Of a DNA stretch of 64,000 nucleotides, positions 1-64,000 are shown in pieces. The position numbers were made by a program, and so were the translations under genes. The first letter of the stretch is position 1, and each line of letters begins with the position of its first letter. This stretch comes from Bradyrhizobium arachidis. Its GTDB lineage: Bacteria; Pseudomonadota; Alphaproteobacteria; Rhizobiales; Xanthobacteraceae. The stretch is from assembly GCF_024758505.1 (NCBI RefSeq), contig NZ_CP077970.1, forward strand, positions 1,736,001 through 1,800,000, read 5' to 3'. The notes below the pieces were generated by a model. That model was not told the origin of the DNA. It ran no database searches and saw nothing but the letters and a program-made list of their open reading frames with translations.

Positions 1-1
1 C

Positions 2-439
2 GTCATCATCCTGATATCGGTACCGATGTCGCTCGCCGGCGCGCTGATTTTCATCAGTATTGGAATCGGCGGCGCTAGCATCAACATCTACACTCAGGTC
101 GGGCTCGTCACCCTGATGGGGCTCGTCAGCAAGCACGGGATCTTGATGGTTGAGGTGGCCAACGAGTTGCGCGCCGAGGGGAGGAGCCGCACGGGGGCCA
201 TTATCGAGGCGGCCACCATCCGGCTGCGGCCCATCCTGATGACGACAGCGGCCATGGTGCTGGGCGTGCTGCCGCTGGTCACGGCGAGCGGCGCCGGCGC
301 GGTGTCCCGTTACAATATGGGCCTTGTGATCGCCACAGGCCTCTCGATCGGAACGCTCTTCACCCTGTTCGTGGTGCCGGTCGCCTACGCGCTAATTGCC
401 CATCGTGGGCGGGAGGGCGCCGCAGAGACTTCGAATTGA
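2..439 (+). CDS. RND efflux transporter permease, C-terminal end (partial)
   Basis: The frame is open from the window edge, so only the last 145 or so residues are present and the true start lies outside. The segment matches the end of an inner-membrane HAE1-type RND pump (AcrB/MexB class), which uses the proton gradient to export drugs or other small molecules through a tripartite complex. Visible features are the family-typical stretch GLVSKHGILMVEVANELR, the RLRPILMTTAAMVLG segment, and three hydrophobic helices ending in FVVPVAYALI. The adaptor and outer-membrane partners are not seen here. The substrate cannot be told from this fragment. The family call is secure. Confidence 0.93.
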   Translation, partial: VIILISVPMSLAGALIFISIGIGGASINIYTQVGLVTLMGLVSKHGILMVEVANELRAEGRSRTGAIIEAATIRLRPILMTTAAMVLGVLPLVTASGAGAVSRYNMGLVIATGLSIGTLFTLFVVPVAYALIAHRGREGAAETSN

Positions 440-1171
440 AGCGCACTGGTAGCGTCGGTGAACTCGTGAGGACGGATAAGGGGCCAGCTCGGCCGTTTCG
501 GCCAATTCGTCGCGATGCCTGAAGGCTAAGGCGTCATGATACCGCGCTTGCTTGAGTGGGTCCCTTGGACGATCGGCCGACACCGCTTGCGGCCTTGCGC
601 AAACGCGCTCGAGAACGGCCAGATCTACCGGGGGAATCGATTGCAATTCATCATTCATCCTGCTGTCGGATGCGCTGGGCGTCTCCATCCCGGTCGACGT
701 GATCAACCATCCGGTGCCCGAGGCGCCACCGACACGACCTCATTCTAAACGAACTGAAGCGCGCCGCCCCGCCGGCGCCGCGACCCGCGCTGGGAAGCGA
801 CCCCCAAGGCCATGCGAAGGAAGGCTGGAACGTCCTGCTGCCTGCGGATTTCCTGAACCCGTCCTTCGAAGGGATGTCACCGGAGATGATGCCGTGATCT
901 TGGTCGAACGCCTCGAAAAGATCGCTACCGACGTTTCCTTCCAGCCGGCCTCGGTCGAGCGCATCATCCGGCTGATCGACGTGCTCCACTAGATCGCGAA
1001 CGACCGCGAACTCGGGAACGGCCGCGAACTGAACGCCTGGTTGCGATCGATCGGCATCGTCCCGGATTTCACGCTGCGGGTACTGGCCGAATCCAAAGCT
1101 GGCCATTGGCTGGATAGTATAGCTCAAGTAGTATTGGAACCTCGATTCCCGCGGGAAATGCTACCTTCCCA
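440..1171. other. Gene-poor stretch with possible degenerate coding remnant
   Basis: No intact gene is supported. Around 765-990 on the plus strand, codons read like protein (for example EGWNVLLPADFLNPSFEG, and after a stop VERLEKIATDVSFQPASVER) but are broken by stops, so this is probably an old pseudogene of unknown family. Confidence 0.35.
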
Positions 1172-1417
1172 ATGGCTAACGACCTCTTAGAGCGAATGGC
1201 CCGGAACCCTCAGGGGGACTGGACCATTAAGGATGTGGAAACGGTTTGCGCGGAACATAACGTGTCCTGCAAGCCACCAACGGGGGGTGGATCACACTAT
1301 AAGGTGTCACACCCGCGTATTGATCACATTCAAACCATTCCCTTTAAAAGGCCCATAAAGCCTGTATATATACGCAGATTAGTGAAGTTCCTCGAAGCGG
1401 TCAGGAGGATCAAGTGA
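1172..1417 (+). CDS. hicA: HicA-type mRNA interferase toxin
   Basis: An 81-residue protein of the HicA family: small double-stranded-RNA-binding-fold toxins that cleave mRNA in a translation-independent way. It has the typical Gly-rich turn and catalytic His in PTGGGSHYKVSHP (about residues 35-47), and the C-terminal basic helix VYIRRLVKFLEAV. The length is normal. The stop codon overlaps the start of the downstream hicB by four bases, the usual toxin-antitoxin arrangement, and a terminator closes the pair. The module looks intact, with no frameshift and the catalytic His present. Confidence 0.9.
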   Translation: MANDLLERMARNPQGDWTIKDVETVCAEHNVSCKPPTGGGSHYKVSHPRIDHIQTIPFKRPIKPVYIRRLVKFLEAVRRIK

Positions 1418-1653
1418 GTATCTCGACTGAATACGCTGTGACGATCCGACCGCTTCCTGTTGCCGATGGGGGCGGTTTTATCGCCCTGGTTCCCGATCTT
1501 CCCGGATGCATGTCCGACGGCGAGACACCCGAAGAGGCGTTGGCAAACGCTCAGGACGCTATCGCATGCTGGATTGAGGCCGCCCATGAGATGGGACGCC
1601 CTATTCCGCGGCCAACGCCGGAAGAACCAGTTCAAATGCTCAAATTCGGCTGA
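1414..1653 (+). CDS. hicB: HicB-type antitoxin
   Basis: A 79-residue protein with the HicB partial RNase H-like fold that binds and neutralises HicA. The family signature GGGFIALVPDLPGCMSDGETPEEALANA is all present and is followed by the helix AIACWIEAAHEMGRPIP. The start is a GTG at 1414 preceded by AGGAGG at 1402-1407, and it overlaps the hicA stop, so translation is probably coupled. No long C-terminal HTH or ribbon-helix-helix domain is present, so this is the short form of HicB. The pair ends at the hairpin terminator at 1666. Confidence 0.92.
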   Translation: MSISTEYAVTIRPLPVADGGGFIALVPDLPGCMSDGETPEEALANAQDAIACWIEAAHEMGRPIPRPTPEEPVQMLKFG

Positions 1654-1665
1654 TTAGCCAAAACA

Positions 1666-1692
1666 AAAGCCCGCCGGTTGGCGGGCTTTTTC
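1666..1692 (+). terminator. Rho-independent terminator after hicAB
   Basis: A perfect 10-bp stem (AAAGCCCGCC with GGCGGGCTTT), a GGTT loop and a T run, placed 13 bases after the hicB stop. Confidence 0.92.
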
Positions 1693-1693
1693 T

Positions 1694-2075
1694 AGGCCAG
1701 TGCGAAATTCAATTTAGGCCACTGGGGGGTAAAACAGGCCAGTGCCCGGATTTCCGTCTTCCCGCGCAAAGAGGTCGAAGCGGCGCTCGCGCTACAGCCG
1801 CCGCGGCCCGATGAGATCGAGCATCCCGCGCGCCGGCGCGCGCGTTTCCGCAGACCTGAAGAGAAGACCGCCCGCCGGCAAGCTCGATCCCTACGCCGAA
1901 CGCATCGCTGCGATGGATCGAGACGGATCCGGCGTGCAGCACCACCGTCTTCCGCTGGAACTGGAACCGTCTCCAGCTTGTCACCGTGCGACTTTTGGAG
2001 CCCGACAGTGCCCGGCCTAGAAAGCGCTAGGTACTGGCCGAAATAGGCCACGGTTTATCCCAAAGTAGGCCAGCG
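1694..2075. mobile_element. Probable IS21-family remnant
   Basis: Several short copies of AGGCCAGTG or GGCCACTG-like sequence flank this stretch at 1694-1745 and 2033-2073. Multiple short end repeats of this kind are typical of IS21-family elements. Inside, a plus-strand frame contains GKLDPYAERIAAM, which resembles the linker after the N-terminal HTH of IstA transposases. No intact transposase or helper ATPase is present, so this is a short internal-deletion relic at most. The family assignment is tentative. Confidence 0.35.
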
Positions 2076-2148
2076 ATCGATTTTGGCTTTTTAGTGCGAG
2101 TGGTTAAAGTGCCGCGAATCGCGCTCCGCGTGCATTGGAACCCATACG

Positions 2149-2721
2149 ATGCTTCTATTTGATGAGTACTACCATACATACTACTACGCTCTAAAAAACC
2201 ATTCCCGCAGTCTTGTAGTCAAGTCTTTGAATAACAAGATAAAATCGTACGGAGGCAGGGAGAATTGGAGTTCCCTGACTTTGGGTTCCATCAACAGCGA
2301 GGCGGTGGCCCAGGCCCGCACCGAATGGCCAAAGTACTATGGACCAGATACCCATAATGGGTTCCCTGAGAGTTGGGAGCGGCTGTACTATAAGTACGCT
2401 CACAGACCATCTTACTTTGACCTGGCAATCTGGCAAACAATTGATAATGCTATGGTTTTGCAGGGGCTTGCCCTTGGTCAACCCTCAAACAACAAGACTC
2501 ACTTAGTCGTTAACTGGGTTGAAAGGTCGTTTGCTCCAACGTACTTCAAGGGCGGCATCCTGCTCCCCATCTTGGCGTGCGCTGAGGAGTATGCGAAACT
2601 GTTGGGGTGCGAGAGAGTTCTCGTAAAGGACGCTGTTGACCCCAATAAATATGAACGATACGGCTACAAGGACTACAAACTACCAAAAGCAAGTGCCAGT
2701 TATCTGGCAAAGGAGTTGTGA
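2149..2721 (+). CDS. Unrecognised 190-aa protein, possibly acetyltransferase-like
   Basis: I do not recognise the family. The protein is rich in Tyr and Trp. Its C-terminal third (CAEEYAKLLGCERVLVKD, then PNKYERYGYKDYKL) looks like the last helix and strand of a GNAT fold, where a sorting helix is followed by an F/Y-x-R-x-G-Y motif. The acetyl-CoA pyrophosphate loop is not obvious. Base composition is clearly more AT-rich than the neighbouring genes, which suggests recent acquisition. It is followed after one base by a small acidic ORF, and the two lie between strong terminators (1666 and 2974), so they form a self-contained cassette. Confidence 0.6.
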   Translation: MLLFDEYYHTYYYALKNHSRSLVVKSLNNKIKSYGGRENWSSLTLGSINSEAVAQARTEWPKYYGPDTHNGFPESWERLYYKYAHRPSYFDLAIWQTIDNAMVLQGLALGQPSNNKTHLVVNWVERSFAPTYFKGGILLPILACAEEYAKLLGCERVLVKDAVDPNKYERYGYKDYKLPKASASYLAKEL

Positions 2722-2722
2722 A

Positions 2723-2956
2723 ATGGCAAATCTTGAGCAAGGGGCGCTGTCAGTCGAGACGACTGACTTGATGACCAAGGCTATGCAAGATGCCATGAGC
2801 CGCATCAATGCAGTGCCTGCTAGCACCAATCTGGTTGACCAAATCTCTAAGGAGGATTGGGTCAAGTGGGATGCGTCTGGCGAAATGGCGCTGGTGGCTG
2901 ACTCCAGCGGATTAGAGGATGACTGCGACATGGATACCTCGTTGCAGGCAGCCTGA
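2723..2956 (+). CDS. Small acidic protein, partner of upstream gene
   Basis: A 77-residue acidic protein of unknown family. The ATG at 2723 was chosen because AGGAG at 2711-2715 precedes it and it lies one base after the stop of the 190-aa gene. An in-frame ATG at 2636 would overlap that gene by 86 bases. The C-terminus is strongly acidic (SGLEDDCDMDTS). No membrane segment or known motif is seen. The tight spacing and the terminator at 2974 suggest co-expression and a shared role with the upstream protein. Confidence 0.6.
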   Translation: MANLEQGALSVETTDLMTKAMQDAMSRINAVPASTNLVDQISKEDWVKWDASGEMALVADSSGLEDDCDMDTSLQAA

Positions 2957-2973
2957 CGTTATTGTCGCTAACG

Positions 2974-3002
2974 AAAAGGCCCGCTTTTGCGGGCCTTTTT
3001 TA
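2974..3002 (+). terminator. Rho-independent terminator
   Basis: AAAAGGCCCGC, TTTT loop, GCGGGCCTTTT, then a T run. It lies 18 bases after the stop of the small acidic gene. Confidence 0.93.
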
Positions 3003-3030
3003 TTTCCTTGTGAAATTAGTTTCAGTTGCA

Positions 3031-3774
3031 GGTGCCTGCAACTCAGAGCTTTCCCCCCTGAATTACTACGAACTTCCGGCGCCGATCTGGCGGGGTCACA
3101 GTGGGCAGCGCGGGCGCCACAGAGAGTGCGGCGTCCACAAGCTGAGCGATGCTCCACGGCCGCTCAGCAATCCCCAGCGCCTTCGCCGGCGTCGCGCGCA
3201 GGGCTTCGTGAGTGCGGCAAAGATTGTAGTGAGCGACGTACAGCGCGACGGCGGCGACGTGGTTGTCCAGCTTCTTGCTAAAGCCGTTCGTCAACCGCGT
3301 GAACCGGCGCGACGCCATGCGCAGCGAAAGGTTCTGGCGTTCGACGTAGCTCGTTGAGACGTACTGATCGGGATCGCCCGATACTACGTCACGGCTTACG
3401 GCTACTACAGCGGCCGGGGAGTAGCGGCCCTGCGCTTCCTTTACGAGGTGCGTTACCGAGTAGGTCTTTACGATGACGCCATGCGAGGCGTTCTCGCCGA
3501 AGGCGTCGCGGATCGCTACGCGGTAGGGGTGGAAGCCATCGGTTGAAATCTCAGGCTGACCGATGACGCGGCTGCGCAGATCGTGCAGGAAGTCCATGGT
3601 GCTTTCGGCATTCCGCTTGCCGACGCCCCAGCTAATGATTGCCTTCTGCGTCCCGGCCATACCGATGAAAACGTACTGATCGCCCTTGGCGTTGATCTCA
3701 TGGCGCTGGACGTTCTTTTGCTTCTTGCCGACGAAGCTCCATAGCTCGTCAAGCTCCAGGCGCACCGAACCCGA
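3031..3774 (-). mobile_element. Truncated IS1-family element
   Basis: The left end at 3031 reads GGTGCCTGCAACT, which has the GGTG-TGC-CAACT pattern of IS1 terminal repeats and sits just outside the transposase stop. The transposase runs on the minus strand and stops matching at about 3774, where sequence coding for JetC on the plus strand begins. The 5' third of the element and its other terminal repeat are missing. Confidence 0.75.
3043..3774 (-). pseudogene. IS1-family transposase, N-terminally truncated
   Basis: The DDE domain is readable without interruption: VRLELDELWSFVGKK carries the first acidic residues, STDGFHPY the second Asp region, and SYVERQNLSLRM the Glu region, ending in RKFVVIQGGKL. 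The N-terminal zinc-finger/HTH part (about 70 residues in relatives) is absent. The open frame continues upstream to 4002 only by running antisense through jetC, so that extension is not part of the protein. The element is dead by truncation and marks the break that removed the front of jetC. Confidence 0.9.
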
Positions 3775-5694
3775 ATGGGCGGGAGCCGCCGAGGCGCTCC
3801 TCGGCCGCGACCGGGAGGCCGTATTCGTGGACAGAGCGGACATCGGCGCTGCCACGACGATTTTCAAGGAAGGCCGCCGCGAGTTCCGCCACGCATCCCT
3901 GGTGAGCCTGAACAAGCTCGAGCAGTTCAGGGCCAAGCCGGAATGCGGCACTTTCCCGTCCATTTTCCGGAGCCAGGATCCGGACGCGATGGCGTTCATC
4001 ATGCGCCGCTATGGCACGGTCCGTCTCGCCGACACGCTCGACCAATTCAACAGGCCCGGCCGGGCCATCATGAAGGACGGCCTCTATGACGACGGACTCG
4101 TCAGGACCCATCGCTGGATCGAAGCCTCGCAGCACAAGATCGGAAAGGCGGCCCAAGCGAACGCCCTGCGCTCCCTGCAAGATCAGGCCGAGGAACTGGA
4201 CCGGATCCTGACCGACAAGAGCAAGGAGGCCCAGGCCGCGGAGCAGGCCTTTGCAGCTCTGAAGAATATCTGCGATGGACGAGACGATCTGAAGGCTTGC
4301 GCCGCAGCCTTCGCGGCCGCGCAGACCGAGATCGCCGAAGCGCAGGCCAGGCTCGATGCGCTCGACGGCGCGGGCGACGGCGGGCTTGGCGACAAGAAGA
4401 GAGCGCAGCAGAAGCTGAAGGACCAGAGGCTCGGCGAGAGAAAGACCCAGCAGAAAGTGTTTGGCGAGCATGACGGCGAGGTCAGATCGGCGGAGAGGAG
4501 GCTCGGAGAGGGCGAGAACGTGCCCGGCTCCGAGCTGAACCTCCGGGTCGCTCGGTCGATCTACCGCAAGACGTTTCCGCTCTATTCCGCCGCGAAGGGC
4601 AGGGTCGTCTACCGCGAGCGCCTCGATGCCGTAGCCCAAAAGGGCTTCGCGGAGAAACACCGCGCCATCGCCGACAAGGCGCTAAAGGATGCGGACGCCT
4701 CGGACGCCGAGCGCGCTCGGATCGAGCGACGGGTCCGCGAGCTCCTTTACGATTACTTCGACCAGTTCGGGATGAGCTCGCAAGTCGGCGCGGAAAGCGA
4801 GCCGCTACGGGAGGTGAAGCCTTGGATGGAGCAGCTCATCTCGGATATCGAATCCAACGAGCTGCGCCAGTACGAACGGCAGGCGCGGGAAGCGGCGGAA
4901 AAGGCGTCCACCCTTCTGCGCGGCGAGTTCATCAACGCGCTCACGGCCCGGATCGGCAAGATGGAGCGGGAGCTGCAGTCGTTGAACCGCAGCCTTTACG
5001 CACATCCCTTCCACAACGAGCGATATTCGTTCCACCGCACGCAGGTGGTGGAATTCCAGCCCATCCTGAAGATCATCGAGATCGCCAAGACGTCTCCGGA
5101 GGCGCTCGACATGCTGTTTCGGGGCGACGCGCCCGACGACTTTCCGCACAAGGATAGATCCTTGCGCTCGAGGCGCTGCTCGAGGACCCAGACAAGGACT
5201 TCACCCAGTTCGAGGACTACCGCAATTTCTACACCTTCGAAATCCACATGGAGGATGTCGCAACCGGCCGCTCGACCCGCTGGGAGCAGCGGCGCGGCAC
5301 CGGATCCGGCGCCGAACAGCAGGTGCCCATCTACGTCGCCATCGGCGCTTCGCTGGCTGCCGTCTACGGCAGCGCCGAGCGTCGTGTCGGCAAGCCCGCC
5401 GGCTTCGCCCTCGCCATGTTCGACGAGGCCTTCTCCAAGATGGACGGCAAGAACCAGCGGCAGATGATGAGCTTCTACAAGAACCTCGGCCTTCAGTTCG
5501 TGATAGCGGCGCCGTTCGAGAAGCGGGTCGCCGTGCTCGAGCACATGGATACCATCGTGGAGGTGGACCGGATCGGCGAACAGTCCCGGGCCACCGTGGT
5601 CGAACTGAAAGAGAAGGCCAAGCGCGAACTGATGGCAATCGATCCGGACCTGATGTCCGAAGATGAACTCGCCACCCGTCTGGCCGCCGAGTAG
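3774..5694 (+). pseudogene. jetC: Wadjet JetC-like SMC/MukB-type ATPase, 5'-truncated and frameshifted
   Basis: JetC is the SMC-like ATPase of the Wadjet anti-plasmid system (JetABCD), which recognises circular DNA by loop extrusion. About 640 residues of a protein that is usually about 1100 remain. The fragment starts with PEWAGAAEALL, which in relatives lies after the hinge-side coiled coil, continues through a long charged coiled coil (about 4150-4700), and ends with the C-terminal ATPase half: signature-like GTGSGAEQQVPIY, then Walker B FALAMFDEAFSKMD. The N-terminal Walker A half is gone, replaced by the IS1 fragment. A one-base shift near 5155 moves the reading from one frame to another, after which FTQFEDYRNFYTFEIHMED continues in the new frame. 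jetA and jetB are not present upstream. Confidence 0.85.
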
Positions 5695-5696
5695 CC

Positions 5697-6896
5697 ATGG
5701 CGCGGCGCTTCACGGACGCGAACGGGCTGCTGAACGACCTGGTCGACCGCTTCGAGGCCGGAGCCGCAAGTCCAATCGCCCACCCGGACTATGCCGCCTT
5801 CCCATCGGTAGTCGTGGCGGACGCCTTCCTGAAACAGATCAGGGACGTCGAAAGTGCCGGCGCGGTCTCCCTTGGCTGGGGCCGCGGCGCCAGGCGGGAC
5901 CAAGTCGCACACGTGCGGCTGGCCTCGGCGGAGATCCTATACCGATACCTCGGTCGCACCCCGGCGTCGCGGATCGCGAAGGCCGCCGCCGCGCGGCTTG
6001 TCGCCGGATCGGCGCTGCACGGCGAGCTGAAGAACAGCGCCTCTCAAATCGCCGAGGTATGGGGGCGGGGGAAGACGTGGCACGGGTTTGCTTCGTCCGA
6101 CGTCGACACGCTGCGCCACGCGTTCGTTCTCGCCCAAGCGATTCTAGACAACAAGCATCTCGATGTCGACTACAAGACCTTCTCGCGACGGACAGTGGGT
6201 CACAGCAAGACGCTTGAACGCATCGAGGGTGCCGTGGTCCGGCTCCTGAGCGGCATCATGGAATTTCCGCCGGGCGCGCGGCCCCGCGAGGCACTGCGGG
6301 CAATCGGACTGGAGCGCTTCGCACCGCCGCTTCTGATCGCGGGCAAGATCGACCTCCAAGGGGCCGATCTGTCCACAATCGCGCCGCTCTATCTCGGGAT
6401 CGCACCCAAGGAGGCAGATCGCGTCCGCTTCCGGGAGCCGCCAGCCTACGTTTTGACGATCGAAAACTTCGCAAGCTTCAACAGGCACATCGCCGAGGCC
6501 GACCCCAGCCGACTGGGAATGACGATGTACGTCGGCGGATATCCCTCGCTCGCCACCCAACAGGCCCTGCGGACGATCGCAGGAATGGTGTCCGAACAGA
6601 CCCCGATCTTTCATTGGTCGGACATCGATCCGGACGGCACCTGGATCTTCCTCACGATCGAGCGCGCCATCGGACGTCCGATCCGTCCGCACCTGATGAA
6701 CGTCGAAATCGCCGAGCGTTCGGGACAAGTGCCGTCCAAAAAGTCCGCACCCGCTCGATGCCCACCGGACTCTGGTATCGCAGCACTGGCAGCGTACCTG
6801 GCCGAAGATGGCGCCAAGACGCTCGAGCAGGAGGAGCTTGACCCGATCTTGCCCGGAGTCGCCACACTCACGTCGGCGCAAACTAGGCGAGACTGA
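5697..6896 (+). CDS. jetD: Wadjet JetD-like TOPRIM nuclease subunit
   Basis: JetD is the nuclease of Wadjet that cuts DNA stalled in the JetABC motor. The N-terminal half (about 1-190) fits the DUF3322-type region and the C-terminal half the DUF2220/TOPRIM-type region. TOPRIM acidic residues are visible in the Glu of TIENFASFNRH (about 255-265) and the DxD of HWSDIDPDG (about 306-314), with the family-like YVGGYPS between them. The length (399 residues) is normal and the frame is open throughout. It starts two bases after the jetC stop, as in complete systems. Without jetA, jetB and the ATPase head of JetC it is probably an orphan. Its catalytic residues look intact. Confidence 0.85.
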   Translation: MARRFTDANGLLNDLVDRFEAGAASPIAHPDYAAFPSVVVADAFLKQIRDVESAGAVSLGWGRGARRDQVAHVRLASAEILYRYLGRTPASRIAKAAAARLVAGSALHGELKNSASQIAEVWGRGKTWHGFASSDVDTLRHAFVLAQAILDNKHLDVDYKTFSRRTVGHSKTLERIEGAVVRLLSGIMEFPPGARPREALRAIGLERFAPPLLIAGKIDLQGADLSTIAPLYLGIAPKEADRVRFREPPAYVLTIENFASFNRHIAEADPSRLGMTMYVGGYPSLATQQALRTIAGMVSEQTPIFHWSDIDPDGTWIFLTIERAIGRPIRPHLMNVEIAERSGQVPSKKSAPARCPPDSGIAALAAYLAEDGAKTLEQEELDPILPGVATLTSAQTRRD

Positions 6897-6943
6897 CATT
6901 TTTCAGATAACCTTCGGGCAGTTTGGCGCGAAGATCGCGGGCG

Positions 6944-7852
6944 TCACGCCATGCGGGACGCCTCCTGTAGCATGATTTCCCGCATCCAGATGCTTGCCTG
7001 ATCGTTGTTGTGAAGAGCCGGCCATTGCACGGCCTCCGTAAAGGCCGGTAGCGGCAGTGGAAGATCAACAATCCGCAGCCGCATCGTCGTTGCGAAAAGC
7101 CGAGCCAGCCGTGAATGCATGGTCGCGATCCTCTCGGTACCCAGCAGCAGCGGTGGGATCATGCTAAAGCTCGGCACCGTCACCTCGATACGCCGCTTGT
7201 GGCCATGCTCGAGCAGGAGCCACGCCTCGATCGAAGGCTTTCCCGTTGGTCCGAACTGCGCCGCAACGTGCCCCATCGACATGTACCGTTCGAAAGTGAG
7301 CTTGCGTGAAAGCTGCTTGTTCATGTGACAGCCCACGCACACAAGCGTCTCGTCAAACAGCTTTGCCGTGGGGTGCGCGTTTGACATGTACATTTCCGGA
7401 AAGATCAGGAAATCCACCTCGCCGCGCCGCAGCGGCTCGTCCGGTTGATCGTCAAGCGGAACCAGCTCGAACGTGATGCCGGGGGCCTCGCGCGCGACAC
7501 GCGCAATCACGGTCCGGAAGAACACCAACGCCATGAAGTCAGACAGTACGACCCGGAAGCGCCGATCCGATTTGGCCGGGTCGAACGTGTCACCCCCGGC
7601 AATCGAGAGCTGGATGTGCAGCAGCGCTTTGCGGGCCGGTTCGGCCAGCGCCTCGGCAAGCGGCGTCGGAACGAGTTCGCGGCCACGCATCGTGAAGAGA
7701 TCGTCGCGGAAATAGGCACGCAATCTGGCGACCGCCGCGCTCATCGCCGGTTGGCTCAAACGGATACTGCGCGCCGCCGCAGTTAGGCTGCGCTTGGTCA
7801 TCAGCGCATCGAGCGCGACGAGGAGGTTCAAGTCGAGACCTTTGAAGCGCAT
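6944..7852 (-). CDS. nodD: NodD-family LysR regulator (second nodD paralogue)
   Basis: A 302-residue LysR-type regulator clearly of the NodD branch: it begins [20 protein letters not shown], has the NodD-type HTH ([20 protein letters not shown]) and the NodD hallmarks [24 protein letters not shown] and [21 protein letters not shown]. NodD proteins sense flavonoids and activate promoters with a nod box. This copy lies about 44 kb from the nod operon and is divergent from a hydroxylase and an alpha/beta hydrolase. A degenerate nod-box-like half site lies in the 85-bp gap. It is intact. It differs from the copy at 51381 in many positions and lacks that copy's C-terminal extension, so it may answer to other inducers. 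Confidence 0.9.
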
Positions 7853-7870
7853 GATGCGGCATCCACGTCA

Positions 7871-7892
7871 TCAAAAACAATAGATTGTACCT
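7871..7892 (+). promoter_or_regulatory. Degenerate nod-box-like half site between nodD paralogue and hydroxylase
   Basis: The sequence ATCAAAAACAATAGATTG followed by TACC resembles the conserved 3' half of a nod box (ATC-N-AAACAATCGATTTTACC) but has one extra A and several substitutions. The 5' half (ATCC...GATG spacing) is not convincing. Its position in the divergent promoter of a NodD-type regulator supports a regulatory role. Confidence 0.4.
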
Positions 7893-7937
7893 ATGCCTCC
7901 CAGTATCACAAGCGGCAAAAAATCCGGGAGGACATTC

Positions 7938-9513
7938 ATGGCTCAGATAGACTTCGATGTGGCGGTCATCGGCTATGGCCCGACGGGCCTGACGGCGGCA
8001 TCGCTCTTGGGGCAGCTCGGCCACCGCGTCCTGGTCGTCGAGCGATGGCCGTCTCTTTATGGTCTTCCGCGGCTGACGCACATCGACGGAGAGCCCGCAA
8101 GGCTGCTCAGCTTCGCATGCGACATCGAGGAGGCGCTGCGGGATTCCTAGCCGATTCAGTCCTACATCTATAATGCGAAAGGAAAGCGGCTGGTGGATGT
8201 CGCCGACACCCCCAGCCTGCCGATGGGATTTTCGGCCCATATTTCGATTCATCAGCCCGATATCGAGGAGGCGATCGACCGCAAGGTGCGCACGTTGCCG
8301 AACGTCACGGTGCGCGAGGGGACGGAGCTCACCGGCTTGAAGATATCAGGCGAAAAGGTCGGACTCTCGCTAAGGGCAGGCGACGTTGGGGAGACAATGC
8401 ATTCGCGCTACGTTTTCGCGGCCGATGCTGCCAGAAGCTTCGTCAGGTCTGCGCTCGGGATTGAGCGGGACGACTCCGGCTTCAACGAACGCTGGCTCAA
8501 CCTCGACGGGGAGCGCAAACAGCCGCTTCCCGCAAGCTTCGAGGAGACCAAGCAGTATTGCGACCCGGCACGAGGCCACATGTTCCTGCCGACCGGCACA
8601 AATCGGCAGCGATTCGAATTTGCTCTGTTGCCGGACGAGGACACCGACGAGATGGAGCGGGTGGAGAGCGCGTGGAGAATCTTGAAGCAATATCACAGTG
8701 TCGGCCCGGACGACCTTCGGATCATCAGGCAGATCGTCTACACCTTCGAATGCCGGATGGCGCGGAGCTGGCGCTGCGGGCAGGTGTTCCTGGGAGGTGA
8801 CGCCGCGCATACCATGCCGCCCTATCTCGGGCAGGGCGCTTGCTCCGGTATCAGGGACGCCGCCAATTTCGCCTGGAAACTCGATCTCGTACTCCGGAAC
8901 GTTGCGTCACCGGAAGTCCTTGAGAGTTACGAGCCCGAGCGCCGCCCGCATGTCGCCCCCATCATGCGCACGGCGGTGATGTTGGGGAAGATTGCCAATA
9001 CACATAGCCGCACGGTTGCGTTTTTCCGTGACCTGGCTTTCCGCTTCAACCTGGTGCCACCGCCGCAGCCAGTCCTTTCCTTCCCTCTCTGCCGGCATCA
9101 TCCAGGACGACTGTCGCGCTGTCCGGGGAAAGGTTGTGGGCTCGGTACCGCCGCAAGGGCGAGTCAGGATCGGCAATCGCCTTGCAAGGCTCGACGACCA
9201 CGTTGGCTACAGCTTCGCACTGATTGCTGAACGCAATCCAGTGGCTATTCTCGGCCCATGGGGGATGGGCTTTCTTAGGAATCTCGGCTGTCTCGCATTG
9301 ACGCTCTCCGACGATGCCGGCGCTGGCGTCGGACGCATGCTCGATATCGATGGAATCTATTCGTCATATCTCGCCGAAAAGAAGGCTGTGGCGATGTTGG
9401 TACGTCCAGACATCAATCTGTTTGGATTTGGCGCCGAGCTGAAGGACGTCGCCGACCTTGTGAAAAGTCTCCAGCAGAAGCTGTCGTGGCGCGCGACGGC
9501 GCTGGCAGCTTGA
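7938..9513 (+). pseudogene. FAD-dependent aromatic hydroxylase (MhpA/PHBH class), broken
   Basis: A class-A flavoprotein monooxygenase that would hydroxylate a phenolic ring with NAD(P)H and O2. The FAD-binding GYGPTG is at residues 12-17, the DG-type motif is near AADAARSFVRSALG, and the second FAD motif GGDAAHTMPPYLGQGACSGIRDAANFAWKL is complete except where broken by this quotation limit: its core is GDAAHTMPPYLGQGACSG. A thioredoxin-like C-terminal domain follows. An in-frame TAG at 8148-8150 interrupts the gene after IEEALRDS, and a one-base frameshift near 9070 moves the tail into another frame that ends at 9513. The start has GGAGG at 7927-7931. It is divergent from the NodD paralogue and three bases before the hydrolase gene. 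Confidence 0.82.
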
Positions 9514-9515
9514 AC

Positions 9516-10580
9516 ATGGCATTATCTGAAGAGCAGACCAAAGAAATTGAGGCCCTGTGCCGCACGATGTCAATCACGCGCATGATCGACTATGGCATGA
9601 CGCGCGAGAAGGCACTTCTCGCGCATCATCGGGTGCGAGAGGGGAGCCCGTTGGACCTCGTGCTCGAGGAGATGGCGCATGAAGACGAACTGCGTGCTGA
9701 CGCTGCCCATGATGCTGCGTCGGCCTGCGAAAGCTGGCACGCCGCTGCCGTGGGCCTGATCTTTGCCCAAATGGCCTTCAATGCGGATAGCGACCGAAAG
9801 CGGAAGCTCTACCGCCGTATGACCCGGTGCTTTGCGCGCTTTGCTGCACTGTCGAAATATCCGGCGACGAAGGTGGAGGTGCCATACCGGCAGGGAACGT
9901 TGTTCGGATGGCATTTTCAACCGGTGGAGGAGCGGACCCGTGCGAGCGTGATCGTGTTCGGAGGCATGAGCGGCTGGTCGACGGCCTATCGTTCGATGGC
10001 GGAAGCGCTCTGTTTGCGAGGAATCGACTGTTTCCTGGTAGATGGTCCAAGGCAGGGCGAAAGCAGGCTCGAGGGAGGCATTCACGCCGATGACGACGTC
10101 GCAGGCGGATTGAGCCGCTTCGTCGATCTTGCTTTAATGTGCTCGCCTAGTGAGAGGATCGGGCTATGGGGCAACAGCTATGGCGGGCTCCTCGCGGCGT
10201 TAACCGCCATCCGCGACAGCCGTGTTCACGCCTGCTGTATCAATGGGGCGCCGCCGCGCACGGAGGTGCCGCCGTTCCGCACGGCGCAAGAGCAGCTCGC
10301 GGCGATGTTCGGCTGCAGCGATCCCGATTTGCTGACCGAGCGCGTTTCCGCGCTTGTCTTCGACGGCCGCCGCGTCCCTATCGCCTGCGCGACACTGGTG
10401 CTGGAGGGCGGCGCCGATGCCCTGGTCAAATCTGGATCTCAGAGTGCGTTTCTCGAAGGCAACACCGCCCCACAATCGCGCCTCAAGTCCTGGCCTGACG
10501 GCGAGCACACGATCTATAACCATGGGGACGCGCGAAACGCGCTGGTTGCGGACTGGTTCAGCGCGGTGCTCAGAACGTAG
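9516..10580 (+). CDS. Alpha/beta hydrolase, FrsA / dihydroxypseudooxynicotine-hydrolase-like
   Basis: A 354-residue serine hydrolase with an N-terminal helical cap region (about 1-120) and an alpha/beta-hydrolase core. The nucleophile elbow is GLWGNSYGG, the acid is in LEGGADALV, and the histidine is in GEHTIYNH, so the catalytic triad is complete. The architecture resembles C-C-bond hydrolases such as 2,6-dihydroxypseudooxynicotine hydrolase and FrsA-like esterases. The ATG at 9516 was preferred to an earlier in-frame ATG at 9486 because it follows the hydroxylase stop by two bases. Ring hydroxylation followed by C-C hydrolysis would be a logical catabolic pair. The substrate is unknown. Confidence 0.82.
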   Translation: MALSEEQTKEIEALCRTMSITRMIDYGMTREKALLAHHRVREGSPLDLVLEEMAHEDELRADAAHDAASACESWHAAAVGLIFAQMAFNADSDRKRKLYRRMTRCFARFAALSKYPATKVEVPYRQGTLFGWHFQPVEERTRASVIVFGGMSGWSTAYRSMAEALCLRGIDCFLVDGPRQGESRLEGGIHADDDVAGGLSRFVDLALMCSPSERIGLWGNSYGGLLAALTAIRDSRVHACCINGAPPRTEVPPFRTAQEQLAAMFGCSDPDLLTERVSALVFDGRRVPIACATLVLEGGADALVKSGSQSAFLEGNTAPQSRLKSWPDGEHTIYNHGDARNALVADWFSAVLRT

Positions 10581-10950
10581 CCTGAGGCCGCTGGATTGGG
10601 ATGCGCGTCAGGCCAAGCCAGTTCGAGCGTTAGGTCCACGAACGACTCCGCCAACGATGTGACGAAAGTTCTGGTCCGGTCGGCGGTCCCGACGCCGGCT
10701 ATTTTGCCGGCTCTGGGGGCAAGCGGTACATGTTTGTTCTTTCGCTTGAACACGTACGTTGTCCGTATCTAACCTCAACTGTCCTAAGTTAAATTTCGAG
10801 GTGCTCTAATTTTCGCGGGCCAGTGAACGGGTAGTGAATGCGATAAACACAACCGCACAACCGAATAATTCGCTTTTAGGTTGATGATGGGAACGAAGTT
10901 GGTCCGTTCCTCGCTATCATCCGTGCTGTACTTCTCTCATGGGGCATAGC
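10581..10950. other. Intergenic stretch, no gene seen
   Basis: No supported ORF. A hairpin (GCCGGC, loop TATTTT, GCCGGC) at 10694-10711 could act as a weak terminator for the hydrolase. Confidence 0.5.
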
Positions 10951-11130
10951 CATGAAAGATATGCTGGCCCACTTGGAAACGCTTCGCACGCAAATTGCCG
11001 ATTGCGAACGGCTCCAGCAGGGGGCAAAGAGCCAGTTAAGCGCGACATCTTTGTAAGGCTGGTAGCTCAGTACACGGTTCTCGCTGGCGAACTGGAACGC
11101 GCAATTGAAGAAGCTCTGGCCGAAAAGTAA
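10951..11130 (+). pseudogene. Small conserved alphaproteobacterial protein, frameshifted
   Basis: The ATG at 10951 starts MKDMLAHLETLRTQIADCE, but this frame stops at about 11056. The neighbouring frame then gives KRDIFVRLVAQYTVLAGELE and ends EEALAEK at 11130. Joined, they make a helical protein of about 60 residues like the many small unknown proteins in rhizobia that contain an LxxLRxxxAxC...RELFxRLAxHxxxLAxEVERAI pattern. One base lost or gained near 11025-11050 explains the break. No function is known. Confidence 0.6.
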
Positions 11131-11154
11131 GGCTGCCACAGTCGGTGGCCTGTC

Positions 11155-11380
11155 CTATTCAATCTTCATTTCAACCGGCTGATCGTCCTCGTCGTAGATT
11201 TGGGTCACGTTCATGGCGAACGTTTTGAACCGTCGAACACGGTGAGCCGCAGGCCATGCCTTTTCTGGCTCCGGTATCTTCTTCAAGAGTGCGAGCAATA
11301 GCGCATCAAGATGCAAGCTGTCGTCACCGCCTCCTCCACCGCCGTTATCCGAGCCGTGAACGAGGTATCGTTCTCAGTTC
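11155..11380 (-). CDS. C-terminal fragment of an unrecognised protein
   Basis: A minus-strand frame of about 70 codons without a clear start codon: a poly-Gly stretch followed by LHLDALLLALLKKIPEPE and a tail MNVTQIYDEDDQPVEMKIE. The composition looks like real protein rather than chance, with a helix, an aromatic-basic patch and an acidic end, and it resembles the tails of hypothetical proteins found near HTH genes in rhizobia. It is probably a truncated remnant, and the family is not identified. Confidence 0.35.
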
Positions 11381-11934
11381 GGCGCGGCGCGGCCAGGTGA
11401 CCGCCGGGCGGATCATTTTGAGGGCCGCGACATCGTACACACGTCGCCCGCTACATTGGTCCGATCGTTCCTGTGCCTGAAGGCCGGCATTGTTTCCTCT
11501 CGCTGACGGTGGAAGAGAACCTTAGTGCCATTAGCCGAGACGCTAGGTCTTTGGACGACATTTATGAGCTTTGAAGGATCGTCGCTGTCGATCTCTGGGC
11601 TGACTTCGGGCGGCGAGCACAGATGACTGCGATCGGCCGCGCACCGATGTCGCGGCCTCGGCTGTTGGCAATTGACGAACCGTCGATGGGGGCTCGCCCC
11701 GCCTATCGTTGAGAGTTTTCCGAGCGTCAAGCAGCGCAGCAAAGAGCGGGGCCTCTCAATCCTGGTAGTGAACAGAATTCGACGGTCGCGCTACGCTTTT
11801 CGGCCCATGCAGTCGTCCTCGAGAACGGCCATGGCGTCCTGTCCGGCGCACCAGCGCCTTGCGCAACCGCGACGATTTCAAGGCGCTCTACCTCGGCGGC
11901 TCAGCGCAAACTGACTTCAGAAAGAAAGTGCTGA
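11381..11934 (+). pseudogene. LivF-type branched-chain amino acid ABC transporter ATPase, decayed
   Basis: Pieces of a LivF ATPase appear in order in shifting plus-strand frames: GRIILRGRDI, EGRH followed by LTVEENL, LDDIYEL, then IGRAPMSRPRLLAIDEPSMG (the Walker B region), and finally VLENGHGVLSGAPA with YLGG near the end. The Walker A region is missing and at least three frameshifts or stops intervene. It lies directly upstream of the acyl-CoA dehydrogenase and shows that this block was once part of an uptake and degradation locus. Confidence 0.75.
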
Positions 11935-11977
11935 CGCACGCTGTTGCTCGAATTCGCGGGAAAAGGATAAACTGACC

Positions 11978-13168
11978 ATGGCTACAGCCGGGCTGGCACA
12001 CAACTTCGACCTCTATTCTCGGCTCGATGCTGCCATCGATGCGACCGTAAGGGGCAACGCCGACCGCAATGATCTCGAAAGCCGCTTTCCCAAAGAAAAT
12101 TTGAATGCGTTGGCGGAGGCGGGCTGGACCGGCGTCTTGAGCGCAACCCGCTTTGGCGGTCTTGGCCTCGGCCATGTCGATTTCGCCGAAGCTGCTTATC
12201 GCATTGGTCAGATCGATGCATCGACCGGCCTTGTCTACGTCATGCACGTCGGCGCGGCTCAGACCATCAACCTGTATGGGAACGATGACCAGAAGGAGCG
12301 TTGGCTCAAGGCGAAGAACGGCACCCTTCTTGGCACATATTCGACCAGCGAACGCGCGACCGGTGGACACTGGTGGTACAATCTGTCCGAAGCGTCACGC
12401 GACGGCGACGACTATCTGCTTGATGCCAAGAAATCATTCACAACGAGCTCAGGTCAGGCCGATTTCTATGTGGTCCAAACACGCACGCCCGGCGCCAAGG
12501 ACCAGGCCGACATTGTTTTCTTCATTGTGCACGGAAAGTCTCCCGGGATCGAATCGAAGCCTTGGAACGCCCTCGGCGTGCGCGCCAATCACTCAGGGCC
12601 CATCCGCTACAACAACGTGCGGGTACCGCAGCGGGACCGGCTCGGCGCAGAAGGGCAAGGAAAGGAAATCATCTACAATGGTGTCTCGCCCGTCTATCTG
12701 ATCGGGCTCGGCGCCGTCTGGGAAGGCCTGGCCCGCGGCGCGCTCAATGCCGCTGTCAAGCACACTGAAAGTTTCGTGCATAAGGATCGGAACAAGAGAC
12801 TTGCAGATTATCAGGCGATCCGGCAGGAGCTCGGCGCGGCCAAGGTGCTCGTCGAATCGTTGCGGCCGTGGCGGCTCGAATTGGCAACAAGGCTGGACGA
12901 ACTCTGTCGCGCCGGCAAGCCGCAAAGCCAAGTCCTGGTCCCACTCACCGAATTCAAGGTGCATGCCGCCGAGGTCGCGAACAAGGTTGCAGCCGCTGCA
13001 CTAACAGTGACCGGAGGTTACGGCTATCACCGAGGGCCGATCGAGCGTTCCTTCCGCGATGCGCGCGCGGCCATTGCAATGGGCCCATCGAACATCATCG
13101 CTCGAGACTGGATCGGAAAATCTTTGGTCGGACTGCCGCTTGAGCTCTTCTACGAAGGGGGAGAATAG
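11978..13168 (+). CDS. Acyl-CoA dehydrogenase family flavoprotein
   Basis: A 396-residue acyl-CoA dehydrogenase-fold protein that would oxidise, or with reduced flavin hydroxylate, a small acyl or organosulfur substrate. The N-terminal helical domain (about 1-120) has GWTGVLSATRFGGLGLG. The middle beta domain has YSTSERATGG and KKSFTTSSGQADFYVVQTR, and the C-terminal helical domain ends with TGGYGYHRGPIERSFRDARA, the usual FAD-contact region. The length is normal. The ATG has AAAAGGAT about 10 bases upstream. It is close to the SfnB/DszC-like subgroup in overall pattern. No catalytic Glu could be assigned with confidence. It is flanked by pseudogenes on both sides, so its pathway context is lost. 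Confidence 0.85.
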   Translation: MATAGLAHNFDLYSRLDAAIDATVRGNADRNDLESRFPKENLNALAEAGWTGVLSATRFGGLGLGHVDFAEAAYRIGQIDASTGLVYVMHVGAAQTINLYGNDDQKERWLKAKNGTLLGTYSTSERATGGHWWYNLSEASRDGDDYLLDAKKSFTTSSGQADFYVVQTRTPGAKDQADIVFFIVHGKSPGIESKPWNALGVRANHSGPIRYNNVRVPQRDRLGAEGQGKEIIYNGVSPVYLIGLGAVWEGLARGALNAAVKHTESFVHKDRNKRLADYQAIRQELGAAKVLVESLRPWRLELATRLDELCRAGKPQSQVLVPLTEFKVHAAEVANKVAAAALTVTGGYGYHRGPIERSFRDARAAIAMGPSNIIARDWIGKSLVGLPLELFYEGGE

Positions 13169-13269
13169 GTCGTCGAATGCCCGTTGCGAAACGCGTCCAT
13201 GCCGCGGAAGATGCGGCGATCAGGTTCAAGGTGGCGAACGGCACGTCAGAGCATCGGCCAGCCGGATCG

Positions 13270-13605
13270 CCATCCTTCGGATTTGCCAAGCGCTTCATTA
13301 CGTTGATTGCGTCCTCATCATCGATCATCATGAAAGCATCCGCAGCGCGCGAAAGGATGTGCCACGCAATGAGCGAAGGTTCATAGCGTTCGAGCGTTGC
13401 CAACGCGGTGGATTGCCGGGGATCCACTTTGACAGCACGCCCAGCCCGCGCGCTTTCCAGCAGACAAGCCGCCCCGTGAGGGATCGACAACGGTAAAATA
13501 GACGATCATTGCAAACAGGACCGAGAGATGTCCGGAAATCGCGCCGGCGAGCCCACCCACGCCGGCCTGGACGAACACATGAGTTGGGGGCACTGGGGGC
13601 CGTGG
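13270..13605 (-). pseudogene. Diaminopropionate ammonia-lyase fragment (PLP enzyme)
   Basis: The minus strand encodes PPTHVFVQAGVGGLAGAISG in one frame and, after a shift near 13480, LLESARAGRAVKVDP and YEPSLIAWHILSRAADAFM with DDEDAINVMKRLANP. This order matches the middle of 2,3-diaminopropionate ammonia-lyases, which are PLP-dependent fold-type-II enzymes. The N-terminal lysine domain and the C-terminus are missing. The front is cut by the neighbouring RES toxin gene and the back ends near 13270. It is a dead fragment. Confidence 0.75.
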
Positions 13606-13606
13606 A

Positions 13607-14344
13607 CTACTTGCCGTCGACAAGCTTGACGCCGATCCTGTCCGCGAGAACGACGAGGTCTGCGTACAGGGCGTCGATAGTCAGCAGGTCTAGCGGAGCG
13701 CCCCCGGGCGATAGATCCGCTGCGGCGACGCGATCGCCGAAGATCATGATCGCCAGTGCACGATCGTCTTGGCGGGACACCCAGCAAAGTCCCTCGGCAC
13801 GGGGGCAAGCAGCGTGAATAGCTTCGGCCCAAGTCCGGGTGTTCGGATACTCGTTCTTTTCGGTATCGATAAGCTGACTGCGTGGAATCCCGAGCCTTTT
13901 GAGTGACGTCACGCTGAGATCGACGAGTTTGAGGTCTCGTTTCGGCGTCACTTGCGAATAAACGTGGTCGGCCAGCTTTTGCTTATCGAAGGTCTTTAAT
14001 CCAACAACAAAAGGCACGTCATGAAAGACGGTTTCCATGGCTGCGCAATCGAACGCCGCGCCGCCATAAAGGGTAGGGATGTTCGCGCCGTTCGAAGCTT
14101 TGATTGGACTGAACCGGGCATTGCCATACGGGCCTGGATTGAATTGGCTGCTGCCATAGGCATTTGGGTGGATCCGATGAATGACCTGGCCTTTCGGCCA
14201 GGTCATCATGTTCACCAGATTGGCAAGGCCGGCGGGCGGAGTCGCTACAACCGAGGGCGGGGATGGGAAAGGCGGGGCCGGCGGCGACTTGGCTGCCTTC
14301 GTCCGGGCAGCCGGGCGATGCACACCGGACTTCTTCTTAGCCAT
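13607..14344 (-). CDS. RES-domain toxin (NAD+-degrading family)
   Basis: A 245-residue protein with a RES domain after a Lys/Pro-rich N-terminal tail (1-45). RES toxins are NAD+ phosphorylases/hydrolases that deplete NAD+. The family residues are visible as Arg in VIHRIHP, the FNPGPYGNARFSP strand, Glu in CAAMETVFHDVP, and Ser in GLCWVSRQDDRA. Its start overlaps the end of the upstream gene by eight bases, which fits an antitoxin-toxin operon. The ORF is intact. Its 3' end abuts the dpaL fragment. Confidence 0.87.
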   Translation of the reverse strand: MAKKKSGVHRPAARTKAAKSPPAPPFPSPPSVVATPPAGLANLVNMMTWPKGQVIHRIHPNAYGSSQFNPGPYGNARFSPIKASNGANIPTLYGGAAFDCAAMETVFHDVPFVVGLKTFDKQKLADHVYSQVTPKRDLKLVDLSVTSLKRLGIPRSQLIDTEKNEYPNTRTWAEAIHAACPRAEGLCWVSRQDDRALAIMIFGDRVAAADLSPGGAPLDLLTIDALYADLVVLADRIGVKLVDGK

Positions 14345-15047
14345 GGAGCACGCCGGCTACCTCGTCCTCGGCCGCTGCGACAACGCGATCGGGCTTACTA
14401 ATCAGCAAGTCCTGCGGCCGCTTGCCACCAAGGAAGCTGTTGACCGACGCAAACCAATAGGCAAGTCCCCAATCATCCTTTTTTCCGCGGAAGACCTCCA
14501 GCACTCGTGCCAGGTCTTTCGCCGGCCGATAATCCGTCGATGGACCGAAAGCATAGCCTGGAAAATAGTCTACTCCGTGATGGCGCACGGCGAAGATCTG
14601 CCCATCCTTTTTCCATTTGTTCGGTTGAGCGCTGGGATTGCTCGCACTAAACCCCGCCATCTCCGCGACCTCTGCTGCCGTCATCCATTCGCCGGTCTCC
14701 AGCACGCCTTTGCGGGCTTCGGCTGTCATCCGGGCCTCAATCAGCCTGTGTTGGGGCATCGGAACGTCGGGCACGATAGCCTCGATGATCGACTGGTATT
14801 TCGCCTCGTGACGGCGCTCAATGATGCTAGGGATCAGCGCGGCTAGGCCGGCAACCGCATCTAGGAGCACGTGAGCAAGCGCCTTGTTGCTATGCTGCAA
14901 TGTCAAAGCAACAACTTGATCCACCGGCAAATGGGCAAGTTTTTTTCGGACTTCGGCGGGGGTCCCGGTAACGGTTCCGACACCCGAGCGCTCAAGGGCT
15001 TTTTCTGCGGTTGTCATGGCTTCAATTCCGATGATATCGGTTATCAA
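14337..15047 (-). CDS. Putative Xre/ParS-like antitoxin for the RES toxin
   Basis: A 236-residue protein, longer than the usual 130-160 for RES-associated antitoxins. The C-terminal part (FRGKKDDWGLAYWFASVNSF, then LGGKRPQDLL) resembles the DUF2384/ParS toxin-binding domain, where the last residues enter the toxin active site. The middle (TGEWMTAAEVAEMAGFS) has an HTH-like helix pair that may bind DNA. Position upstream of, and overlap with, the RES gene support the assignment. A second in-frame ATG at 15017 is an alternative start. Confidence 0.75.
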   Translation of the reverse strand: MITDIIGIEAMTTAEKALERSGVGTVTGTPAEVRKKLAHLPVDQVVALTLQHSNKALAHVLLDAVAGLAALIPSIIERRHEAKYQSIIEAIVPDVPMPQHRLIEARMTAEARKGVLETGEWMTAAEVAEMAGFSASNPSAQPNKWKKDGQIFAVRHHGVDYFPGYAFGPSTDYRPAKDLARVLEVFRGKKDDWGLAYWFASVNSFLGGKRPQDLLISKPDRVVAAAEDEVAGVLHG

Positions 15048-15179
15048 TATAGCGCGATAACTAAAATCATCAAGCCCCTTTCAAGTCTTGTCTGCCAGGA
15101 CCTCCGAGCCGGTTCCAACCTCGTTTTTGGGGGGCGATGAGCTCACACGCACGGTAAGCCTTGAAGGAACTGGTTGCGT

Positions 15180-15293
15180 ATTCCAGGGATGGCGATCAGC
15201 GATTCCAGGCCATCGTGATCACTCATTCCAGAGCATCGTGATCACCAATTCCACGGGATCGTGATCGCTACTTCCAGCGGATCGTGATCGGGG
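15180..15293. repeat. Five tandem 23-bp repeats
   Basis: Five consecutive units of 22-23 bp, each with TTCCAG or TTCCAC near the start and ATCGTGATC (the first unit has TGGCGATC) near the end, at 15180, 15202, 15225, 15248 and 15271. Such repeat clusters are found at the ends of IS21-family elements, so this may be an orphan IS end. There are no unique spacers, so it is not a CRISPR array. Confidence 0.85.
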
Positions 15294-15811
15294 ACAGCGA
15301 GCCGGACGGGCGGTGGCCCCGCGGGTTCATGGCGACCATTTGCCATCGGATCGGCGGGCGCGAAACTGATGCGGGCCATCGCCGACGTCGCGACCGCCGC
15401 CGGCAGGTATGTCGGCAAGTCCGTCGGGAGGGATGGCGGTCGTAGTTGCCGGAGGACCGATCGAGACTTTGGTCAGGTGGCGTTCAAGGTCGCTTCGGCT
15501 GCTTTGATCTTGCCGAGGATGTCCTCGACCTATCAAACATTGATGCATGCAGCATCGGCGAGTAACTGGCGTCTGGAAACCTGGGCAGCCGATCTATTAT
15601 TACATGTAAGGTCGGTGAGCAATTCGATGCGTCTGGCGAGAATCGGGTTCGCTATTTTCTGGAAAGGCGATCGGGCCCCATCGGCGCGGCTCTCGCCGTA
15701 TCGATTATCCTCCCCGGCAAATGACCTTGGGAGTTGGAGACGGCATTCTCTGCGGGACTACTGGGGCTTTGAAGCACGAATCTGCCCGTATTACGAAGGT
15801 CCACAAGAGTT
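15294..15811. other. No gene supported
   Basis: Open frames here are short and their composition is not protein-like. The stretch probably consists of mobile-element debris next to the 23-bp repeats. Confidence 0.4.
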
Positions 15812-16209
15812 TTAGAGGCAGGATTGCGCATCCGTCGCAGAAAAATCGTCGCCTTTGAATAGAAGCGGTGCCTTCATGCTCTTAGCCTGGGCATAGGAGG
15901 CGCAATCGGCAAGGTTCAGTCGAGCCTTCGAATGCAATCCTTTTCCAAAGCGGTCGAAGGCCTCAAGCGCGCTGCGCGCCTGCGCTTCGTCGAAGGGGAC
16001 GATTTCAAAATCATTGTCCTGTTGGGAAAGCGCCACATGCGTGTTACGGCGGCAGGGCCACGGCGAACGCGCAAGACCATCCCCGTCTCATGGACAGTCA
16101 GGGCCGATATGAGCAGGCGATCCGCCTTCTCGATCTCGGCCGCGTACCGCGCCGCGTCGTCTTCTTTTTCCAGAATGGCAATGAGTGCCGAGCTGTCGAC
16201 TACGATCAT
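15812..16209 (-). pseudogene. vapC: VapC-type PIN-domain RNase toxin, frameshifted
   Basis: The first part, MIVVDSSALIAILEKEDDA, carries the first PIN-domain Asp, followed by SALTVHETGMVLRVRRG with the conserved Glu. After a frameshift near 16030 the other frame continues with DFEIVPFDEAQARSALEAFD and LNLADCASYAQAKSMKAPLL, which contains the remaining acidic residues, and ends LFKGDDFSATDAQSCL. All catalytic acids are still recognisable across the two frames. The protein as encoded would be truncated. It lies directly downstream of the vapB remnant, with a four-base overlap. Confidence 0.85.
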
Positions 16210-16452
16210 AGAGCGTTGATGACTGCCATGATTTCGCTCGGGCTATGCCGATCAAGCAGCGGAAGTGCGGCGATTTCGTCGCCGACCTTGAGCATCTGTG
16301 CGGCCGTCAGGCGGCGGCGCGGATCTGCCGCTCCGGCATGACGTGCGCTTTCTTCAATGGCCTGCGCCACGGCATCTTCTACCGATACGCCGCGCGCGGC
16401 GGCGATCTTGCCTGCGTGCAAGGGCTTCAATATCGTCAGAAAGCTCGATCAT
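16206..16452 (-). pseudogene. vapB: VapB-type antitoxin, frameshifted near the start
   Basis: The ATG at 16452 (minus strand, with AGGAG just upstream) starts MIELSDDIEALARR, the expected VapB N-terminus. About 40 bases later the frame shifts, and the rest is read in another frame as KIAAARGVSVEDAVAQAIEE, ending LDRHSPSEIMAVINAL. Joined, this is a normal antitoxin of about 80 residues of the Rv0623/VapB type. Both halves of this module are broken, so it is no longer functional unless sequencing errors explain both shifts. Confidence 0.8.
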
Positions 16453-16619
16453 GCCTTTTCTCTCCTGGCTGCCAATATATGCCAAAAGGCATGTATTTTC
16501 CATGTGTGCCGCATCGCTGGTTTCCTTGGAAAATCAACGACCTAGCTTCAGATTCAGCCGTTCTTAAGGTACCATCTTGGCATATTTCCCAGCGTTTGGC
16601 GGGGGCCAAAACATCTTGC

Positions 16620-17913
16620 TTAACGTCTTCCCCTCCCTGAAGGGAGGGGATTTTTCCGAGGAGCCTTAGGCGGCTCTACGAGATTTGCGGCGGAAGGAGA
16701 CCTCCACCGCGGGCCGCGTTCCGGCCCTGAGAATGTTCGGGCTGCGTTTACGTCGGCATGCGCCTCGTGTCCGCAATCGTCGCAGGCGAAACGTGCTTGG
16801 CTTTCGCGATGGCGTGCGTCGATAGAACCGCATTCGTTACAGGTCCGCGACGTGTTGCGCGGATCGACTTTAACCAGGCGACCGCCGGCCGCCTCCAACT
16901 TGTAGGCGAGAAAGGTTTCGAATTGATGCCAGCCGTGTTCAAGAATGGACCTGTTAAGGCCGGCTTTTCTGGCGCACGTTGCGACCGGGCTCCTCACCAG
17001 TGCCTTTCGCGCTGGCCGTCATGCTCGACGTCTTCAGGTCCTCAATGGCGACGAGGCCGAACCGGGCGACAAGGCCCGTAGTGGCCTTGTGGTTCCAGTC
17101 CTTCCGGATGCGCGCGGCCTTGGCTTTGATCGCAGCAGCGCGCAGTCGCGCCTTGGCGTAGCGTTTCGACCCGCGCTTGCGCCGCGCGAGAACCTTCTGC
17201 GTCTTGCGCGCCCTCCTGCGTCTTGCGCGCCCTCCTGCGTCTTGCGCGCCCTCCTGCGTCTTGCGCGCCCTCCTGTCGAGAAGTCGCAACCGCTCAACCG
17301 GGACCGACGCCAACTCGCCGTTCGAAAGCGCAATGCTGTTCGCTACGCCACGATCAATGCCAACCGCCGGGCGGATGTTGGTCGGCGCTTCGTGCTCGAT
17401 CTCGCAGGCGAACGACACGCACCATCCGATCGGCGTCAAGCTGACCGTTACGTTGTTGATCGTGCCGCGCAACGGGAGGGTATCGCGCAACCGAACCCAA
17501 CCGATTTTGGGCAACCGAACCTGAGATCAGTTGCGATTGAGCCGCCGTATCTCCACCTCACGGCCCTGAAACCGGAACGTCTCGTGGAGGCTTTTACGCC
17601 GCGGTGTCGGATACTTCGCGCGGCCGGCGAAGAAATTCTGATACGCCTTGTCGAGATCGCGCAATGCTTGCTGCTGGCAGGTCTGCGATACGGCCGCAAT
17701 CCAGTCAAAGGAGGCACGAAGCGTAGTCAGCTCCCGGCATTGGCTGGCGTAGCTAATTCGGCCTCCGGTCCGGGCCGCGTATTGCCGCCAGAAGTTTTCC
17801 CGCTGGTAAAGCGCGGCGTTGTAGACCGCACGGCACGCGCCTGCGAACTGCCGAAACAGCACTTCCTGTTCGGCAGTCGGATCGAGCTTGTATTTGAAGC
17901 CGCGGCGGATCAT
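16620..17913 (-). pseudogene. tnpB: TnpB/OrfB RNA-guided endonuclease of IS605 family, broken
   Basis: The N-terminus MIRRGFKYKLDPTAEQEVLF starts at 17913. An in-frame TGA at 17527, probably from a Trp TGG, splits off the first domain. The next part carries RuvC-I (AVGIDRGVANSIA, with its Asp) and RuvC-II (FGLVAIEDLKTSSM, with its Glu). A frameshift near 16965 precedes the last part, which has the zinc ribbon CNECGSI and CDDCGHEAHADVNAA with the RuvC-III Asp. All catalytic and zinc residues survive, but two lesions break the protein. A fourfold 19-bp repeat inserts 19 extra residues between RuvC-I and RuvC-II. Confidence 0.9.
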
Positions 17914-18425
17914 CTTGACGATATGGCTTTGGTCTAAGGTCTTACAAGTTGGCAAAAGTCCAAGTTCGCTCGGGAAGGCACGTCGTTTACGCTCTCCACG
18001 CCCCATTTGGTCTTCGTCACCAAGTGCCGCCGGGGCGTGCTGTCCGAACGCGCCATTGGGGACCTGCGGTCGATCTTCGCCAAAGTCTGCAAGGATTTTG
18101 AGGCGGAATTGATCGAGTGCGATGGCGAGGACGACCACGTGCACCTCTTGGTTAACTACCCGCCGAAGGTCGCGCTCTCTAAATTGGTCAACAGCCTGAA
18201 GGGCGTTTCGAGCCGGTTGCTGCGCGAATGGCGGCCTGAAGTGCACATGCGCGGCCGCGACGCCGCGTTGTGGTCGCCGTCCTACTTCGTCGGCTCGTGC
18301 GGAGGTGCCCCGCTATCAATCATCGCCGAATACGTTCAGTCCCAAAGGCAACCGCGGCGCCCGGGGAGGCCTTCAACCTCCGGCGCTGCCGCAGCCGCTA
18401 TCCCTCCCCGGCCTGCAGGCCGGGG
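16630..18425. mobile_element. Decayed IS200/IS605-family element
   Basis: The element has divergent tnpA (plus) and tnpB (minus) genes and perfect hairpins at both ends: 9-bp arms at 16630-16649 (CCCCTCCCT and AGGGAGGGG) and a 20-bp palindrome at 18406-18425. Subterminal hairpins recognised by a single-strand HUH transposase are characteristic of this family. The exact cleavage sites were not identified. Confidence 0.8.
17200..17275. repeat. Four perfect 19-bp tandem repeats inside tnpB
   Basis: The unit CGTCTTGCGCGCCCTCCTG occurs four times without mismatch. Three extra units equal 57 bp, so the expansion keeps the reading frame although one unit alone would shift it. Confidence 0.97.
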
Positions 18426-18447
18426 CATCTCGCGGAGGATTAGGTGA
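18007..18447 (+). CDS. tnpA: TnpA, Y1 HUH transposase of IS200/IS605 family
   Basis: The single-strand transposase that cuts at the end hairpins. HLVFVTKCRRGVL is the typical N-terminal strand, DDHVHLLVNYPP holds the HUH pair, LVNSLKGVSSRLL the following helix, and IIAEYVQSQR the catalytic Tyr. The frame is open from 17938 but has no ATG; TTG at 18007 is the first usable start, and relatives carry about 10-15 more residues upstream, so the N-terminus may be damaged. The reading continues past the catalytic Tyr through the end hairpin, giving an unusual Pro/Ala/Arg-rich tail. It is divergent from tnpB. Confidence 0.82.
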   Translation: MVFVTKCRRGVLSERAIGDLRSIFAKVCKDFEAELIECDGEDDHVHLLVNYPPKVALSKLVNSLKGVSSRLLREWRPEVHMRGRDAALWSPSYFVGSCGGAPLSIIAEYVQSQRQPRRPGRPSTSGAAAAAIPPRPAGRGISRRIR

Positions 18448-18481
18448 CCGCATTTTATAACGACTGACTTTTCCGATCCTC

Positions 18482-18520
18482 CAGCGGCTATAGCCGCTGC
18501 TTCTCAGCTAGCTGAGAAGC
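18482..18520. repeat. Two adjacent perfect palindromes
   Basis: CAGCGGCTATAGCCGCTG (18482-18499) and a 22-bp perfect palindrome centred at 18509/18510 (18499-18520) that begins GCTTCTCAGCT share one base. They lie about 57 bases outside the IS605 end hairpin. Confidence 0.9.
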
Positions 18521-18950
18521 TTATTGCTAAGGCGTCACTTCCCGCGTGAGGGGAAAGAGGTTCGTCGCGCTTCTGTCGTCAGACATCCTTCGGCCACGCT
18601 ATTTGCGGACGCGGTCGACGCGATCTAGCCTGCCAGACATTCGCGCTTGCCATGAATGTTCCGCTCGATGAGCACGACATTGAACCTATCGCAATCCAAG
18701 CGGTGAAGCAGGTCTCGCCGAAAGTGAGGCCACCAACAAGCGCGCCAGGACTCCGGCTTTGCCAGCGAACTAGCTGTATGCATTAGCGTGCGGGGACGAC
18801 CCTCGTGCTTCCAATCCGATCACCGCTTAGCAAAGTACCGGATGGGCTCGACCAGCGCGCCAACATCGGCGTCGAAGCGTTGGTGGGCCGCCGGGGCGAG
18901 GCGGTTGGCTGTCCTGTTGGTGCTGTCGATTTTGCTCAGAGCTCAGCTGG
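18521..18950. other. No gene supported
   Basis: A short plus-strand frame (FALAMNVPLDEHDIEPIA at about 18643-18700) looks weakly protein-like but lacks a start and is followed by stops. It is probably decayed sequence. Confidence 0.35.
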
Positions 18951-19039
18951 AAACGTCCCGCTTTGCCTCTGACCATGCGGCTTCGCGCGCCATCTTTCCT
19001 CCGCGAACCAGACCACGGTATCCAGGGCTTTCTCTTGCT

Positions 19040-19527
19040 TCATGCCGTAGGTCGCGCCATACACGCGCGAAGAGTCATGGCTTTGGCCCTATCGTTGAAA
19101 ATCGTAAAATGCTCTTCCGTCGGGAACTGGCTACGACCGATCGCTTTGACCTTGCCGTCGTGGAGCATGAGTTGTTTCGTGTGCTTCAGCCGAAGGAAGA
19201 CCCGCTTGACAGTATCTTCGGCTGCCCACGGATCATGGCCAGCGCCGGCAACGTCGAGAGAATTTCTTGCCGATATGTCAGCCTTACGGCGGAATATTGC
19301 GCGAGTGCGTTCCCCAGGATCGTCGTGATGTTGGAATGCAGGGAAACGATTTCGATCGTCCCGATTTGCAGAAAGACCGGTTGCTCCCCGTTGATGTGAA
19401 AATGGCCGGCATAGCTGTAGATGTCGGCGCGGAGCTCGCTCTCCGAGATCAAAATCGTTCCCGTAAGACTCTGGCCAGTGACAAGCTCCACGCCGTGCAG
19501 CGGCTTTCCGCTCTCCATCTTCGACAT
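19040..19527 (-). pseudogene. ApeA-like HEPN protein, N-terminal fragment with frameshift
   Basis: On the minus strand, MESGKPLHGVELVTGQSLTG (start 19518) leads into beta-rich sequence GEQPVFLQIGTIEIVSLHSN and VRLTYRQEIL. A shift near 19265 then continues as DPWAAEDTVKRVFLRLKHTK and HDGKVKAIGRSQFPTEEHFT, ending around FNDRAKAMTLRA. This order resembles the N-terminal domain of ApeA-like abortive-infection HEPN proteins. The C-terminal HEPN RNase domain is missing, so the gene is dead. The family call is from pattern memory only. Confidence 0.5.
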
Positions 19528-19648
19528 GCAACACATTCGGGCTGCCTTCGGCCTGCGCCCAGCAACACGCATCTGGTACATTGCGGCGGTCTTGATGCTC
19601 AGCAGGAACTCTAACTATATCCCGCGCGTTCAATCTGGAGTTACTTTG

Positions 19649-19855
19649 GTGGCAATAGGTACAGTGAAATGGTTCAGCCCGACTAAGGGCTACGGCTTCA
19701 TCAAGCCAGATGACGGCGGCCCCGATGTCTTCGTGCACATCCGTGCCGTAGAAAAGGCCGGCTATGCCGAGTTGGCAGAGGGTGCTAAGATCAGCTATGA
19801 GACAAGGGTCGGACATTCTGGCAAAATTTCCGCCGAAAATCTCCGACTTGGATAA
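19649..19855 (+). CDS. csp: Cold-shock-domain protein
   Basis: A 68-residue CspA-family nucleic-acid chaperone. RNP1 is KGYGFIKPDD and RNP2 is DVFVHIRAV, followed by EGAKISYETRVGHSGKISAENLRLG. The GTG at 19649 was chosen because GGAG at 19637-19640 precedes it and it aligns with the usual MATGTVKWF start. The longer open frame from 19421 overlaps the ApeA-like fragment antisense and is not native. Such proteins melt RNA structure and may act in stress or symbiosis. The gene is intact. Confidence 0.93.
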   Translation: MAIGTVKWFSPTKGYGFIKPDDGGPDVFVHIRAVEKAGYAELAEGAKISYETRVGHSGKISAENLRLG

Positions 19856-20524
19856 TTTCGCTCGCGCGAACATAAGGGCAGCCCAACCATTCGTCATTCT
19901 AGCTCCGCCTCGGGCTTGCCCGCGAGGTGTAGGTACGGCCCCAGCATATCCCCCCGGAGCCGCTGAGGCCGTTTCCTTTCTGGCGCTGTGAGTAGGCGTG
20001 CTTCGGAGGTGGATTGTGTGAGTGCTTCCGCAGACGACTCCGTTGATGCATTTTGGTGCGCCTGCTTTTGCTCGAATGTCAGCTCGTCAGCCCTCTAAAG
20101 GCAGCCTGGTCCAGAATTCTCCAACGCATCATCAGAATGGCTTTCAGACGCGCCATTCGTTTTTCTAATTCGCGCATTAGGGCCGCTTCATCGTGACGTT
20201 CGCGTACAGGTGACGACAAGTTTCAAAGGACGGGGGTATCATTCGCGTCTGCAACTCCTGGCGAAAGTAATCCAGGTCACTATTCCAAGACGTGCGAGCT
20301 GTTCGCTCGAACCCACCTGAGTCTTGGATAGTCTCGTGCAGCGGAAGGCTGACGCTTAATCCGACGAAAAACTGCGCGCACGCGCGACCAAAGCAGAATT
20401 TCGGCGACACATGGCGGAATACCGGGAAGTTTTCTCCTGCGTTGCAACGTACAATCTGCGACACGTGGAGCTAAGCTGGCATTTGCAGAACCGGCTATCC
20501 ATTGAGATCCGCACTAAGGGGCGA
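19856..20524. other. No gene supported
   Basis: No convincing ORF or RNA gene. It probably contains the promoter of the hydrolase-fold gene. An in-frame ATG at 20411 is an alternative start for that gene. Confidence 0.4.
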
Positions 20525-21583
20525 ATGGGGATGGACGGCGCTGCGTGGCCTCAGGTGAGGGGCGATCTTTCATCCACACGGTGGGGCGCCGCGGCGTTCC
20601 TCAACAATCTCGAAACCGCCTGCACAACCATTAGTCGAACTGAATGGGTCGTAAGATGGACAAACATCGGCGACGCCCACTGCCTTCTTGGTGATACCAA
20701 CATCGAGGAGGGATACTTTGATGAGGTGGCAGAAGATTGGCTATGCGCGCTAACCGCCTTTGAAGTTGCCAGGCGACTAGCATGTGAAGACGCTTCAAAA
20801 ATCGGAGAAGTTTCGGCTAAGATCGATGCCGTCCTTAAAAAATTCGGAAAGCTGGGGCCGAAGGTCGAGCGAGTAAAAATTGAGTGCTGCGATCAATTTG
20901 AGATTTCAGCTCACTACTTGCCCGCTGGCGATCGCAGTTCAAGCGCCCCAGCAATTCTTTGCATTAGCACGGAAGGGGAAACAGCGACGACACTGCTCGG
21001 AAGGCTCTTGCCTGTCGTGATGCATAGAGGCATGTCCGTCCTTGTGGTCGCTTATGACGACCTCTCAGATACTGAACGCAGTCAATTGGATATGTTCCTG
21101 TCTTGCTGTGTGGATTACTTATCAGCCCGGTCTGACGTTGATGCTGCTCGTATTGGCGTATACGGAGATGGGCTGTCCGCTGCCCTGGCAACCGACCTCG
21201 CAGCATTTGACAGTCGTGTGTCCGCCGCGGTTTGTGACGGCGGTCTTTGGAATTGGACTCGGATGCAGGCGTCTGTCGATTGGCTAACCGGAGCTGCCGA
21301 TGTGTCGGATGATCAAGTGCTTTCAGCCCGTCGCTTGCGATTGCTCCGGCAGCTGAGATGCCCAGTTCTCGTGGTGGCTGGTGGACGTGGCATCGTCAGT
21401 GCAGCGGAAGCAATGAAACTACTAGGTGATGGCGCCGGTGCCCCCATTGATCTGCAGTTGGCGATACCGAGGATGATCACGATAGACGGAGAAGAGGTCG
21501 AAAATTTCCTGACTGCCGACGACCGCATCTTCGGCTGGCTCGAGCATAAGCTTGTGCTGAAGTCGCTCTCAAACCATTGTTGA
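20525..21583 (+). CDS. Alpha/beta-hydrolase-fold protein without catalytic triad
   Basis: A protein of about 352 residues with the same layout as the hydrolase at 9516: an N-terminal helical region (WGAAAFLNNLETACTTISRT) and an alpha/beta core. Aligned by eye with that paralogue, the nucleophile elbow RIGLWGNSYGG reads RIGVYGDGLSA here, the acid site LEGGADALV reads VAGGRGIVS, and the histidine site DGEHTIYN reads DGEEVENF. Ser, Asp and His are therefore all replaced, while the ORF stays intact. It may be a binding or scaffold protein rather than an enzyme. Start 20525 has a purine-rich AAGGGG upstream; 20411 is possible. Confidence 0.75.
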   Translation: MGMDGAAWPQVRGDLSSTRWGAAAFLNNLETACTTISRTEWVVRWTNIGDAHCLLGDTNIEEGYFDEVAEDWLCALTAFEVARRLACEDASKIGEVSAKIDAVLKKFGKLGPKVERVKIECCDQFEISAHYLPAGDRSSSAPAILCISTEGETATTLLGRLLPVVMHRGMSVLVVAYDDLSDTERSQLDMFLSCCVDYLSARSDVDAARIGVYGDGLSAALATDLAAFDSRVSAAVCDGGLWNWTRMQASVDWLTGAADVSDDQVLSARRLRLLRQLRCPVLVVAGGRGIVSAAEAMKLLGDGAGAPIDLQLAIPRMITIDGEEVENFLTADDRIFGWLEHKLVLKSLSNHC

Positions 21584-21920
21584 GTTGCATAGCAGCGAAA
21601 ACCTTTGTGACCCGCGCTGCTATATGGCGTTCAAGCCATAGACGATGTCTCCATCAAGTCCCTTCCCAAATCTCAGGCCGAACCTGCATGCGGCGGTTGA
21701 CTGCAGGCTCGATATACATGGCCCCTGATAACGCCAGAACAACCTGGTTCCGGTTGTAGAAGATCCGTAGCCTAGCCTTCCAATCCAATTGCGCTGCCAC
21801 GCCCATCCTCGCGCGACACTTTGTGCCGTTAGGAGATCGGGAGGTGGCAGCGGCAAGAGGCTCCGCGGTCCAAGTGGTCCCAAGCGAGCAAGCTCTGATG
21901 CTTGCTCTGGACACGTAATT
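21584..21920. other. Convergent intergenic stretch
   Basis: Between the hydrolase-fold gene and marR. A minus-strand frame (LDWKARLRIFYNRNQVVLAL, ending RMQVRPEIWEGT near 21654) looks protein-like but is short and unrecognised. Confidence 0.3.
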
Positions 21921-22403
21921 TTACAATATCCCAATGCTGAGCTTTTGAGATGCCAATCGGCTATTTTTCGCAATTAAGATGAGCCGTTTGTTGACGTAGT
22001 GAAGAGACTCCTCGTCCAGCCCATCAAGCATTGTGGCGTTGAGGGATTGTCTTTTGATTGACAGCTTCCGGATTTCCGCCTGCGCTTTTTGAGTCAGCGA
22101 TATTCGCAAGTATCTCGCATCATCGGGCGAGGTCACGCGGGAAAGGAGCTCCATTGCTTCCAGTTTCTTTGTTTGGTTGGTGACGAAGGCGGGATGAATT
22201 CGCAGCTTGTTCGCAACAGCTATCCCTGAGACTCCTCGGCCTTCATCGAGTTCGTCGACGGCCATCAAGATCAGCCACTGCGGTTCGGTTATGCCTAGTA
22301 GCTGAGCCCAAGTCTTGTGTATTTCCTCGAGTTGGGAATTGACCTCGACGATATTCCAGATGAATTCACTAACGGCTCGATCGAGTTGTTCTTTCACTTG
22401 CAT
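21921..22403 (-). CDS. MarR-family transcriptional regulator
   Basis: A 160-residue winged-HTH protein. The recognition region is ISGIAVANKLRIHPAFVTNQTKKLE written in MarR style: core VANKLRIHPAFVTNQTKKLE, and the wing is LLSRVTSPDDARYLRISLT, which contains the conserved D-x-R. N- and C-terminal helices for dimerisation flank these. ATG 22403 was preferred to 22514 because the extra 37 residues have no family counterpart. MarR proteins usually repress nearby genes and release DNA on binding phenolic ligands. A dyad with two CAATTG boxes upstream (22521-22549) is a candidate autoregulatory site. It is convergent with the hydrolase-fold gene. Confidence 0.88.
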   Translation of the reverse strand: MQVKEQLDRAVSEFIWNIVEVNSQLEEIHKTWAQLLGITEPQWLILMAVDELDEGRGVSGIAVANKLRIHPAFVTNQTKKLEAMELLSRVTSPDDARYLRISLTQKAQAEIRKLSIKRQSLNATMLDGLDEESLHYVNKRLILIAKNSRLASQKLSIGIL

Positions 22404-22520
22404 GTTGTTGTTCCCGGCAATTCTAGATTCGCCGATACGCGCACAAACGATGTTCACTCCGGCGGAAACGTACGTACCCTTCCCGTGCGACCGATAATAG
22501 AGCTCACACGACACACTGCA

Positions 22521-22549
22521 TCAAAAACAATTGAGGCGTGCAATTGATC
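22521..22549. promoter_or_regulatory. Candidate MarR operator
   Basis: Two CAATTG boxes (22528-22533 and 22541-22546) separated by seven bases and flanked by TCAAAAA and AT form a dyad of the size bound by MarR dimers, about 120 bases before marR. Confidence 0.4.
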
Positions 22550-22559
22550 TAAGTGTGCA

Positions 22560-23466
22560 TTGAAGCTGGATGTCGAGCAGGTGTCACTTTTGCGTCTACT
22601 TGTAATTTAAGCGGCGTTCGCCTTGGTTCCGATACACTCATCCACCCAAACTTCGTCCACGAAATCGTCTTGCTATAGAATAATGTTGCTTTCATCGAAA
22701 CGCGCACATGATTTCGATCTGACGCCTTATCGAAGGCGAGCGATACTATTCGGCAAGTCGTGGCGAAACGCCTGTGCTTCGCCGGGGTGCTGACTGTGAG
22801 CAGCAGTTCAATAGGACAGCTCTATTCGATAGATTTTGCTTCAAATTCCAAAGAGAGCGCTCATCGCCGTCATCCTCAGGACACGACACGCCTTTAAGGT
22901 GATGGGCTCGGTAACGGCCTATCCCTCAACAGGGCTGAAGGCGTGCGGGCGGGCCGTGCTGCGGCCCTCGGGAAATATCGCCGTCGAGCGGCGAATTTGT
23001 TTGCGTCCTCGGACCTGGCGCGTCCGGCAGAGACAAAGCCTTGTACGTTGCCGGACTTGTCGGTTCAACTCTAGCGTGGTCTATCGCGATCACCAGGAGC
23101 CGGCGCCGACAGCTTGAGAGGCTTTCCAAGCATGCGAGGGCGTCGCGCGGAGATGGTAAATCTCTGCCGATCGGCACTTCTTGAATGATTTGGGACTTCA
23201 ACGTACGCCACGATCGCAATCCATACGTTCATAGCGATTGCGCACAGATTGCGCAGGCCAAATGCTTGGCGCGTAGTATCGGCTGCGTTGGCGCGTTCAG
23301 ATCTGGTCGGTTCGCGCTCAGAGAAACTTTTGTTCGAGGTTGCGTCAGCCTGCGGTTAGAATTGCAAGGACCTGACCGTTACGAGCAGTCCGCTTCCTGA
23401 CGACCGTAGCATCAAAAATGTGGCGGAAGCGAACGCCGAAGGCGAGCCCCTTAATCGTAATCGTTG
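22560..23466. other. Long stretch without a supported gene
   Basis: A plus-strand frame near 23040-23110 (KALYVAGLVGSTLAWSIAIT) could be a decayed membrane segment. Otherwise nothing is recognisable. Confidence 0.35.
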
Positions 23467-24411
23467 TCAGTCCTCCCTTGATGTAAGAAAGGCGCGGTAA
23501 GCCTGCCGGATGCCATCATTCAGGGAGTTTTCGCGCGCCAGCCCAACTCTGCGAGACGGCCGACGTCGAGCAACTTACGCGGCGTACCGTCGGGGCGAGA
23601 GGCATCGAAGGCGATCTCACCTCGATAGCCAACGACCTCCGCGACAAGGCGGGCAAATTCCAAGATCGTAACGTCCTCGCCGGTTCCTATATTGATCAGT
23701 TCCGCGCCCGAATAGATCTTCATTAGCTGGACGCAGGCATCCGCCATGTCGTCGACATAAAGAAATTCGCGGCGGGTGTGCCGGTGCCCCACACCAGGAC
23801 GCTTTTTGCACCAGAGACCTTGGCTTCGTGAAAACGGCGGATCAGAGCTGCGACCACATGACTATATTCGGGATGGTAGTTGTCGCCGGGGCCGTAGAGG
23901 TTGCTCGGCATCACGCTTATGAAGTCACTTCCGTACTGACTGCGATAGGCTTCCACGAGCTTGATGCCGGCGATCTTGGCGATCGCATAGGGCTCATTGG
24001 TCGGCTCGAGCGGACCGGTCAGAATCATGTCCCCGCGCAATGGCTGAGGAGCAAGTTTTGGATAGATGCAGGAGGAGCCCAAGTACATCAGCTTCTCCGC
24101 ACGGTTTAGATGCGCGGCATGGATGACGTTCGCAGCGATCGCGATGTTGTCGTAAAGAAATTCGGCGCGCAGTGTATCATTGGCGACTATGCCGCCAACC
24201 TTGGCGGCAGCCAAAAATACCACCTGCGGCCGCGTCTTGGCGAACCAGCCGAATACCTGGGCCTGGTCGCGCAAATCAACCTCGCTTCGCTCAATGGTGA
24301 CGAGCCGCGTGTCTTCCTGCGCGAGCCGGCGCATCAGCGCGGCCCCGACCATGCCGCGATGGCCGGCTACATAGACGTCTTGCCTTTCAGCTCAAACGGT
24401 GCGCTTGCCAT
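23467..24411 (-). pseudogene. nolK: GDP-L-fucose synthase NolK, three frameshifts
   Basis: NolK converts GDP-4-keto-6-deoxymannose to GDP-L-fucose for NodZ. The minus strand carries the whole protein in four pieces. [11 protein letters not shown] starts at 24411 and overlaps the noeL stop. After a one-base loss near 24385 the Rossmann start [15 protein letters not shown] follows, with AAAKVGGI and the SSCIYP and YAIAKIAG motifs (catalytic Ser-Tyr-Lys). After another shift near 23775 it continues [18 protein letters not shown]. After a third shift near 23520 it ends [18 protein letters not shown]. The length across all frames (about 314) is normal. Either the gene has decayed or the read has repeated indel errors. 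Confidence 0.88.
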
Positions 24412-25477
24412 TTTCAGCTTCCCGTTTCGCCTCGGCAAGGTCGCTTGCGACCATCTCCTGCACGAGCTGCGCAAAGCTGCGCTTCGGTTTCCAACCAAGC
24501 TGTTCGCGCGCCTTGCTGGCATCTCCAATGAGAAGATCAACCTCCGTCGGGCGGAAATAGGTCGGGTCGATCCTAACCACGGCTTTGCCGCTCTTGGTAT
24601 CGACGCCAGTTTCCTCTACGCCCTTGCCGCGCCATTCGATGCGGCGACCGACTTCGGCAAAGCCGAGTTCGACCATCTCGCGCACCGACCGCGTTTCGCC
24701 GGTTGCGAGCACGAAATCGTCGGGCCTCTCCGCCTGCAGAATCATGTGCATGCCTTCGACGTAGTCGCGTGCATGCCCCCAGTCGCGCTTGGCTTCGAGG
24801 TTGCCAAGATAAAGTGTCTCCTCGAGACCGACCTCAATGCGGGCGACGGCGCGAGTGATCTTGCGGGTAACAAAGGTCTCGCCGCGGATTGGGCTTTCGT
24901 GATTGAACAGAATGCCGTTACTTGCGAACATGCCATAGGCTTCGCGGTAGTTCACCGTGATCCAATAGCCGTAGAGCTTTGCCACACCATAGGGCGAGCG
25001 CGGATAAAAAGGCGTGGTCTCCTTCTGGGGGACTTCCTGAACCAGGCCGTAAAGCTCGGACGTAGACGCTTGGTAGAAGCGCGTCTCTTTCTCCAGGCCA
25101 AGAATCCGGATCGCCTCGAGCAGGCGTAGCACGCCAATCGCGTCTGCGTTTGCGGTATATTCCGGGCTTTCAAAGCTCACGCCGACATGGCTTTGGGCGG
25201 CCAGATTGTAGATCTCGGTTGGCCTGATCTGCTGGACCAAGCGGATCAGATTGGTCGAGTCGGTCATGTCACCGTAGTGCATGAGAAACGGCACACTGCC
25301 GGCATGCCGGTCCTGATAGAGATGATCGACGCGCGCGGTGTTGAAGGAAGATGACCGCCGCTTAACGCCATGCACGATATAGCCGAGCGACAGTAAATAT
25401 TCGGAGAGATAGGCGCCATCCTGGCCGGTCACACCGGTGATCAGAGCGACCCGCCTTTGAGAGTTTTCGTTAGTCAA
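24392..25477 (-). CDS. noeL: GDP-mannose 4,6-dehydratase NoeL
   Basis: This enzyme makes GDP-4-keto-6-deoxymannose, the first step to GDP-fucose for Nod-factor fucosylation. It is an extended SDR enzyme of 361 residues with the NAD(P)-binding [15 protein letters not shown] at about 14-29, the [16 protein letters not shown] segment, the catalytic Thr/Glu in ASTSELYG, and [10 protein letters not shown] (Tyr and Lys). The C-terminal [21 protein letters not shown] is complete. The length and sequence are normal. It overlaps the start of nolK by 20 bases, so the two form an operon. No nod box was found in the 250 bases upstream. A chromosomal gmd copy may also exist elsewhere. Confidence 0.92.
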
Positions 25478-26184
25478 ATTCTACCCTATGCAAACGAATT
25501 GATCGGTTTCTGTACCCCTCGGTCACCGTCGTACGCACTCGGCTGGAACTTTATTCGAGGGGTCAAAACCAGCCACGGTGATAAACAAAAGGTGGCGCAA
25601 GGACAATAGACGCTTACGACAATGATTTTGCAGAGCTTTTAGCCGCTTTCCAGATTTAGCCGTGCAAGACGTCCAGAGAAGCTGCTCCGAGCGGGATGCG
25701 GCCTTAGATGCTCTGACATGCACTCTCTGTCGGCGGTCGCAGGCCCGCCCACGATGTTATTTAGGCGCCGCAATCTCAGAGCGATAAAGACAAATCGAAA
25801 TCGTGAGGATCCACCATCAGAGCGAGCGAGTGAAATCCATCAAAAAATGCGATCAGGCGCGGAATTAATGCGTGGACACAGAACTCCTTGCATCAATCCA
25901 AATGGAGACCTTGGCTACCTCGCAATGAGAACGCCAGCCTTCTACATCCGCCTCTTTGCAGGCAGCTAGAGGGAGCGAGTCATCAAAACCATCGTCAATC
26001 GGCGAAGGGTGATGGGAGCACGACATTGCTAGCGCGATCCGCATAAGGAGTTGGACAAAACGCCCTGGGATGATTTGGGGCAGGCACGGGTCAAGCAGTA
26101 ATAGAAGCTAGGTGATTTATCCCACTTGAATTTAGGAACACGCGATCCGTATTATCTTCCTCATGAGGGCATGGGGATCTCCAA
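25478..26184. other. Upstream region of noeL and small ORFs, no gene seen
   Basis: Searched by eye for a nod box reading toward noeL and for open frames with protein-like composition. None was convincing. Confidence 0.4.
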
Positions 26185-26385
26185 ATGTTGGATGCCGCTA
26201 CCGCCGACCTTCTACGCGCTGTCCTCGATGAGGTCTGCGCGAGCATTTCTCGCTACGAAACGGGCGTCCGCGCCCATGTGGCCGCTAGACTTTTGGAAGC
26301 CGCCACCAGAGGCGAAACGATGCCCAGCCGCCTCAAGCAGATTGGTGTCGAAGCGCTTCGTGAAGCACCGACCATGTGGCGATAG
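26185..26385 (+). CDS. Small helical protein of unknown function
   Basis: A 66-residue protein whose pattern (MLDAATADLLRAVLDEVCAS, then YETGVRAHVAARLLEAA) is typical of small conserved rhizobial proteins seen in many Bradyrhizobium genomes. It is predicted all-helical and cytoplasmic, with no membrane segment or catalytic motif. It is followed 27 bases later by another small gene on the same strand, so the two may be co-transcribed. No function is assigned. Confidence 0.7.
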   Translation: MLDAATADLLRAVLDEVCASISRYETGVRAHVAARLLEAATRGETMPSRLKQIGVEALREAPTMWR

Positions 26386-26412
26386 GCGCGGACAATATGA
26401 TGTCTCATTCAG

Positions 26413-26715
26413 GTGAATTTCCAAGTTACCGTCCTAAAGATCCTTGTGAGCTATCCGGACGGCTTCGCGCCGATGGCGGAGCTTAAACGCGACATGGCGA
26501 TTCTAGCGACGAGTGGTCGCGAGTGGGCCGAGCGCACGGCGAGAATGGCTGCGCGTGTCCAGAACCTCGACATCTTTTCTCAGAAACTCGTTGAGCGGAT
26601 GAACGGTGGCTGGCGTATCACTGAAGAGGGCCGTGCCGTCCTCGATCTGATGGAAGCGCGGCCGGTCGTTGCACAGCTGCCGCCGGAAATGAACGAATCT
26701 GCGTCCGAGCAATGA
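26413..26715 (+). CDS. Small winged-helix-like protein of unknown function
   Basis: A 100-residue protein starting at a GTG. The order of elements (VTVLKILVSYPDGFAPMAEL, helix REWAERTARMAARVQ, then WRITEEGRAVLDLMEA) resembles a winged helix in which the wing ends with a W-x-I-T-x-x-G motif, as in many small archaeal-like and bacterial DNA-binding proteins. It could be a regulator, but no relative is identified. It is in the same orientation as, and just after, the 66-residue gene. Confidence 0.7.
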   Translation: MNFQVTVLKILVSYPDGFAPMAELKRDMAILATSGREWAERTARMAARVQNLDIFSQKLVERMNGGWRITEEGRAVLDLMEARPVVAQLPPEMNESASEQ

Positions 26716-27165
26716 GAGTCTGAACACGGATCAAGAAATTCGTGCCGATGACGTGGACGCTAGAATGAGCTGCCTGGGAAAGGTGTGTCCTCAAGTCTCA
26801 TTCCCGTGGTCCATGTCCCGGTTCGGCTGCGACGGGATGCCGCGGCTAGTTCATTCCCGCTGATGAGAGACGGTATGCCGCAGGTGTTTCGTTCCCTGCA
26901 TACGGCATCGGCCTTGCCTTGCACGCAGAGAAGTCGAAAAAGCGATCGCAGTGATCTGATCCGTGCGGTCTCCGGCGTTTTCCGCGCTGCGCGCATGTGT
27001 CCTCTTACGTGTTCTACGCGCGTCGTTGCGCGCGAAACGCGTGTGACGCTGCCAGAGATCAAGACAGGGAACGGATTCGCGGTAGCTTGCCGCTCTCGTG
27101 ATCGAGCGTTCGCCTATTTCCGCTCGGGCGTGCTCATGCGGTTGCGGCCTACTTGGATTCCGCGA
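26716..27165. other. No gene supported
   Basis: Open frames on both strands are antisense pairs without recognisable protein pattern. Confidence 0.35.
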
Positions 27166-27348
27166 TCATGCCTCAGCCACACCCATTATACGGACGATGA
27201 AGCACAGCAGAGCGATTGAGGCGGCCCACAGCGCGAAGTACTCCCACCAACACAACTCACGCTCGGACGTCTCACGTGCGATGGTAGCAGCCAAGCCCCC
27301 CAAGGTTAATCCGGCTAGGACGATTACGAACAAATCAATGCCTTCCAT
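27166..27348 (-). CDS. Small two-helix membrane protein
   Basis: A 60-residue protein starting MEGIDLFVIVLAGLTLGGLA with a second hydrophobic helix YFALWAASIALLCFIVRIMG. A charged loop (ARETSERELCWW) separates the two helices. ATG 27348 was chosen over 27390 because a GGAG motif precedes it and the first helix then starts near the N-terminus. It is predicted to be an inner-membrane protein of unknown role. Nothing similar is adjacent. Confidence 0.55.
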   Translation of the reverse strand: MEGIDLFVIVLAGLTLGGLAATIARETSERELCWWEYFALWAASIALLCFIVRIMGVAEA

Positions 27349-27530
27349 ACTTGCTCCGTTCAACCAGGCGCGCAAATGTTGCCATCGCATCTCAACTGGC
27401 TTGTTTGGCGTTGTTCTGCGCCCGCGCCCCAGCAGTCGGCTTGAGCTCTAACGTCATCTCGGTTCTCTCCCACGTAAAGCTGGTTGCGGTTTGTGATCCA
27501 TACCGCGCCCAGCGTTGGCTAGACTGATGA

Positions 27531-27943
27531 TGGGAGGGTCGAAACATCAACGTTCGATCCACCACGGTCGGTGCTCGTGACCAACAGCGAAAGGAGGATC
27601 ATGCGAACGCCAACACGACTGGGCAATCGAAAGTCCAACCCAACCATGCAAACGAGTTCATCCGGTCGAGAAAGAAGAGTGCAGCATCATTCGTTTCACG
27701 AAACCGGAAGAGTTAGCCGTTCGTTTGCTATGCAGTTGAGGTCGGGATTCTCAACCGAGAAAGCGACTTCGTTGAGCTATTCCTACAACTTGACGCTAGG
27801 TACGATTCAATCCCCGGAGGACATTCGTGCAGAAATTGTCCAAAGACTATTCGGGTCTAGGCACCCTCTTGAACCGCAAGCGGCAGCCTGTTGCACGATC
27901 TTCGGTCGGCCACTGTTTGCGATGTGAGTTTTCGACCCTCCCA
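27531..27943. mobile_element. Possible MITE or IS relic bounded by 14-bp inverted repeats
   Basis: TGGGAGGGTCGAAA at 27531-27544 is the exact reverse complement of the sequence at 27930-27943. The 413-bp interval contains a 118-codon plus-strand frame (27571-27927) without a recognised domain. No target duplication was found. Confidence 0.45.
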
Positions 27944-28253
27944 GCTTGCCGACACGCAGCTCTTGAGCGACATCAATGCGCCCTAAGAGCATCTCCATCT
28001 ACGTTGTGCTTGTAGCCGAACAACCGCGCTACCGTGTTGCTGAGGCTATGGGCTCGGATTGCTGCGCAGTCCGGGCCCAACGTTTGCGAAGCGGTTCGGA
28101 CTGCACGCTCCTACAGCATGAATTGCTTCTTGGCAGCAGACGGCCCACTCGTGGGCTCCGAAGGCCGCAAACATTCCGGATGAAAAACAATGAGCGGACG
28201 AATGTCATGGCTGCAGGCCGTTGCCAAACATACGTGGGAGACCGTGGACCAAT

Positions 28254-28269
28254 TGTTGCCTTGGTGACA
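28254..28269 (+). promoter_or_regulatory. NifA upstream activator sequence
   Basis: Exact TGT-N10-ACA (TGTTGCCTTGGTGACA), about 85 bases upstream of the -24 element of the fixA promoter, which is the usual spacing for NifA sites. Confidence 0.85.
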
Positions 28270-28351
28270 ATTCGAATGACTTGATGTTCACAAAAGCTGT
28301 CCCCTTCGAGGATGCTGGTGCGAATTCCTTGTGAAAGCAGCGCTCTCGGTT

Positions 28352-28368
28352 GCGGCACACGACTTGCT
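28352..28368 (+). promoter_or_regulatory. Sigma-54 (-24/-12) promoter for fixA-dctA
   Basis: CGGCACACGACTTGCT has GG at 28354-28355 and GC at 28366-28367, exactly 12 bases apart, matching GGCAC-N5-TTGCT. With the upstream TGT-N10-ACA this gives a complete NifA/RpoN promoter. Confidence 0.88.
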
Positions 28369-28369
28369 T

Positions 28370-28785
28370 TATTCAACGTAGCATCGCCACACAGCCTGGT
28401 GATGTAGGGGCGGGCCGGCGCGCCCCCGCTCGTTCGCCAGGCCCGCCCTGTTCCGCTCTCTAAGCCAGGAACCCGCATGGCCTGGCGGCAATTCAAAAAC
28501 TTGAGACGGCCTCAGATTGAAGGTCGCCCGAAGGGATACTCGTATGGAACGCCTCGACCAATCACAGCCGCCGTATCGCTTGTCGCATGCTGGTCTGAAC
28601 ATGCGAAAGCCATTGTCCTATCTTCGACGTATCGTCGGCATTGTTGCGTTACCGCCACCAACCATCGCCAGCGGTGAGTCCGCGCCCATCCACTTACATC
28701 AACGTCTGATTCTCGATGCCCGTCCACCGGTGTGAGGTCTGCCGTTCTAGTCCCCACTTCCCCACAGCTATTGGAGAGATAGCCG
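28370..28785 (+). other. Long leader of fixA
   Basis: About 415 bases between the sigma-54 promoter and fixA. Small plus-strand frames exist (for example 28543-28735, starting MERLDQSQPPYRLSHAGLNM) but none is recognised, so this is treated as an untranslated leader. Confidence 0.4.
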
Positions 28786-29646
28786 ATGCACAACGTCGTC
28801 TGCATAAAGCAGGTTCCGGACTCCGCGCAGATTCGCGTCCATCCCGTAACGAACACCATTATGCGCCAGGGCGTACCGACAATCGTCAATCCTTACGATT
28901 TGTTTGCGCTCGAGGCCGCCATGGAGCTACGCGACGAGATCGGCGGCGAGATCACTGTTCTGACAATGGGCCCGCCAGCCGCCGAAGACTCGCTGCGAAA
29001 GGCGCTGACCTTCGGTGCAGATCGAGCTGTGTTGCTCACCGATCGTGTTTTCGCAGGGGCCGATACGCTGGCGACGACTTACGCGCTGGCGGCGGCTATT
29101 CGTAAGATCGGAGAAGAGTACGGCCCGCCCGACCTTATCTTCGCCGGCAAGCAGACAATCGATGGCGACACTGCGCAGGTTGGGCCTGGTATTGCCAAGC
29201 GGCTCGGCGTGGTTCAGCTCACCTACGTCGCCGAGATCAAGAGCCTGGATCTCGCGGCGCGCGCAATCGAGGTAGAGCGACGGTCGGAGGGCGGCGTGCA
29301 GGTGCTGCGCACCAAGCTTCCATGTCTCATTACCATGCTGGAGGCGACAAACGAGATCCGGCGAGGTGGTATGACGGATGCGCTGCGGGCGGCACGCACT
29401 GACATCGTAAAATGGAACGCGCAGGATGCAGGTATAGCAGATATCTCGAAATGTGGTCTTAAGGGCTCTCCAACAATCGTTAAGCGTGTGTTCGCTCCCT
29501 CCAAGCGCGCCGAGAAAGCAATGCTGGTCGAGGGTGCCGATCAACCTGTGCCGGCATTAATCGATGCAATTTTCAAGCAACGGCCGAAGCTTGAAGCTGA
29601 ACTTGCAGCGCTGTCGCGCGCTTCCGACGTGGGCTCGGAGCGATGA
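28786..29646 (+). CDS. fixA: FixA, electron-transfer flavoprotein beta-type subunit
   Basis: FixA pairs with FixB to form an ETF-like complex which, with FixCX, bifurcates electrons to supply low-potential reductant to nitrogenase. The protein (286 residues) has the ETF-beta pattern: CIKQVPDSAQIRV at the N-terminus, NPYDLFALEAAMELRD, the nucleotide-binding FAGKQTIDGDTAQVGPGIAK (about 122-141), and the signature KLPCLITMLEATNEIR. It has a good Shine-Dalgarno GGAGA upstream. It is controlled by the NifA/sigma-54 promoter at 28254-28368. Unusually, the next gene is dctA rather than fixB; in Bradyrhizobium fixBCX are known to lie elsewhere. Confidence 0.95.
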   Translation: MHNVVCIKQVPDSAQIRVHPVTNTIMRQGVPTIVNPYDLFALEAAMELRDEIGGEITVLTMGPPAAEDSLRKALTFGADRAVLLTDRVFAGADTLATTYALAAAIRKIGEEYGPPDLIFAGKQTIDGDTAQVGPGIAKRLGVVQLTYVAEIKSLDLAARAIEVERRSEGGVQVLRTKLPCLITMLEATNEIRRGGMTDALRAARTDIVKWNAQDAGIADISKCGLKGSPTIVKRVFAPSKRAEKAMLVEGADQPVPALIDAIFKQRPKLEAELAALSRASDVGSER

Positions 29647-29655
29647 GCCGTTGAA

Positions 29656-30966
29656 ATGTCTCTCGATCTTCGCGTCGTGGTGCTGCCCATGAAGCCTTGG
29701 TACAAGATTCTGTACGCCCAGGTATTGATCGCCATTTTGCTGGGCACCATCGTTGGCTGGCTATGGCCTTCGGTCGCCACCAACGACTGGATCAAGGCGA
29801 TGGGCGACGGCTTCATCAAGCTGATCAAGATGGTGATCGCCCCGATCATCTTCTGCACGGTCGTCTCCGGAATCTCCCACATCCAGGATGCCAAGAAGGT
29901 CGGTCGCATCGGCATCAAAGCGCTGGTCTATTTCGAGATTGTGTCGACGTTTGCTCTCCTGATCGGGCTCATCGTCGGCAATATCGTCAAGCCGGGCGCG
30001 GGCTTCGGCAGCGCTGCCGCGAGCGCGAATGCGGTCGCCAACTACGCCAAGCAGGCCGAGGGACAGAAGTCCGTCGACTTCATCCTGCACATCATTCCCG
30101 ACACCGTGGTGGGCGCCTTCGCGCAGGGCGAGATCCTCCAGGTGCTGCTGTTCTCGGTCCTGTTCGGCTTCGCCATCATGGGTCTCGGCCAGCGCGGCCA
30201 TGCGATCCGCAACTTCATTGACGATGCCGCCCATGCCGTGTTCGGCGTGATCTCGATCGTGATGCGCGCAGCACCAATCGGGGCGTTCGGCGCGATGGCT
30301 TATACCATCGGCAAGTTCGGCACCGGCGCGATCCTCAATCTGATCGGGCTGATCGCGACGTTCTACATCACCGCGGCATTGTTCGTGATCATCGTGCTCG
30401 GCACCATCGCGCGCTTCGCCGGTTTCTCGATCTTCAAATTCATTGCCTACATCAAGGACGAGCTGCTGATCGTGCTCGGCACCTCGTCGTCCGAGAGCGC
30501 GCTGCCGTCCTTGATGGAGAAGCTGGAACGCCTCGGCTGCTCCAAATCGGTGGTCGGCCTCGTGGTTCCTACGGGATACTCGTTCAACCTCGACGGCACC
30601 AACATCTACATGACGTTGTCGACCCTATTCATCGCGCAGGCGCTTGGCTTTGACCTCACCTTGGGCCAGCAGATGACCATCCTGGTCGTGGCCATGCTGA
30701 CCTCTAAGGGCGCCTCCGGCATCACCGGAGCGGGCTTCATCACGCTCGCCGCGACACTCGCGGTGGTCGATCCGCGGCTCGTGCCTGGTATGGCGATCGT
30801 GCTCGGCATCGACAAATTCATGAGCGAATGCCGCGCCCTAACCAACCTGTGCGGCAACGGCGTCGCCTGCGTGATCGTCGCTTGGTGGGAAGGCGAGCTC
30901 GACCGCAAGAAGCTCAATGGGCGCGTCTGCCGAATCGACCCCACGAGCCTCAGGAAATCAGGATAG
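29656..30966 (+). CDS. dctA: DctA-type C4-dicarboxylate:cation symporter
   Basis: An inner-membrane transporter for malate, succinate and fumarate, the main carbon source of bacteroids. It has 436 residues with eight or so hydrophobic helices and two re-entrant loops. Family signatures are the Ser-rich loop [16 protein letters not shown], the [16 protein letters not shown] motif that binds cation and substrate, [13 protein letters not shown], and [16 protein letters not shown]. The start at 29656 lies nine bases after fixA, so it should be transcribed from the NifA promoter, which links carbon uptake to nitrogen fixation. ATG 29689 is an alternative start nearer the first helix. Confidence 0.94.
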
Positions 30967-31256
30967 GTTAGGCGGGCGTTAGGCTCCGGATCTTGGGATA
31001 ACCGGCTCGAACGTGGCGCCAATCCGTGCGGCTGAAGAACTAGGCATGACCGGAGGGTAACTAGCGATCCGAATTCCGCTGCCAAAACAAAATGACAGGG
31101 GATTTCGATATCTGAAGATCTCGGTAGAGCCGGACGTAGCCGATTGCTCTATAGCTCATGGACAGCAGCCGCAGGCTCGCGACGGGTATCTGGAGGCGAC
31201 ACATTCAGATGTAAGGTACGCAACGTGTTCCATGCCGCGACAGAAACGAGACAATG
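30967..31256. other. Intergenic, nothing recognised
   Basis: No ORF or clear terminator after dctA was seen. Confidence 0.4.
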
Positions 31257-31487
31257 CTATCTCCGAAGAAGTTCTGTTAGTGCGTTAATCGAGTCCGCCG
31301 AGCAACGAATATCCTCAATGTCCCGAGATAACGTGAGCGCTCTTACCGCTATGGCCGAAAGATCTGGAATCTGACACTCAAGTTCATTCAGACGTTGGTT
31401 CAGGTCCTCCAACTGGGTCTGAAGTTGTTCGATCTCCGCATCTTTCCGTATTGGAGAGTTAATGGTCCAGTCCCGTAGTGCTTGCAT
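31257..31487 (-). CDS. Small coiled-coil protein
   Basis: A 76-residue protein with a clear heptad stretch, KDAEIEQLQTQLEDLNQRLN, continuing to about residue 40, then a helical acidic tail (LSRDIEDIRCSADSINALTE). GGGGGA lies just upstream of the ATG. It is unrecognised, and might be a small oligomerising protein. The strand and start are supported by composition, because the plus-strand alternative is poor. Confidence 0.6.
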   Translation of the reverse strand: MQALRDWTINSPIRKDAEIEQLQTQLEDLNQRLNELECQIPDLSAIAVRALTLSRDIEDIRCSADSINALTELLRR

Positions 31488-32593
31488 GAGTCGTCCCCCT
31501 TTTTAGCTCGTGCTATGTCTTAGCGATGTTCGTGGCCGGAATTGGGAATTCCTTGTCGAATGCTTGGCGGTTTAACGTCGCACCAAACCCGCTCCTTTTC
31601 TGGCTGCCTCGCAGCGCTAGCGTCGTAGCGCGGGCCTCAACAAGCTACGGTGCTGGCTGGGTAGTGAATAAGGCCTAGCCCGCCGCTGGAGTGGCTTGAA
31701 TCTGACGTTGCGTCAGGTTGTAGGTCTTCAGACAATCGCGATCGGCTTTACGGCGACACGTGGGTCGATGTAGTCGGCTCTGAAGGAGAGTTGGCGGCCT
31801 CGCGGGGATCAAACACGTGTAAAGAGCAAATCAATGCGCGATGAAGGGCACAAGCGAGATCAGGATCCGTATGGTCGCAGCGCTCGTATCGAAGCGCCCG
31901 CACGCGGGCGGCAATGGCAGAAGGAGCATTTGAGGGCGGACGCGGCGGGTCCATTTCCTTTGGCTCCGATCCATGGCGACCTCGAAATCAAGCAGCGGAT
32001 GAGACCGATCGCGCCATCGGATCAAATAGTGCGGGTTCGTCTTCCCTCAGACCTTGGTCCGAATAAGACAGTATGATCGGCGTGGCCGTCGTTCGACAAA
32101 ACAACCCCTCTCGCAGAACTTAAGGAAAGCGGTAGTGATGGCGCAGTCTACCATTGGTAGGATCAACCGTTCACTTCACGAGACGGGCCGCTTGATGGTT
32201 TGCAACGAGTTACGCTGGAGTTCGGCGTTAAGGCCGCCGCTCGTCGCTTATAGGTGAGCTAGCGTTGCTTCTGGTGCTCGGGAGGCTCGAAGCGGAATTG
32301 GGTCGTTCAGATCAGATCCTACGAGCGAGTCAATGGGAGTGGCGGCAACCGTGGCATTCCCTGTCGCTTAATCTGGGGCACTTGCCCAGCTTCAGCCCGA
32401 TGGCCCCTTGCGCCGAATCAGGATGAGCACGTCAAAGCAGAGCTGACCGCGCGGAACAACGACGCATCTCATTGAGCAGAAGGTGAACGGATGAGGAAGC
32501 AGAAGGGTCATTGCTCGGCAGTGATCGAGAAAGCGTCTGAGCAGAACGTGATCTCCGTCAGATCCAGTGTATCTGCGCGACAAAGGAGCTAGC
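31488..32593. other. Gene-poor stretch with a MerR-type promoter motif
   Basis: No supported gene. The main feature is the MerR-type motif at 31695. The first credible gene downstream on the plus strand starts at 32594. Confidence 0.4.
31695..31730 (+). promoter_or_regulatory. MerR-type promoter/operator motif, copy 1
   Basis: CTTGAAT serves as a -35, followed by the perfect dyad CTGACG-TTG-CGTCAG (31702-31716) and GTTGTAGGT near the -10. It shares its layout with the motif at nolA (49296). Confidence 0.6.
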
Positions 32594-33013
32594 ATGAGAG
32601 CGCAAATTGCGGACCAGCTTGAGGACGGTCGCGTACGATATGGACAATTCGCCAGCGCACCGGGATCAGGTCCTTGCGGTCTCTTCATTGTGCAGGGACC
32701 CTGCGGCTGTAAACTCAAGATCGTTGGAATGCTCCACGCGGGCTGGGAACATGTCTCCGTTTCGATCCCGCGGCGCTGTCCGAATTGGCAGGAGATGTGC
32801 TTCGTCAAGGATCTATTTTGGGACGAGGAAGAGTGCGTGATGCAGCTTCATCCGCCCCGGTCCGAATACGTGAACAATAACCGATACTGTCTGCATCTCT
32901 GGAGGCCGACTAGGCAGGAAATTCCAACACCACCCTCGGGGCTCGTCGGCATAGTCGGGATTGGTCCATCCGAAGCGGCTAGGCTCGCTGCACAAATACG
33001 GGTTGTCGGATGA
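32594..33013 (+). CDS. DUF7694-like protein
   Basis: A 139-residue protein with the pattern CPNWQEMCFVKDLFWDEEE, then VMQLHPPRSEYVNN and CLHLWRP, which occurs in small proteins of phages and rhizobia (DUF7694-type). Conserved Cys, Trp and His residues are in place, but no activity is known. ATG 32594 was chosen over 32567 because AAGGAG precedes it. The N-terminal half (residues 1-60) has a separate Gly/Cys-rich pattern. It lies downstream of the MerR-type motif at 31695 but about 860 bases away. Confidence 0.7.
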   Translation: MRAQIADQLEDGRVRYGQFASAPGSGPCGLFIVQGPCGCKLKIVGMLHAGWEHVSVSIPRRCPNWQEMCFVKDLFWDEEECVMQLHPPRSEYVNNNRYCLHLWRPTRQEIPTPPSGLVGIVGIGPSEAARLAAQIRVVG

Positions 33014-33214
33014 CCCGGACCCATGGGACGTCTTGAGGGAGAACGCGCGATCAACAATTGAGACTCGTCATCCTCGTGACGGATAGGCGCTGCAGGCAGG
33101 TCCGCGGGCATGAAGCGTGGACGGTGCATCGGGTCCATTTTGTGGGCTCAGGAACCAGCGACGTGGATCCGTGACCCGCAGTCATCCGCCAGCCTTTGCT
33201 TATGATGCGGACCC

Positions 33215-33261
33215 ATCCACTGTTCGGATATGTTCTATCGATACAATCGATTTTACGAGCT
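33215..33261 (+). promoter_or_regulatory. Nod box upstream of response regulator and noeI-like gene
   Basis: A 47-bp element beginning ATCCAC and ending CAATCGATTTTACGAGCT, with GGATATGTTCTATCGATA between. It aligns over its full length with the nod box at 52385. The key NodD half sites ATC-N-A-ACAATCGATTTTAC are conserved except for one A-to-T change. Confidence 0.85.
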
Positions 33262-33318
33262 ACCGAGAACGGCGGATAAGCAAAACCACTTCGAAGAGAT
33301 GAATTCAGGCCGATCAGG

Positions 33319-33564
33319 ATGGCACCAAGAGGAATTCTCAGGTTCGCCTCGAACATCGAGTGCGGATGCCGATTAAAGCAACGTGTTTTTGGTGACTCGC
33401 GCCAAAACTTGCCAGAGGCGCGTGGTCGACGGCTGCCGGCAAACCTTCGTATAAATAGTGCAACCACTTCTATGTTGGATACCTACTTCCGTTCGATTGA
33501 ATCACCGCTTGCTCGGGTCTTAGCCTCGCGGCGAAGGCGAGAACTATCGATTGCAGGTGTCTAA
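33319..33564 (+). CDS. Possible small leader ORF downstream of nod box
   Basis: An 81-codon frame beginning 58 bases after the nod box, whose TAA overlaps the ATG of the response regulator (TAATG). The basic sequence is not recognised. The overlap suggests translational coupling, but the composition is only moderately protein-like. Confidence 0.3.
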   Translation: MAPRGILRFASNIECGCRLKQRVFGDSRQNLPEARGRRLPANLRINSATTSMLDTYFRSIESPLARVLASRRRRELSIAGV

Positions 33565-34040
33565 TGCTGCTTCAGAAGAATCGAGTGAAGTGCGGTCAGG
33601 TCGCCTCGCAAGTGCAGAAGAGGTCCCTCCTAGATCTAGTCCGAGTGGCCCACACGCTCAATATCATCTCCGTCGTGTGCGACGATCAGTCGGTTCGCGA
33701 ACCACTAATGGACATGATTATTGCAGCCGGCTGCGTGGCCGAGCTCTTCCGAAGTGCAGATGAATTCCTCAGCTCAAAAAGCGACATCAGGACGTCTTGT
33801 TTGATCGCGGACATGCAGTTGACGAGCGCAAGTGGGCTCGACTTATACGAGCAGCTCATCGCATCCGGAAAAACAATTCCCACCATCCTGCTTGTGGCTG
33901 GCCCCGACGACGACAACCGTGCGCGCGCGCTGCAAGCCGGCGTGTCACAGGTTCTGCGTAAGCCGTTCGACAAAGGCGAACTGCTTGCGTGCATAAAATC
34001 GACATTCAAAGACCGAAAGACAATTCGAGGTCGCCCTTGA
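33564..34040 (+). CDS. Receiver-only response regulator, atypical
   Basis: A 158-residue protein consisting of one CheY-like receiver domain with an N-terminal extension of about 33 residues and no output domain. The acidic pair is VCDDQSV (Asp40, Asp41), the phospho-acceptor is Asp83 in LIADMQL, and the Lys is K133 in LRKPFD. The conserved Thr/Ser at the end of beta-4 is replaced by Val (TILLVAGPD). The FixJ/NodW-like style (SADEFL, GLDLYEQL) suggests it came from a FixJ-type regulator. It is probably transcribed from the nod box at 33215, which would make it flavonoid-inducible. Partners are unknown. Confidence 0.8.
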   Translation: MLLQKNRVKCGQVASQVQKRSLLDLVRVAHTLNIISVVCDDQSVREPLMDMIIAAGCVAELFRSADEFLSSKSDIRTSCLIADMQLTSASGLDLYEQLIASGKTIPTILLVAGPDDDNRARALQAGVSQVLRKPFDKGELLACIKSTFKDRKTIRGRP

Positions 34041-34333
34041 ATATGGGCATACAAGCTTGGAGATCCCGTCGTGCGGGCTAGTTGAGCCCGACCCTGGCGG
34101 CGAATGGGATGAGAGTATTTATCATGCCGACCTCAAATCGTTTGGCAGCACGATCCCGCTTTCCAGCGCGTTGAAAGTGGACCGAACGCAGGCGCCAAAG
34201 CGTTGGCTGATGCTGGCGCGGCAGGAATCGCACGTGCATTTAACTAGGAGAGAGGTTCAATGAAGATGACGCCGCTGTTCAGAGAAGGTTTACGGACGCC
34301 GATACCGCAGTCCATGCATGAGGACTTCAGCGC

Positions 34334-34993
34334 ATGCTAGAATCGACGTCGTCTTTAGATGTGCACGAGCAGCTTGTTTCACTTCTGGAAAAGCCAAGCC
34401 CCGTTATCTTAGATATCGGCTGTAATGATGGAACCGACACAAAACGGTTTCTCGAGCTGTGCCCCGAGGCGCTGTTCTACTGTTTTGAGCCGGACCCCCG
34501 TGCTGTGGTCCGCTTTAAGAAGAACATGCATCTGGACCTCGACAAAGTGAGGCTGTTTGAGATCGCGATCAGCGATCGAAATGGAAAGATTGATTTCCAT
34601 CCAAGCAATGGGGATGGGGAGGTGGAGGAATGGGACCTCTCTGGCTCAATACGTCGGCCAAAGAACCATCTTGCTGAATATGAATGGGTTCGATTTGATC
34701 ATCCAATCTCGGTTGAAACTCGAAGGCTGGATGACTGGACCAGTGAAGCTAACGTGGACAAGATTGATTTGATTTGGATGGATGTTCAGGGAGCGGAGTC
34801 CGATGTCATCGCTGGTGGCAAACGGGCTTTGAGCAATACGCGGTTCATCTACACGGAATATAGTGATCGCGAGCTTTATGAAGGCCAGCTGTCCCTGCAC
34901 GCCATACTTGAGCTTTTACCATCGTTTGAAGTGGTAAGGCTCTATCCCCGCGAAGTGGAGGGTGATGTGTTGCTCAGGAATACGGGCTGTTAA
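34334..34993 (+). CDS. noeI: FkbM-family methyltransferase, probable NoeI
   Basis: A 219-residue class-I SAM methyltransferase of the FkbM family. The SAM-binding motif is VILDIGCNDGTD at about 24-35, with YCFEPDPRAVVRF after it (acidic residue for the ribose), and the later motif DLIWMDVQGAESDVIAGGK is typical of FkbM proteins. NoeI of rhizobia belongs to this family and adds a 2-O-methyl group to the Nod-factor fucose. Location about 1 kb downstream of a nod box in a strain carrying nodZ supports this. No other gene except the receiver protein and a weak 68-codon frame lies between. Another FkbM glycan methyltransferase remains possible. Confidence 0.7.
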   Translation: MLESTSSLDVHEQLVSLLEKPSPVILDIGCNDGTDTKRFLELCPEALFYCFEPDPRAVVRFKKNMHLDLDKVRLFEIAISDRNGKIDFHPSNGDGEVEEWDLSGSIRRPKNHLAEYEWVRFDHPISVETRRLDDWTSEANVDKIDLIWMDVQGAESDVIAGGKRALSNTRFIYTEYSDRELYEGQLSLHAILELLPSFEVVRLYPREVEGDVLLRNTGC

Positions 34994-35184
34994 CGCGGTC
35001 TCTGCTTTCTTTGCTGCGAGAGGCCGCATCACGTGACCGCGTGATGCGGCAGCGCAGTTCGGGTCAGGGTCGCTAGGGCAAGCGATGGTTATGAGGTTAT
35101 TCGTTTCGCTCTCGCGATAGCGCTTGCAGATTAGTTCGCGCGCGAGTAATTGATCAACGAAAGTTCTCGCGTTGGCAGACCGCA

Positions 35185-35523
35185 ATGAAGATGAATGATC
35201 TGAAGTCAATGAGTGTCGACGAGCTGTGGAATCTCCACGCGAAGGTGTCTGCCGCTCTAACTCAACGGATTGCGACGGAAAAGGTCATCCTCGAGGAGCG
35301 GCTGCGAACCATCGGAGCGCTCGAGAAGCCCACCCGGCCCGCCCGTGAGCGTCGGCCCTACCCGCCTGTGCGGCCAAAGTATCGAAATCCGAAGAACCCG
35401 GCGCAAACCTGGTCAGGGCGTGGGAAATTACCCAGATGGCTCGACCCGCAACTTCGTGCCGGCCGAAAGTTGGATGACTTCCTCATTGACCGACCTGCAC
35501 GTAGGCGTCGCCACAAAGCCTGA
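35185..35523 (+). CDS. H-NS-family nucleoid protein
   Basis: A 112-residue H-NS-like protein. An N-terminal helix for oligomerisation (MSVDELWNLHAKVSAALTQR) is followed by a Pro/Arg-rich linker and the C-terminal DNA-binding motif YRNPKNPAQTWSGRGKLPRW, with the core W-[ST]-GRGK-x-P-x-W. H-NS proteins silence AT-rich, foreign DNA, which suits a gene-poor island. The tail RPARRRRHKA is basic. It is intact and a single gene. Confidence 0.93.
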   Translation: MKMNDLKSMSVDELWNLHAKVSAALTQRIATEKVILEERLRTIGALEKPTRPARERRPYPPVRPKYRNPKNPAQTWSGRGKLPRWLDPQLRAGRKLDDFLIDRPARRRRHKA

Positions 35524-36016
35524 CAAGCCGGTCAGCAATTCCGATTCGACTTACTGCGACCATGCCTGTTTTGAGCTGTTGGCTCTGTAGTTGCGGCTTT
35601 CTTCATGCGTGTCTCGCAAATGCTCGATAGCCGCGTCAGAACCTTCGGCTCTGCGCTTCCGCACTTTCCAGGTCACTAATAGCTCAACCTGAGCGGCCAA
35701 CGCCGCCCAGCGAGAGCCGATGGTCTTAATTTCTAGACTTTCGACAAATCTTCTCCGCGAACGGATTTCGACATCCTCTTTTGGGGCCCCAAGGCCTTTC
35801 AGTGAAGGATTACTGATCGGCTAGACAGCGGAGCAACGTGCTACGCATCATCGGCTGAAAGAGATCTGGTCCGTCTTCTTCCATGTGTTTGTGTTCGCGA
35901 CCCAAAGCACCCGGGCGGCAAAGAAGGTGCTGTCAGGTGCGTCACAAAGTCGTTGAGGGCGATGACGGGCAATCGATGTCTTAAAGCTAGCTACGACGTT
36001 AGCCGTTTCTGAGGAT
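35524..36016. other. No gene supported
   Basis: Short frames only, with no recognisable motif. Confidence 0.4.
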
Positions 36017-36283
36017 CTATTGGATTTCGAGTACAGGTCCACATTTTGGACCGAGCAGCCTCACTCCACGAGCTATATAGCTACCGCGCGGCGGCTCCAC
36101 ATAGTCGACCCCATCGATCCAAAAGGACATATCGTCGATCGCAAGCTGCGGATTATAAGTCCACCCGGTCTGGACAGCTTTCACCACGGCGAAGGCACCA
36201 TGTGGTGAAAACGAGTCCGGGATGACGACATCAGCATCCGGCTCGCATCCTGATAGAACCTCAATAAGCTCTTTCACCTTCAT
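36017..36283 (-). CDS. Small conserved hypothetical protein
   Basis: An 88-residue protein starting MKVKELIEVLSGCEPDADVV, a pattern common in small rhizobial and phage-like proteins where a short helix is followed by acidic strand residues (L-x-x-x-DPDAEV). The remainder, FWIDGVDYVEPPRGSYIA, suggests a small beta fold. Function is unknown. The start is supported by the family-like N-terminus. Confidence 0.7.
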   Translation of the reverse strand: MKVKELIEVLSGCEPDADVVIPDSFSPHGAFAVVKAVQTGWTYNPQLAIDDMSFWIDGVDYVEPPRGSYIARGVRLLGPKCGPVLEIQ

Positions 36284-36902
36284 TTCGTAGCCTTAGGATC
36301 GCAGTTGCGAGGAGTATCCATCTATGACTTCTGTAGGATCAGTAAACCCCACGTCAAGCTGCAAGTTACCGATCCCAAACAAGCTTCGCTGCGTCCGCGC
36401 GCAGCGCCAGCTCGAGGCCCGGTCATGTCAGCGGAGCACGACGCTTTCGGGTGCCTGTCATGAGTCATCCGTGGCGAATTGATCCGGTTGCCTCCTGAAG
36501 GCTTCGCTCAGTGCCGTCGCACGAGCGCAGCTGGGCGAGACACGATTGAGCGAATGCCGATGTTCCACGAGCAGGAAGGTGGCTCATTGCCACAGATGAT
36601 TCGTTTCTGACCCGCGAGGTAATGCACATGGGCTGATGCCGCAAGGTGAGCGGCTGAGCTAAGTCGGCGGACATCATCAAATCCATCTTAGGCGACCTGG
36701 CCTAGAGTGAAGCAGTTTCGGCTGCTGCTTCTCCAGCAGCATAATGTTGCGCGCGAGAACTTTCGAGGGCTTGAACCGGACCCAGCGTCAAGTTGTAGAA
36801 TCCCAAATTAGTGTCGACACAAACAACAAGGAAGGGCCGTTTCATGATCTCCTCGCTGTTCCGCTCGGAAAGCGCAGCCGCTTTGGAAAGAGAGACCTCT
36901 CA
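36284..36902. other. Gene-poor region leading to a MerR-type motif
   Basis: Nothing recognised apart from the palindromic CTGCTGCTTCTCCAGCAG at 36722-36739 and the motif at 36770. Confidence 0.4.
36770..36805 (+). promoter_or_regulatory. MerR-type promoter/operator motif, copy 2
   Basis: CTTGAACCGGACCCAGCGTC followed by AAGTTGTAGAAT. The spacing and conserved CTTGAA, GCGTCAAGTTGTAG are shared with copies at 31695, 37875 and 49296. It lies 98 bases before the small membrane protein at 36903. Confidence 0.55.
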
Positions 36903-37082
36903 ATGATGCTGTTTCTAGTTCTGCTTCCGATTTTGTTCGGGGGGTTTGCAGCTGGCTACGCTATCCGCGCATGGCGCTCTCGAAAAAGGCGTGAGCGCTA
37001 TCGTCTGTACGGGCCTTACCTTCGGCCAACATCCCGCATTACAGAACGTCCGACTGAATTGTCTAAGCGCAGAGCATTCTGA
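36903..37082 (+). CDS. Small single-pass membrane protein
   Basis: A 59-residue protein beginning MMLFLVLLPILFGGFAAGYA, one membrane helix, followed by a very basic cytoplasmic tail (RAWRSRKRRERYRLYGPYLR). The ATG at 36903 was preferred to 36744, since the longer form would put 53 polar residues before the helix. It resembles the tiny membrane proteins frequent in Bradyrhizobium. It may be expressed from the MerR-type promoter at 36770. Confidence 0.5.
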   Translation: MMLFLVLLPILFGGFAAGYAIRAWRSRKRRERYRLYGPYLRPTSRITERPTELSKRRAF

Positions 37083-37336
37083 TGTTTTATAATAAGAGCG
37101 GGGACTTAGACCTGAGGCGGATAGCCGAAAGCTGTGCCTAGTCGGCGGTTCAGCGGATAACGCGCATGGGCGCCTTCCGGTAATCGATACCCATCTTATC
37201 GACCGTACGCGATCATGGACGCAAGGCGCTGGTGCGGACAACGAAATCCGAGCTAGCCGGTGGTCAGAGCGTTCAATGAGTGCGGGTCCTTGATGCGACA
37301 CCTCGTTCGCGAGCCTCGCGTCATCCACCTGCAGAG

Positions 37337-37366
37337 CCCCCGCCGGGTGCACCGGCGGGGGGTCTT
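37337..37366 (+). terminator. Strong GC hairpin, possible terminator
   Basis: CCCCCGCCGG, loop GTGCA, CCGGCGGGGG: a perfect 10-bp stem followed by TCTTCT rather than a full T run. Confidence 0.6.
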
Positions 37367-37874
37367 CTAAATGTCAAGGCGCCGATCGAACTCGATGCGG
37401 TCCCACGAAAAGCAAGAATCTTGATAGGAAACATATTGAGCAGGGAGAGTTCGTGAGATTGAAGGGCGACCGCCTGTTCCGGCGTCCATTCTCGATCTCA
37501 CGTGTCTTTTCGTGTGCTTGGGACCACGCGCGGAGCGGTTTTGACCAGAAAGATCCGCTCCGGCCACATGCCGTCTTGAGATTGCACCGTTGGCCCCTTG
37601 ATCATTGCCATCGTTCCACCGTGGACCAACGGAGCCGGCCCATCGCTGCTAGGCAGGCGGTTTTTCTCTGTTTGCGGGGGCGAGTCGGTGCTCAATCGCG
37701 ACAGCGGCAGAGGTATTACCAAGGTCCCGTAGGGAGGCGTCTCGAGATTGCGAGCGGAACGGCGTCGAGGGTAAGTCGTGTGGCAAATGTTCGCCAGGCT
37801 GATGCGCGCCAGTTTTGGCGAGAAGTCCGCCTGCGTTTGTGAGTGTGTGGCCTCAAACTCGTTCACTGAAATCG

Positions 37875-37910
37875 CTTGAAGCTATCGCAGCGTCAAGTTG
37901 TAGGCTTCAA
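37875..37910 (+). promoter_or_regulatory. MerR-type promoter/operator motif, copy 3
   Basis: CTTGAAGCTATCGCAGCGTC followed by AAGTTGTAGGCTTCAA. It is the nearest candidate promoter upstream of trpD (start 38230). Confidence 0.6.
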
Positions 37911-38229
37911 AAATCGATCACGATCAAAAGCGACCGTCGCGCCAATGCAGCTGCGCTCGCGGTTCGCGTGAATGCCGATGGGGGTGGCTGTTGGTGGAGA
38001 CGAGATCTGGAGCATCTTATGGTTGCCGCGCGCTTCCGTGGATGGTGCAAAATATTGCCCAGTCGTTCGTCGAGGCCAGGGCGGTGTCGGACAGGCGGAA
38101 AGCCATAAAGAGCCGAAACTGTGGTCTTCCTCGGCTCCCGCGTTGAAAAATGGGCGCCTCGCTGGACCCACCCGCTCTTGCCCAACCGTCAATGTTACCA
38201 ACACACTCCGACCGGTCTGAGTGCACGCG

Positions 38230-39243
38230 ATGGATCTCAAATTGATCATGGCCAAAGTCGCGAGCGGCGCTCTGTTGAACCACCAGGAAATGGCCTTAGC
38301 GTTCGACAGTATGATGTCGGGTCAGGCAACGCCCTCGCAAATGGGCGGGTTGCTGTTGGCGCTGAGGGTGCGTGGCGAGACAGTGGAGGAAATCACCGGC
38401 GCGGTTTCCGCGATGCGCAGCAAAATGCTGCGGGTCGATGCCCCCGCCGGATCGATTGACATTGCGGGCACCGGCGGCGACGGTTTGGGTTCGGTCAACG
38501 TCTCGACATGTGCTTCTTTCATCATCGCGGGCGCCGGCATTCCTGTCGCCAAGCATGGCAATCGCGCACTCTCCTCACGCTCGGGCTCGGCAGATGTACT
38601 GGCATCGCTCGGCGTCAAGATCGACTTGAATGCGGAAGATGTCGCTCGCTGTGTCCGGGATGCCGGCATCGGGTTCATGTTTGCGCCGACCCACCATCCG
38701 GCGCTGAAAAACGTGAGCGCAACCCGGGTCGAGCTCGCGACCCGCACAATATTTAATCTCGTCGGGCCGCTCTGCAATCCTGCGGGCGTGAAGCGGCAGA
38801 TGATCGGCGTGTTTTCGCGGAAGTGGGTGCAGCCTTTAGCCGAAGTCTGCAAGAGGCTGGGCGCGGAATCGGCGTGGGTGGTGCACGGCAGCGATGGGCT
38901 GGACGAGATCACGCTCACCGGCCCTACCTTTGTCACCGCCCTCGACAAAGGCCAGATTCGCAGCTTCGAGGTAACGCCGGAAGAGGCCGGGCTCCCCCGT
39001 TACGGAGAGGAGGGACTGAGGGGTGGGGACCCCCATACCAACGCGATTGCACTACGAAGCGTGCTCGAAGGTATGCCAGGCCCATATCGCGATGTTGCTC
39101 TCTTGAACGCGGCAGGGGCCTTTATAGTGGCCGGTCGCGCCACAACTTTGAAGGAAGGCGTGCGTCTCGGACAGGAATCACTTGGCAGTGGCGCCGCCGC
39201 CGCGCGGCTGAAGCATCTGGTCGCAGTCTCCAACGCCGAATAG
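38230..39243 (+). CDS. trpD: Anthranilate phosphoribosyltransferase
   Basis: TrpD joins anthranilate to PRPP in tryptophan synthesis. It has 337 residues with the N-terminal helical domain ([20 protein letters not shown]), the PRPP-binding GTGGDG at about 80-85, [17 protein letters not shown] for anthranilate, PTHHPALKN, and the [10 protein letters not shown] loop. All key elements are present and the length is normal. ATG 38230 was chosen; GTG 38221 is possible. trpC follows after five bases. The preceding gene-poor region carries a MerR-type motif instead of a trp attenuator. Presence inside the symbiosis island suggests a second copy besides the housekeeping trp genes. Confidence 0.94.
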
Positions 39244-39248
39244 ACAAG

Positions 39249-40049
39249 ATGACTGACCCCGACATTCTGACGAAAATTGAGACATATAAGCGCGAAGAAA
39301 TCGCAGTTGCCAGGCGCGCGCTTCCACGTGCCGAGCTCGACGCGTACGCACGGCGTGCGCCGTCTCCGCGCGGGTTTCTAAGCACAATTCGCAAAAAGCA
39401 CGCGTCGGGTGGCTATGCCCTCATCGCTGAGGTCAAAAGAGCGTCGCCGTCGAAGGGACTCATTCGCACCGACTTCCATCCGCCGTCGCTTGCCAGATCA
39501 TATGAAGCAGGGGGCGCGGCCTGTCTCTCGGTCTTGACGGACAAACCATCCTTTATGGGGGACCTTGATTTTATGGAAGCGGCGCGCGCCGCCACCAATC
39601 TGCCAGTTTTGCGCAAGGATTTCATTTTCGACACTTATCAGGTGATCGAGGCTCGCGCCCGTGGCGCCGACTGCATTCTGCTGATTATGGCGGCGCTGGA
39701 CGACGGGGCTGCCAGTGACCTCGAGGCTGCGGCCTTAGCGTACGGTATGGATGTGTTGATTGAGATCCATGACCGCTCCGAGCTTGATCGCGCCCTCAAG
39801 CTTCGCTCGCAGATGATTGGCATCAACAACCGCAACCTGCGGACGTTTGTGACAAATCTCAAGACAAGTGAAACGTTGGCACCGCTAATCCCGAAGGATC
39901 GACTGATTGTCAGCGAAAGCGGAATCTGCGCGTTCACTGATCTCGAGCGGCTCGCACGAGCCGGTATCGCAACCTTCCTCGTGGGCGAAAGTCTAATGCG
40001 TCAGTCCGACCTGACGACAGCAACTCGCGCGCTGCTTTCAAAAAACTAA
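39249..40049 (+). CDS. trpC: Indole-3-glycerol-phosphate synthase
   Basis: TrpC closes the indole ring to make indole-3-glycerol phosphate. It is a 266-residue TIM barrel with the catalytic Lys in [12 protein letters not shown], Glu/Lys in [11 protein letters not shown] and [13 protein letters not shown], the NNRNLRTF motif, and [15 protein letters not shown] with phosphate-binding [13 protein letters not shown]. The usual length is 250-270, so it is complete. It starts five bases after trpD and is likely co-translated. TrpA/TrpB and TrpF genes are not nearby; in Bradyrhizobium they lie elsewhere on the chromosome. Confidence 0.94.
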
Positions 40050-40619
40050 GCTGCAGCCACCGGGGCATATCAATGACAACCAAATCCTCCAACCAGTTGA
40101 TAACGCTCCGAGAATAGCAGCCTTCACGTGACCACTGGATCGGGAGCACGCGTCAAAGTGCAACCCGCTAAGGCAAATAGTTCTGGTGCGACGAGTTCGA
40201 AATCGACCTTGGGACCAGTTCTCCAATGAAGACGCCTACTCAATGTGTCAAACCGAGCCGAAAGAATGCATATCGATCGGAAAGGAAGGCCACCTCGGAC
40301 CACCCGAAAAATAGAATCGACGTGCGAGAACGTACATGTCGGCACAATCAGCTGGCTGCTCGATCGCAGCTGACCACAATCGACATTCCCAGTCATCCCA
40401 GATGGCGGTATCGATCAGACTCGGCGACTTCAAGTCGAGGCCAGAAGTGTCGCCCAATCGATCCTCGAGAAAAGACCACCTAATGCGAACGACAAGGCGC
40501 AGACTGCTCGGACGCCAGGCTGGAGAGCCCGAGATCCGCGAGCAAGACGAGGTCCGTACAGCGCGAAGGCCCAAACGTTGCCCCACAGGCGGGCTGCTGT
40601 TCGTAGGTTGTCTTGCCAG
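40050..40619. other. No gene supported
   Basis: Between trpC and the flavin reductase, with no recognisable ORF or hairpin with T run. Confidence 0.4.
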
Positions 40620-41120
40620 ATGAGTGAGATTCAATCAATCGAGGCGGCCGAATTTCGCCGGGCTATGCGAAATCTGGCCAGCAGCGTTGCGATCGTGGCG
40701 ACGGGAGCGGCGCTTGAACGGCGTGGGTTAACGGTGAGTTCTATTACCTCGATTTGCATAGAACCCCCTTGCTTGCTGGTTGGCATCAATACCAATTCCG
40801 GGACACACGATGCGATACTTGCGAACGGCAGGTTTGGCGTGAGCCTCCTTGCTAATGATCATCAGGACATCGCTCTGCGATTTGCCGGCCAGGATGGCTC
40901 CAAAGGTGTCCAACGGTTCGATACCGCTCCTTGGGATCAGGGGACCCTCGATGTACCGCTATTGCAAAGCGCAATCTGCGCTCTCGAATGCGTTCTACAC
41001 CACTACCACGTCGTTGGCACGCACGGGGTATTCATCGGCCGAACCGTTGCGGTGCGCCCAGGAGACGGCAGTCCGCTTATTAACTGTCGCGGCGAACTTC
41101 GAACATTAGCACGCGGTTGA
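40620..41120 (+). CDS. Flavin reductase family protein
   Basis: A 166-residue split-barrel flavin reductase (HpaC/ActVB class) that reduces FMN or FAD with NAD(P)H and hands it to a partner monooxygenase. Typical sequence includes FRRAMRNLASSVAIVAT at the N-terminus, the flavin-binding LTVSSITSICIEPPCLLVGI and FGVSLLANDHQDIALRFAG, and HVVGTHGVFIGRTVAV near the end. The length is normal. No partner monooxygenase is adjacent on this strand, but a luciferase-like monooxygenase lies 1.2 kb further on, facing it, and could be the partner. Confidence 0.9.
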   Translation: MSEIQSIEAAEFRRAMRNLASSVAIVATGAALERRGLTVSSITSICIEPPCLLVGINTNSGTHDAILANGRFGVSLLANDHQDIALRFAGQDGSKGVQRFDTAPWDQGTLDVPLLQSAICALECVLHHYHVVGTHGVFIGRTVAVRPGDGSPLINCRGELRTLARG

Positions 41121-41608
41121 GCGTTTGTCTCTTGCAGTTGCGTTTCGACACTGGTGGCTAGCCTCGTAACTGGAGAAGAGAAGTGGCTGAGCGGAGCTAT
41201 GAACGTAGAATACTCGCTCGAGAGCGACGTCACCAACGGAGCCGCTCGACTTTTGCGCGTTCTAGGCCGCCTTGAGAGATGCGCTTAGCGTCTCAGCGAG
41301 GCTTGGAGGCATCACGCTCGTTGATCTGGACGGTGCGTTGGTCCCAACCAGAAGCGCGGGTGGGGCTAGACTATAGCTAGCTGATCGCTGGTGCCCGTAA
41401 AAGCTACTGAATCGATCTCAAAGCAAATGCCACCTGCGCGCGTATCGAAAAGCGAGATCTGAATAGAGAGCCTCCATGTCCCGCGCCATCGCACAATGCG
41501 TTCACGCCCGCATGGGCTTGAAAATTCCTTATCTCGCCTCCGCCTTCAGGCCATCATCACGACCTTTCGATCGACCGAGCCAAGTTTTGCGACCGTTCCC
41601 AAACCAGA
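41121..41608. other. No gene supported
   Basis: Nothing recognised on either strand. Confidence 0.4.
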
Positions 41609-41830
41609 CTATGGCAAGCGCTGCCATTCGCCAATGCTCTCGGGAATTCCCATGTTCGATGGATCACCTGCCGAGGGCCAAGGACACGCGCCCTTCGCCA
41701 GTGCCTCGGCCGCTGCTGCCGGTGAATTGTGGTACTCTAGCGTCTCACCTGCAAATACGATCGCAAATCCCTTTGGCGTGGGGACGATTTGAGCTTTTCC
41801 TGCGTGCGTTCTAAAGACCCATTTCATCAC
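41609..41830 (-). CDS. Small conserved hypothetical protein
   Basis: A 73-residue protein whose sequence (WVFRTHAGKAQIVPTPKGFA, then EYHNSPAAAAEALAKG, then WPSAGDPSNMGIPESIGEW) matches the style of a widespread small rhizobial family with a beta-hairpin, a short helix and a conserved W-P-S...G-I-P-x-x-I-x-E-W end. No function is known. The plus-strand frames that overlap it are worse in composition. Confidence 0.7.
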   Translation of the reverse strand: MMKWVFRTHAGKAQIVPTPKGFAIVFAGETLEYHNSPAAAAEALAKGACPWPSAGDPSNMGIPESIGEWQRLP

Positions 41831-42308
41831 TTGCAGCTCTGCGAACTTCCAGCTTCAAGCCGTCGTGGCTGGCCAAGCCATAAGCCGAGCGAGAAATGCA
41901 TCCCGGCCTCCCACTGTGCAATTCGGGTGGCAAGAGTCAGCGCGCGTCGGCTTTACTGTTGGCGATTAGATCGTGCGGAGGGGTTTCGTCAATAACCAGT
42001 CCGGTGACGTTAGGCCCGGTCTCGCCAACAGCGGCCGTAACCTCGAAAGAGGCTAGCTCGAAAGGTACCGCCCCCACTGGCGTGGGAACAATTGCGCGCC
42101 GCCAAACCGGGAGCTCTGACCTCGTAGGCCGAACTCGTCAAATTCGGAACGCCGCCTAGCTTGCTGCATGCGTTTCAAGTCTAGGGGCGGGCGCAAGTCA
42201 GGGCGTGAAGTGAATCTGTGCGATGATCGAGGTAGCCGCCAGCGTTTTTAGGAGGCGTCAAAAGATATAGCAGGCAACCATTCATCGCCAGCGCCGGTAC
42301 GGTGAGCT
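41831..42308. other. No gene supported
   Basis: Downstream of the luciferase-like gene. No credible ORF was found. Confidence 0.4.
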
Positions 42309-43340
42309 TCATCTCCAGCCAGCGCCAGCGACGGACCGAATGATAATCGCCGTGTTCAATGAAGCATCCAGGGGGAGGTCACCAAATGCGAGCTGACAAA
42401 GAAGATAATTCGCACCCGCCTCTTCGAGATGATTAAGAAGAGTTTGTCGGATCGAAGCGGCCGTCCCGGCGACGCACAACTCACTCTCGATTGCTGCATC
42501 GAAGGTGAGGGGTAGGTTCGGTGGAGTGGGGATGTTGTTGCGGTCATAAAGGAACTTAAAGTTCTTGAGCCAGCGATCGTAAGCCGGCGCAGCGAGTGAA
42601 TAGGCATCTGCTTCAGAACTGCCAGCTACGATCATGCGCAGCAAGCCAAGAAACGGCGACGATTGATCGTTCGTCTCTGAGCGTATCTCTCGACGCGAGC
42701 GGTAGGCATTAGTGACCCTTCGAACAGACGATGAAGGTCCGATGCTTGCGATGTTTGCCCCAATCTCAGCGGCCCAACTTGCCGACTCGGGTTGATTTAC
42801 GGCGATCCATGTCGGGGGATGCGGTCGCTGATGAGGCGTTAGCGTCAATGGAACATCATCCAACCGGAAATGATCGCCCTCGTAGCAGAGCGAGCCGCCT
42901 CGCATGGCCTTAACTAGGATTTCGCTGGCTTCTGCATAACGGCCTGGTGCCGCGTCCGCACTGACCCCGAAATAGCCCAATTCGACTGGAAGGGAGCCGC
43001 GTCCGATGCCAAGCTCAAGTCGGCCGCCGCTCAAGTGGTCCAGCATACAGGCCTCTTCAAAAGCTCGCAGGGGGTGATGAAGGCTAAGCAGCATCACCAT
43101 CGGGCCGATGCGAAGGTGTGTTGTGCGTTGTGCGACGCTAGACAAAAACAGATTCGGTGCGGGGCTCATCCCATGCGGAGTACAGTGGTGCTCGGCCAGA
43201 TGATAAGCATAGAATCCCAGGCGATCGCATGCCTCGGCGAGTAGGAGGCGATCACTATACTGTTTGGCGACATCATGGCCGTCTGCGTCCAGGTGATCGA
43301 AGATGCCGAACGCTAGTTTTGAAGGAAGGGTACTTGTCAC
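42309..43340 (-). CDS. Luciferase-like (LLM class) flavin-dependent monooxygenase
   Basis: A 343-residue TIM-barrel monooxygenase using reduced FMN. Typical elements are FGIFDHLDADG at the N-terminus, YAYHLAEHHCTPHGMSPAPN, RIGPMVMLLSLHHPLRAFEE, LDHLSGGRLELGIGRG and PPTWIAVNQPESASWAAEIG. The substrate cannot be told. It lies 44 bases downstream of the HisC-like gene on the same strand, so they form a likely operon. The convergent flavin reductase at 40620 could supply reduced FMN. Confidence 0.9.
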   Translation of the reverse strand: MTSTLPSKLAFGIFDHLDADGHDVAKQYSDRLLLAEACDRLGFYAYHLAEHHCTPHGMSPAPNLFLSSVAQRTTHLRIGPMVMLLSLHHPLRAFEEACMLDHLSGGRLELGIGRGSLPVELGYFGVSADAAPGRYAEASEILVKAMRGGSLCYEGDHFRLDDVPLTLTPHQRPHPPTWIAVNQPESASWAAEIGANIASIGPSSSVRRVTNAYRSRREIRSETNDQSSPFLGLLRMIVAGSSEADAYSLAAPAYDRWLKNFKFLYDRNNIPTPPNLPLTFDAAIESELCVAGTAASIRQTLLNHLEEAGANYLLCQLAFGDLPLDASLNTAIIIRSVAGAGWR

Positions 43341-43384
43341 TCGATCACCTCATGTAGTGAATCTGGATAACGATTGGTTTGGGG

Positions 43385-44476
43385 TCAGATTGACGATGAA
43401 GAAATGCGACTTACGGTCGAAAGAAACGCATCCATTTGCCTTTCTGTGCCGATCGTAATGCGTATAAAGTTCTCGAGACCTTTTTCGGGGAAGAACGCAA
43501 CAAGCACGTTCTGCCTCTGCAATGTGGCCTGCCACCAGGCGCCATCGTGTCCTTCGGGCACGCGGGCTAGCAAGAAATTGGCGTGGGAAGGCAACACAGT
43601 AAACCCAAGCTTCGATAGCGCGACGCTCGTTCGCTCTCTTTCGAGCATGATCTGTCGATGGTTCTCCTCGAAAGCCGCTCGATGCGCAATGATGCTCATG
43701 CCGACCGCATGACCAATCACATTCATGTTGAAGAGGTTCTGCATGGTACGAAGCCTGCCGATAAGCTCGGGGTGACCGAAACCGAAGCCAACTCGAAGGC
43801 CCGCGGTGGCATAACTTTTTGAAAAAGTGCGCAACAGCAGAAGATTTGAATAGCGATTGACGAGACGTAGCCCGTTATCGGGCGCGAAGTCGACATACGC
43901 TTCGTCAAGTACGATCAGTCGATCCGATTGTGCTACGAGCCTTTCGATATCCGCGACCGGAACAAACGTTCCTGTCGGATTGTTCGGGTTGGCGAGCACG
44001 ACGAACTTGGCATCTCGGGCGGGGCCGAAAAGCAGTTGGTGCGTTGGTAGGGAATGGTCCTTACCCCACCCGATCTCCAGAAATTGGGCTTCGTGCAACA
44101 TGGCGAGTTTGCGGTTAAATGAAAACCCGGGCGACATCATCGCTACGACATCGCCTGGAGCGAGGAATGCGTTGTAGATAAGGCCGAGAAGTTCGGACGA
44201 ACCGTTCCCAGCGATCACCTGATCGGCGGAGAGGCCGTAAGCGGAGGCGGCCGCCTCTCGTAGGCCGACATTGTCATCCTCCGGGTACAGATAATGCCGC
44301 TCAAAGGCTGCAATTGCGGCTTCCCTGACGATTGCCGGCAACGGGAATGGGTTCTCATTCATGTTGAGTTTGACGCAATTTGCGTCAAGCTCAGGGGCAG
44401 CGGGCGGTGGAATTTCTAACTGTTTTGCCACGTGTGAAAGGGATGAGAGTGCGCTTAGCAGCCGTGCGTCTGACAT
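43385..44476 (-). CDS. HisC-like aminotransferase (fold type I)
   Basis: A 363-residue PLP aminotransferase of the histidinol-phosphate/aromatic class. LNMNENPFPLP is the substrate-recognition start, GNGSSELLGLIYNAFL the PLP phosphate region, VLANPNNPTGTFVP holds the Asn, VLDEAYVDFAP the Asp, and RTFSKSYATAGLRVGFGFG the Schiff-base Lys. ATG 44476 gives the usual length; 44539 would add 21 residues. It is probably not for histidine synthesis alone, as it stands with an LLM monooxygenase. An aromatic or phosphono amino acid is possible. Confidence 0.9.
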   Translation of the reverse strand: MSDARLLSALSSLSHVAKQLEIPPPAAPELDANCVKLNMNENPFPLPAIVREAAIAAFERHYLYPEDDNVGLREAAASAYGLSADQVIAGNGSSELLGLIYNAFLAPGDVVAMMSPGFSFNRKLAMLHEAQFLEIGWGKDHSLPTHQLLFGPARDAKFVVLANPNNPTGTFVPVADIERLVAQSDRLIVLDEAYVDFAPDNGLRLVNRYSNLLLLRTFSKSYATAGLRVGFGFGHPELIGRLRTMQNLFNMNVIGHAVGMSIIAHRAAFEENHRQIMLERERTSVALSKLGFTVLPSHANFLLARVPEGHDGAWWQATLQRQNVLVAFFPEKGLENFIRITIGTERQMDAFLSTVSRISSSSI

Positions 44477-45419
44477 GTGGTCGCTCCGTCGAAAGGCATG
44501 GGTTCTGAGCATGACGATGGTCCCATCTGAGTGAAACACTCTGTATTTGGCGCATGAGCTTCCCCACCAGCAGGCCGGCCATGTCTCTCCACAGCCGGTC
44601 GGCGCGGGGCTTCACCCGTTTTTAGAGGGTGATCCTAACAGTTGCATGAACCGCGAAGAGAAACCGCAACTTGCGTAGGGCGATCAAGTGTTGTGAAGGG
44701 TGCGTCAGTCGGATGTGCGCTCTGCCATGATCAAGCAGTGAAGAATGCGCAACTTGGGTACTGTTCAACTTCAGCGGACAGTCATCACTGACCTTGAGCA
44801 CGTCAGCGACACTTCGCTCTAGGCTGCCGTTTTCAGTCAGAATGGCGTCTGCTGTTCGGCCACGGCGACGCTCACGAACGTCCGTCGGGCGCCTGGTCAT
44901 GCTTCGAGTGGAGGGCCAATGTAGCTGCTCTGCAGCAGGCACATACAGATGCTTCCGGGCGCTTCCTCGGAAGTGATCGGGAGGCGTGACGGACGAGCGC
45001 GGCGCAAACATATGCGTTTGAGACATTCACAATCCTCGTTCGAGAGAAGGCCCCGATGCCTCCCCAGTTTTGGTAGTTTACAACTTCACCTTACGTTCGT
45101 TTCAAGCGGTTTCGACAATCATCGGAAGATGTGTCCCTCACTACAAAGTGCCGATCTCGATATGGGCGAGCTAAGGCGCCGCGCCAGACATAATCTCGTG
45201 AACAAGTCGTGGGGCGGAGCAGCCGCTAACGAACGGGGCGAACTTCAACGTCGTACTGAATCGTTCTAGTCATCGCTCAAGAGGCATTACCGGCATGATG
45301 CATTGCTTGAGACTGGCATTGTTGTTGCACCAGCAATGCAGCGGAAGCATGCAAGCGGATCCACGAGCGTGGCGACATGGCGCGAGCGGGAAGGGAATGC
45401 CGATGAAAGAGAAATTGTC
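44477..45419. other. Divergent upstream region, no gene seen
   Basis: Between the HisC-like gene and the metC remnant. A minus-strand frame at 44622-45026 is not recognised. Confidence 0.35.
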
Positions 45420-46629
45420 ATGAAGAATCAGAAAGAAAGAACGCACGAGACACGGAAACTCTACTTTGTCACCTCGGCCGCGCGCCGGCAGAACATGCTG
45501 GGATGGTGAATGTGCCGATCTACCGCGGCTCAACCATTGTTTCGGAGAGCGCGCTTGAGGCTGCCGTCTGCAAGCTAGAAGGCGGATTTCGTTCGATTCT
45601 CTTCCCATCAGGGCAATTTGCTTGTACTCACTCGGTGCTAGCTTGTCTTAAAGCGGGCGACGCTGTTCTGATCAGTGATGGCGTTTACTCGCCGTGAGAG
45701 CCTTCGCGGACAACGTTCTTGCGAGGCTGCAAATCAAGGCGGAATATTTCTGTCCAACCCAGCCGTCAGAATTGGCGGCGAAAATAGACGCAAATACACG
45801 CGCCATCTATTTGGAACCGCCATCGTCCATGACCTTCGAGGTTCAAGATTTGCCCGCACTCGCGGCGATTGCACATCAGTCGGACGCACTTGTAATCATG
45901 GACAATACGTGGGCGGCACCCCTATATTTCAGGCCGTTCGAGCACGTGTCGACATTTCGATCCAGGCTGCGACGAAGTATATTGTTGGCCATTCCGATGC
46001 GTTGCTTGGGGTTGCCACGGCGAATGAAGCGGCATGGCCCGCGCTGAAATCAACTGCGCACCATTTCGGTGAAATTGGCGGACCAGATGATATTTATCTG
46101 GCCCTCCGCGGACTTCGTACTCTAGCTTTGCGCATGAAGCGGCATTGGGAAAACGGCCTCGTTCTAGCGCAGCCTACCCATCCAGCTGTCGAGAGAGTAT
46201 TGCACCTGGCCCTTCCCAACGATCCCGGCCATGTCATTTGGAAAAAAAACGTTCTGGGCGTCAGTGGACTCTTTGGGATTGCTCCAAAGCCGATGTCGCG
46301 GCCGCAACTGTCGGTTCTCTTCAGTAGCCTGCGTATCTTTGGGATTGGTTTGTCCTGGGGCCGGTGCGAAAGTCTCGCGTTGCGAGCAGGGCCACCGAAA
46401 CGAACGGAAGCCTCGCTTGCGTTTCCTGGGACCGCTGATTCGCATACACGCGGGCATGGAAAGTCCCAGCGAGCTGATCGTGGACATGCAGAGCGCCCTG
46501 AACGCCGCCTGCGAAGCTGCAGTTGACGGCATCGTGCCTTTGGGAGGGGAGCGAGCTCGTCAGTCAATGTCAAATAGTCAGTTAGACTTGGTGTTTGATC
46601 TTAAGCGGGTTGTAATGGCGACGCCTTGA
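45420..46629 (+). pseudogene. metC: Cystathionine beta-lyase (MetC-like), multiply frameshifted
   Basis: A PLP enzyme that cleaves cystathionine to homocysteine, broken into at least five pieces. MKNQKERTHETR starts at 45420. A shift near 45480 leads to GMVNVPIYRGSTIVSESAL and LFPSGQFACTHSVLACLKAG, with about 20 residues deleted in between. A stop at 45697 is followed in another frame by SMTFEVQDLPALAAIAHQSD and MDNTWAAPLYFRPFEH. A further shift gives VDISIQAATKYIVGHSDALL, containing the PLP Lys, then LALRGLRTLALRMKRHW. The end is GPLIRIHAGMESPSELIVDM. The catalytic residues are recognisable but no product is possible. Confidence 0.88.
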
Positions 46630-47088
46630 GGCTGCCGTGCTGGCGCTCGCTCAGCGGAGCCTCGTGGGCATACGTGTTATGCAAACTGTAAGGCTCATTG
46701 CGCGGTTCTCACTAGCTCCGCGCCAGAGGATTGTCCTTGCAGGGGACTGGCACGTGCGAACGATGACAATCAAACAGAGCCGTTGATGCATGTAGATTGC
46801 CTGGCCCGAGTTCAAGGAGCGACGGCAATCTCGTCTGTCAGATATGCCTCGGGCCTAGCCGTCGAACCCAGCCACTTCTCGTGCCAGACATGACTCCATT
46901 CAATAGTTCTGTTTCGGTGGATCGCATCGGAGAGGTCATCCAGAGATCTCCCACATTTCCAGACCTCCGCATGATCCCTGATCTGCGACAATGTGTTTCG
47001 CGCGAGAAGTCGGCGTCACGAAGCGCGAATGCCCCCAAACCATCTGCGCGGCAGCGTGTTTGACGGACATGAATTGTTCGACTGCAAT
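46630..47088. other. No gene supported
   Basis: Nothing recognised between the metC remnant and the lysR gene. Confidence 0.4.
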
Positions 47089-47988
47089 TCAGTCATCGTT
47101 GGAATGATTTTCGACCCGCGTGCGAGCTACCAGATCGAGCCAGGCCCTCGCGGCATGCGATAGATAGGCACCGCGCCGCCAGATCATCGCAATACGCCAG
47201 TCCGTATCAGCTTCGTCGAGCGGCACCCGGGCGATCGAAAGATGTGTGCGTTGCTCGGCAATCATCCGTGGCAGAAAAGCGACCCCCATGCCCGCAGCCG
47301 CAAGCTCGATGATAAAGTCAATCTGGCTACTACGCGCTACGACGCGCGGCTCAAAACCGTGCCGTCGGAAAGCCTCCATAATCACGCGGTTCAATGCAAA
47401 TCCGGTTTCGAAGAGGATGAGCGGCAGCTCCCGCAAGGTCGGAATATCAAGGGATCGACACCGTGAAAGCTTGTGGTCAGCCGGTAGCAGAACAGTGAGG
47501 GGTTCGCGTTTGACGTCTTGCCATTCAAAGGCTTCCGATACTGGAAGAAGTGAGGCCGCAAGTTCGATCTCGCCCGACAGCAGAATCTCCTCCAGGCGCT
47601 CACATCCGTGCTCCACGAGCCGGATGTCGACGCCTGGATAACTTTTGCGATAGATCGCAAATAGCTTCGCGAACAGCGTTCCACTGCCAACCGGCGGCAA
47701 GCCGAGCTTGAGATTGCCGCACTTCAGGCCCCGCAGCTCGTTCAGCTCGGAAATTAGATCATCTCGTTCCGTCAGAATCCTGGTCGCGCGACGATAAACA
47801 ATCTCGCCGGCAGCGGTAAGTTTGCTGCGATGGCCGATCCGGTCAAGTAGTGGCACACCGATCTCGCCCTCCAGCTGCCTGACCGCCTTGCTCACCGTAG
47901 ACTGCGTCGCGAATACGACTTTGCCGGCCTTCGAGAATCCGCCTTGTCGTACGACCTCCACGAAAGCGCGTAGTTTCCGAAGGTCCAT
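47089..47988 (-). CDS. LysR-family transcriptional regulator
   Basis: A 299-residue LTTR with N-terminal HTH (LRAFVEVVRQGGFSKAGKVV, then TQSTVSKAVRQLEGEIGVPL) and a two-lobed ligand-binding domain (LKLGLPPVGSGTLFAKLFAI, AAAGMGVAFLPRMIAEQR). It is not of the NodD branch. The pattern is nearer to regulators of aromatic or amino-acid metabolism such as the CynR/GltC-type group. The metC remnant lies next to it but is not divergent, and no target is obvious. It is intact. Confidence 0.92.
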   Translation of the reverse strand: MDLRKLRAFVEVVRQGGFSKAGKVVFATQSTVSKAVRQLEGEIGVPLLDRIGHRSKLTAAGEIVYRRATRILTERDDLISELNELRGLKCGNLKLGLPPVGSGTLFAKLFAIYRKSYPGVDIRLVEHGCERLEEILLSGEIELAASLLPVSEAFEWQDVKREPLTVLLPADHKLSRCRSLDIPTLRELPLILFETGFALNRVIMEAFRRHGFEPRVVARSSQIDFIIELAAAGMGVAFLPRMIAEQRTHLSIARVPLDEADTDWRIAMIWRRGAYLSHAARAWLDLVARTRVENHSNDD

Positions 47989-48899
47989 GTGAATTCCAAA
48001 GCCGAATAGACGCTAGTCGATCAATTCATTCGCAGCGCTATCGGCGGTTCTCCAGGTGAGCTCGCGCCCAATCTCTGCATCGGCCCGCGAGGACTACTCT
48101 GCGGGCCGAAAATTCTATTCTTGTTTTCGCTCGTTTGGGGCAGTTCTCTGTTTTCGACACGTGGTCTTACATACTGATCATGCTCTTCCGGTTTGCGCTC
48201 CCTGCGAGCCGCGTACCGTCCAGCATGATGCTGAAGTGCCCGCAGCTCCAACGACGTTGACTACAGGCGATTCGGTTTCCGCTAGTAGCAGCATTCAGTT
48301 CGAATGCAACGGGTAATCCGGATCGGGCTTACTGGCTGAACTCTTGCGGATCGTCCCTTTCTAAAGACAAGCAATGGCCGGTCCGATCGGACCTCGCGCG
48401 ACGCCGTTGAGGCCGTGCCTAAAACGGCGGTACGAATTCGACATGGCGAAGAGGGGCGAGCGGAGTGGCCGTTCGCATGTATGCAGCCTAATATTTCAGG
48501 CAGCGACAATGCCTTGCATGCCTCAGCACGTCGGTGCTCGAAAATTGCTCATCTTCCGACTTGTTCATCGCGAGCTGGGCGATTCGGTGTGAGCGAAGTA
48601 GAAATGGGCTCGAAAGAAATTTGAAAGATTGCGCGACAAATCGCGATCTCCATACCTAAGTACGGTGCATTGGGTCGTCACCCACGCGTCCCAACCCTCG
48701 CCATGTTGGTTGCGCGGTCAAAAGCCTGTCGACCCTTTGCCCGCAACTATCACGCCAGTAGGCCGACCTGCTACATCGAGCGAGAAATCGACGCGCTCGT
48801 GACTGATGCGCCGCAGGTCTGTCTTTTTTTTGCCCTAACGCAGCCAAACGACCTTGCAAGGAGCCCAGCCGCCGGCGCGATGTTTCGACAGGAGAGACG
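47989..48899. other. No gene supported
   Basis: Upstream of lysR. Plus-strand frames here lack recognisable domains. Confidence 0.4.
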
Positions 48900-49118
48900 G
48901 TGCAAGTGTTGCAGGTACGAAGTGGTGTTTTCGATCCAGAAGACCTTTCAGTCTTGGGAAAGATCTATGATGAGGTAGTGGCGACGCTACCTGCAAGCAT
49001 GCGAACTCCCGTCAATCGAACAGAGATTGCCAAGCTTGTACTTGGACGTATCGCCGCTGGTGAGGCCGAATTGGTTCTCCTAAGAAGGCTGATGGTGGCC
49101 ATTGCGTCAGTCGCCTAG
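48900..49118 (+). CDS. Small conserved rhizobial protein
   Basis: A 72-residue protein starting at GTG (48900), with GGAGAGACGG immediately before it. The sequence FDPEDLSVLGKIYDEVVATL and NRTEIAKLVLGRIAAG fits a small helical family common in rhizobia (unnamed). It may be DNA- or protein-binding, but no motif shows it. It is followed by the MerR-type motif and nolA. Confidence 0.7.
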   Translation: MQVLQVRSGVFDPEDLSVLGKIYDEVVATLPASMRTPVNRTEIAKLVLGRIAAGEAELVLLRRLMVAIASVA

Positions 49119-49295
49119 TCTAGCGCTTGAATGCTTCTTCCTGGATACACCATGGCGACGTCGTCCGACGCCATGGCAGCGGAGTGGTCGCTTGTATCTT
49201 GCATGTCACCCAGCTCGCTAAGGCGCTCCTCGGAGTCCGAGGTTCGATGTCGCCGGCGGAAAGTTGGCAACAAAGTCTCCAGGCCGTCGAAACCG

Positions 49296-49331
49296 CTTGA
49301 ACCTCACGTGACGTTAGGTTGTAGGTTTGAA
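49296..49331 (+). promoter_or_regulatory. MerR-type promoter/operator at nolA (copy 4)
   Basis: CTTGAAC as -35, dyad ACCTCACG-TGA-CGTTAGGT between, and TGTAGGTTTGAA around the -10, ending 11 bases before the nolA ATG. The long -35/-10 spacing with a central dyad is typical of MerR-activated promoters. Confidence 0.7.
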
Positions 49332-49341
49332 AAAGAGAAAC

Positions 49342-49800
49342 ATGACCAGACCTACAGTACTCAGGCGTCGCTGGCGACGCATCGGTGAACTTGCAGAGGC
49401 GACCGGCGTGACGGTGCGCGCGCTGCGTCATTATGAGCATACGGGATTGCTCGCAGCATCGCAGCGTACGGGCGGAGGTCACCGGATTTACGACTGTGAG
49501 AGCGTCAGAAGAGTTTATCACATTCTGGCGCTTCGCGAGCTTGGCTTCTCTCTGCAAGAGATCCGGAGAGCGATGGAGGGTAGATCCTCGCTTCCTAACT
49601 TGTTGAGCGAGCAATTGGAACGAGCGGAGCTTCAGGTCGCGCGCGCAACCAAGTTGCGCGATCGTTTGCGCAACATCACGAAGAACGCCGAATCGAACGT
49701 GAGTGTGGACGAACTACCTGCTCGCCTCGATGCGATGTCGCAGGATGGGTGCGCGCATACCCGCCGGCGCGCACGCGCTCCGGATGATGCAGATCGATAG
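49342..49800 (+). CDS. nolA: NolA, MerR-type nodulation regulator (C-terminally short)
   Basis: NolA is a MerR-family protein that controls host-specific nodulation in Bradyrhizobium, known to act on nodD2. The N-terminal HTH RWRRIGELAEATGVTVRALR and wing HYEHTGLLAASQRTGGGHRI are complete, and the helix GFSLQEIRRAMEGRSSLPNL and the linker coil follow. Here the protein ends after about 152 residues with a basic tail (DGCAHTRRRARAPDDADR), while the B. japonicum protein has about 240, so the effector domain is missing, probably through a frameshift near 49745. ATG 49342 was preferred to 49327, which overlaps the promoter -10. Confidence 0.88.
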   Translation: MTRPTVLRRRWRRIGELAEATGVTVRALRHYEHTGLLAASQRTGGGHRIYDCESVRRVYHILALRELGFSLQEIRRAMEGRSSLPNLLSEQLERAELQVARATKLRDRLRNITKNAESNVSVDELPARLDAMSQDGCAHTRRRARAPDDADR

Positions 49801-49941
49801 GTGGGCAGGAGGAACCATCGGATTGCGCGGACGATCGCTTAGACAAGGCGACGTTCTGTGCGTCCGCTAACATCCACGACAGAGGTGTTCGAAACCACAG
49901 CAAGCCTTACCGCAAGAGCAAACCACAGTTAGGGACGTCAA

Positions 49942-51051
49942 ATGGCATTCTTTAGCAAGGGTTCGGTTGCCGGCGCTATGGTCCTTGCTTCTGTATTGGT
50001 CTCGGTCGCGTCCGCTGACGACATCTATATTGCAGTGGCGGGTCCCATGACGGGCAGCAACGCTGCGGTTGGTGCGCAGATGCGGTATGGCGCTAGTGCG
50101 GCTGTGGATGATTTGAATTCTTCCGGAGTACTTCTCGATACAAAGATCAGATTGATCGTTGCCGACGATGCCTGCGACCCGAAGCAAGCCGTGGCGGTCG
50201 CAAATCGATTGGTGTCGGATCAGGTCAGGTTGGTCGTTGGTCACTATTGCTCCTCTTCATCAATTCCCGCCTCCGATGTTTACGCTGAGGCAGCAATTAT
50301 CCAGATTTCGTCTGGATCAACTAATCCTCAGCTGACCGAACGGGGCCTCAAGACGGTTTTTCGGATCTGCGGCCGTGACGATCAGCAAGGCCTAGTCGCC
50401 GCTGATTATATCTTGCGGCACTATTCTAAGAGTAAGATTGCCATCCTTGATGACAAGAGCACTGCTGGGAAGGGCATTGCAGACATTGTTGCTTCTCGTC
50501 TCAATGATGCGGGACTGCAGCCTTTGATGCGGCAAAGCTATATGGCTGGCGAAAAGGATTACACGGCACTGGTGACGAGACTGAAGAGAGAAGCAATTCA
50601 GATCGCTTATATCGGTGGCTACTACACGGAGATCGGCTTGATTGTGCGGCAAGCGGCGGACGCACAAGCCGGCTTCACGGTCATGGCTAACGATCCTTTG
50701 ATGACCGGCGAGTTTTGGGCGATTGCGAGCGGAGCCGCAAACGGCACTCTCTTCACATTCATGCCCGACGCAACTAAGAAGGCTGAGGCGGCCGACGTCG
50801 TAGCTCGATTGAAAGCATCAAATAGGTCTCCGGAGGGCTACACGCTTTACACTTATGCCGCCATACAAGCATGGGCCGACGCGGTGAAGCGCGCGGGCTC
50901 GTTCAACGCTCTGCGCGTGGCAAAAGCACTTCGGTCGCAAGAGGTAGAGACCGTCGTCGGCCAAGTTCGATTTGACGCTAAAGGAGACAATGCGTCTCCC
51001 GGCTTCGTAGTCAATCGTTGGCGCGACAACGCGGTCGAGATGGTTGAGTAG
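49942..51051 (+). CDS. Branched-chain amino-acid-type ABC transporter substrate-binding protein
   Basis: A 369-residue periplasmic type-I binding protein (LivJ/LivK class). The signal peptide runs to about residue 25 (AGAMVLASVLVSVASA, cleavage before DDIYI). Family motifs are IAVAGPMTGSNAAVGAQM, GVLLDTKIRLIVADDACDP, VGHYCSSSSIPASDVY and KDYTALVTRLKREAIQIAYI. It would deliver leucine-type amino acids or other small ligands to a Liv permease, but no permease genes are adjacent. It is transcribed in the same direction as nolA, 141 bases behind it. Confidence 0.92.
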   Translation: MAFFSKGSVAGAMVLASVLVSVASADDIYIAVAGPMTGSNAAVGAQMRYGASAAVDDLNSSGVLLDTKIRLIVADDACDPKQAVAVANRLVSDQVRLVVGHYCSSSSIPASDVYAEAAIIQISSGSTNPQLTERGLKTVFRICGRDDQQGLVAADYILRHYSKSKIAILDDKSTAGKGIADIVASRLNDAGLQPLMRQSYMAGEKDYTALVTRLKREAIQIAYIGGYYTEIGLIVRQAADAQAGFTVMANDPLMTGEFWAIASGAANGTLFTFMPDATKKAEAADVVARLKASNRSPEGYTLYTYAAIQAWADAVKRAGSFNALRVAKALRSQEVETVVGQVRFDAKGDNASPGFVVNRWRDNAVEMVE

Positions 51052-51380
51052 CCTCGATATCGGTGACCTGATCGATAGCTGTCACGTCGACGCGCCGGCA
51101 GCTGATCTGATGAATCGCTCGCCAAAGGGCCTCTTGTGGCGAGTCGAATCGATTTGAGGGAAGCGAGCGCTGGGCCAAGAGATGCAACGTGATCAATTGG
51201 CGGCCGAGTGCATTAATCGGAGGAGTGCCGGCCACTAAGCTGACGTCACCGAGTCCAGGCGACAGCTGTGTGGAAAAAAGACCTGATCGTGAAAGATCGC
51301 TGGCACAGCAAGCGCTATTGCCTAGCGATCGTCATCGACATCAGTTCTTAGAGCAAGGAGCAGGTTACGAGCCGCAGTTG
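51052..51380. other. Convergent intergenic, nothing recognised
   Basis: Between the binding protein and nodD, without a clear terminator or ORF. Confidence 0.4.
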
Positions 51381-52376
51381 TCATTTTTGAGCGTTTGCAG
51401 CCGAGTCTTTAGCTGGTGAAGGGTTGTTCGATGGATGGCTTAAACACGTTTTAGAACCCGCACGCCCAGGAGCTAGGCGAGCTGCCTCCTGTAACAAGAC
51501 CTCGCGCATCCATATGCTCGCCGGATCGGTATCGTGGACCGAAGGCCACTGCACCGCCTCGGTAAAACCAGGAAGTGGTAGCGGAAGTTTGTTGATCCGC
51601 AGTGGCATCGTCTTTGCGAAGTACTTCACAAGCGTCAAGGGCATCGTGGCTATTCGGTTGGTGCCCACTAGCATGTGCGGAATCATGCTAAAGCTCGGCA
51701 CGATGAGCTCAACCCGTCTCCTGAGGCCGTGCTCTTTCATGTACCAATCGTCGATGGAGGGCACTCGAGAACGCCCAAACTTGACCGCAACGTGCCCCAT
51801 CGACATGTATCGTCCGAATGTAAGCTGCCGAGACAGCTGCTTGTTCGAACGGCAACCGACGCACACGATTGTCTCGTCAAAGAGGGGTGCCCTGGGGTGC
51901 GTGTCCGACATGTATACCTCAGGCACGACAAGAAAGTCGATTTCTGCACGTTCGAGCGGGTGATCGAACGGGTCTGCGAGAGGCATCAACTCGAACCGTA
52001 TGCCGGGAGCTTCTCGCGCGACGCGCTCCACGACGTTTCGAAATAATACGATCGTAGCAAAGTCCGACAGGCAGATTCTAAAACGACGGTCGGATTCACT
52101 CGGCTTGAACGTATCCCGGGACGTAATGGAGAACTGGATATGAAGCAGAGCCTCCCGAGTCGGAGCGGCGAGAGCTTCCGCACGTGGGGTTGGGATAAGT
52201 TCGCGCCCCCTCATCGTAAAGAGCTCGTCTCGGAAATAAGTGCGCAGTCGGCCGACTGCCGCGCTCATGGCCGGTTGACTCAAGTTGATGCTGCGTGCTG
52301 CCGCCGTGAGATTGCGCTCGGTCATGAGAGCATCGAGCGCGACGAGGAGATTTAGATCAAGGCCCCGGAAACGCAT
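51381..52376 (-). CDS. nodD: NodD, flavonoid-responsive LysR activator of nod genes
   Basis: NodD binds nod boxes and activates transcription with plant flavonoids. It begins [20 protein letters not shown], with [23 protein letters not shown] and NodD hallmarks [39 protein letters not shown] and [23 protein letters not shown] 52376 gives the usual NodD start; 52382 is in frame. Its C-terminus is about 25 residues longer than the paralogue at 6944 (tail rich in Ser/Pro/Asn). It is divergent from the nod operon, and the nod box lies nine bases upstream of its start, so it can govern both directions. The position corresponds to nodD1 of Bradyrhizobium. Confidence 0.95.
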
Positions 52377-52384
52377 TGTCACCT

Positions 52385-52431
52385 ATCCGCAATGTAGATG
52401 TTTCTCATCCAAACAATCGATTTTACCAGTT
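52385..52431 (+). promoter_or_regulatory. Nod box of the nodABC operon
   Basis: A 47-bp element beginning ATCCGCAATGTAGATG and ending AAACAATCGATTTTACCAGTT; the central ATCCAAACAATCGATTTTAC matches the rhizobial consensus closely. It lies between nodD and the operon. Confidence 0.95.
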
Positions 52432-52894
52432 CGCGTAGCGCCAGCTAGGAAGCTGACAGACTTTATGAACTTGGTAGGTTTTGGAGCAGCGGAGCATGGC
52501 GAGGCAGATCGCAAGAAATGGCGACGAGACTCCGTCCGCGGTTGCGCGCAGCCTAGCTCGACGGTCGTCATTCGATCGTAACATTCGAGAACATTGTACC
52601 GAGTCTAGCATCAATCACTCGTGCGAACGATCTCCGATCGCACATGCAGCGAGCCCTCAAGCCCGTCGTAAGATCATTGAACGGCACGAGGTTCATCGCG
52701 TGCATCAAGGTCGGTGCCAGAGATTGCATGATGCAAATCAAGGCGCGACCAACATCGTCCCGTCCTGCTTTATTTGCATGCAGTCAGCATTCTCGCTGCG
52801 CAAGATGGCGAGCATGACGCCGGGTGCAGCGGAGTTGCGGCACCTTCGCAAAATGCTCCCTCATGAGGAAAGCTCTACATCACCGTCGTGTTTA

Positions 52895-53308
52895 ATGGCA
52901 ACCGCACGCCGCTCAATAACGCCACCAGGAGCGCGGTTTAAACCATCGTATACTCCCTACATACGTTTCAATTGCAGGTGCCTACTCCGATATGAGTGGG
53001 TAAATGCGTGCTCCTTCGATAGCTTCCGTGCTGCGCAGAGACGTCGCGAAAAAGGGGCGTTTAGGCGGAATGAAGAAAAACGGAAATTCGGTAGAGTACA
53101 TGAAGCAATAGCTGTAGCAGAGCCGACCGTTACTGGCCTGAAGGAGAGGACGGCAACGGTTACCTGCAGCACGTTCAAGATCGCAAATATCCAAAAAGGC
53201 TTGCTCCTCGCACGTAGCGCCTCAAACGCCGTCGGCAAGTCAACATCATTCACAGTCTCTGACGGCACCATGGAACGAGCGCCATCGCACTGCTCGTCGC
53301 TCGCCTGA
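52895..53308 (+). CDS. nodK: NodK/NodY-like leader protein (candidate)
   Basis: An open frame of up to 275 codons (from 52481) ends with a TGA that overlaps the nodA ATG by one base (TGATG), which suggests translational coupling. An internal ATG at 52895 would give 137 residues, close to what I recall for the NodK/NodY proteins that sit between the nod box and nodA in Bradyrhizobium. The sequence is basic ([20 protein letters not shown]) and has no known domain. Function of the family is unknown. The opposite strand also has an open frame here (52957-53271). I give the call moderate weight on position and coupling, not on sequence. Confidence 0.45.
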
Positions 53309-53943
53309 TGCGTGCTTCAGGACCGCTGCAAGAAGCAGGAGATCCTTTCATGCGCCCTCAACTCCAGTGGAGGACGTGCTGGGAAAACGACTTACAACTC
53401 GCCGACCACGTCGAGATCTCCGAGTTCTTTCGCAATGCCTACGGGCCAACCGGGGTATTTAACGCAAAACCCTTTGAAGGCGATCGAAGCTGGGCCGGCG
53501 CGAGACCGGAGCTCCGTGTAGTTGGCTACGATGACCGCGGTGTGGCGGCTCATATCGGCGCGCTGCGCCGGTTCATCAAGGTCGGCGAAGTCGATCTGCT
53601 GGTGGCTGAACTCGGATTGTACGCGGTACGGCCGGACCTCGAGGGACTGGGAATCTCGCATTCTATGCGCGTGATGTATCCAGTGCTGCAGGAGCTTGGC
53701 GTTCCGTTCGGGTTCGGTACGGTTCGACATGAACTCAAAGAGCATATCCACAGGCTACTCGGTCGCCCAGGTTTGGCGACGATTATTCCGGGCATTCGCG
53801 TGCGGTCCACTCTTGCCGATATCTATGCCAACCTGCCGCCAACTCGCGTCGATGACGCACTTCTCGTAGTGTTTCCGATAGCGAGGTCCATGAGCGAGTG
53901 GCCGCCTGGTACAATCATCGAGCGTAACGGGCCAGAGCTGTGA
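53308..53943 (+). CDS. nodA: NodA, Nod-factor N-acyltransferase
   Basis: NodA transfers a fatty acyl chain from acyl carrier protein to the free amino group of the chitin oligomer made by NodC and NodB. The 211-residue protein has the NodA pattern [60 protein letters not shown] and [20 protein letters not shown]. The N-terminal extension before PFMRPQLQW is as in other Bradyrhizobium NodA proteins; ATG 53350 would give the short form. Its stop overlaps the nodB start by four bases. No fatty-acid-modifying nodFE is present. Confidence 0.96.
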
Positions 53944-54599
53944 AAGACGCCAATTTCGCATTCGATGCGCGCAGCAAGCGCCCCGAGGATACGGTCGGCT
54001 GCGGTGTCTATTTGACGTTTGATGACGGGCCTAATTCCTATTGTACGCCGGATATTCTCGATGTGCTGGCGGAATTTCGCGCACCGGCAACGTTCTGCGT
54101 AGTTGGCACGTACGCGGCGAATGAGCCGGGGCTGATCCGACGGATGGTCGCGGAGGGGCACGAGGTCGCAAATCACACGATGACGCATCCGGACCTATCC
54201 AGATGCGAACCAGATGAAGTGCAATACGAGATACTAGCAGCGAGTAGCGCTATCAGATGTGCGTGCCCGCAAGCCTCGGTGCGACACGTGCGTGCGCCTT
54301 ATGGCATCTGGACCGAAGAAGTGCTGGCGATGTCAGCGAAGGCCGGCCTGGCTGCTCTCCACTGGTCAGTCGACCCGCGCGACTGGTCCTGCCCCGGCGT
54401 CGATGCGATCGTCGATGTAGTGCTAACATCCGTCCGCCCCGGTGCAATTGTGCTGCTGCACGATGGATGCCCCCCTGATGAGTTGGGACGGGGCATTCAT
54501 GCCGATCTGCGCAAGCAGACCCTGAAGGCGCTCCCCAAACTTATTCCAGCCCTGCGGGATCGCGGATTTGCGATCTGCCCGCTTCCCCAACTTCACTGA
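53940..54599 (+). CDS. nodB: NodB, chitooligosaccharide N-deacetylase
   Basis: NodB removes the acetyl group at the non-reducing end of the chitin oligomer. It is a NodB-homology (carbohydrate esterase 4) protein of 219 residues. The motifs are [15 protein letters not shown] (catalytic Asp, metal Asp), [14 protein letters not shown] (metal His pair), VRAPYGIW (Arg) and [11 protein letters not shown], with VLLHDG near the end. All are intact. It starts within the nodA stop and is followed 14 bases later by nodC. Confidence 0.97.
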
Positions 54600-54613
54600 A
54601 CGAATAAAGTCCC

Positions 54614-55960
54614 ATGAATCTGATTGACACAGCTAGCACTGTTATCGTTTCGTCTTATGCGCTGCTCTCAGCGGTCTACAAGACCGCGCAGGCGTTCCAT
54701 GCCTCGCCGACACACACACCTTCGGTGTCGACACATGCCGTCCGCCCTGAAGCCGCGCCGAGCGTGGATGTGATCGTACCATGCTTCAACGAGGACCCGC
54801 GCACGCTGTCGGCGTGTCTAAAATCCATCGCAGGCCAAGACTACGTCGGACAGCTGCGCGTCTATGTGGTCGATGACGGCTCTTGGAATCGCGAGGATGT
54901 GGCGCCTGTCCATCGGGAGTTTGCGCGTGACCCGAGATTCAACTTCATTCTGCTTCCAAAAAATGTTGGCAAGCGGAAGGCGCAGATTGCCGCGATCCGC
55001 TGCTCGTTCGGAGATCTAGTGCTCAACGTCGATTCGGACACAATACTCGCGAGCGATATGGTCGGGAAGCTTGCGCTGAGAATGCAAGATGCCGAAATCG
55101 GTGCTGCCATGGGGCAGCTGACGGCGAGCAATCGGAACGCCACTTGGCTAACTGGCTTGATCGACATGGAGTACTGGTTGGCGTGCAATGAAGAGCGAGC
55201 AGCTCAAGCGCGTTTCGGCGCGGTCATGTGTTGCTGCGGCCCATGCGCTATGTACCGACGATCCGCCCTCGATTTGCTGCTGGATCAATACGAAGCGCAA
55301 TACTTTCGAGGAAAGCCAAGCGATTTCGGCGAGGATCGTCATCTCACGATCCTTATGCTGAAAGCAGGATTTCGAACTGAGTACGTTTCCGACGCCTACG
55401 CCGCGACGCTCGTTCCGGATGGGTTAGGCCCCTATCTGCGCCAACAGCTTCGCTGGGCCCGGAGCACGTTCCGAGACACGCTGCTTGCGTTGCGCCTTTT
55501 GCCAGGTCTCGACCCATACCTGACACTAGATGTTATCGGGCAGAACCTCGGACCGCTTCTTCTGGCGTTTTCGGTTATAACGGGCATGGCGCAGGTCGCA
55601 GTCACGGGTACGGTGCCATGGTGGACAGTTCTGATGATCGCATCAATGACCATGGTGCGATGCGCCGTAGCGGCCTTTCGTGCTCGTCAACTTCGGTTTC
55701 TCGCGTTTTCCCTGCACACGCCCATCAATATCTTTCTGCTACTTCCAGTGAAAGCATATGCCTTGTGTACGTTAAGCAATAGCGATTGGCTCTCACGCAA
55801 GCCGGCCAAGAGCCTCGGCCCCGGCGGAGAACAGGCGCTCAAGCAGAGCCAGCAGCCTCAATCAGACCCAGCGATGCCGGCCCGCAAGCGGGATGGTTCG
55901 CGCCGTCCTTCTGGCGGTGACGCGGCCGCGCTTGCAGCGGCGAGTGACGGTGCGGACTGA
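54614..55960 (+). CDS. nodC: NodC, chitin oligosaccharide synthase
   Basis: NodC is an inner-membrane GT2 glycosyltransferase that polymerises GlcNAc from UDP-GlcNAc and decides oligomer length. The 448 residues have an N-terminal hydrophobic helix, VIVPCFNEDPRTL, VYVVDDGSW, LVLNVDSDTILA (DxD), GPCAMYRRSALD, SDFGEDRHLTI (catalytic ED) and QQLRWARSTFRDT (QxxRW), then three C-terminal membrane helices. It is somewhat shorter than the 480-485 of some relatives, with the tail ending SGGDAAALAAASDGAD. It ends 13 bases before nodS. Confidence 0.97.
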   Translation: MNLIDTASTVIVSSYALLSAVYKTAQAFHASPTHTPSVSTHAVRPEAAPSVDVIVPCFNEDPRTLSACLKSIAGQDYVGQLRVYVVDDGSWNREDVAPVHREFARDPRFNFILLPKNVGKRKAQIAAIRCSFGDLVLNVDSDTILASDMVGKLALRMQDAEIGAAMGQLTASNRNATWLTGLIDMEYWLACNEERAAQARFGAVMCCCGPCAMYRRSALDLLLDQYEAQYFRGKPSDFGEDRHLTILMLKAGFRTEYVSDAYAATLVPDGLGPYLRQQLRWARSTFRDTLLALRLLPGLDPYLTLDVIGQNLGPLLLAFSVITGMAQVAVTGTVPWWTVLMIASMTMVRCAVAAFRARQLRFLAFSLHTPINIFLLLPVKAYALCTLSNSDWLSRKPAKSLGPGGEQALKQSQQPQSDPAMPARKRDGSRRPSGGDAAALAAASDGAD

Positions 55961-55973
55961 GGAGCGGCTGGCC

Positions 55974-56603
55974 ATGAAGTTGGATGAGACTCGCGCATCG
56001 TTGGAGCGAGAGCTGGCTGCCGATGATCCATGGCGACTGGACGGCAATCCGTTCGAGCGTGAGCGCCACGCACAAATGCTGCGACTTTCGCTTTCCAATG
56101 GCGCCATCAGGAATGCGCTCGAAGTCGGATGCGCTGCCGGCGCGTTCACGGAAAAGCTGGCGCCTCACTGCGAACGACTTACAGTTGTCGATGTCGCGCC
56201 GCGAGCGATCGCTCGGGCAAGTCTCCGGACGAAGCAATGGTCGCACGTCACATGGCTTGTCTCCGACATCGAACAGTTCTGGAGAGCGGAGCCGTTCGAT
56301 TTGATCGTGGTGGCCGAAGTGCTCTACTACCTCCGCGATGTCGCCGAGATGCGTAGGGCCGTCGGCAATTTGATGCGCATGCTTGCGCCGAATGGTCATC
56401 TGGTTTTCGGATCAGCGCGTGATGCCACTTGCCGGGGCTGGGGGCATGCTGCCGGCGCGGAGACGATCATCGCGATGTTGAGCGAGACATTGGTCGAGGT
56501 CGAGCGGGTGCAATGCCAAGGTGAGTCGGCCAACGAAGACTGTTTGCTCGCGTGTTTTCGGAATTCGAACCGGTCTTCGCTTCCATTCAAAAACCAATCT
56601 TAG
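55974..56603 (+). CDS. nodS: NodS, SAM-dependent N-methyltransferase
   Basis: NodS methylates the free amine left by NodB before NodA acylates it. It has 209 residues, the usual length. SAM-binding motif I is NALEVGCAAGAFTEKLAPH, followed by LTVVDVAPRAIARA and the post motif FDLIVVAEVLYYLRDVAEM. ATG 55974 was chosen from the family start MKLDETRASLERELAADDPW; the earlier ATG at 55893 is inside nodC. N-methylated Nod factors broaden host range in tropical legumes. nodU follows after 11 bases. Confidence 0.96.
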   Translation: MKLDETRASLERELAADDPWRLDGNPFERERHAQMLRLSLSNGAIRNALEVGCAAGAFTEKLAPHCERLTVVDVAPRAIARASLRTKQWSHVTWLVSDIEQFWRAEPFDLIVVAEVLYYLRDVAEMRRAVGNLMRMLAPNGHLVFGSARDATCRGWGHAAGAETIIAMLSETLVEVERVQCQGESANEDCLLACFRNSNRSSLPFKNQS

Positions 56604-56614
56604 CATGAGGCATT

Positions 56615-58336
56615 ATGCGCATTTGTGGCATCAAGCTGACGCATGACGGGTCCGTCGCTCTTGTGGAGGATGGACGTCTGGTGTTTTGCATCGAGCAGGA
56701 GAAACGCGACAACAATCGGCGGTATCAGACCATCGAGAATCTCGACACGGTTGTTCTTGCCTTGGCGGAACATGGACTAGCTCCCAGGGATATCGATCAT
56801 TTCGTCATCGACGGCTGGGATGGCGAAGTCGAATCGGAATTCCAGGTCATGAGTGGGTCGGATCGTCTCACTCTCAAAGGTGCGCCGTATGTGGAACGTC
56901 CCGAGGGACTTCTCTCTTCACACGCAGGCTCTGGTCTTGCGCTTGACGGCAAGAGCTTCTCTTACAGAAGCTATGCACACGTCACAGGCCACGTTGTCTC
57001 CGCATACTGCACTAGCCCTTTTGCGAAAGCGGGAGAGCCAGCCTTCTGCCTCGTGTGGGACGGCTGCATCTTTCCACGGCTCTATCATGTAGGACCTGGT
57101 GGCGGCCGCTTCCTGGAATGCCTATTCCCAATGATAGGCCATGCCTATGCTGTCGCGGGCCATCACTTCGGGCCGTACCGGCAGCCTAACCGAACCAATT
57201 GGGACTTGGGTGTCGCGGGCAAGCTGATGGCCTATATCGGTCTGGGTGCGCCTGATGAAGACATCATAACCGTGTTTAGCAGCCTCTATGAGAAGCACTT
57301 TGCGGCGGACACGGAGTCCGCTCGGCATTACCGTGAAAACATAAGTAACGGCGAGGCGTCACTGGCGGCTACACACGACTTCTTCGCGGAAAGCGCACTT
57401 CGATTAGAGGCCAAGCGAGCCGAAGATATCCTTGCATCGTTTCATGTTTTCCTTGAGCGCCTCCTCGTGCGGGAGATGGGACTTGCTTTGCTGCGGCATT
57501 CGTACTTTCCGGGGCCGCGCAATCTATGCATAGCCGGGGGTTGCGGACTTAACATCAAATGGAACAGTGCGTTACGTGCGACCGGTCTGTTCGATGCTGT
57601 ATGGGTGCCGCCGTTTCCGAACGACAGTGGCTCCGCAATCGGCGCCGCTTGCTCAGCAATGGTGGCGGACAAGGGCTTTGTGCCATTAGAGTGGTCGGTC
57701 TATAGCGGCCCGGCCCTCAGAAGCGACGATGCATCAGCGGAATGGGACGCCACACCGTGCAGCATAAGGGAGCTTGCCGCGCTCCTTGCAAGCAATAAGC
57801 CCGTGGTGTTTCTCGCTGGTCGCGCCGAACTTGGACCACGCGCCTTGGGTGGCAGAAGCATTCTTGCCGCTGCGACTTCGCCGGGAATGAAGGACTATCT
57901 CAACGACATCAAATTTCGCGAACATTTCCGCCCTGTTGCGCCAATATGCCTGGAGGACCGAGCGCCGGACATTTTCGATCCTGGAACGCCGGACCCTTAC
58001 ATGCTCTTCGATCATCAGACGCGGCCGGAATGGCGAGACAGGATCCCGGCCGTTGTGCACCTTGACGGATCTGCACGACTGCAGACGATTAGCAGAACAT
58101 CCCAGCATACGGTTGCTGAGCTGCTCATTGAATATGAAAAACTCACGGGCATTCCGCTGCTTTGCAATACCAGCGCTAACCACCATGGACGTGGCTTCTT
58201 CCCCGATGTCGCAGCTGCCTGCGAATGGGGACGCGTCGAACACGTCTGGTGCGAGGGTCTACTCTGGACCAAAACGCTCGCAACGAAAGTGCCGTCGTCC
58301 GAACGACAAGCTGAGATGGACACATGTCGAGCGTAG
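56615..58336 (+). CDS. nodU: NodU, 6-O-carbamoyltransferase
   Basis: NodU puts a carbamoyl group from carbamoyl phosphate on the non-reducing sugar. The 573-residue protein has the family's N-terminal ASKHA-like half ([24 protein letters not shown]-type acidic region [32 protein letters not shown]) and the C-terminal carbamoyltransferase half ([53 protein letters not shown]). The length is normal. It overlaps nodI by 13 bases. Confidence 0.96.
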
Positions 58337-59238
58337 CTATCGACCTTGCCGCGGTAAACAAATCATATCGCGGCAAGGTCGTTGTCAACGGGTTGACATT
58401 CACTGTTGCGGCGGGAGAGTGCTTCGGATTGCTCGGACCGAATGGCGCTGGCAAAAGCACGATTGTGCGTATGCTCCTCGGCATGGTGCCGCCGGACGCC
58501 GGTAAGATTACCGTGCTCGGCAAGCAAATACCGGCACACGCTCGCTTGGCGCGCGCTGGCGTGGGCGTAGTCCCGCAGTTTGACAATCTTGAGAACGAGT
58601 TCACCGTCCGCGAGAACTTGCTGGTGTTCGGGCGTTATTTCAGCATGAGCGCGCGTGAAATCGAGGCAGTCATTCCATCATTGCTCGAATTCGCCCGCCT
58701 TGAAAGCAAAGCGGATGCACGCGTTGCTGAGTTATCTGGCGGCATGAAGCGGCGGTTGGTGCTGGCACGTGCGCTGATCAACGATCCACAACTGCTCGTT
58801 ATGGACGAGCCGACGACTGGTCTCGATCCGCATGCCCGCCATCTAATCTGGGAACGGCTGCGTTCGCTACTTGCACGCGGCAAGACGATCCTGCTGACGA
58901 CCCACTTTATGGAAGAGGCAGAGCGGCTGTGCGATAGGCTGTGCGTGCTTGAACAAGGACGCAAGATCGCTGAAGGCGAGCCTCACACGCTAATCAACGA
59001 ACAGATTGGCTGCGATGTCATGGAGATCTATGGCGACAATCCGCACGAATCCATTGAACTGATCAGGCCTTACGCACAGCGCATTGAACAAAGCGGCGAG
59101 ACCATCTTTTGCTATGCACCGGACCTGGAGCAGGTGCGGAAGCAGTTGCGGGGGCGTGCGGGTTTGCGCCTTCTGGAGCGTCCGGCGAATCTCGAAGATG
59201 TGTTCTTGCGCCTTACCGGACGCGAGATAGAGATATGA
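58324..59238 (+). CDS. nodI: NodI, ABC transporter ATPase for Nod-factor export
   Basis: NodI is the ATPase of the NodIJ exporter that moves lipo-chitooligosaccharide across the inner membrane. Of 304 residues, Walker A is [16 protein letters not shown] (about 39-54), the signature is [18 protein letters not shown], and Walker B is [17 protein letters not shown], with the switch His in [14 protein letters not shown]. It is intact and overlaps nodJ by four bases. Confidence 0.97.
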
Positions 59239-60026
59239 TGAGAGTGACTTACGGCGCGGCCATGCCCGCCAACGCGCGTAACTGGGTCGCGGTATGGCGT
59301 CGCAACTATTTGGCTTGGAGGAAGGTCGCGCTAGCATCGCTTCTAGGCAATCTTGCCGATCCGATGACGAATCTACTTGGTCTTGGCTTTGGCCTCGGCC
59401 TAATCGTCGGCCGCGTAAACGGAACTTCCTATATCGATTTTCTGGTTGGCGGCATGGTTGCGACCAGCGCGATGACTTCCGCGAGCTTCGAAACGATCTA
59501 CGCAACGTTCGCCCGCATGCATACTCAACGGACCTGGGAGGCAATGCTGTGTACACAGCTGACGCTCGGCGACGTCCTGCTCGGTGAGGTGGCGTGGGCA
59601 GCCAGCAAGGCCCTGCTGGCCGGCACTGGAATTACAATCGTTGCTGCGGGATTGGGATATGCGGCATGGCCATCCATGCTCTATGCGCTGCCCGCAATCG
59701 CCCTCACGGGATTCGTCTTCGCAAGCTTGGCGATGGTCATCGTATCACTCGCGCCCAGCTACGACTACTTCGTGTTCTACCAGACGCTAGTCCTTACACC
59801 CATGGTGTTCCTCTGCGGCGCAGTGTTCCCGATCACACAGTTGCCCGCCGCCTTCCAGCTCGTAGCCGCCTTGTTGCCCCTGGAGCACTCGATTGAGCTT
59901 ATTCGCCCGGCGATGCTTGGCCGGCCAGTCGACAGCGTCGGCACACATATTGGCGCACTCTGCATTTATGCGGTGGTGCCGTTCTTGTTGTCGGTTGCGC
60001 TGCTTCTCCGACGCCTGATGCGCTGA
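59235..60026 (+). CDS. nodJ: NodJ, ABC-2-type permease for Nod-factor export
   Basis: The membrane half of the NodIJ exporter: 263 residues with six predicted helices, including [40 protein letters not shown] and [20 protein letters not shown] with the ABC-2 pattern. ATG 59235 (two ATGs in tandem) was chosen from the family length; the stop of nodI overlaps it. A short 41-codon frame (60063-60188) lies between nodJ and nolO but is not recognised. Confidence 0.95.
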
Positions 60027-60177
60027 GAGGCCGCTGTGGAAGAGTCGACTAACGCTCAGCCCATGGCTTGGAGATCCGTGATGCTTGCAAGGTCGCGTGT
60101 GCTGGTGTTGTTGGACTGGTGTATGCAGCGGCGAGTGGCTGAGGGGCCGCTGGTCACAATTGAGCCTTTTACAATAG

Positions 60178-62238
60178 ATGGAGAGTGAGATGCTGTGTCT
60201 CGGCGTGAGCGGCGGACTAGACAAGGTTTATGAATGTCGACCCGAGCTTCCAAGCACATTCCTTCACGATGGCGCAGCTGTGCTCGTGCGCGACGGACGT
60301 GTTATCGCGGCAATTGAAGAAGAGCGCCTCAATCGGGTCAAGCATTCTAACAAATTTCCAAGCCACTCGATCAAATACTGCCTCGAAGCGGCAGGTGTTC
60401 AACTGAGCGACGTCGATCGCATCGCGTTCTATGCAACCGAAGCGTACTGCAATGCGATGCTCGAGCGCCTGTTCGTTTCGCAGCCGTCCGACGTTATTCC
60501 GATGGATGCCAGGCTTTTGCTGCGAACAATGCTGGCTCAGGAGTTCAGCACCGAGGTCGATCAGTCTCGTATCTCATTCGTAAGTCACCACCAGGCGCAC
60601 GCGGTAAGCGCATTCGCAATGTCCGGATTTGAAAAAAGTCTGGTCCTTGCAATCGATGGCGGCGGTGAGTTTCTCTCCGGCCTCGTTGCCATCGGAGCTG
60701 GAAGCGACGTTAACCAACTCGTGAGCTTTCCGGAGAGCGACTCTTTGGGGCTGTTTTATCTCGAGACGATACGTTACCTCGGCTATAGCTTGTTCGACGA
60801 GTACAAGGTCATGGGCCTTGCCCCGTACGGGGATCCCGCTCCTTATCGCAAGCTGTTCGAGCAGTTCTACGAACTGGGCGATAACGGCGGCTACCGGCTC
60901 CACCTGGATCGCATCGGTCCGACGCTGGTCCGCAATATTCAGGTTCGGCGGAAGGGAACGCCATTCACTCAGCAGCATCGCGACGTCAGTGCTTCATTGC
61001 AGGAAGCGCTCGAACGGATCGTGTTTCACATACTTCGGCATTATCGAGAAGCCACGGGCATGTCGAGGCTGTGCTTAGCCGGCGGAGTAGCTCACAACTG
61101 CACCGTGAATGGTAAGCTGCTGTATTCAGGGCTCTTCGAAGATATCTTCGTGCAGCCCGCGGCGCACGATGCCGGTTGCGCGTTAGGCGCTGCACTGATG
61201 GCCTCTCATGAGATTGGTCAGTCTGCGCCGCGCGAGCGGCTCCAGGAGGTCTATTGGGGGCCCGATGTCGGGACCGAACATACCGTAGAGCAGGAACTGA
61301 ATGCATGGGCCGGGCACCTCGACATTGAACGCAGCGATGACGTGGCGGGCAGGGCGGCCGATTGGATGGCAAACGGCGCAGTCATCGGCTGGGTGCAGGG
61401 TCGATCGGAATTCGGACCACGAGCGCTCGGCAACCGCAGTATTTTGGCCGACCCGCGACCTGCAGCTAACAAGGATCGCATCAACGCGATGGTCAAGAAG
61501 CGCGAAGGCTATCGGCCATTCGCGCCCTCCGTGTTGGAGGAGGATGCTCCCGAATATTTCGATCTCCCGGCTGGCTTGAGGGAATTTCCATTCATGAACT
61601 TCGTAGTTCGCGTGCATGATTCAAAGCGCGACTTGCTGGGAGCGATTACGCACGTTGATGGCACTGCACGGCTGCAGACAGTGTCCCGCAAGTCAAATCC
61701 AAGCTACTGGGGCCTTATCGATGAGTTCAGGAAGCGAACGGGCATTCCAGTTCTGCTCAATACCTCCTTTAACAATAATGCCGAACCGATCGTGGATTCG
61801 GTTGCAGACGCCGTCGCCACATTTCTGACGACTGAGCTCGATGCTCTTGTGGTCGGGTCGTTTCTGGTCAGAAAGCGATCTGTAACGCTTGACGATTGGA
61901 CTTCGCTCGCAGTTTCATTGCCACCTTATACATCCCTGTATTGCGTTCGCGCTCACACAGCACGAGATCGGCAAGAGACAATATGCGAGGTCCGCACCAC
62001 GTTTTCCGGCGGCGGCGCAGTGCGTGTCTCAGATGAGTTGTTCGATCTGCTGATGCGGGTCAAGGGCGAAGCCGTCCTCCGTGACCTCTTCGATTTCATG
62101 GTATTGGACCACACGAAGCGTGAGGCTCTCGTCGAAGAGTTGAGGGACCTGTGGGAGCAACGCCGGGTTCGCCTACATCCGCCCTCATGCGCTACTCACT
62201 TGAAGAGTGCTTCCCATCAGATGACAGAACTAGCATAA
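60178..62238 (+). CDS. nolO: NolO, nodulation carbamoyltransferase
   Basis: NolO is a NodU relative that puts a carbamoyl group at O-3 or O-4 of the terminal sugar. It has 686 residues and starts with LGVSGGLDKVYECRPELPST followed by FLHDGAAVLVRDGRVIAAIE, then VSHHQAHAVSAFAMSGFEKS, MGLAPYGDPAPYRKL, CLAGGVAHNCTVNGKLLY, EFGPRALGNRSILADPRPAA and YRPFAPSVLEEDAPEYFD. The C-terminal tail beyond 590 is longer than in NodU. It lies directly after nodJ with a 151-bp gap and without nolM or nolN, as in cowpea-type Bradyrhizobium. Confidence 0.95.
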   Translation: MESEMLCLGVSGGLDKVYECRPELPSTFLHDGAAVLVRDGRVIAAIEEERLNRVKHSNKFPSHSIKYCLEAAGVQLSDVDRIAFYATEAYCNAMLERLFVSQPSDVIPMDARLLLRTMLAQEFSTEVDQSRISFVSHHQAHAVSAFAMSGFEKSLVLAIDGGGEFLSGLVAIGAGSDVNQLVSFPESDSLGLFYLETIRYLGYSLFDEYKVMGLAPYGDPAPYRKLFEQFYELGDNGGYRLHLDRIGPTLVRNIQVRRKGTPFTQQHRDVSASLQEALERIVFHILRHYREATGMSRLCLAGGVAHNCTVNGKLLYSGLFEDIFVQPAAHDAGCALGAALMASHEIGQSAPRERLQEVYWGPDVGTEHTVEQELNAWAGHLDIERSDDVAGRAADWMANGAVIGWVQGRSEFGPRALGNRSILADPRPAANKDRINAMVKKREGYRPFAPSVLEEDAPEYFDLPAGLREFPFMNFVVRVHDSKRDLLGAITHVDGTARLQTVSRKSNPSYWGLIDEFRKRTGIPVLLNTSFNNNAEPIVDSVADAVATFLTTELDALVVGSFLVRKRSVTLDDWTSLAVSLPPYTSLYCVRAHTARDRQETICEVRTTFSGGGAVRVSDELFDLLMRVKGEAVLRDLFDFMVLDHTKREALVEELRDLWEQRRVRLHPPSCATHLKSASHQMTELA

Positions 62239-62496
62239 GCGTGCTCACCATGGTTGGGTCGAATCTCTCGACACGAGTGCGAGGCACGGGAGGAGAACGT
62301 ACTCCGGTGATAGCGCTACTATACAGGGGAGCCGATGAACCTCCTCAATGTTGTGTCGGACACCATCGTTCGAGCGGATAGTCACTCGGCCCAAGCAGCT
62401 TATCAGGCGTTGCCGGGCCGTGGAGCATGGCGATGGCTCGGCTAAAGTTTGCGCGCCTGCTGATCGATCCGGTACGTTGCGGCGAGGAAAGTTGAA

Positions 62497-63486
62497 ATGC
62501 TTGATGACGGAGTTAGGAAGGAAAGATTCGTCGTTTCTCGGCGGCGCACTGGTCTCGGTGATTGCCTGTGGTCGCTGGCGGCAGCCTGGCAGTACGCCAA
62601 GCGGACAGACCGTACACTAGTCATCGATTGGCGGGGCTCTTGCTATCTCGGTCAACCCTTCGCCAATGCGTTTCGGGTATTCTTCGAACAAATTGATGAG
62701 ATCGCCGGCGTACGTGTGATCTGCGATGATCAGGTCAACAATCTCTCACTTCCCGGACCGTTCTTTCCAACGTGGTGGAATCGGCCATCGATCGACTGCG
62801 TTTATCGACCAGATGACCAGATCTTCCGGGAACGCGACGAGCTGAGGCAGCTTTTCGAGTCCGGGGACGATACTGAGGCGAATACTGTTGTGTGCGATGC
62901 GTGTTTGATGTGGGCTTGTGATCAGGACGCCGAGCGACAAATATTTCGCAGCATCAAACTGCGGTCTGAAATCCAAGCTCGGATCGACGCGATATATCAG
63001 GAATACTTTGAGGGGTGTAGCGTAGTCGGCGTTCATGTTCGACACGGCAATGGCGAAGATATCATGGCGCACAGGCCGTACTGGGCCGATCCGGAAGTTG
63101 CCTTGCGGCAGGTGTGCACCGCCATCCAAAAGGCGAAAGCTCTGCCCCATGCAAAGCCCGTGAAGGTCTTCTTGTGCACGGATAGCCCGAAGGTTCTGGA
63201 TCAGGTCTCGGCCAAGTTTCCCGACCGCTTTACTATCTCGAAGCGCTTTCAAGCGGATCAAGCCGGCCCGTTACACAGTGCCGAGCTGGGAGCGGACGGC
63301 GGATCTTCGGCTCTTATCGAGATGTACCTTCTCGGACGATGCGATACCGTAATTCGGTTTCCCCCGACCAGCGCCTTTACGCGCTTTGCTCGACTTGTCG
63401 CGCCGCGCATTATTGAGTTCGATTTGAATGATCCGACGCGTTTAATCCTGATTGAAGAGCCACCTGAACGTCATGCGATCTCATAA
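62497..63486 (+). CDS. nodZ: NodZ, alpha-1,6-fucosyltransferase
   Basis: NodZ transfers L-fucose from GDP-fucose to O-6 of the reducing-end GlcNAc of the Nod factor. It is a GT23 enzyme of 329 residues. Visible signatures are VVSRRRTGLGDCLWSLAAAW at the N-terminus, VGVHVRHGNGED (the GDP-binding Arg motif), VKVFLCTDSPKVLDQ, and ALIEMYLLGRCDTVIRFPPT near the end. It is intact. A gap of 258 bases separates it from nolO, with no clear nod box. The enzyme needs GDP-fucose, which NoeL and a broken NolK would supply, so a chromosomal fucose synthase may fill in. Confidence 0.96.
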   Translation: MLDDGVRKERFVVSRRRTGLGDCLWSLAAAWQYAKRTDRTLVIDWRGSCYLGQPFANAFRVFFEQIDEIAGVRVICDDQVNNLSLPGPFFPTWWNRPSIDCVYRPDDQIFRERDELRQLFESGDDTEANTVVCDACLMWACDQDAERQIFRSIKLRSEIQARIDAIYQEYFEGCSVVGVHVRHGNGEDIMAHRPYWADPEVALRQVCTAIQKAKALPHAKPVKVFLCTDSPKVLDQVSAKFPDRFTISKRFQADQAGPLHSAELGADGGSSALIEMYLLGRCDTVIRFPPTSAFTRFARLVAPRIIEFDLNDPTRLILIEEPPERHAIS

Positions 63487-64000
63487 ACCGCATAACGCAT
63501 ACTCTCGCTGATCATACGACGACTTCGCGTGTGCTCTGTTGCTTCCTCGGGGCCCAGTGCATTTGCCGAGGCTTAAGCGGCGCGGCGCGCGCGGCAGATT
63601 GCCTGGCTTCGAAATGAGTCCCGCCGATCATACCCCGCTTCGCGGCCCGTAGATGAAGTGCTTTCCGGCAAAGCCGTTGTCGATAGCCGCTGGGCGGACT
63701 TTCGTCTTCGCGCCGACTAACGGCCTTGTTGGAGGTCGAGCGCGTCTCTAGAGCACATCATCGAAATCAAAAAGGCGCCAACCGCTGGAACGACGCGCGT
63801 TCATTGCATGTCGCTCGCGGAGCAGCCTAGCCGACGAATCTGACCTATGAGGCTACTGCGTCTGGTTGGCAATCCCGGCCGGCGTGCGCCAAGGCAATGA
63901 ACACCGCCCCGTTTGATGTGCGTGCCCATAAGTGGACTGCGGTCCTCGCTGTCTATGGCGGCTGTAAGACGTCGGGTGGCCCCATTAGGAGCACGACAGA
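63487..64000. other. No gene supported after nodZ
   Basis: No ORF of credible composition was found. A minus-strand stretch near 63600-63715 (KTKVRPAAIDNGFAGKHFIY) looks weakly protein-like but has no start, and is probably decayed. Confidence 0.35.

Follow-up and report, generated by a model that had tools for sequence, protein, structure and literature searches.

In the 64,000-nucleotide stretch of Bradyrhizobium arachidis DNA analyzed here (the window), a 31-bp promoter motif recurs that very probably represents the binding site long sought for NolA, a MerR-type regulator of nodulation in soybean-type root bacteria whose effect on host-genotype-dependent nodulation has been recognized for decades. 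We assign a probability of roughly 0.86 to the motif being NolA's operator-promoter (hereafter the NolA box). NolA is favored as the recognizing regulator because, by computation, the motif co-occurs with NolA across genomes and is positioned at nolA and at nodD2, and because one published nolA-dependent gene lies behind a box. The candidate boxes of the window and the genes around them are as follows.

27780..27810, minus strand: NolA box/promoter (putative), absent from the first-pass annotation; -10 TAGGAA; start of a 74-aa ORF 420 bp downstream
31696..31726, plus strand: NolA box/promoter (putative); -10 TAGGTC; DUF7694 ORF (32567-33013) starts 871 bp away
36771..36801, plus strand: NolA box/promoter (putative); -10 TAGAAT
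36903..37082, plus strand: small membrane-protein ORF (inner ATG of ORF 36744-37082); candidate target by position only
37876..37906, plus strand: NolA box/promoter (putative) upstream of trpD-trpC; -10 TAGGCT
38221-39243, plus strand: trpD (Pfam, NCBIfam TIGR01245)
38823-40049, plus strand: ORF with trpC (IGPS) at residues 149-404 (Pfam)
42309..43340, minus strand: LLM-class (luciferase-like) oxidoreductase (Pfam)
43385..44539, minus strand: hisC-like aminotransferase (Pfam, TIGR01141); ORF start 566 bp downstream of its box
45075..45105, minus strand: NolA box (putative) upstream of hisC-LLM; 2 mismatches to the refined pattern; -10 TAAACT
49297..49327, plus strand: NolA box/promoter (putative) of nolA; -35 TTGAAC, 19-bp spacer with dyad, -10 TAGGTT
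49342..49800, plus strand: nolA, MerR-type regulator, 152 aa (Pfam MerR_1, MerR, MerR-DNA-bind)
49942..51051, plus strand: LivK-like periplasmic binding protein, downstream of nolA (Pfam)

The first-pass annotation had described four equally spaced copies of the motif, and all four were recovered as exact matches (0 mismatches) to CTTGAA-N10-CGTYARGTTGTAG at 31695, 36770, 37875 and 49296 on the plus strand. Its total of four did not hold, as pattern search of the window also returned two diverged copies on the minus strand, at 27783 (1 mismatch) and 45078 (3 mismatches). These six matches compare with 0.01 expected and a largest count of 1 in 100 dinucleotide shuffles. A matrix trained on the four exact sites scored those same sites at 47-50 bits, the two diverged sites at 28.5 and 30.5 bits and one further place, 28487 (minus strand), at 19.1 bits; ten Markov shuffles, scanned on one strand, reached at most 13.3 bits.

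The motif consists of a -35 element TTGAAN, a 19-bp spacer containing a dyad, and a -10 element TANNNT. TTGAAN, the 19-bp spacing and the TA of the -10 element are present in all six window sites, and ACG/CGT half-sites, which the search pattern partly fixes, surround position 14. The final T of the -10 element, no part of the search pattern, was found in 4 of the 6 window sites (it is missing from TAGGAA and TAGGTC) and in 99 of 120 sites overall; for columns that the pattern itself specifies, some of the apparent conservation follows from the search. Covariation between half-sites was examined across the 120 sites, and the observed complementarity was close to the expectation from the columns, with no excess. 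The 19-bp spacer and the dyad bear out the earlier description of a MerR-type promoter with an over-long spacer, and MerR/CueR-type promoters, with spacers of 19-20 bp, likewise carry their dyad inside the spacer (PMC9909328).

Searching the B. arachidis genome with the first pattern gave 17 matches at ≤2 mismatches (control, 1) and 23 at ≤3 mismatches (control, 5). Two of these matches, at 599125 and 3528947, lie far from the rest and are probably due to chance; column counts were made without two of the 23 loci (L018 and L023, likely chance). The refined pattern at ≤3 mismatches gave 23 matches in the whole genome and 0 for the reversed control, and all 23 fall within 710 kb (1,179,149-1,888,988 of 9,429,272 bp), which rules out the random scatter across the chromosome that had been named as grounds for rejecting the motif. 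The clustering figure describes this 9.43-Mb genome only, since box positions were listed for part of the other Bradyrhizobium genomes; in one of these (G216), boxes lie at 2.36-2.75 Mb and at 5.03 Mb.

All 80 named loci, which are the 80 best among 194 found, have a box directly upstream of nolA, and the set includes three myxobacteria, members of another phylum, with a NolA-like gene. Each of the three myxobacterial genomes has one exact site, located at that gene, and the three sites carry the palindrome ACCTGACG-N3-CGTCAGGT. In another family of the same order as Bradyrhizobium, the sole box at ≤1 mismatch is again at a NolA-like gene. Published genetics supports activation by NolA of nolA itself and of nodD2 (PMC9927474; PMC5596368), and no nod box was found at nolA (PMC5596368).

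Every one of the 54 loci with a pair of nodD genes has a second box, 303-473 bp upstream of the nodulation repressor gene nodD2; the other 23 of the 77 loci, in which fewer than two nodD genes were detected upstream, had been dropped. These boxes were taken at ≤3 mismatches, so their 93% identity over 27 columns is partly built in. In a 2017 survey, no NolA site or cis-element was found at nodD2 within the 250 bp searched upstream (PMC5596368), whereas the site described here lies beyond that limit and is one of 5-28 per genome. Its distance could explain why USDA110 nodD2 appeared to have no promoter within 250 bp. In the window, no box was found near the second nodD-like ORF (6944-7852, minus strand).

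Across 242 Bradyrhizobium genomes, 5-28 sites were present in each of the 128 genomes encoding NolA (128/128), while of the 114 without NolA, 110 had no site, three had one and one had six; the loci are related and not independent. It is unlikely, though the best of the alternatives, that another regulator of the symbiosis region binds the motif and that NolA only travels with it. Co-occurrence alone cannot separate the two, because NolA and the boxes may be co-inherited with other symbiosis genes and the comparison covered NolA and the boxes. Two genomes fit such a regulator: G165, with the six boxes and no NolA at an E value of 1e-20 or lower (the best MerR protein there is 31% identical), and G160, in which NolA is present (55% identity) with no box at nolA. 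Against it stand the sites at NolA-like genes in the myxobacteria and the other family, and the MerR-type spacer and dyad.

A constitutive family of sigma-70 promoters working with no activator is very unlikely. The nolA promoter was indeed printed as TTGAAT-N16-TTGTAGGCT and listed as potential sigma-70 (PMC5596368), but the spacer is 19 bp rather than the 17-bp optimum (PMC9909328), 110 of 114 genomes without NolA have no site, and spacer columns that plain promoters do not need are common to the myxobacterial sites and the four first-pass sites, which were picked without a pattern. Least probable of all, at the margin of what we would consider, is a palindromic element, mobile or repetitive (REP-like or an insertion-sequence remnant), that multiplied in the region. 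The many copies in one region and the lack of a clear downstream gene at some of them speak for it. Against it, ORFs in the promoter direction are three times as frequent as in the opposite direction (54 boxes, 27 of 81 sites having been dropped for short flanks), copies are retained at the same gene from genome to genome, sites share no flank beyond ~6 bp upstream and the -10 element, and flanks at the same gene differ between genomes in a fixed-offset, ungapped comparison, in which indels lower the apparent conservation. Counting against the preferred reading, 27 of the 54 boxes have no ORF of ≥150 aa within 500 bp.

Under the preferred reading, in which NolA recognizes the box, a NolA dimer would bind the dyad AATCKNACG-N3-CGTYARRTT, which lies within the 19 bp separating TTGAAN from TANNNT. 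In the manner of other MerR-family activators, it would distort the over-long spacer and let sigma-70 RNA polymerase engage both elements. By this binding and distortion NolA would activate its own gene, nodD2 in most relatives and further promoters (5-28 sites in each Bradyrhizobium genome that encodes NolA), the same MerR-type activation of nolA and nodD2 as in B. diazoefficiens USDA110 (PMC9927474; PMC5596368). The window NolA has the MerR winged-helix DNA-binding domain (Pfam PF13411, E 1.8e-19), and TipA is the best profile match to the MerR part among solved chains (2vz4, E 5.3e-21). Autoregulation is common among MerR/CueR-type regulators, which usually have few targets each, in contrast with up to 28 sites per genome for the NolA box. 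The C-terminal part of full-length NolA resembles AlbA and, weakly, TipAS of the Streptomyces TipAL/TipAS system; because these are ligand-binding domains, a small molecule probably switches activation through this domain. By alignment, this domain is missing from the window NolA, which may be active in its absence. NolA2 and NolA3, with their internal starts, recall TipAS. Their origin from internal starts is described in PMC5596368, and genistein is listed as the NolA signal in PMC9909328.

More tentatively, NolA may descend from a TipAL-like ligand sensor whose only operator elsewhere (three myxobacteria, one other family) is the one at the gene encoding it, the operator having spread to 5-28 Bradyrhizobium promoters. 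Under the tuning influence of a small molecule, it might then act as a master switch that governs the chemical exchange between bacterium and plant, with possible targets in nodD2, trpDC (perhaps trpEG), rhizobitoxine (rtx), an NRPS condensation-domain protein, an N-monooxygenase, peptide uptake and secreted proteins.

Published nolA-dependent genes fit in part. In B. guangxiense CCBAU53363, the nolA-dependent genes reported numbered only 11, and nolA and nodD1 were not found to regulate each other (PMC9927474). Among the four named genes (X268_RS37710, virK, nopP and the transposase gene X268_RS35990), the box comparison covered X268_RS37710 and virK, and X268_RS37710 was found behind a box. 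Neither virK nor nopP fits as a direct target: virK lies at 306564-306845 in CCBAU53363, where the six plasmid boxes are at 469684-700683, and at 1243597 (minus strand) in B. arachidis, where the nearest listed box is at 1239106 (plus strand), and NolA did not shift the nopP promoter in a gel assay (PMC9927474). In the available main text of the 2023 USDA110 module paper, NolA is not mentioned and the strings CTTGAA and TTGTAG do not occur (PMC10454721).

If the 31-bp operator is NolA's, direct targets become predictable from sequence, and the box set would link NolA to trpDC, hisC-LLM, SPASM and rhizobitoxine genes. The regulon proposed at first pass was partly retained: nolA stands on its upstream box, and trpD-trpC (38221..40049) is a putative target operon whose trpD is a recurrent target, preceded by a box in 5 of 6 genomes. 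The small membrane ORF, with no Pfam match for 36906-37079, stays a candidate by position, and the DUF7694 ORF, given its distance from the 31696 box, is unsupported. A trpEG locus (L060) has a box with 2 mismatches and an ORF start 289 bp after the box start; this box was found in no second genome of the six-genome set, and trpEG is a lead. The rtx and SPASM genes are also preceded by boxes. Downstream of nolA, a third box is present in 69 of 77 loci, with livK, hisC and/or LLM next in 67 of the 69, and the LivK-like homologue has its own box in many relatives. The hisC-like gene is the first gene of a further putative target operon. In CCBAU53363 a box likewise precedes hisC-LLM, and the gene at the place of the window LLM gene is X268_RS37710, whose reported nolA dependence is genetic support (PMC9927474). 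The hisC-LLM box, absent from the first-pass annotation, is the site with expression support in a relative.

The MerR-type promoter motif in the window is real and far beyond chance, and is best explained as a putative NolA operator (NolA box) with a regulon. The first-pass annotation had reported four copies with the same internal spacing and raised a possible NolA regulon of nolA, trpDC and other genes; all four lie exactly at its coordinates, and a search at ≤3 mismatches returned six matches in the window versus 0.01 expected.

Putative NolA boxes and reference genes in the window
31695 (+), NolA box
36770 (+), NolA box
37875 (+), NolA box
49296 (+), NolA box
27783-27811 (-), additional NolA box, 1 mismatch
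45078-45106 (-), additional NolA box, 3 mismatches
49342-49800 (+), nolA
51381-52382, nodD-like gene

The genome carrying the window was searched with two patterns, each with its reversed sequence as control. The first pattern gave 17 matches at ≤2 mismatches (control: 1) and 23 at ≤3 (control: 5), two of these 23 being far from the rest and probably due to chance. The refined pattern, built from 21 aligned sites, gave 23 matches at ≤3 mismatches (control: 0), and random scatter was not seen: all 23 fall within 1,179,149-1,888,988 of 9,429,272 bp, or 7.5% of the chromosome, with clustering measured in this genome only. We take this to be the symbiosis region because the window contains the nodD-like gene and ORFs resembling nodB, nodC and a carbamoyltransferase gene (recognised by eye). 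A weaker motif-like place at 28487 (-) scored 19.1 bits, above all ten shuffles, and lies outside the pattern matches. A second NodD-like ORF (6944-7852 (-), 302 aa) is located far from nolA; the search at ≤3 mismatches placed no NolA box in its vicinity.

Across 120 distinct sites from this and other Bradyrhizobium loci, the column consensus was C-TTGAAT-CGCACGTAGCGTCAGGTTG-TAGGCT, laid out as a -35 element TTGAAN, 19 bp and a -10 element TANNNT. Conservation of columns inside the search pattern is partly by construction; the last T of the -10 element (99/120 sites) and two A's upstream (81 and 83%) provide independent support because they are outside it. The -35 element and the TA of the -10 element are present in all six window sites, and the final T in four. 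The spacer optimum of promoters is 17 bp, and 19-20 bp with a palindrome inside the spacer is typical under MerR control, according to PMC9909328. In the NolA boxes the dyad centre is about 2 bases closer to the -35 element than the middle of the spacer. It is likewise shifted toward -35 in CueR promoters.

One set of 242 Bradyrhizobium genomes served for both the NolA search (E-value limit 1e-20) and the motif search. NolA was found in 128 (weakest E-value 1.2e-42, with none between this and 1e-20), all of which carry boxes at ≤2 mismatches (5-28 each, median 14, total 1729), while of the 114 genomes without NolA, 110 are free of boxes, three carry a single one and G165 carries six. The reversed control matched three times over the 242 genomes. 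In G165 (C23, C72), where NolA was not found at 1e-20 or better, nolA may be lost or missing, or the box may have a different reader. Since other symbiosis genes may travel together with NolA, co-occurrence by itself does not identify the binder. What singles out NolA is that the box adjoins nolA itself and accompanies NolA into other settings. A box is present at nolA in 77/77 named Bradyrhizobium loci and 19/20 further ones, the exception being G160 (L076), which has the most diverged NolA (55%), a start without a box and eight boxes genome-wide at ≤2 mismatches.

Outside Bradyrhizobium, homologues 41-46% identical to NolA occur in three myxobacteria (Minicystis rosea, Hyalangium versicolor and Pyxidicoccus fallax), each with TTGCACCTGACG-N3-CGTCAGGTTGTA directly upstream. 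Each of these genomes, searched with the pattern loosened at one position and ≤3 mismatches, has exactly one exact box, sited at the NolA-like gene; the third has two additional 3-mismatch matches. G421, a member of the same phylum as Minicystis, encodes two homologues; the dyad at the start of each is diverged, and in one case the changes in the two halves match. G790, from another family of the same order as Bradyrhizobium, has a single genomic box, at its NolA homologue gene. Homologues are rare in the Minicystis phylum, with 2 of 188 genomes positive, one being the query's own, and NolA was found in 4 of 397 genomes of the order (three Bradyrhizobium and G790). Outside Bradyrhizobium, NolA-like MerR proteins whose own gene carries one operator (L164, L165, L166 and L202 in the myxobacteria and G421; L207 in G790) suggest horizontal transfer.

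NolA is said to activate nolA and nodD2 in USDA110 (PMC9927474, PMC5596368). PMC5596368 inspected the 250 bp preceding nodD2 without finding a NolA site or, for USDA110, any promoter. In 54/54 loci (those of the 77 named loci, USDA110 not among them, with two nodDs detected upstream of nolA), the second nodD is preceded by a box at ≤3 mismatches, at a distance of 303-473 bp (median 372) that a 250-bp search would miss. The 27 columns of these boxes average 93% identity, a value partly built in by the threshold, versus 41-52% in ungapped flanks. Some form of this site may already be in print, since according to PMC5596368 a putative site for NolA ahead of nodD2 is presupposed by Garcia 1996, Loh 1999 and Loh and Stacey 2003. 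The first-pass annotation knew of no established NolA regulon of this kind, and neither a NolA box definition nor a motif-based NolA regulon was found in searches of the open, partly accessible PMC literature. As far as could be searched, the defined motif and target list are new; a MerR activator regulon is of a known kind.

In B. guangxiense CCBAU53363 (plasmid NZ_CP022220.1), a 2-mismatch box ends 11 bp ahead of the start of nolA (X268_RS37740), and another (678897-678923) lies upstream of hisC (X268_RS37715) and an LLM (luciferase-like) oxidoreductase gene (X268_RS37710). The latter is among 11 genes changed by nolA deletion, 10 of them lowered, in PMC9927474. The hisC-LLM pair is also found behind the window box at 45079; in many relatives (e.g. 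plasmid p187_1) it follows the box situated downstream of nolA. Counting against direct control, the same paper lists virK as changed and reports no shift of the nopP promoter with NolA; both would be indirect, because virK has no box near it in CCBAU53363 and the nopP promoter does not shift.

The survey of putative targets covered 81 sites, spread over six genomes.

Genes recurring behind boxes
nolA, six genomes
trpD, five of six
nodD2, four of six (a 171-aa piece in G216 makes a fifth member of the cluster)
LivK-like protein, five of six
small-protein cluster, five of six
~95-aa protein, five genomes, with an AMP-ligase-type ORF next in two or three (Pfam for one)
SPASM gene, in this genome, G216 and p187_1

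On p187_1, whose gene table is incomplete, several boxes lie more than 500 bp from any annotated gene. Targets other than nolA, nodD2, trpD, hisC-LLM, LivK, SPASM and rtx are leads from one genome each.

Single boxes upstream of genes in this genome
prolyl oligopeptidase, 3-mismatch box
family-5 solute-binding protein
lysine/ornithine-monooxygenase-type protein
NRPS condensation-domain protein, box 933 bp away
biotin carboxylase, box 991 bp away
trpEG fusion (L060:7523-9703, near 1.474 Mb), 2-mismatch box ~290 bp upstream

If the trpEG box counts alongside that of trpD-trpC, several tryptophan genes would be under NolA. In G002 and G158, the start of a box precedes a fused aminotransferase/O-acetylhomoserine-sulfhydrylase gene by 430 and 382 bp, and a fatty-acid-desaturase gene comes after it, the arrangement of rtxA-rtxC in rhizobitoxine synthesis (PMC3222319); an rtxA-rtxC-like operon stands behind a NolA box in two genomes (L172 and L194). 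Three loci (L057, L065 and L187) encode similar small, secreted-looking proteins with no assigned function, each closely preceded by a box, the ORF lying 22-65 bp past the start of the box.
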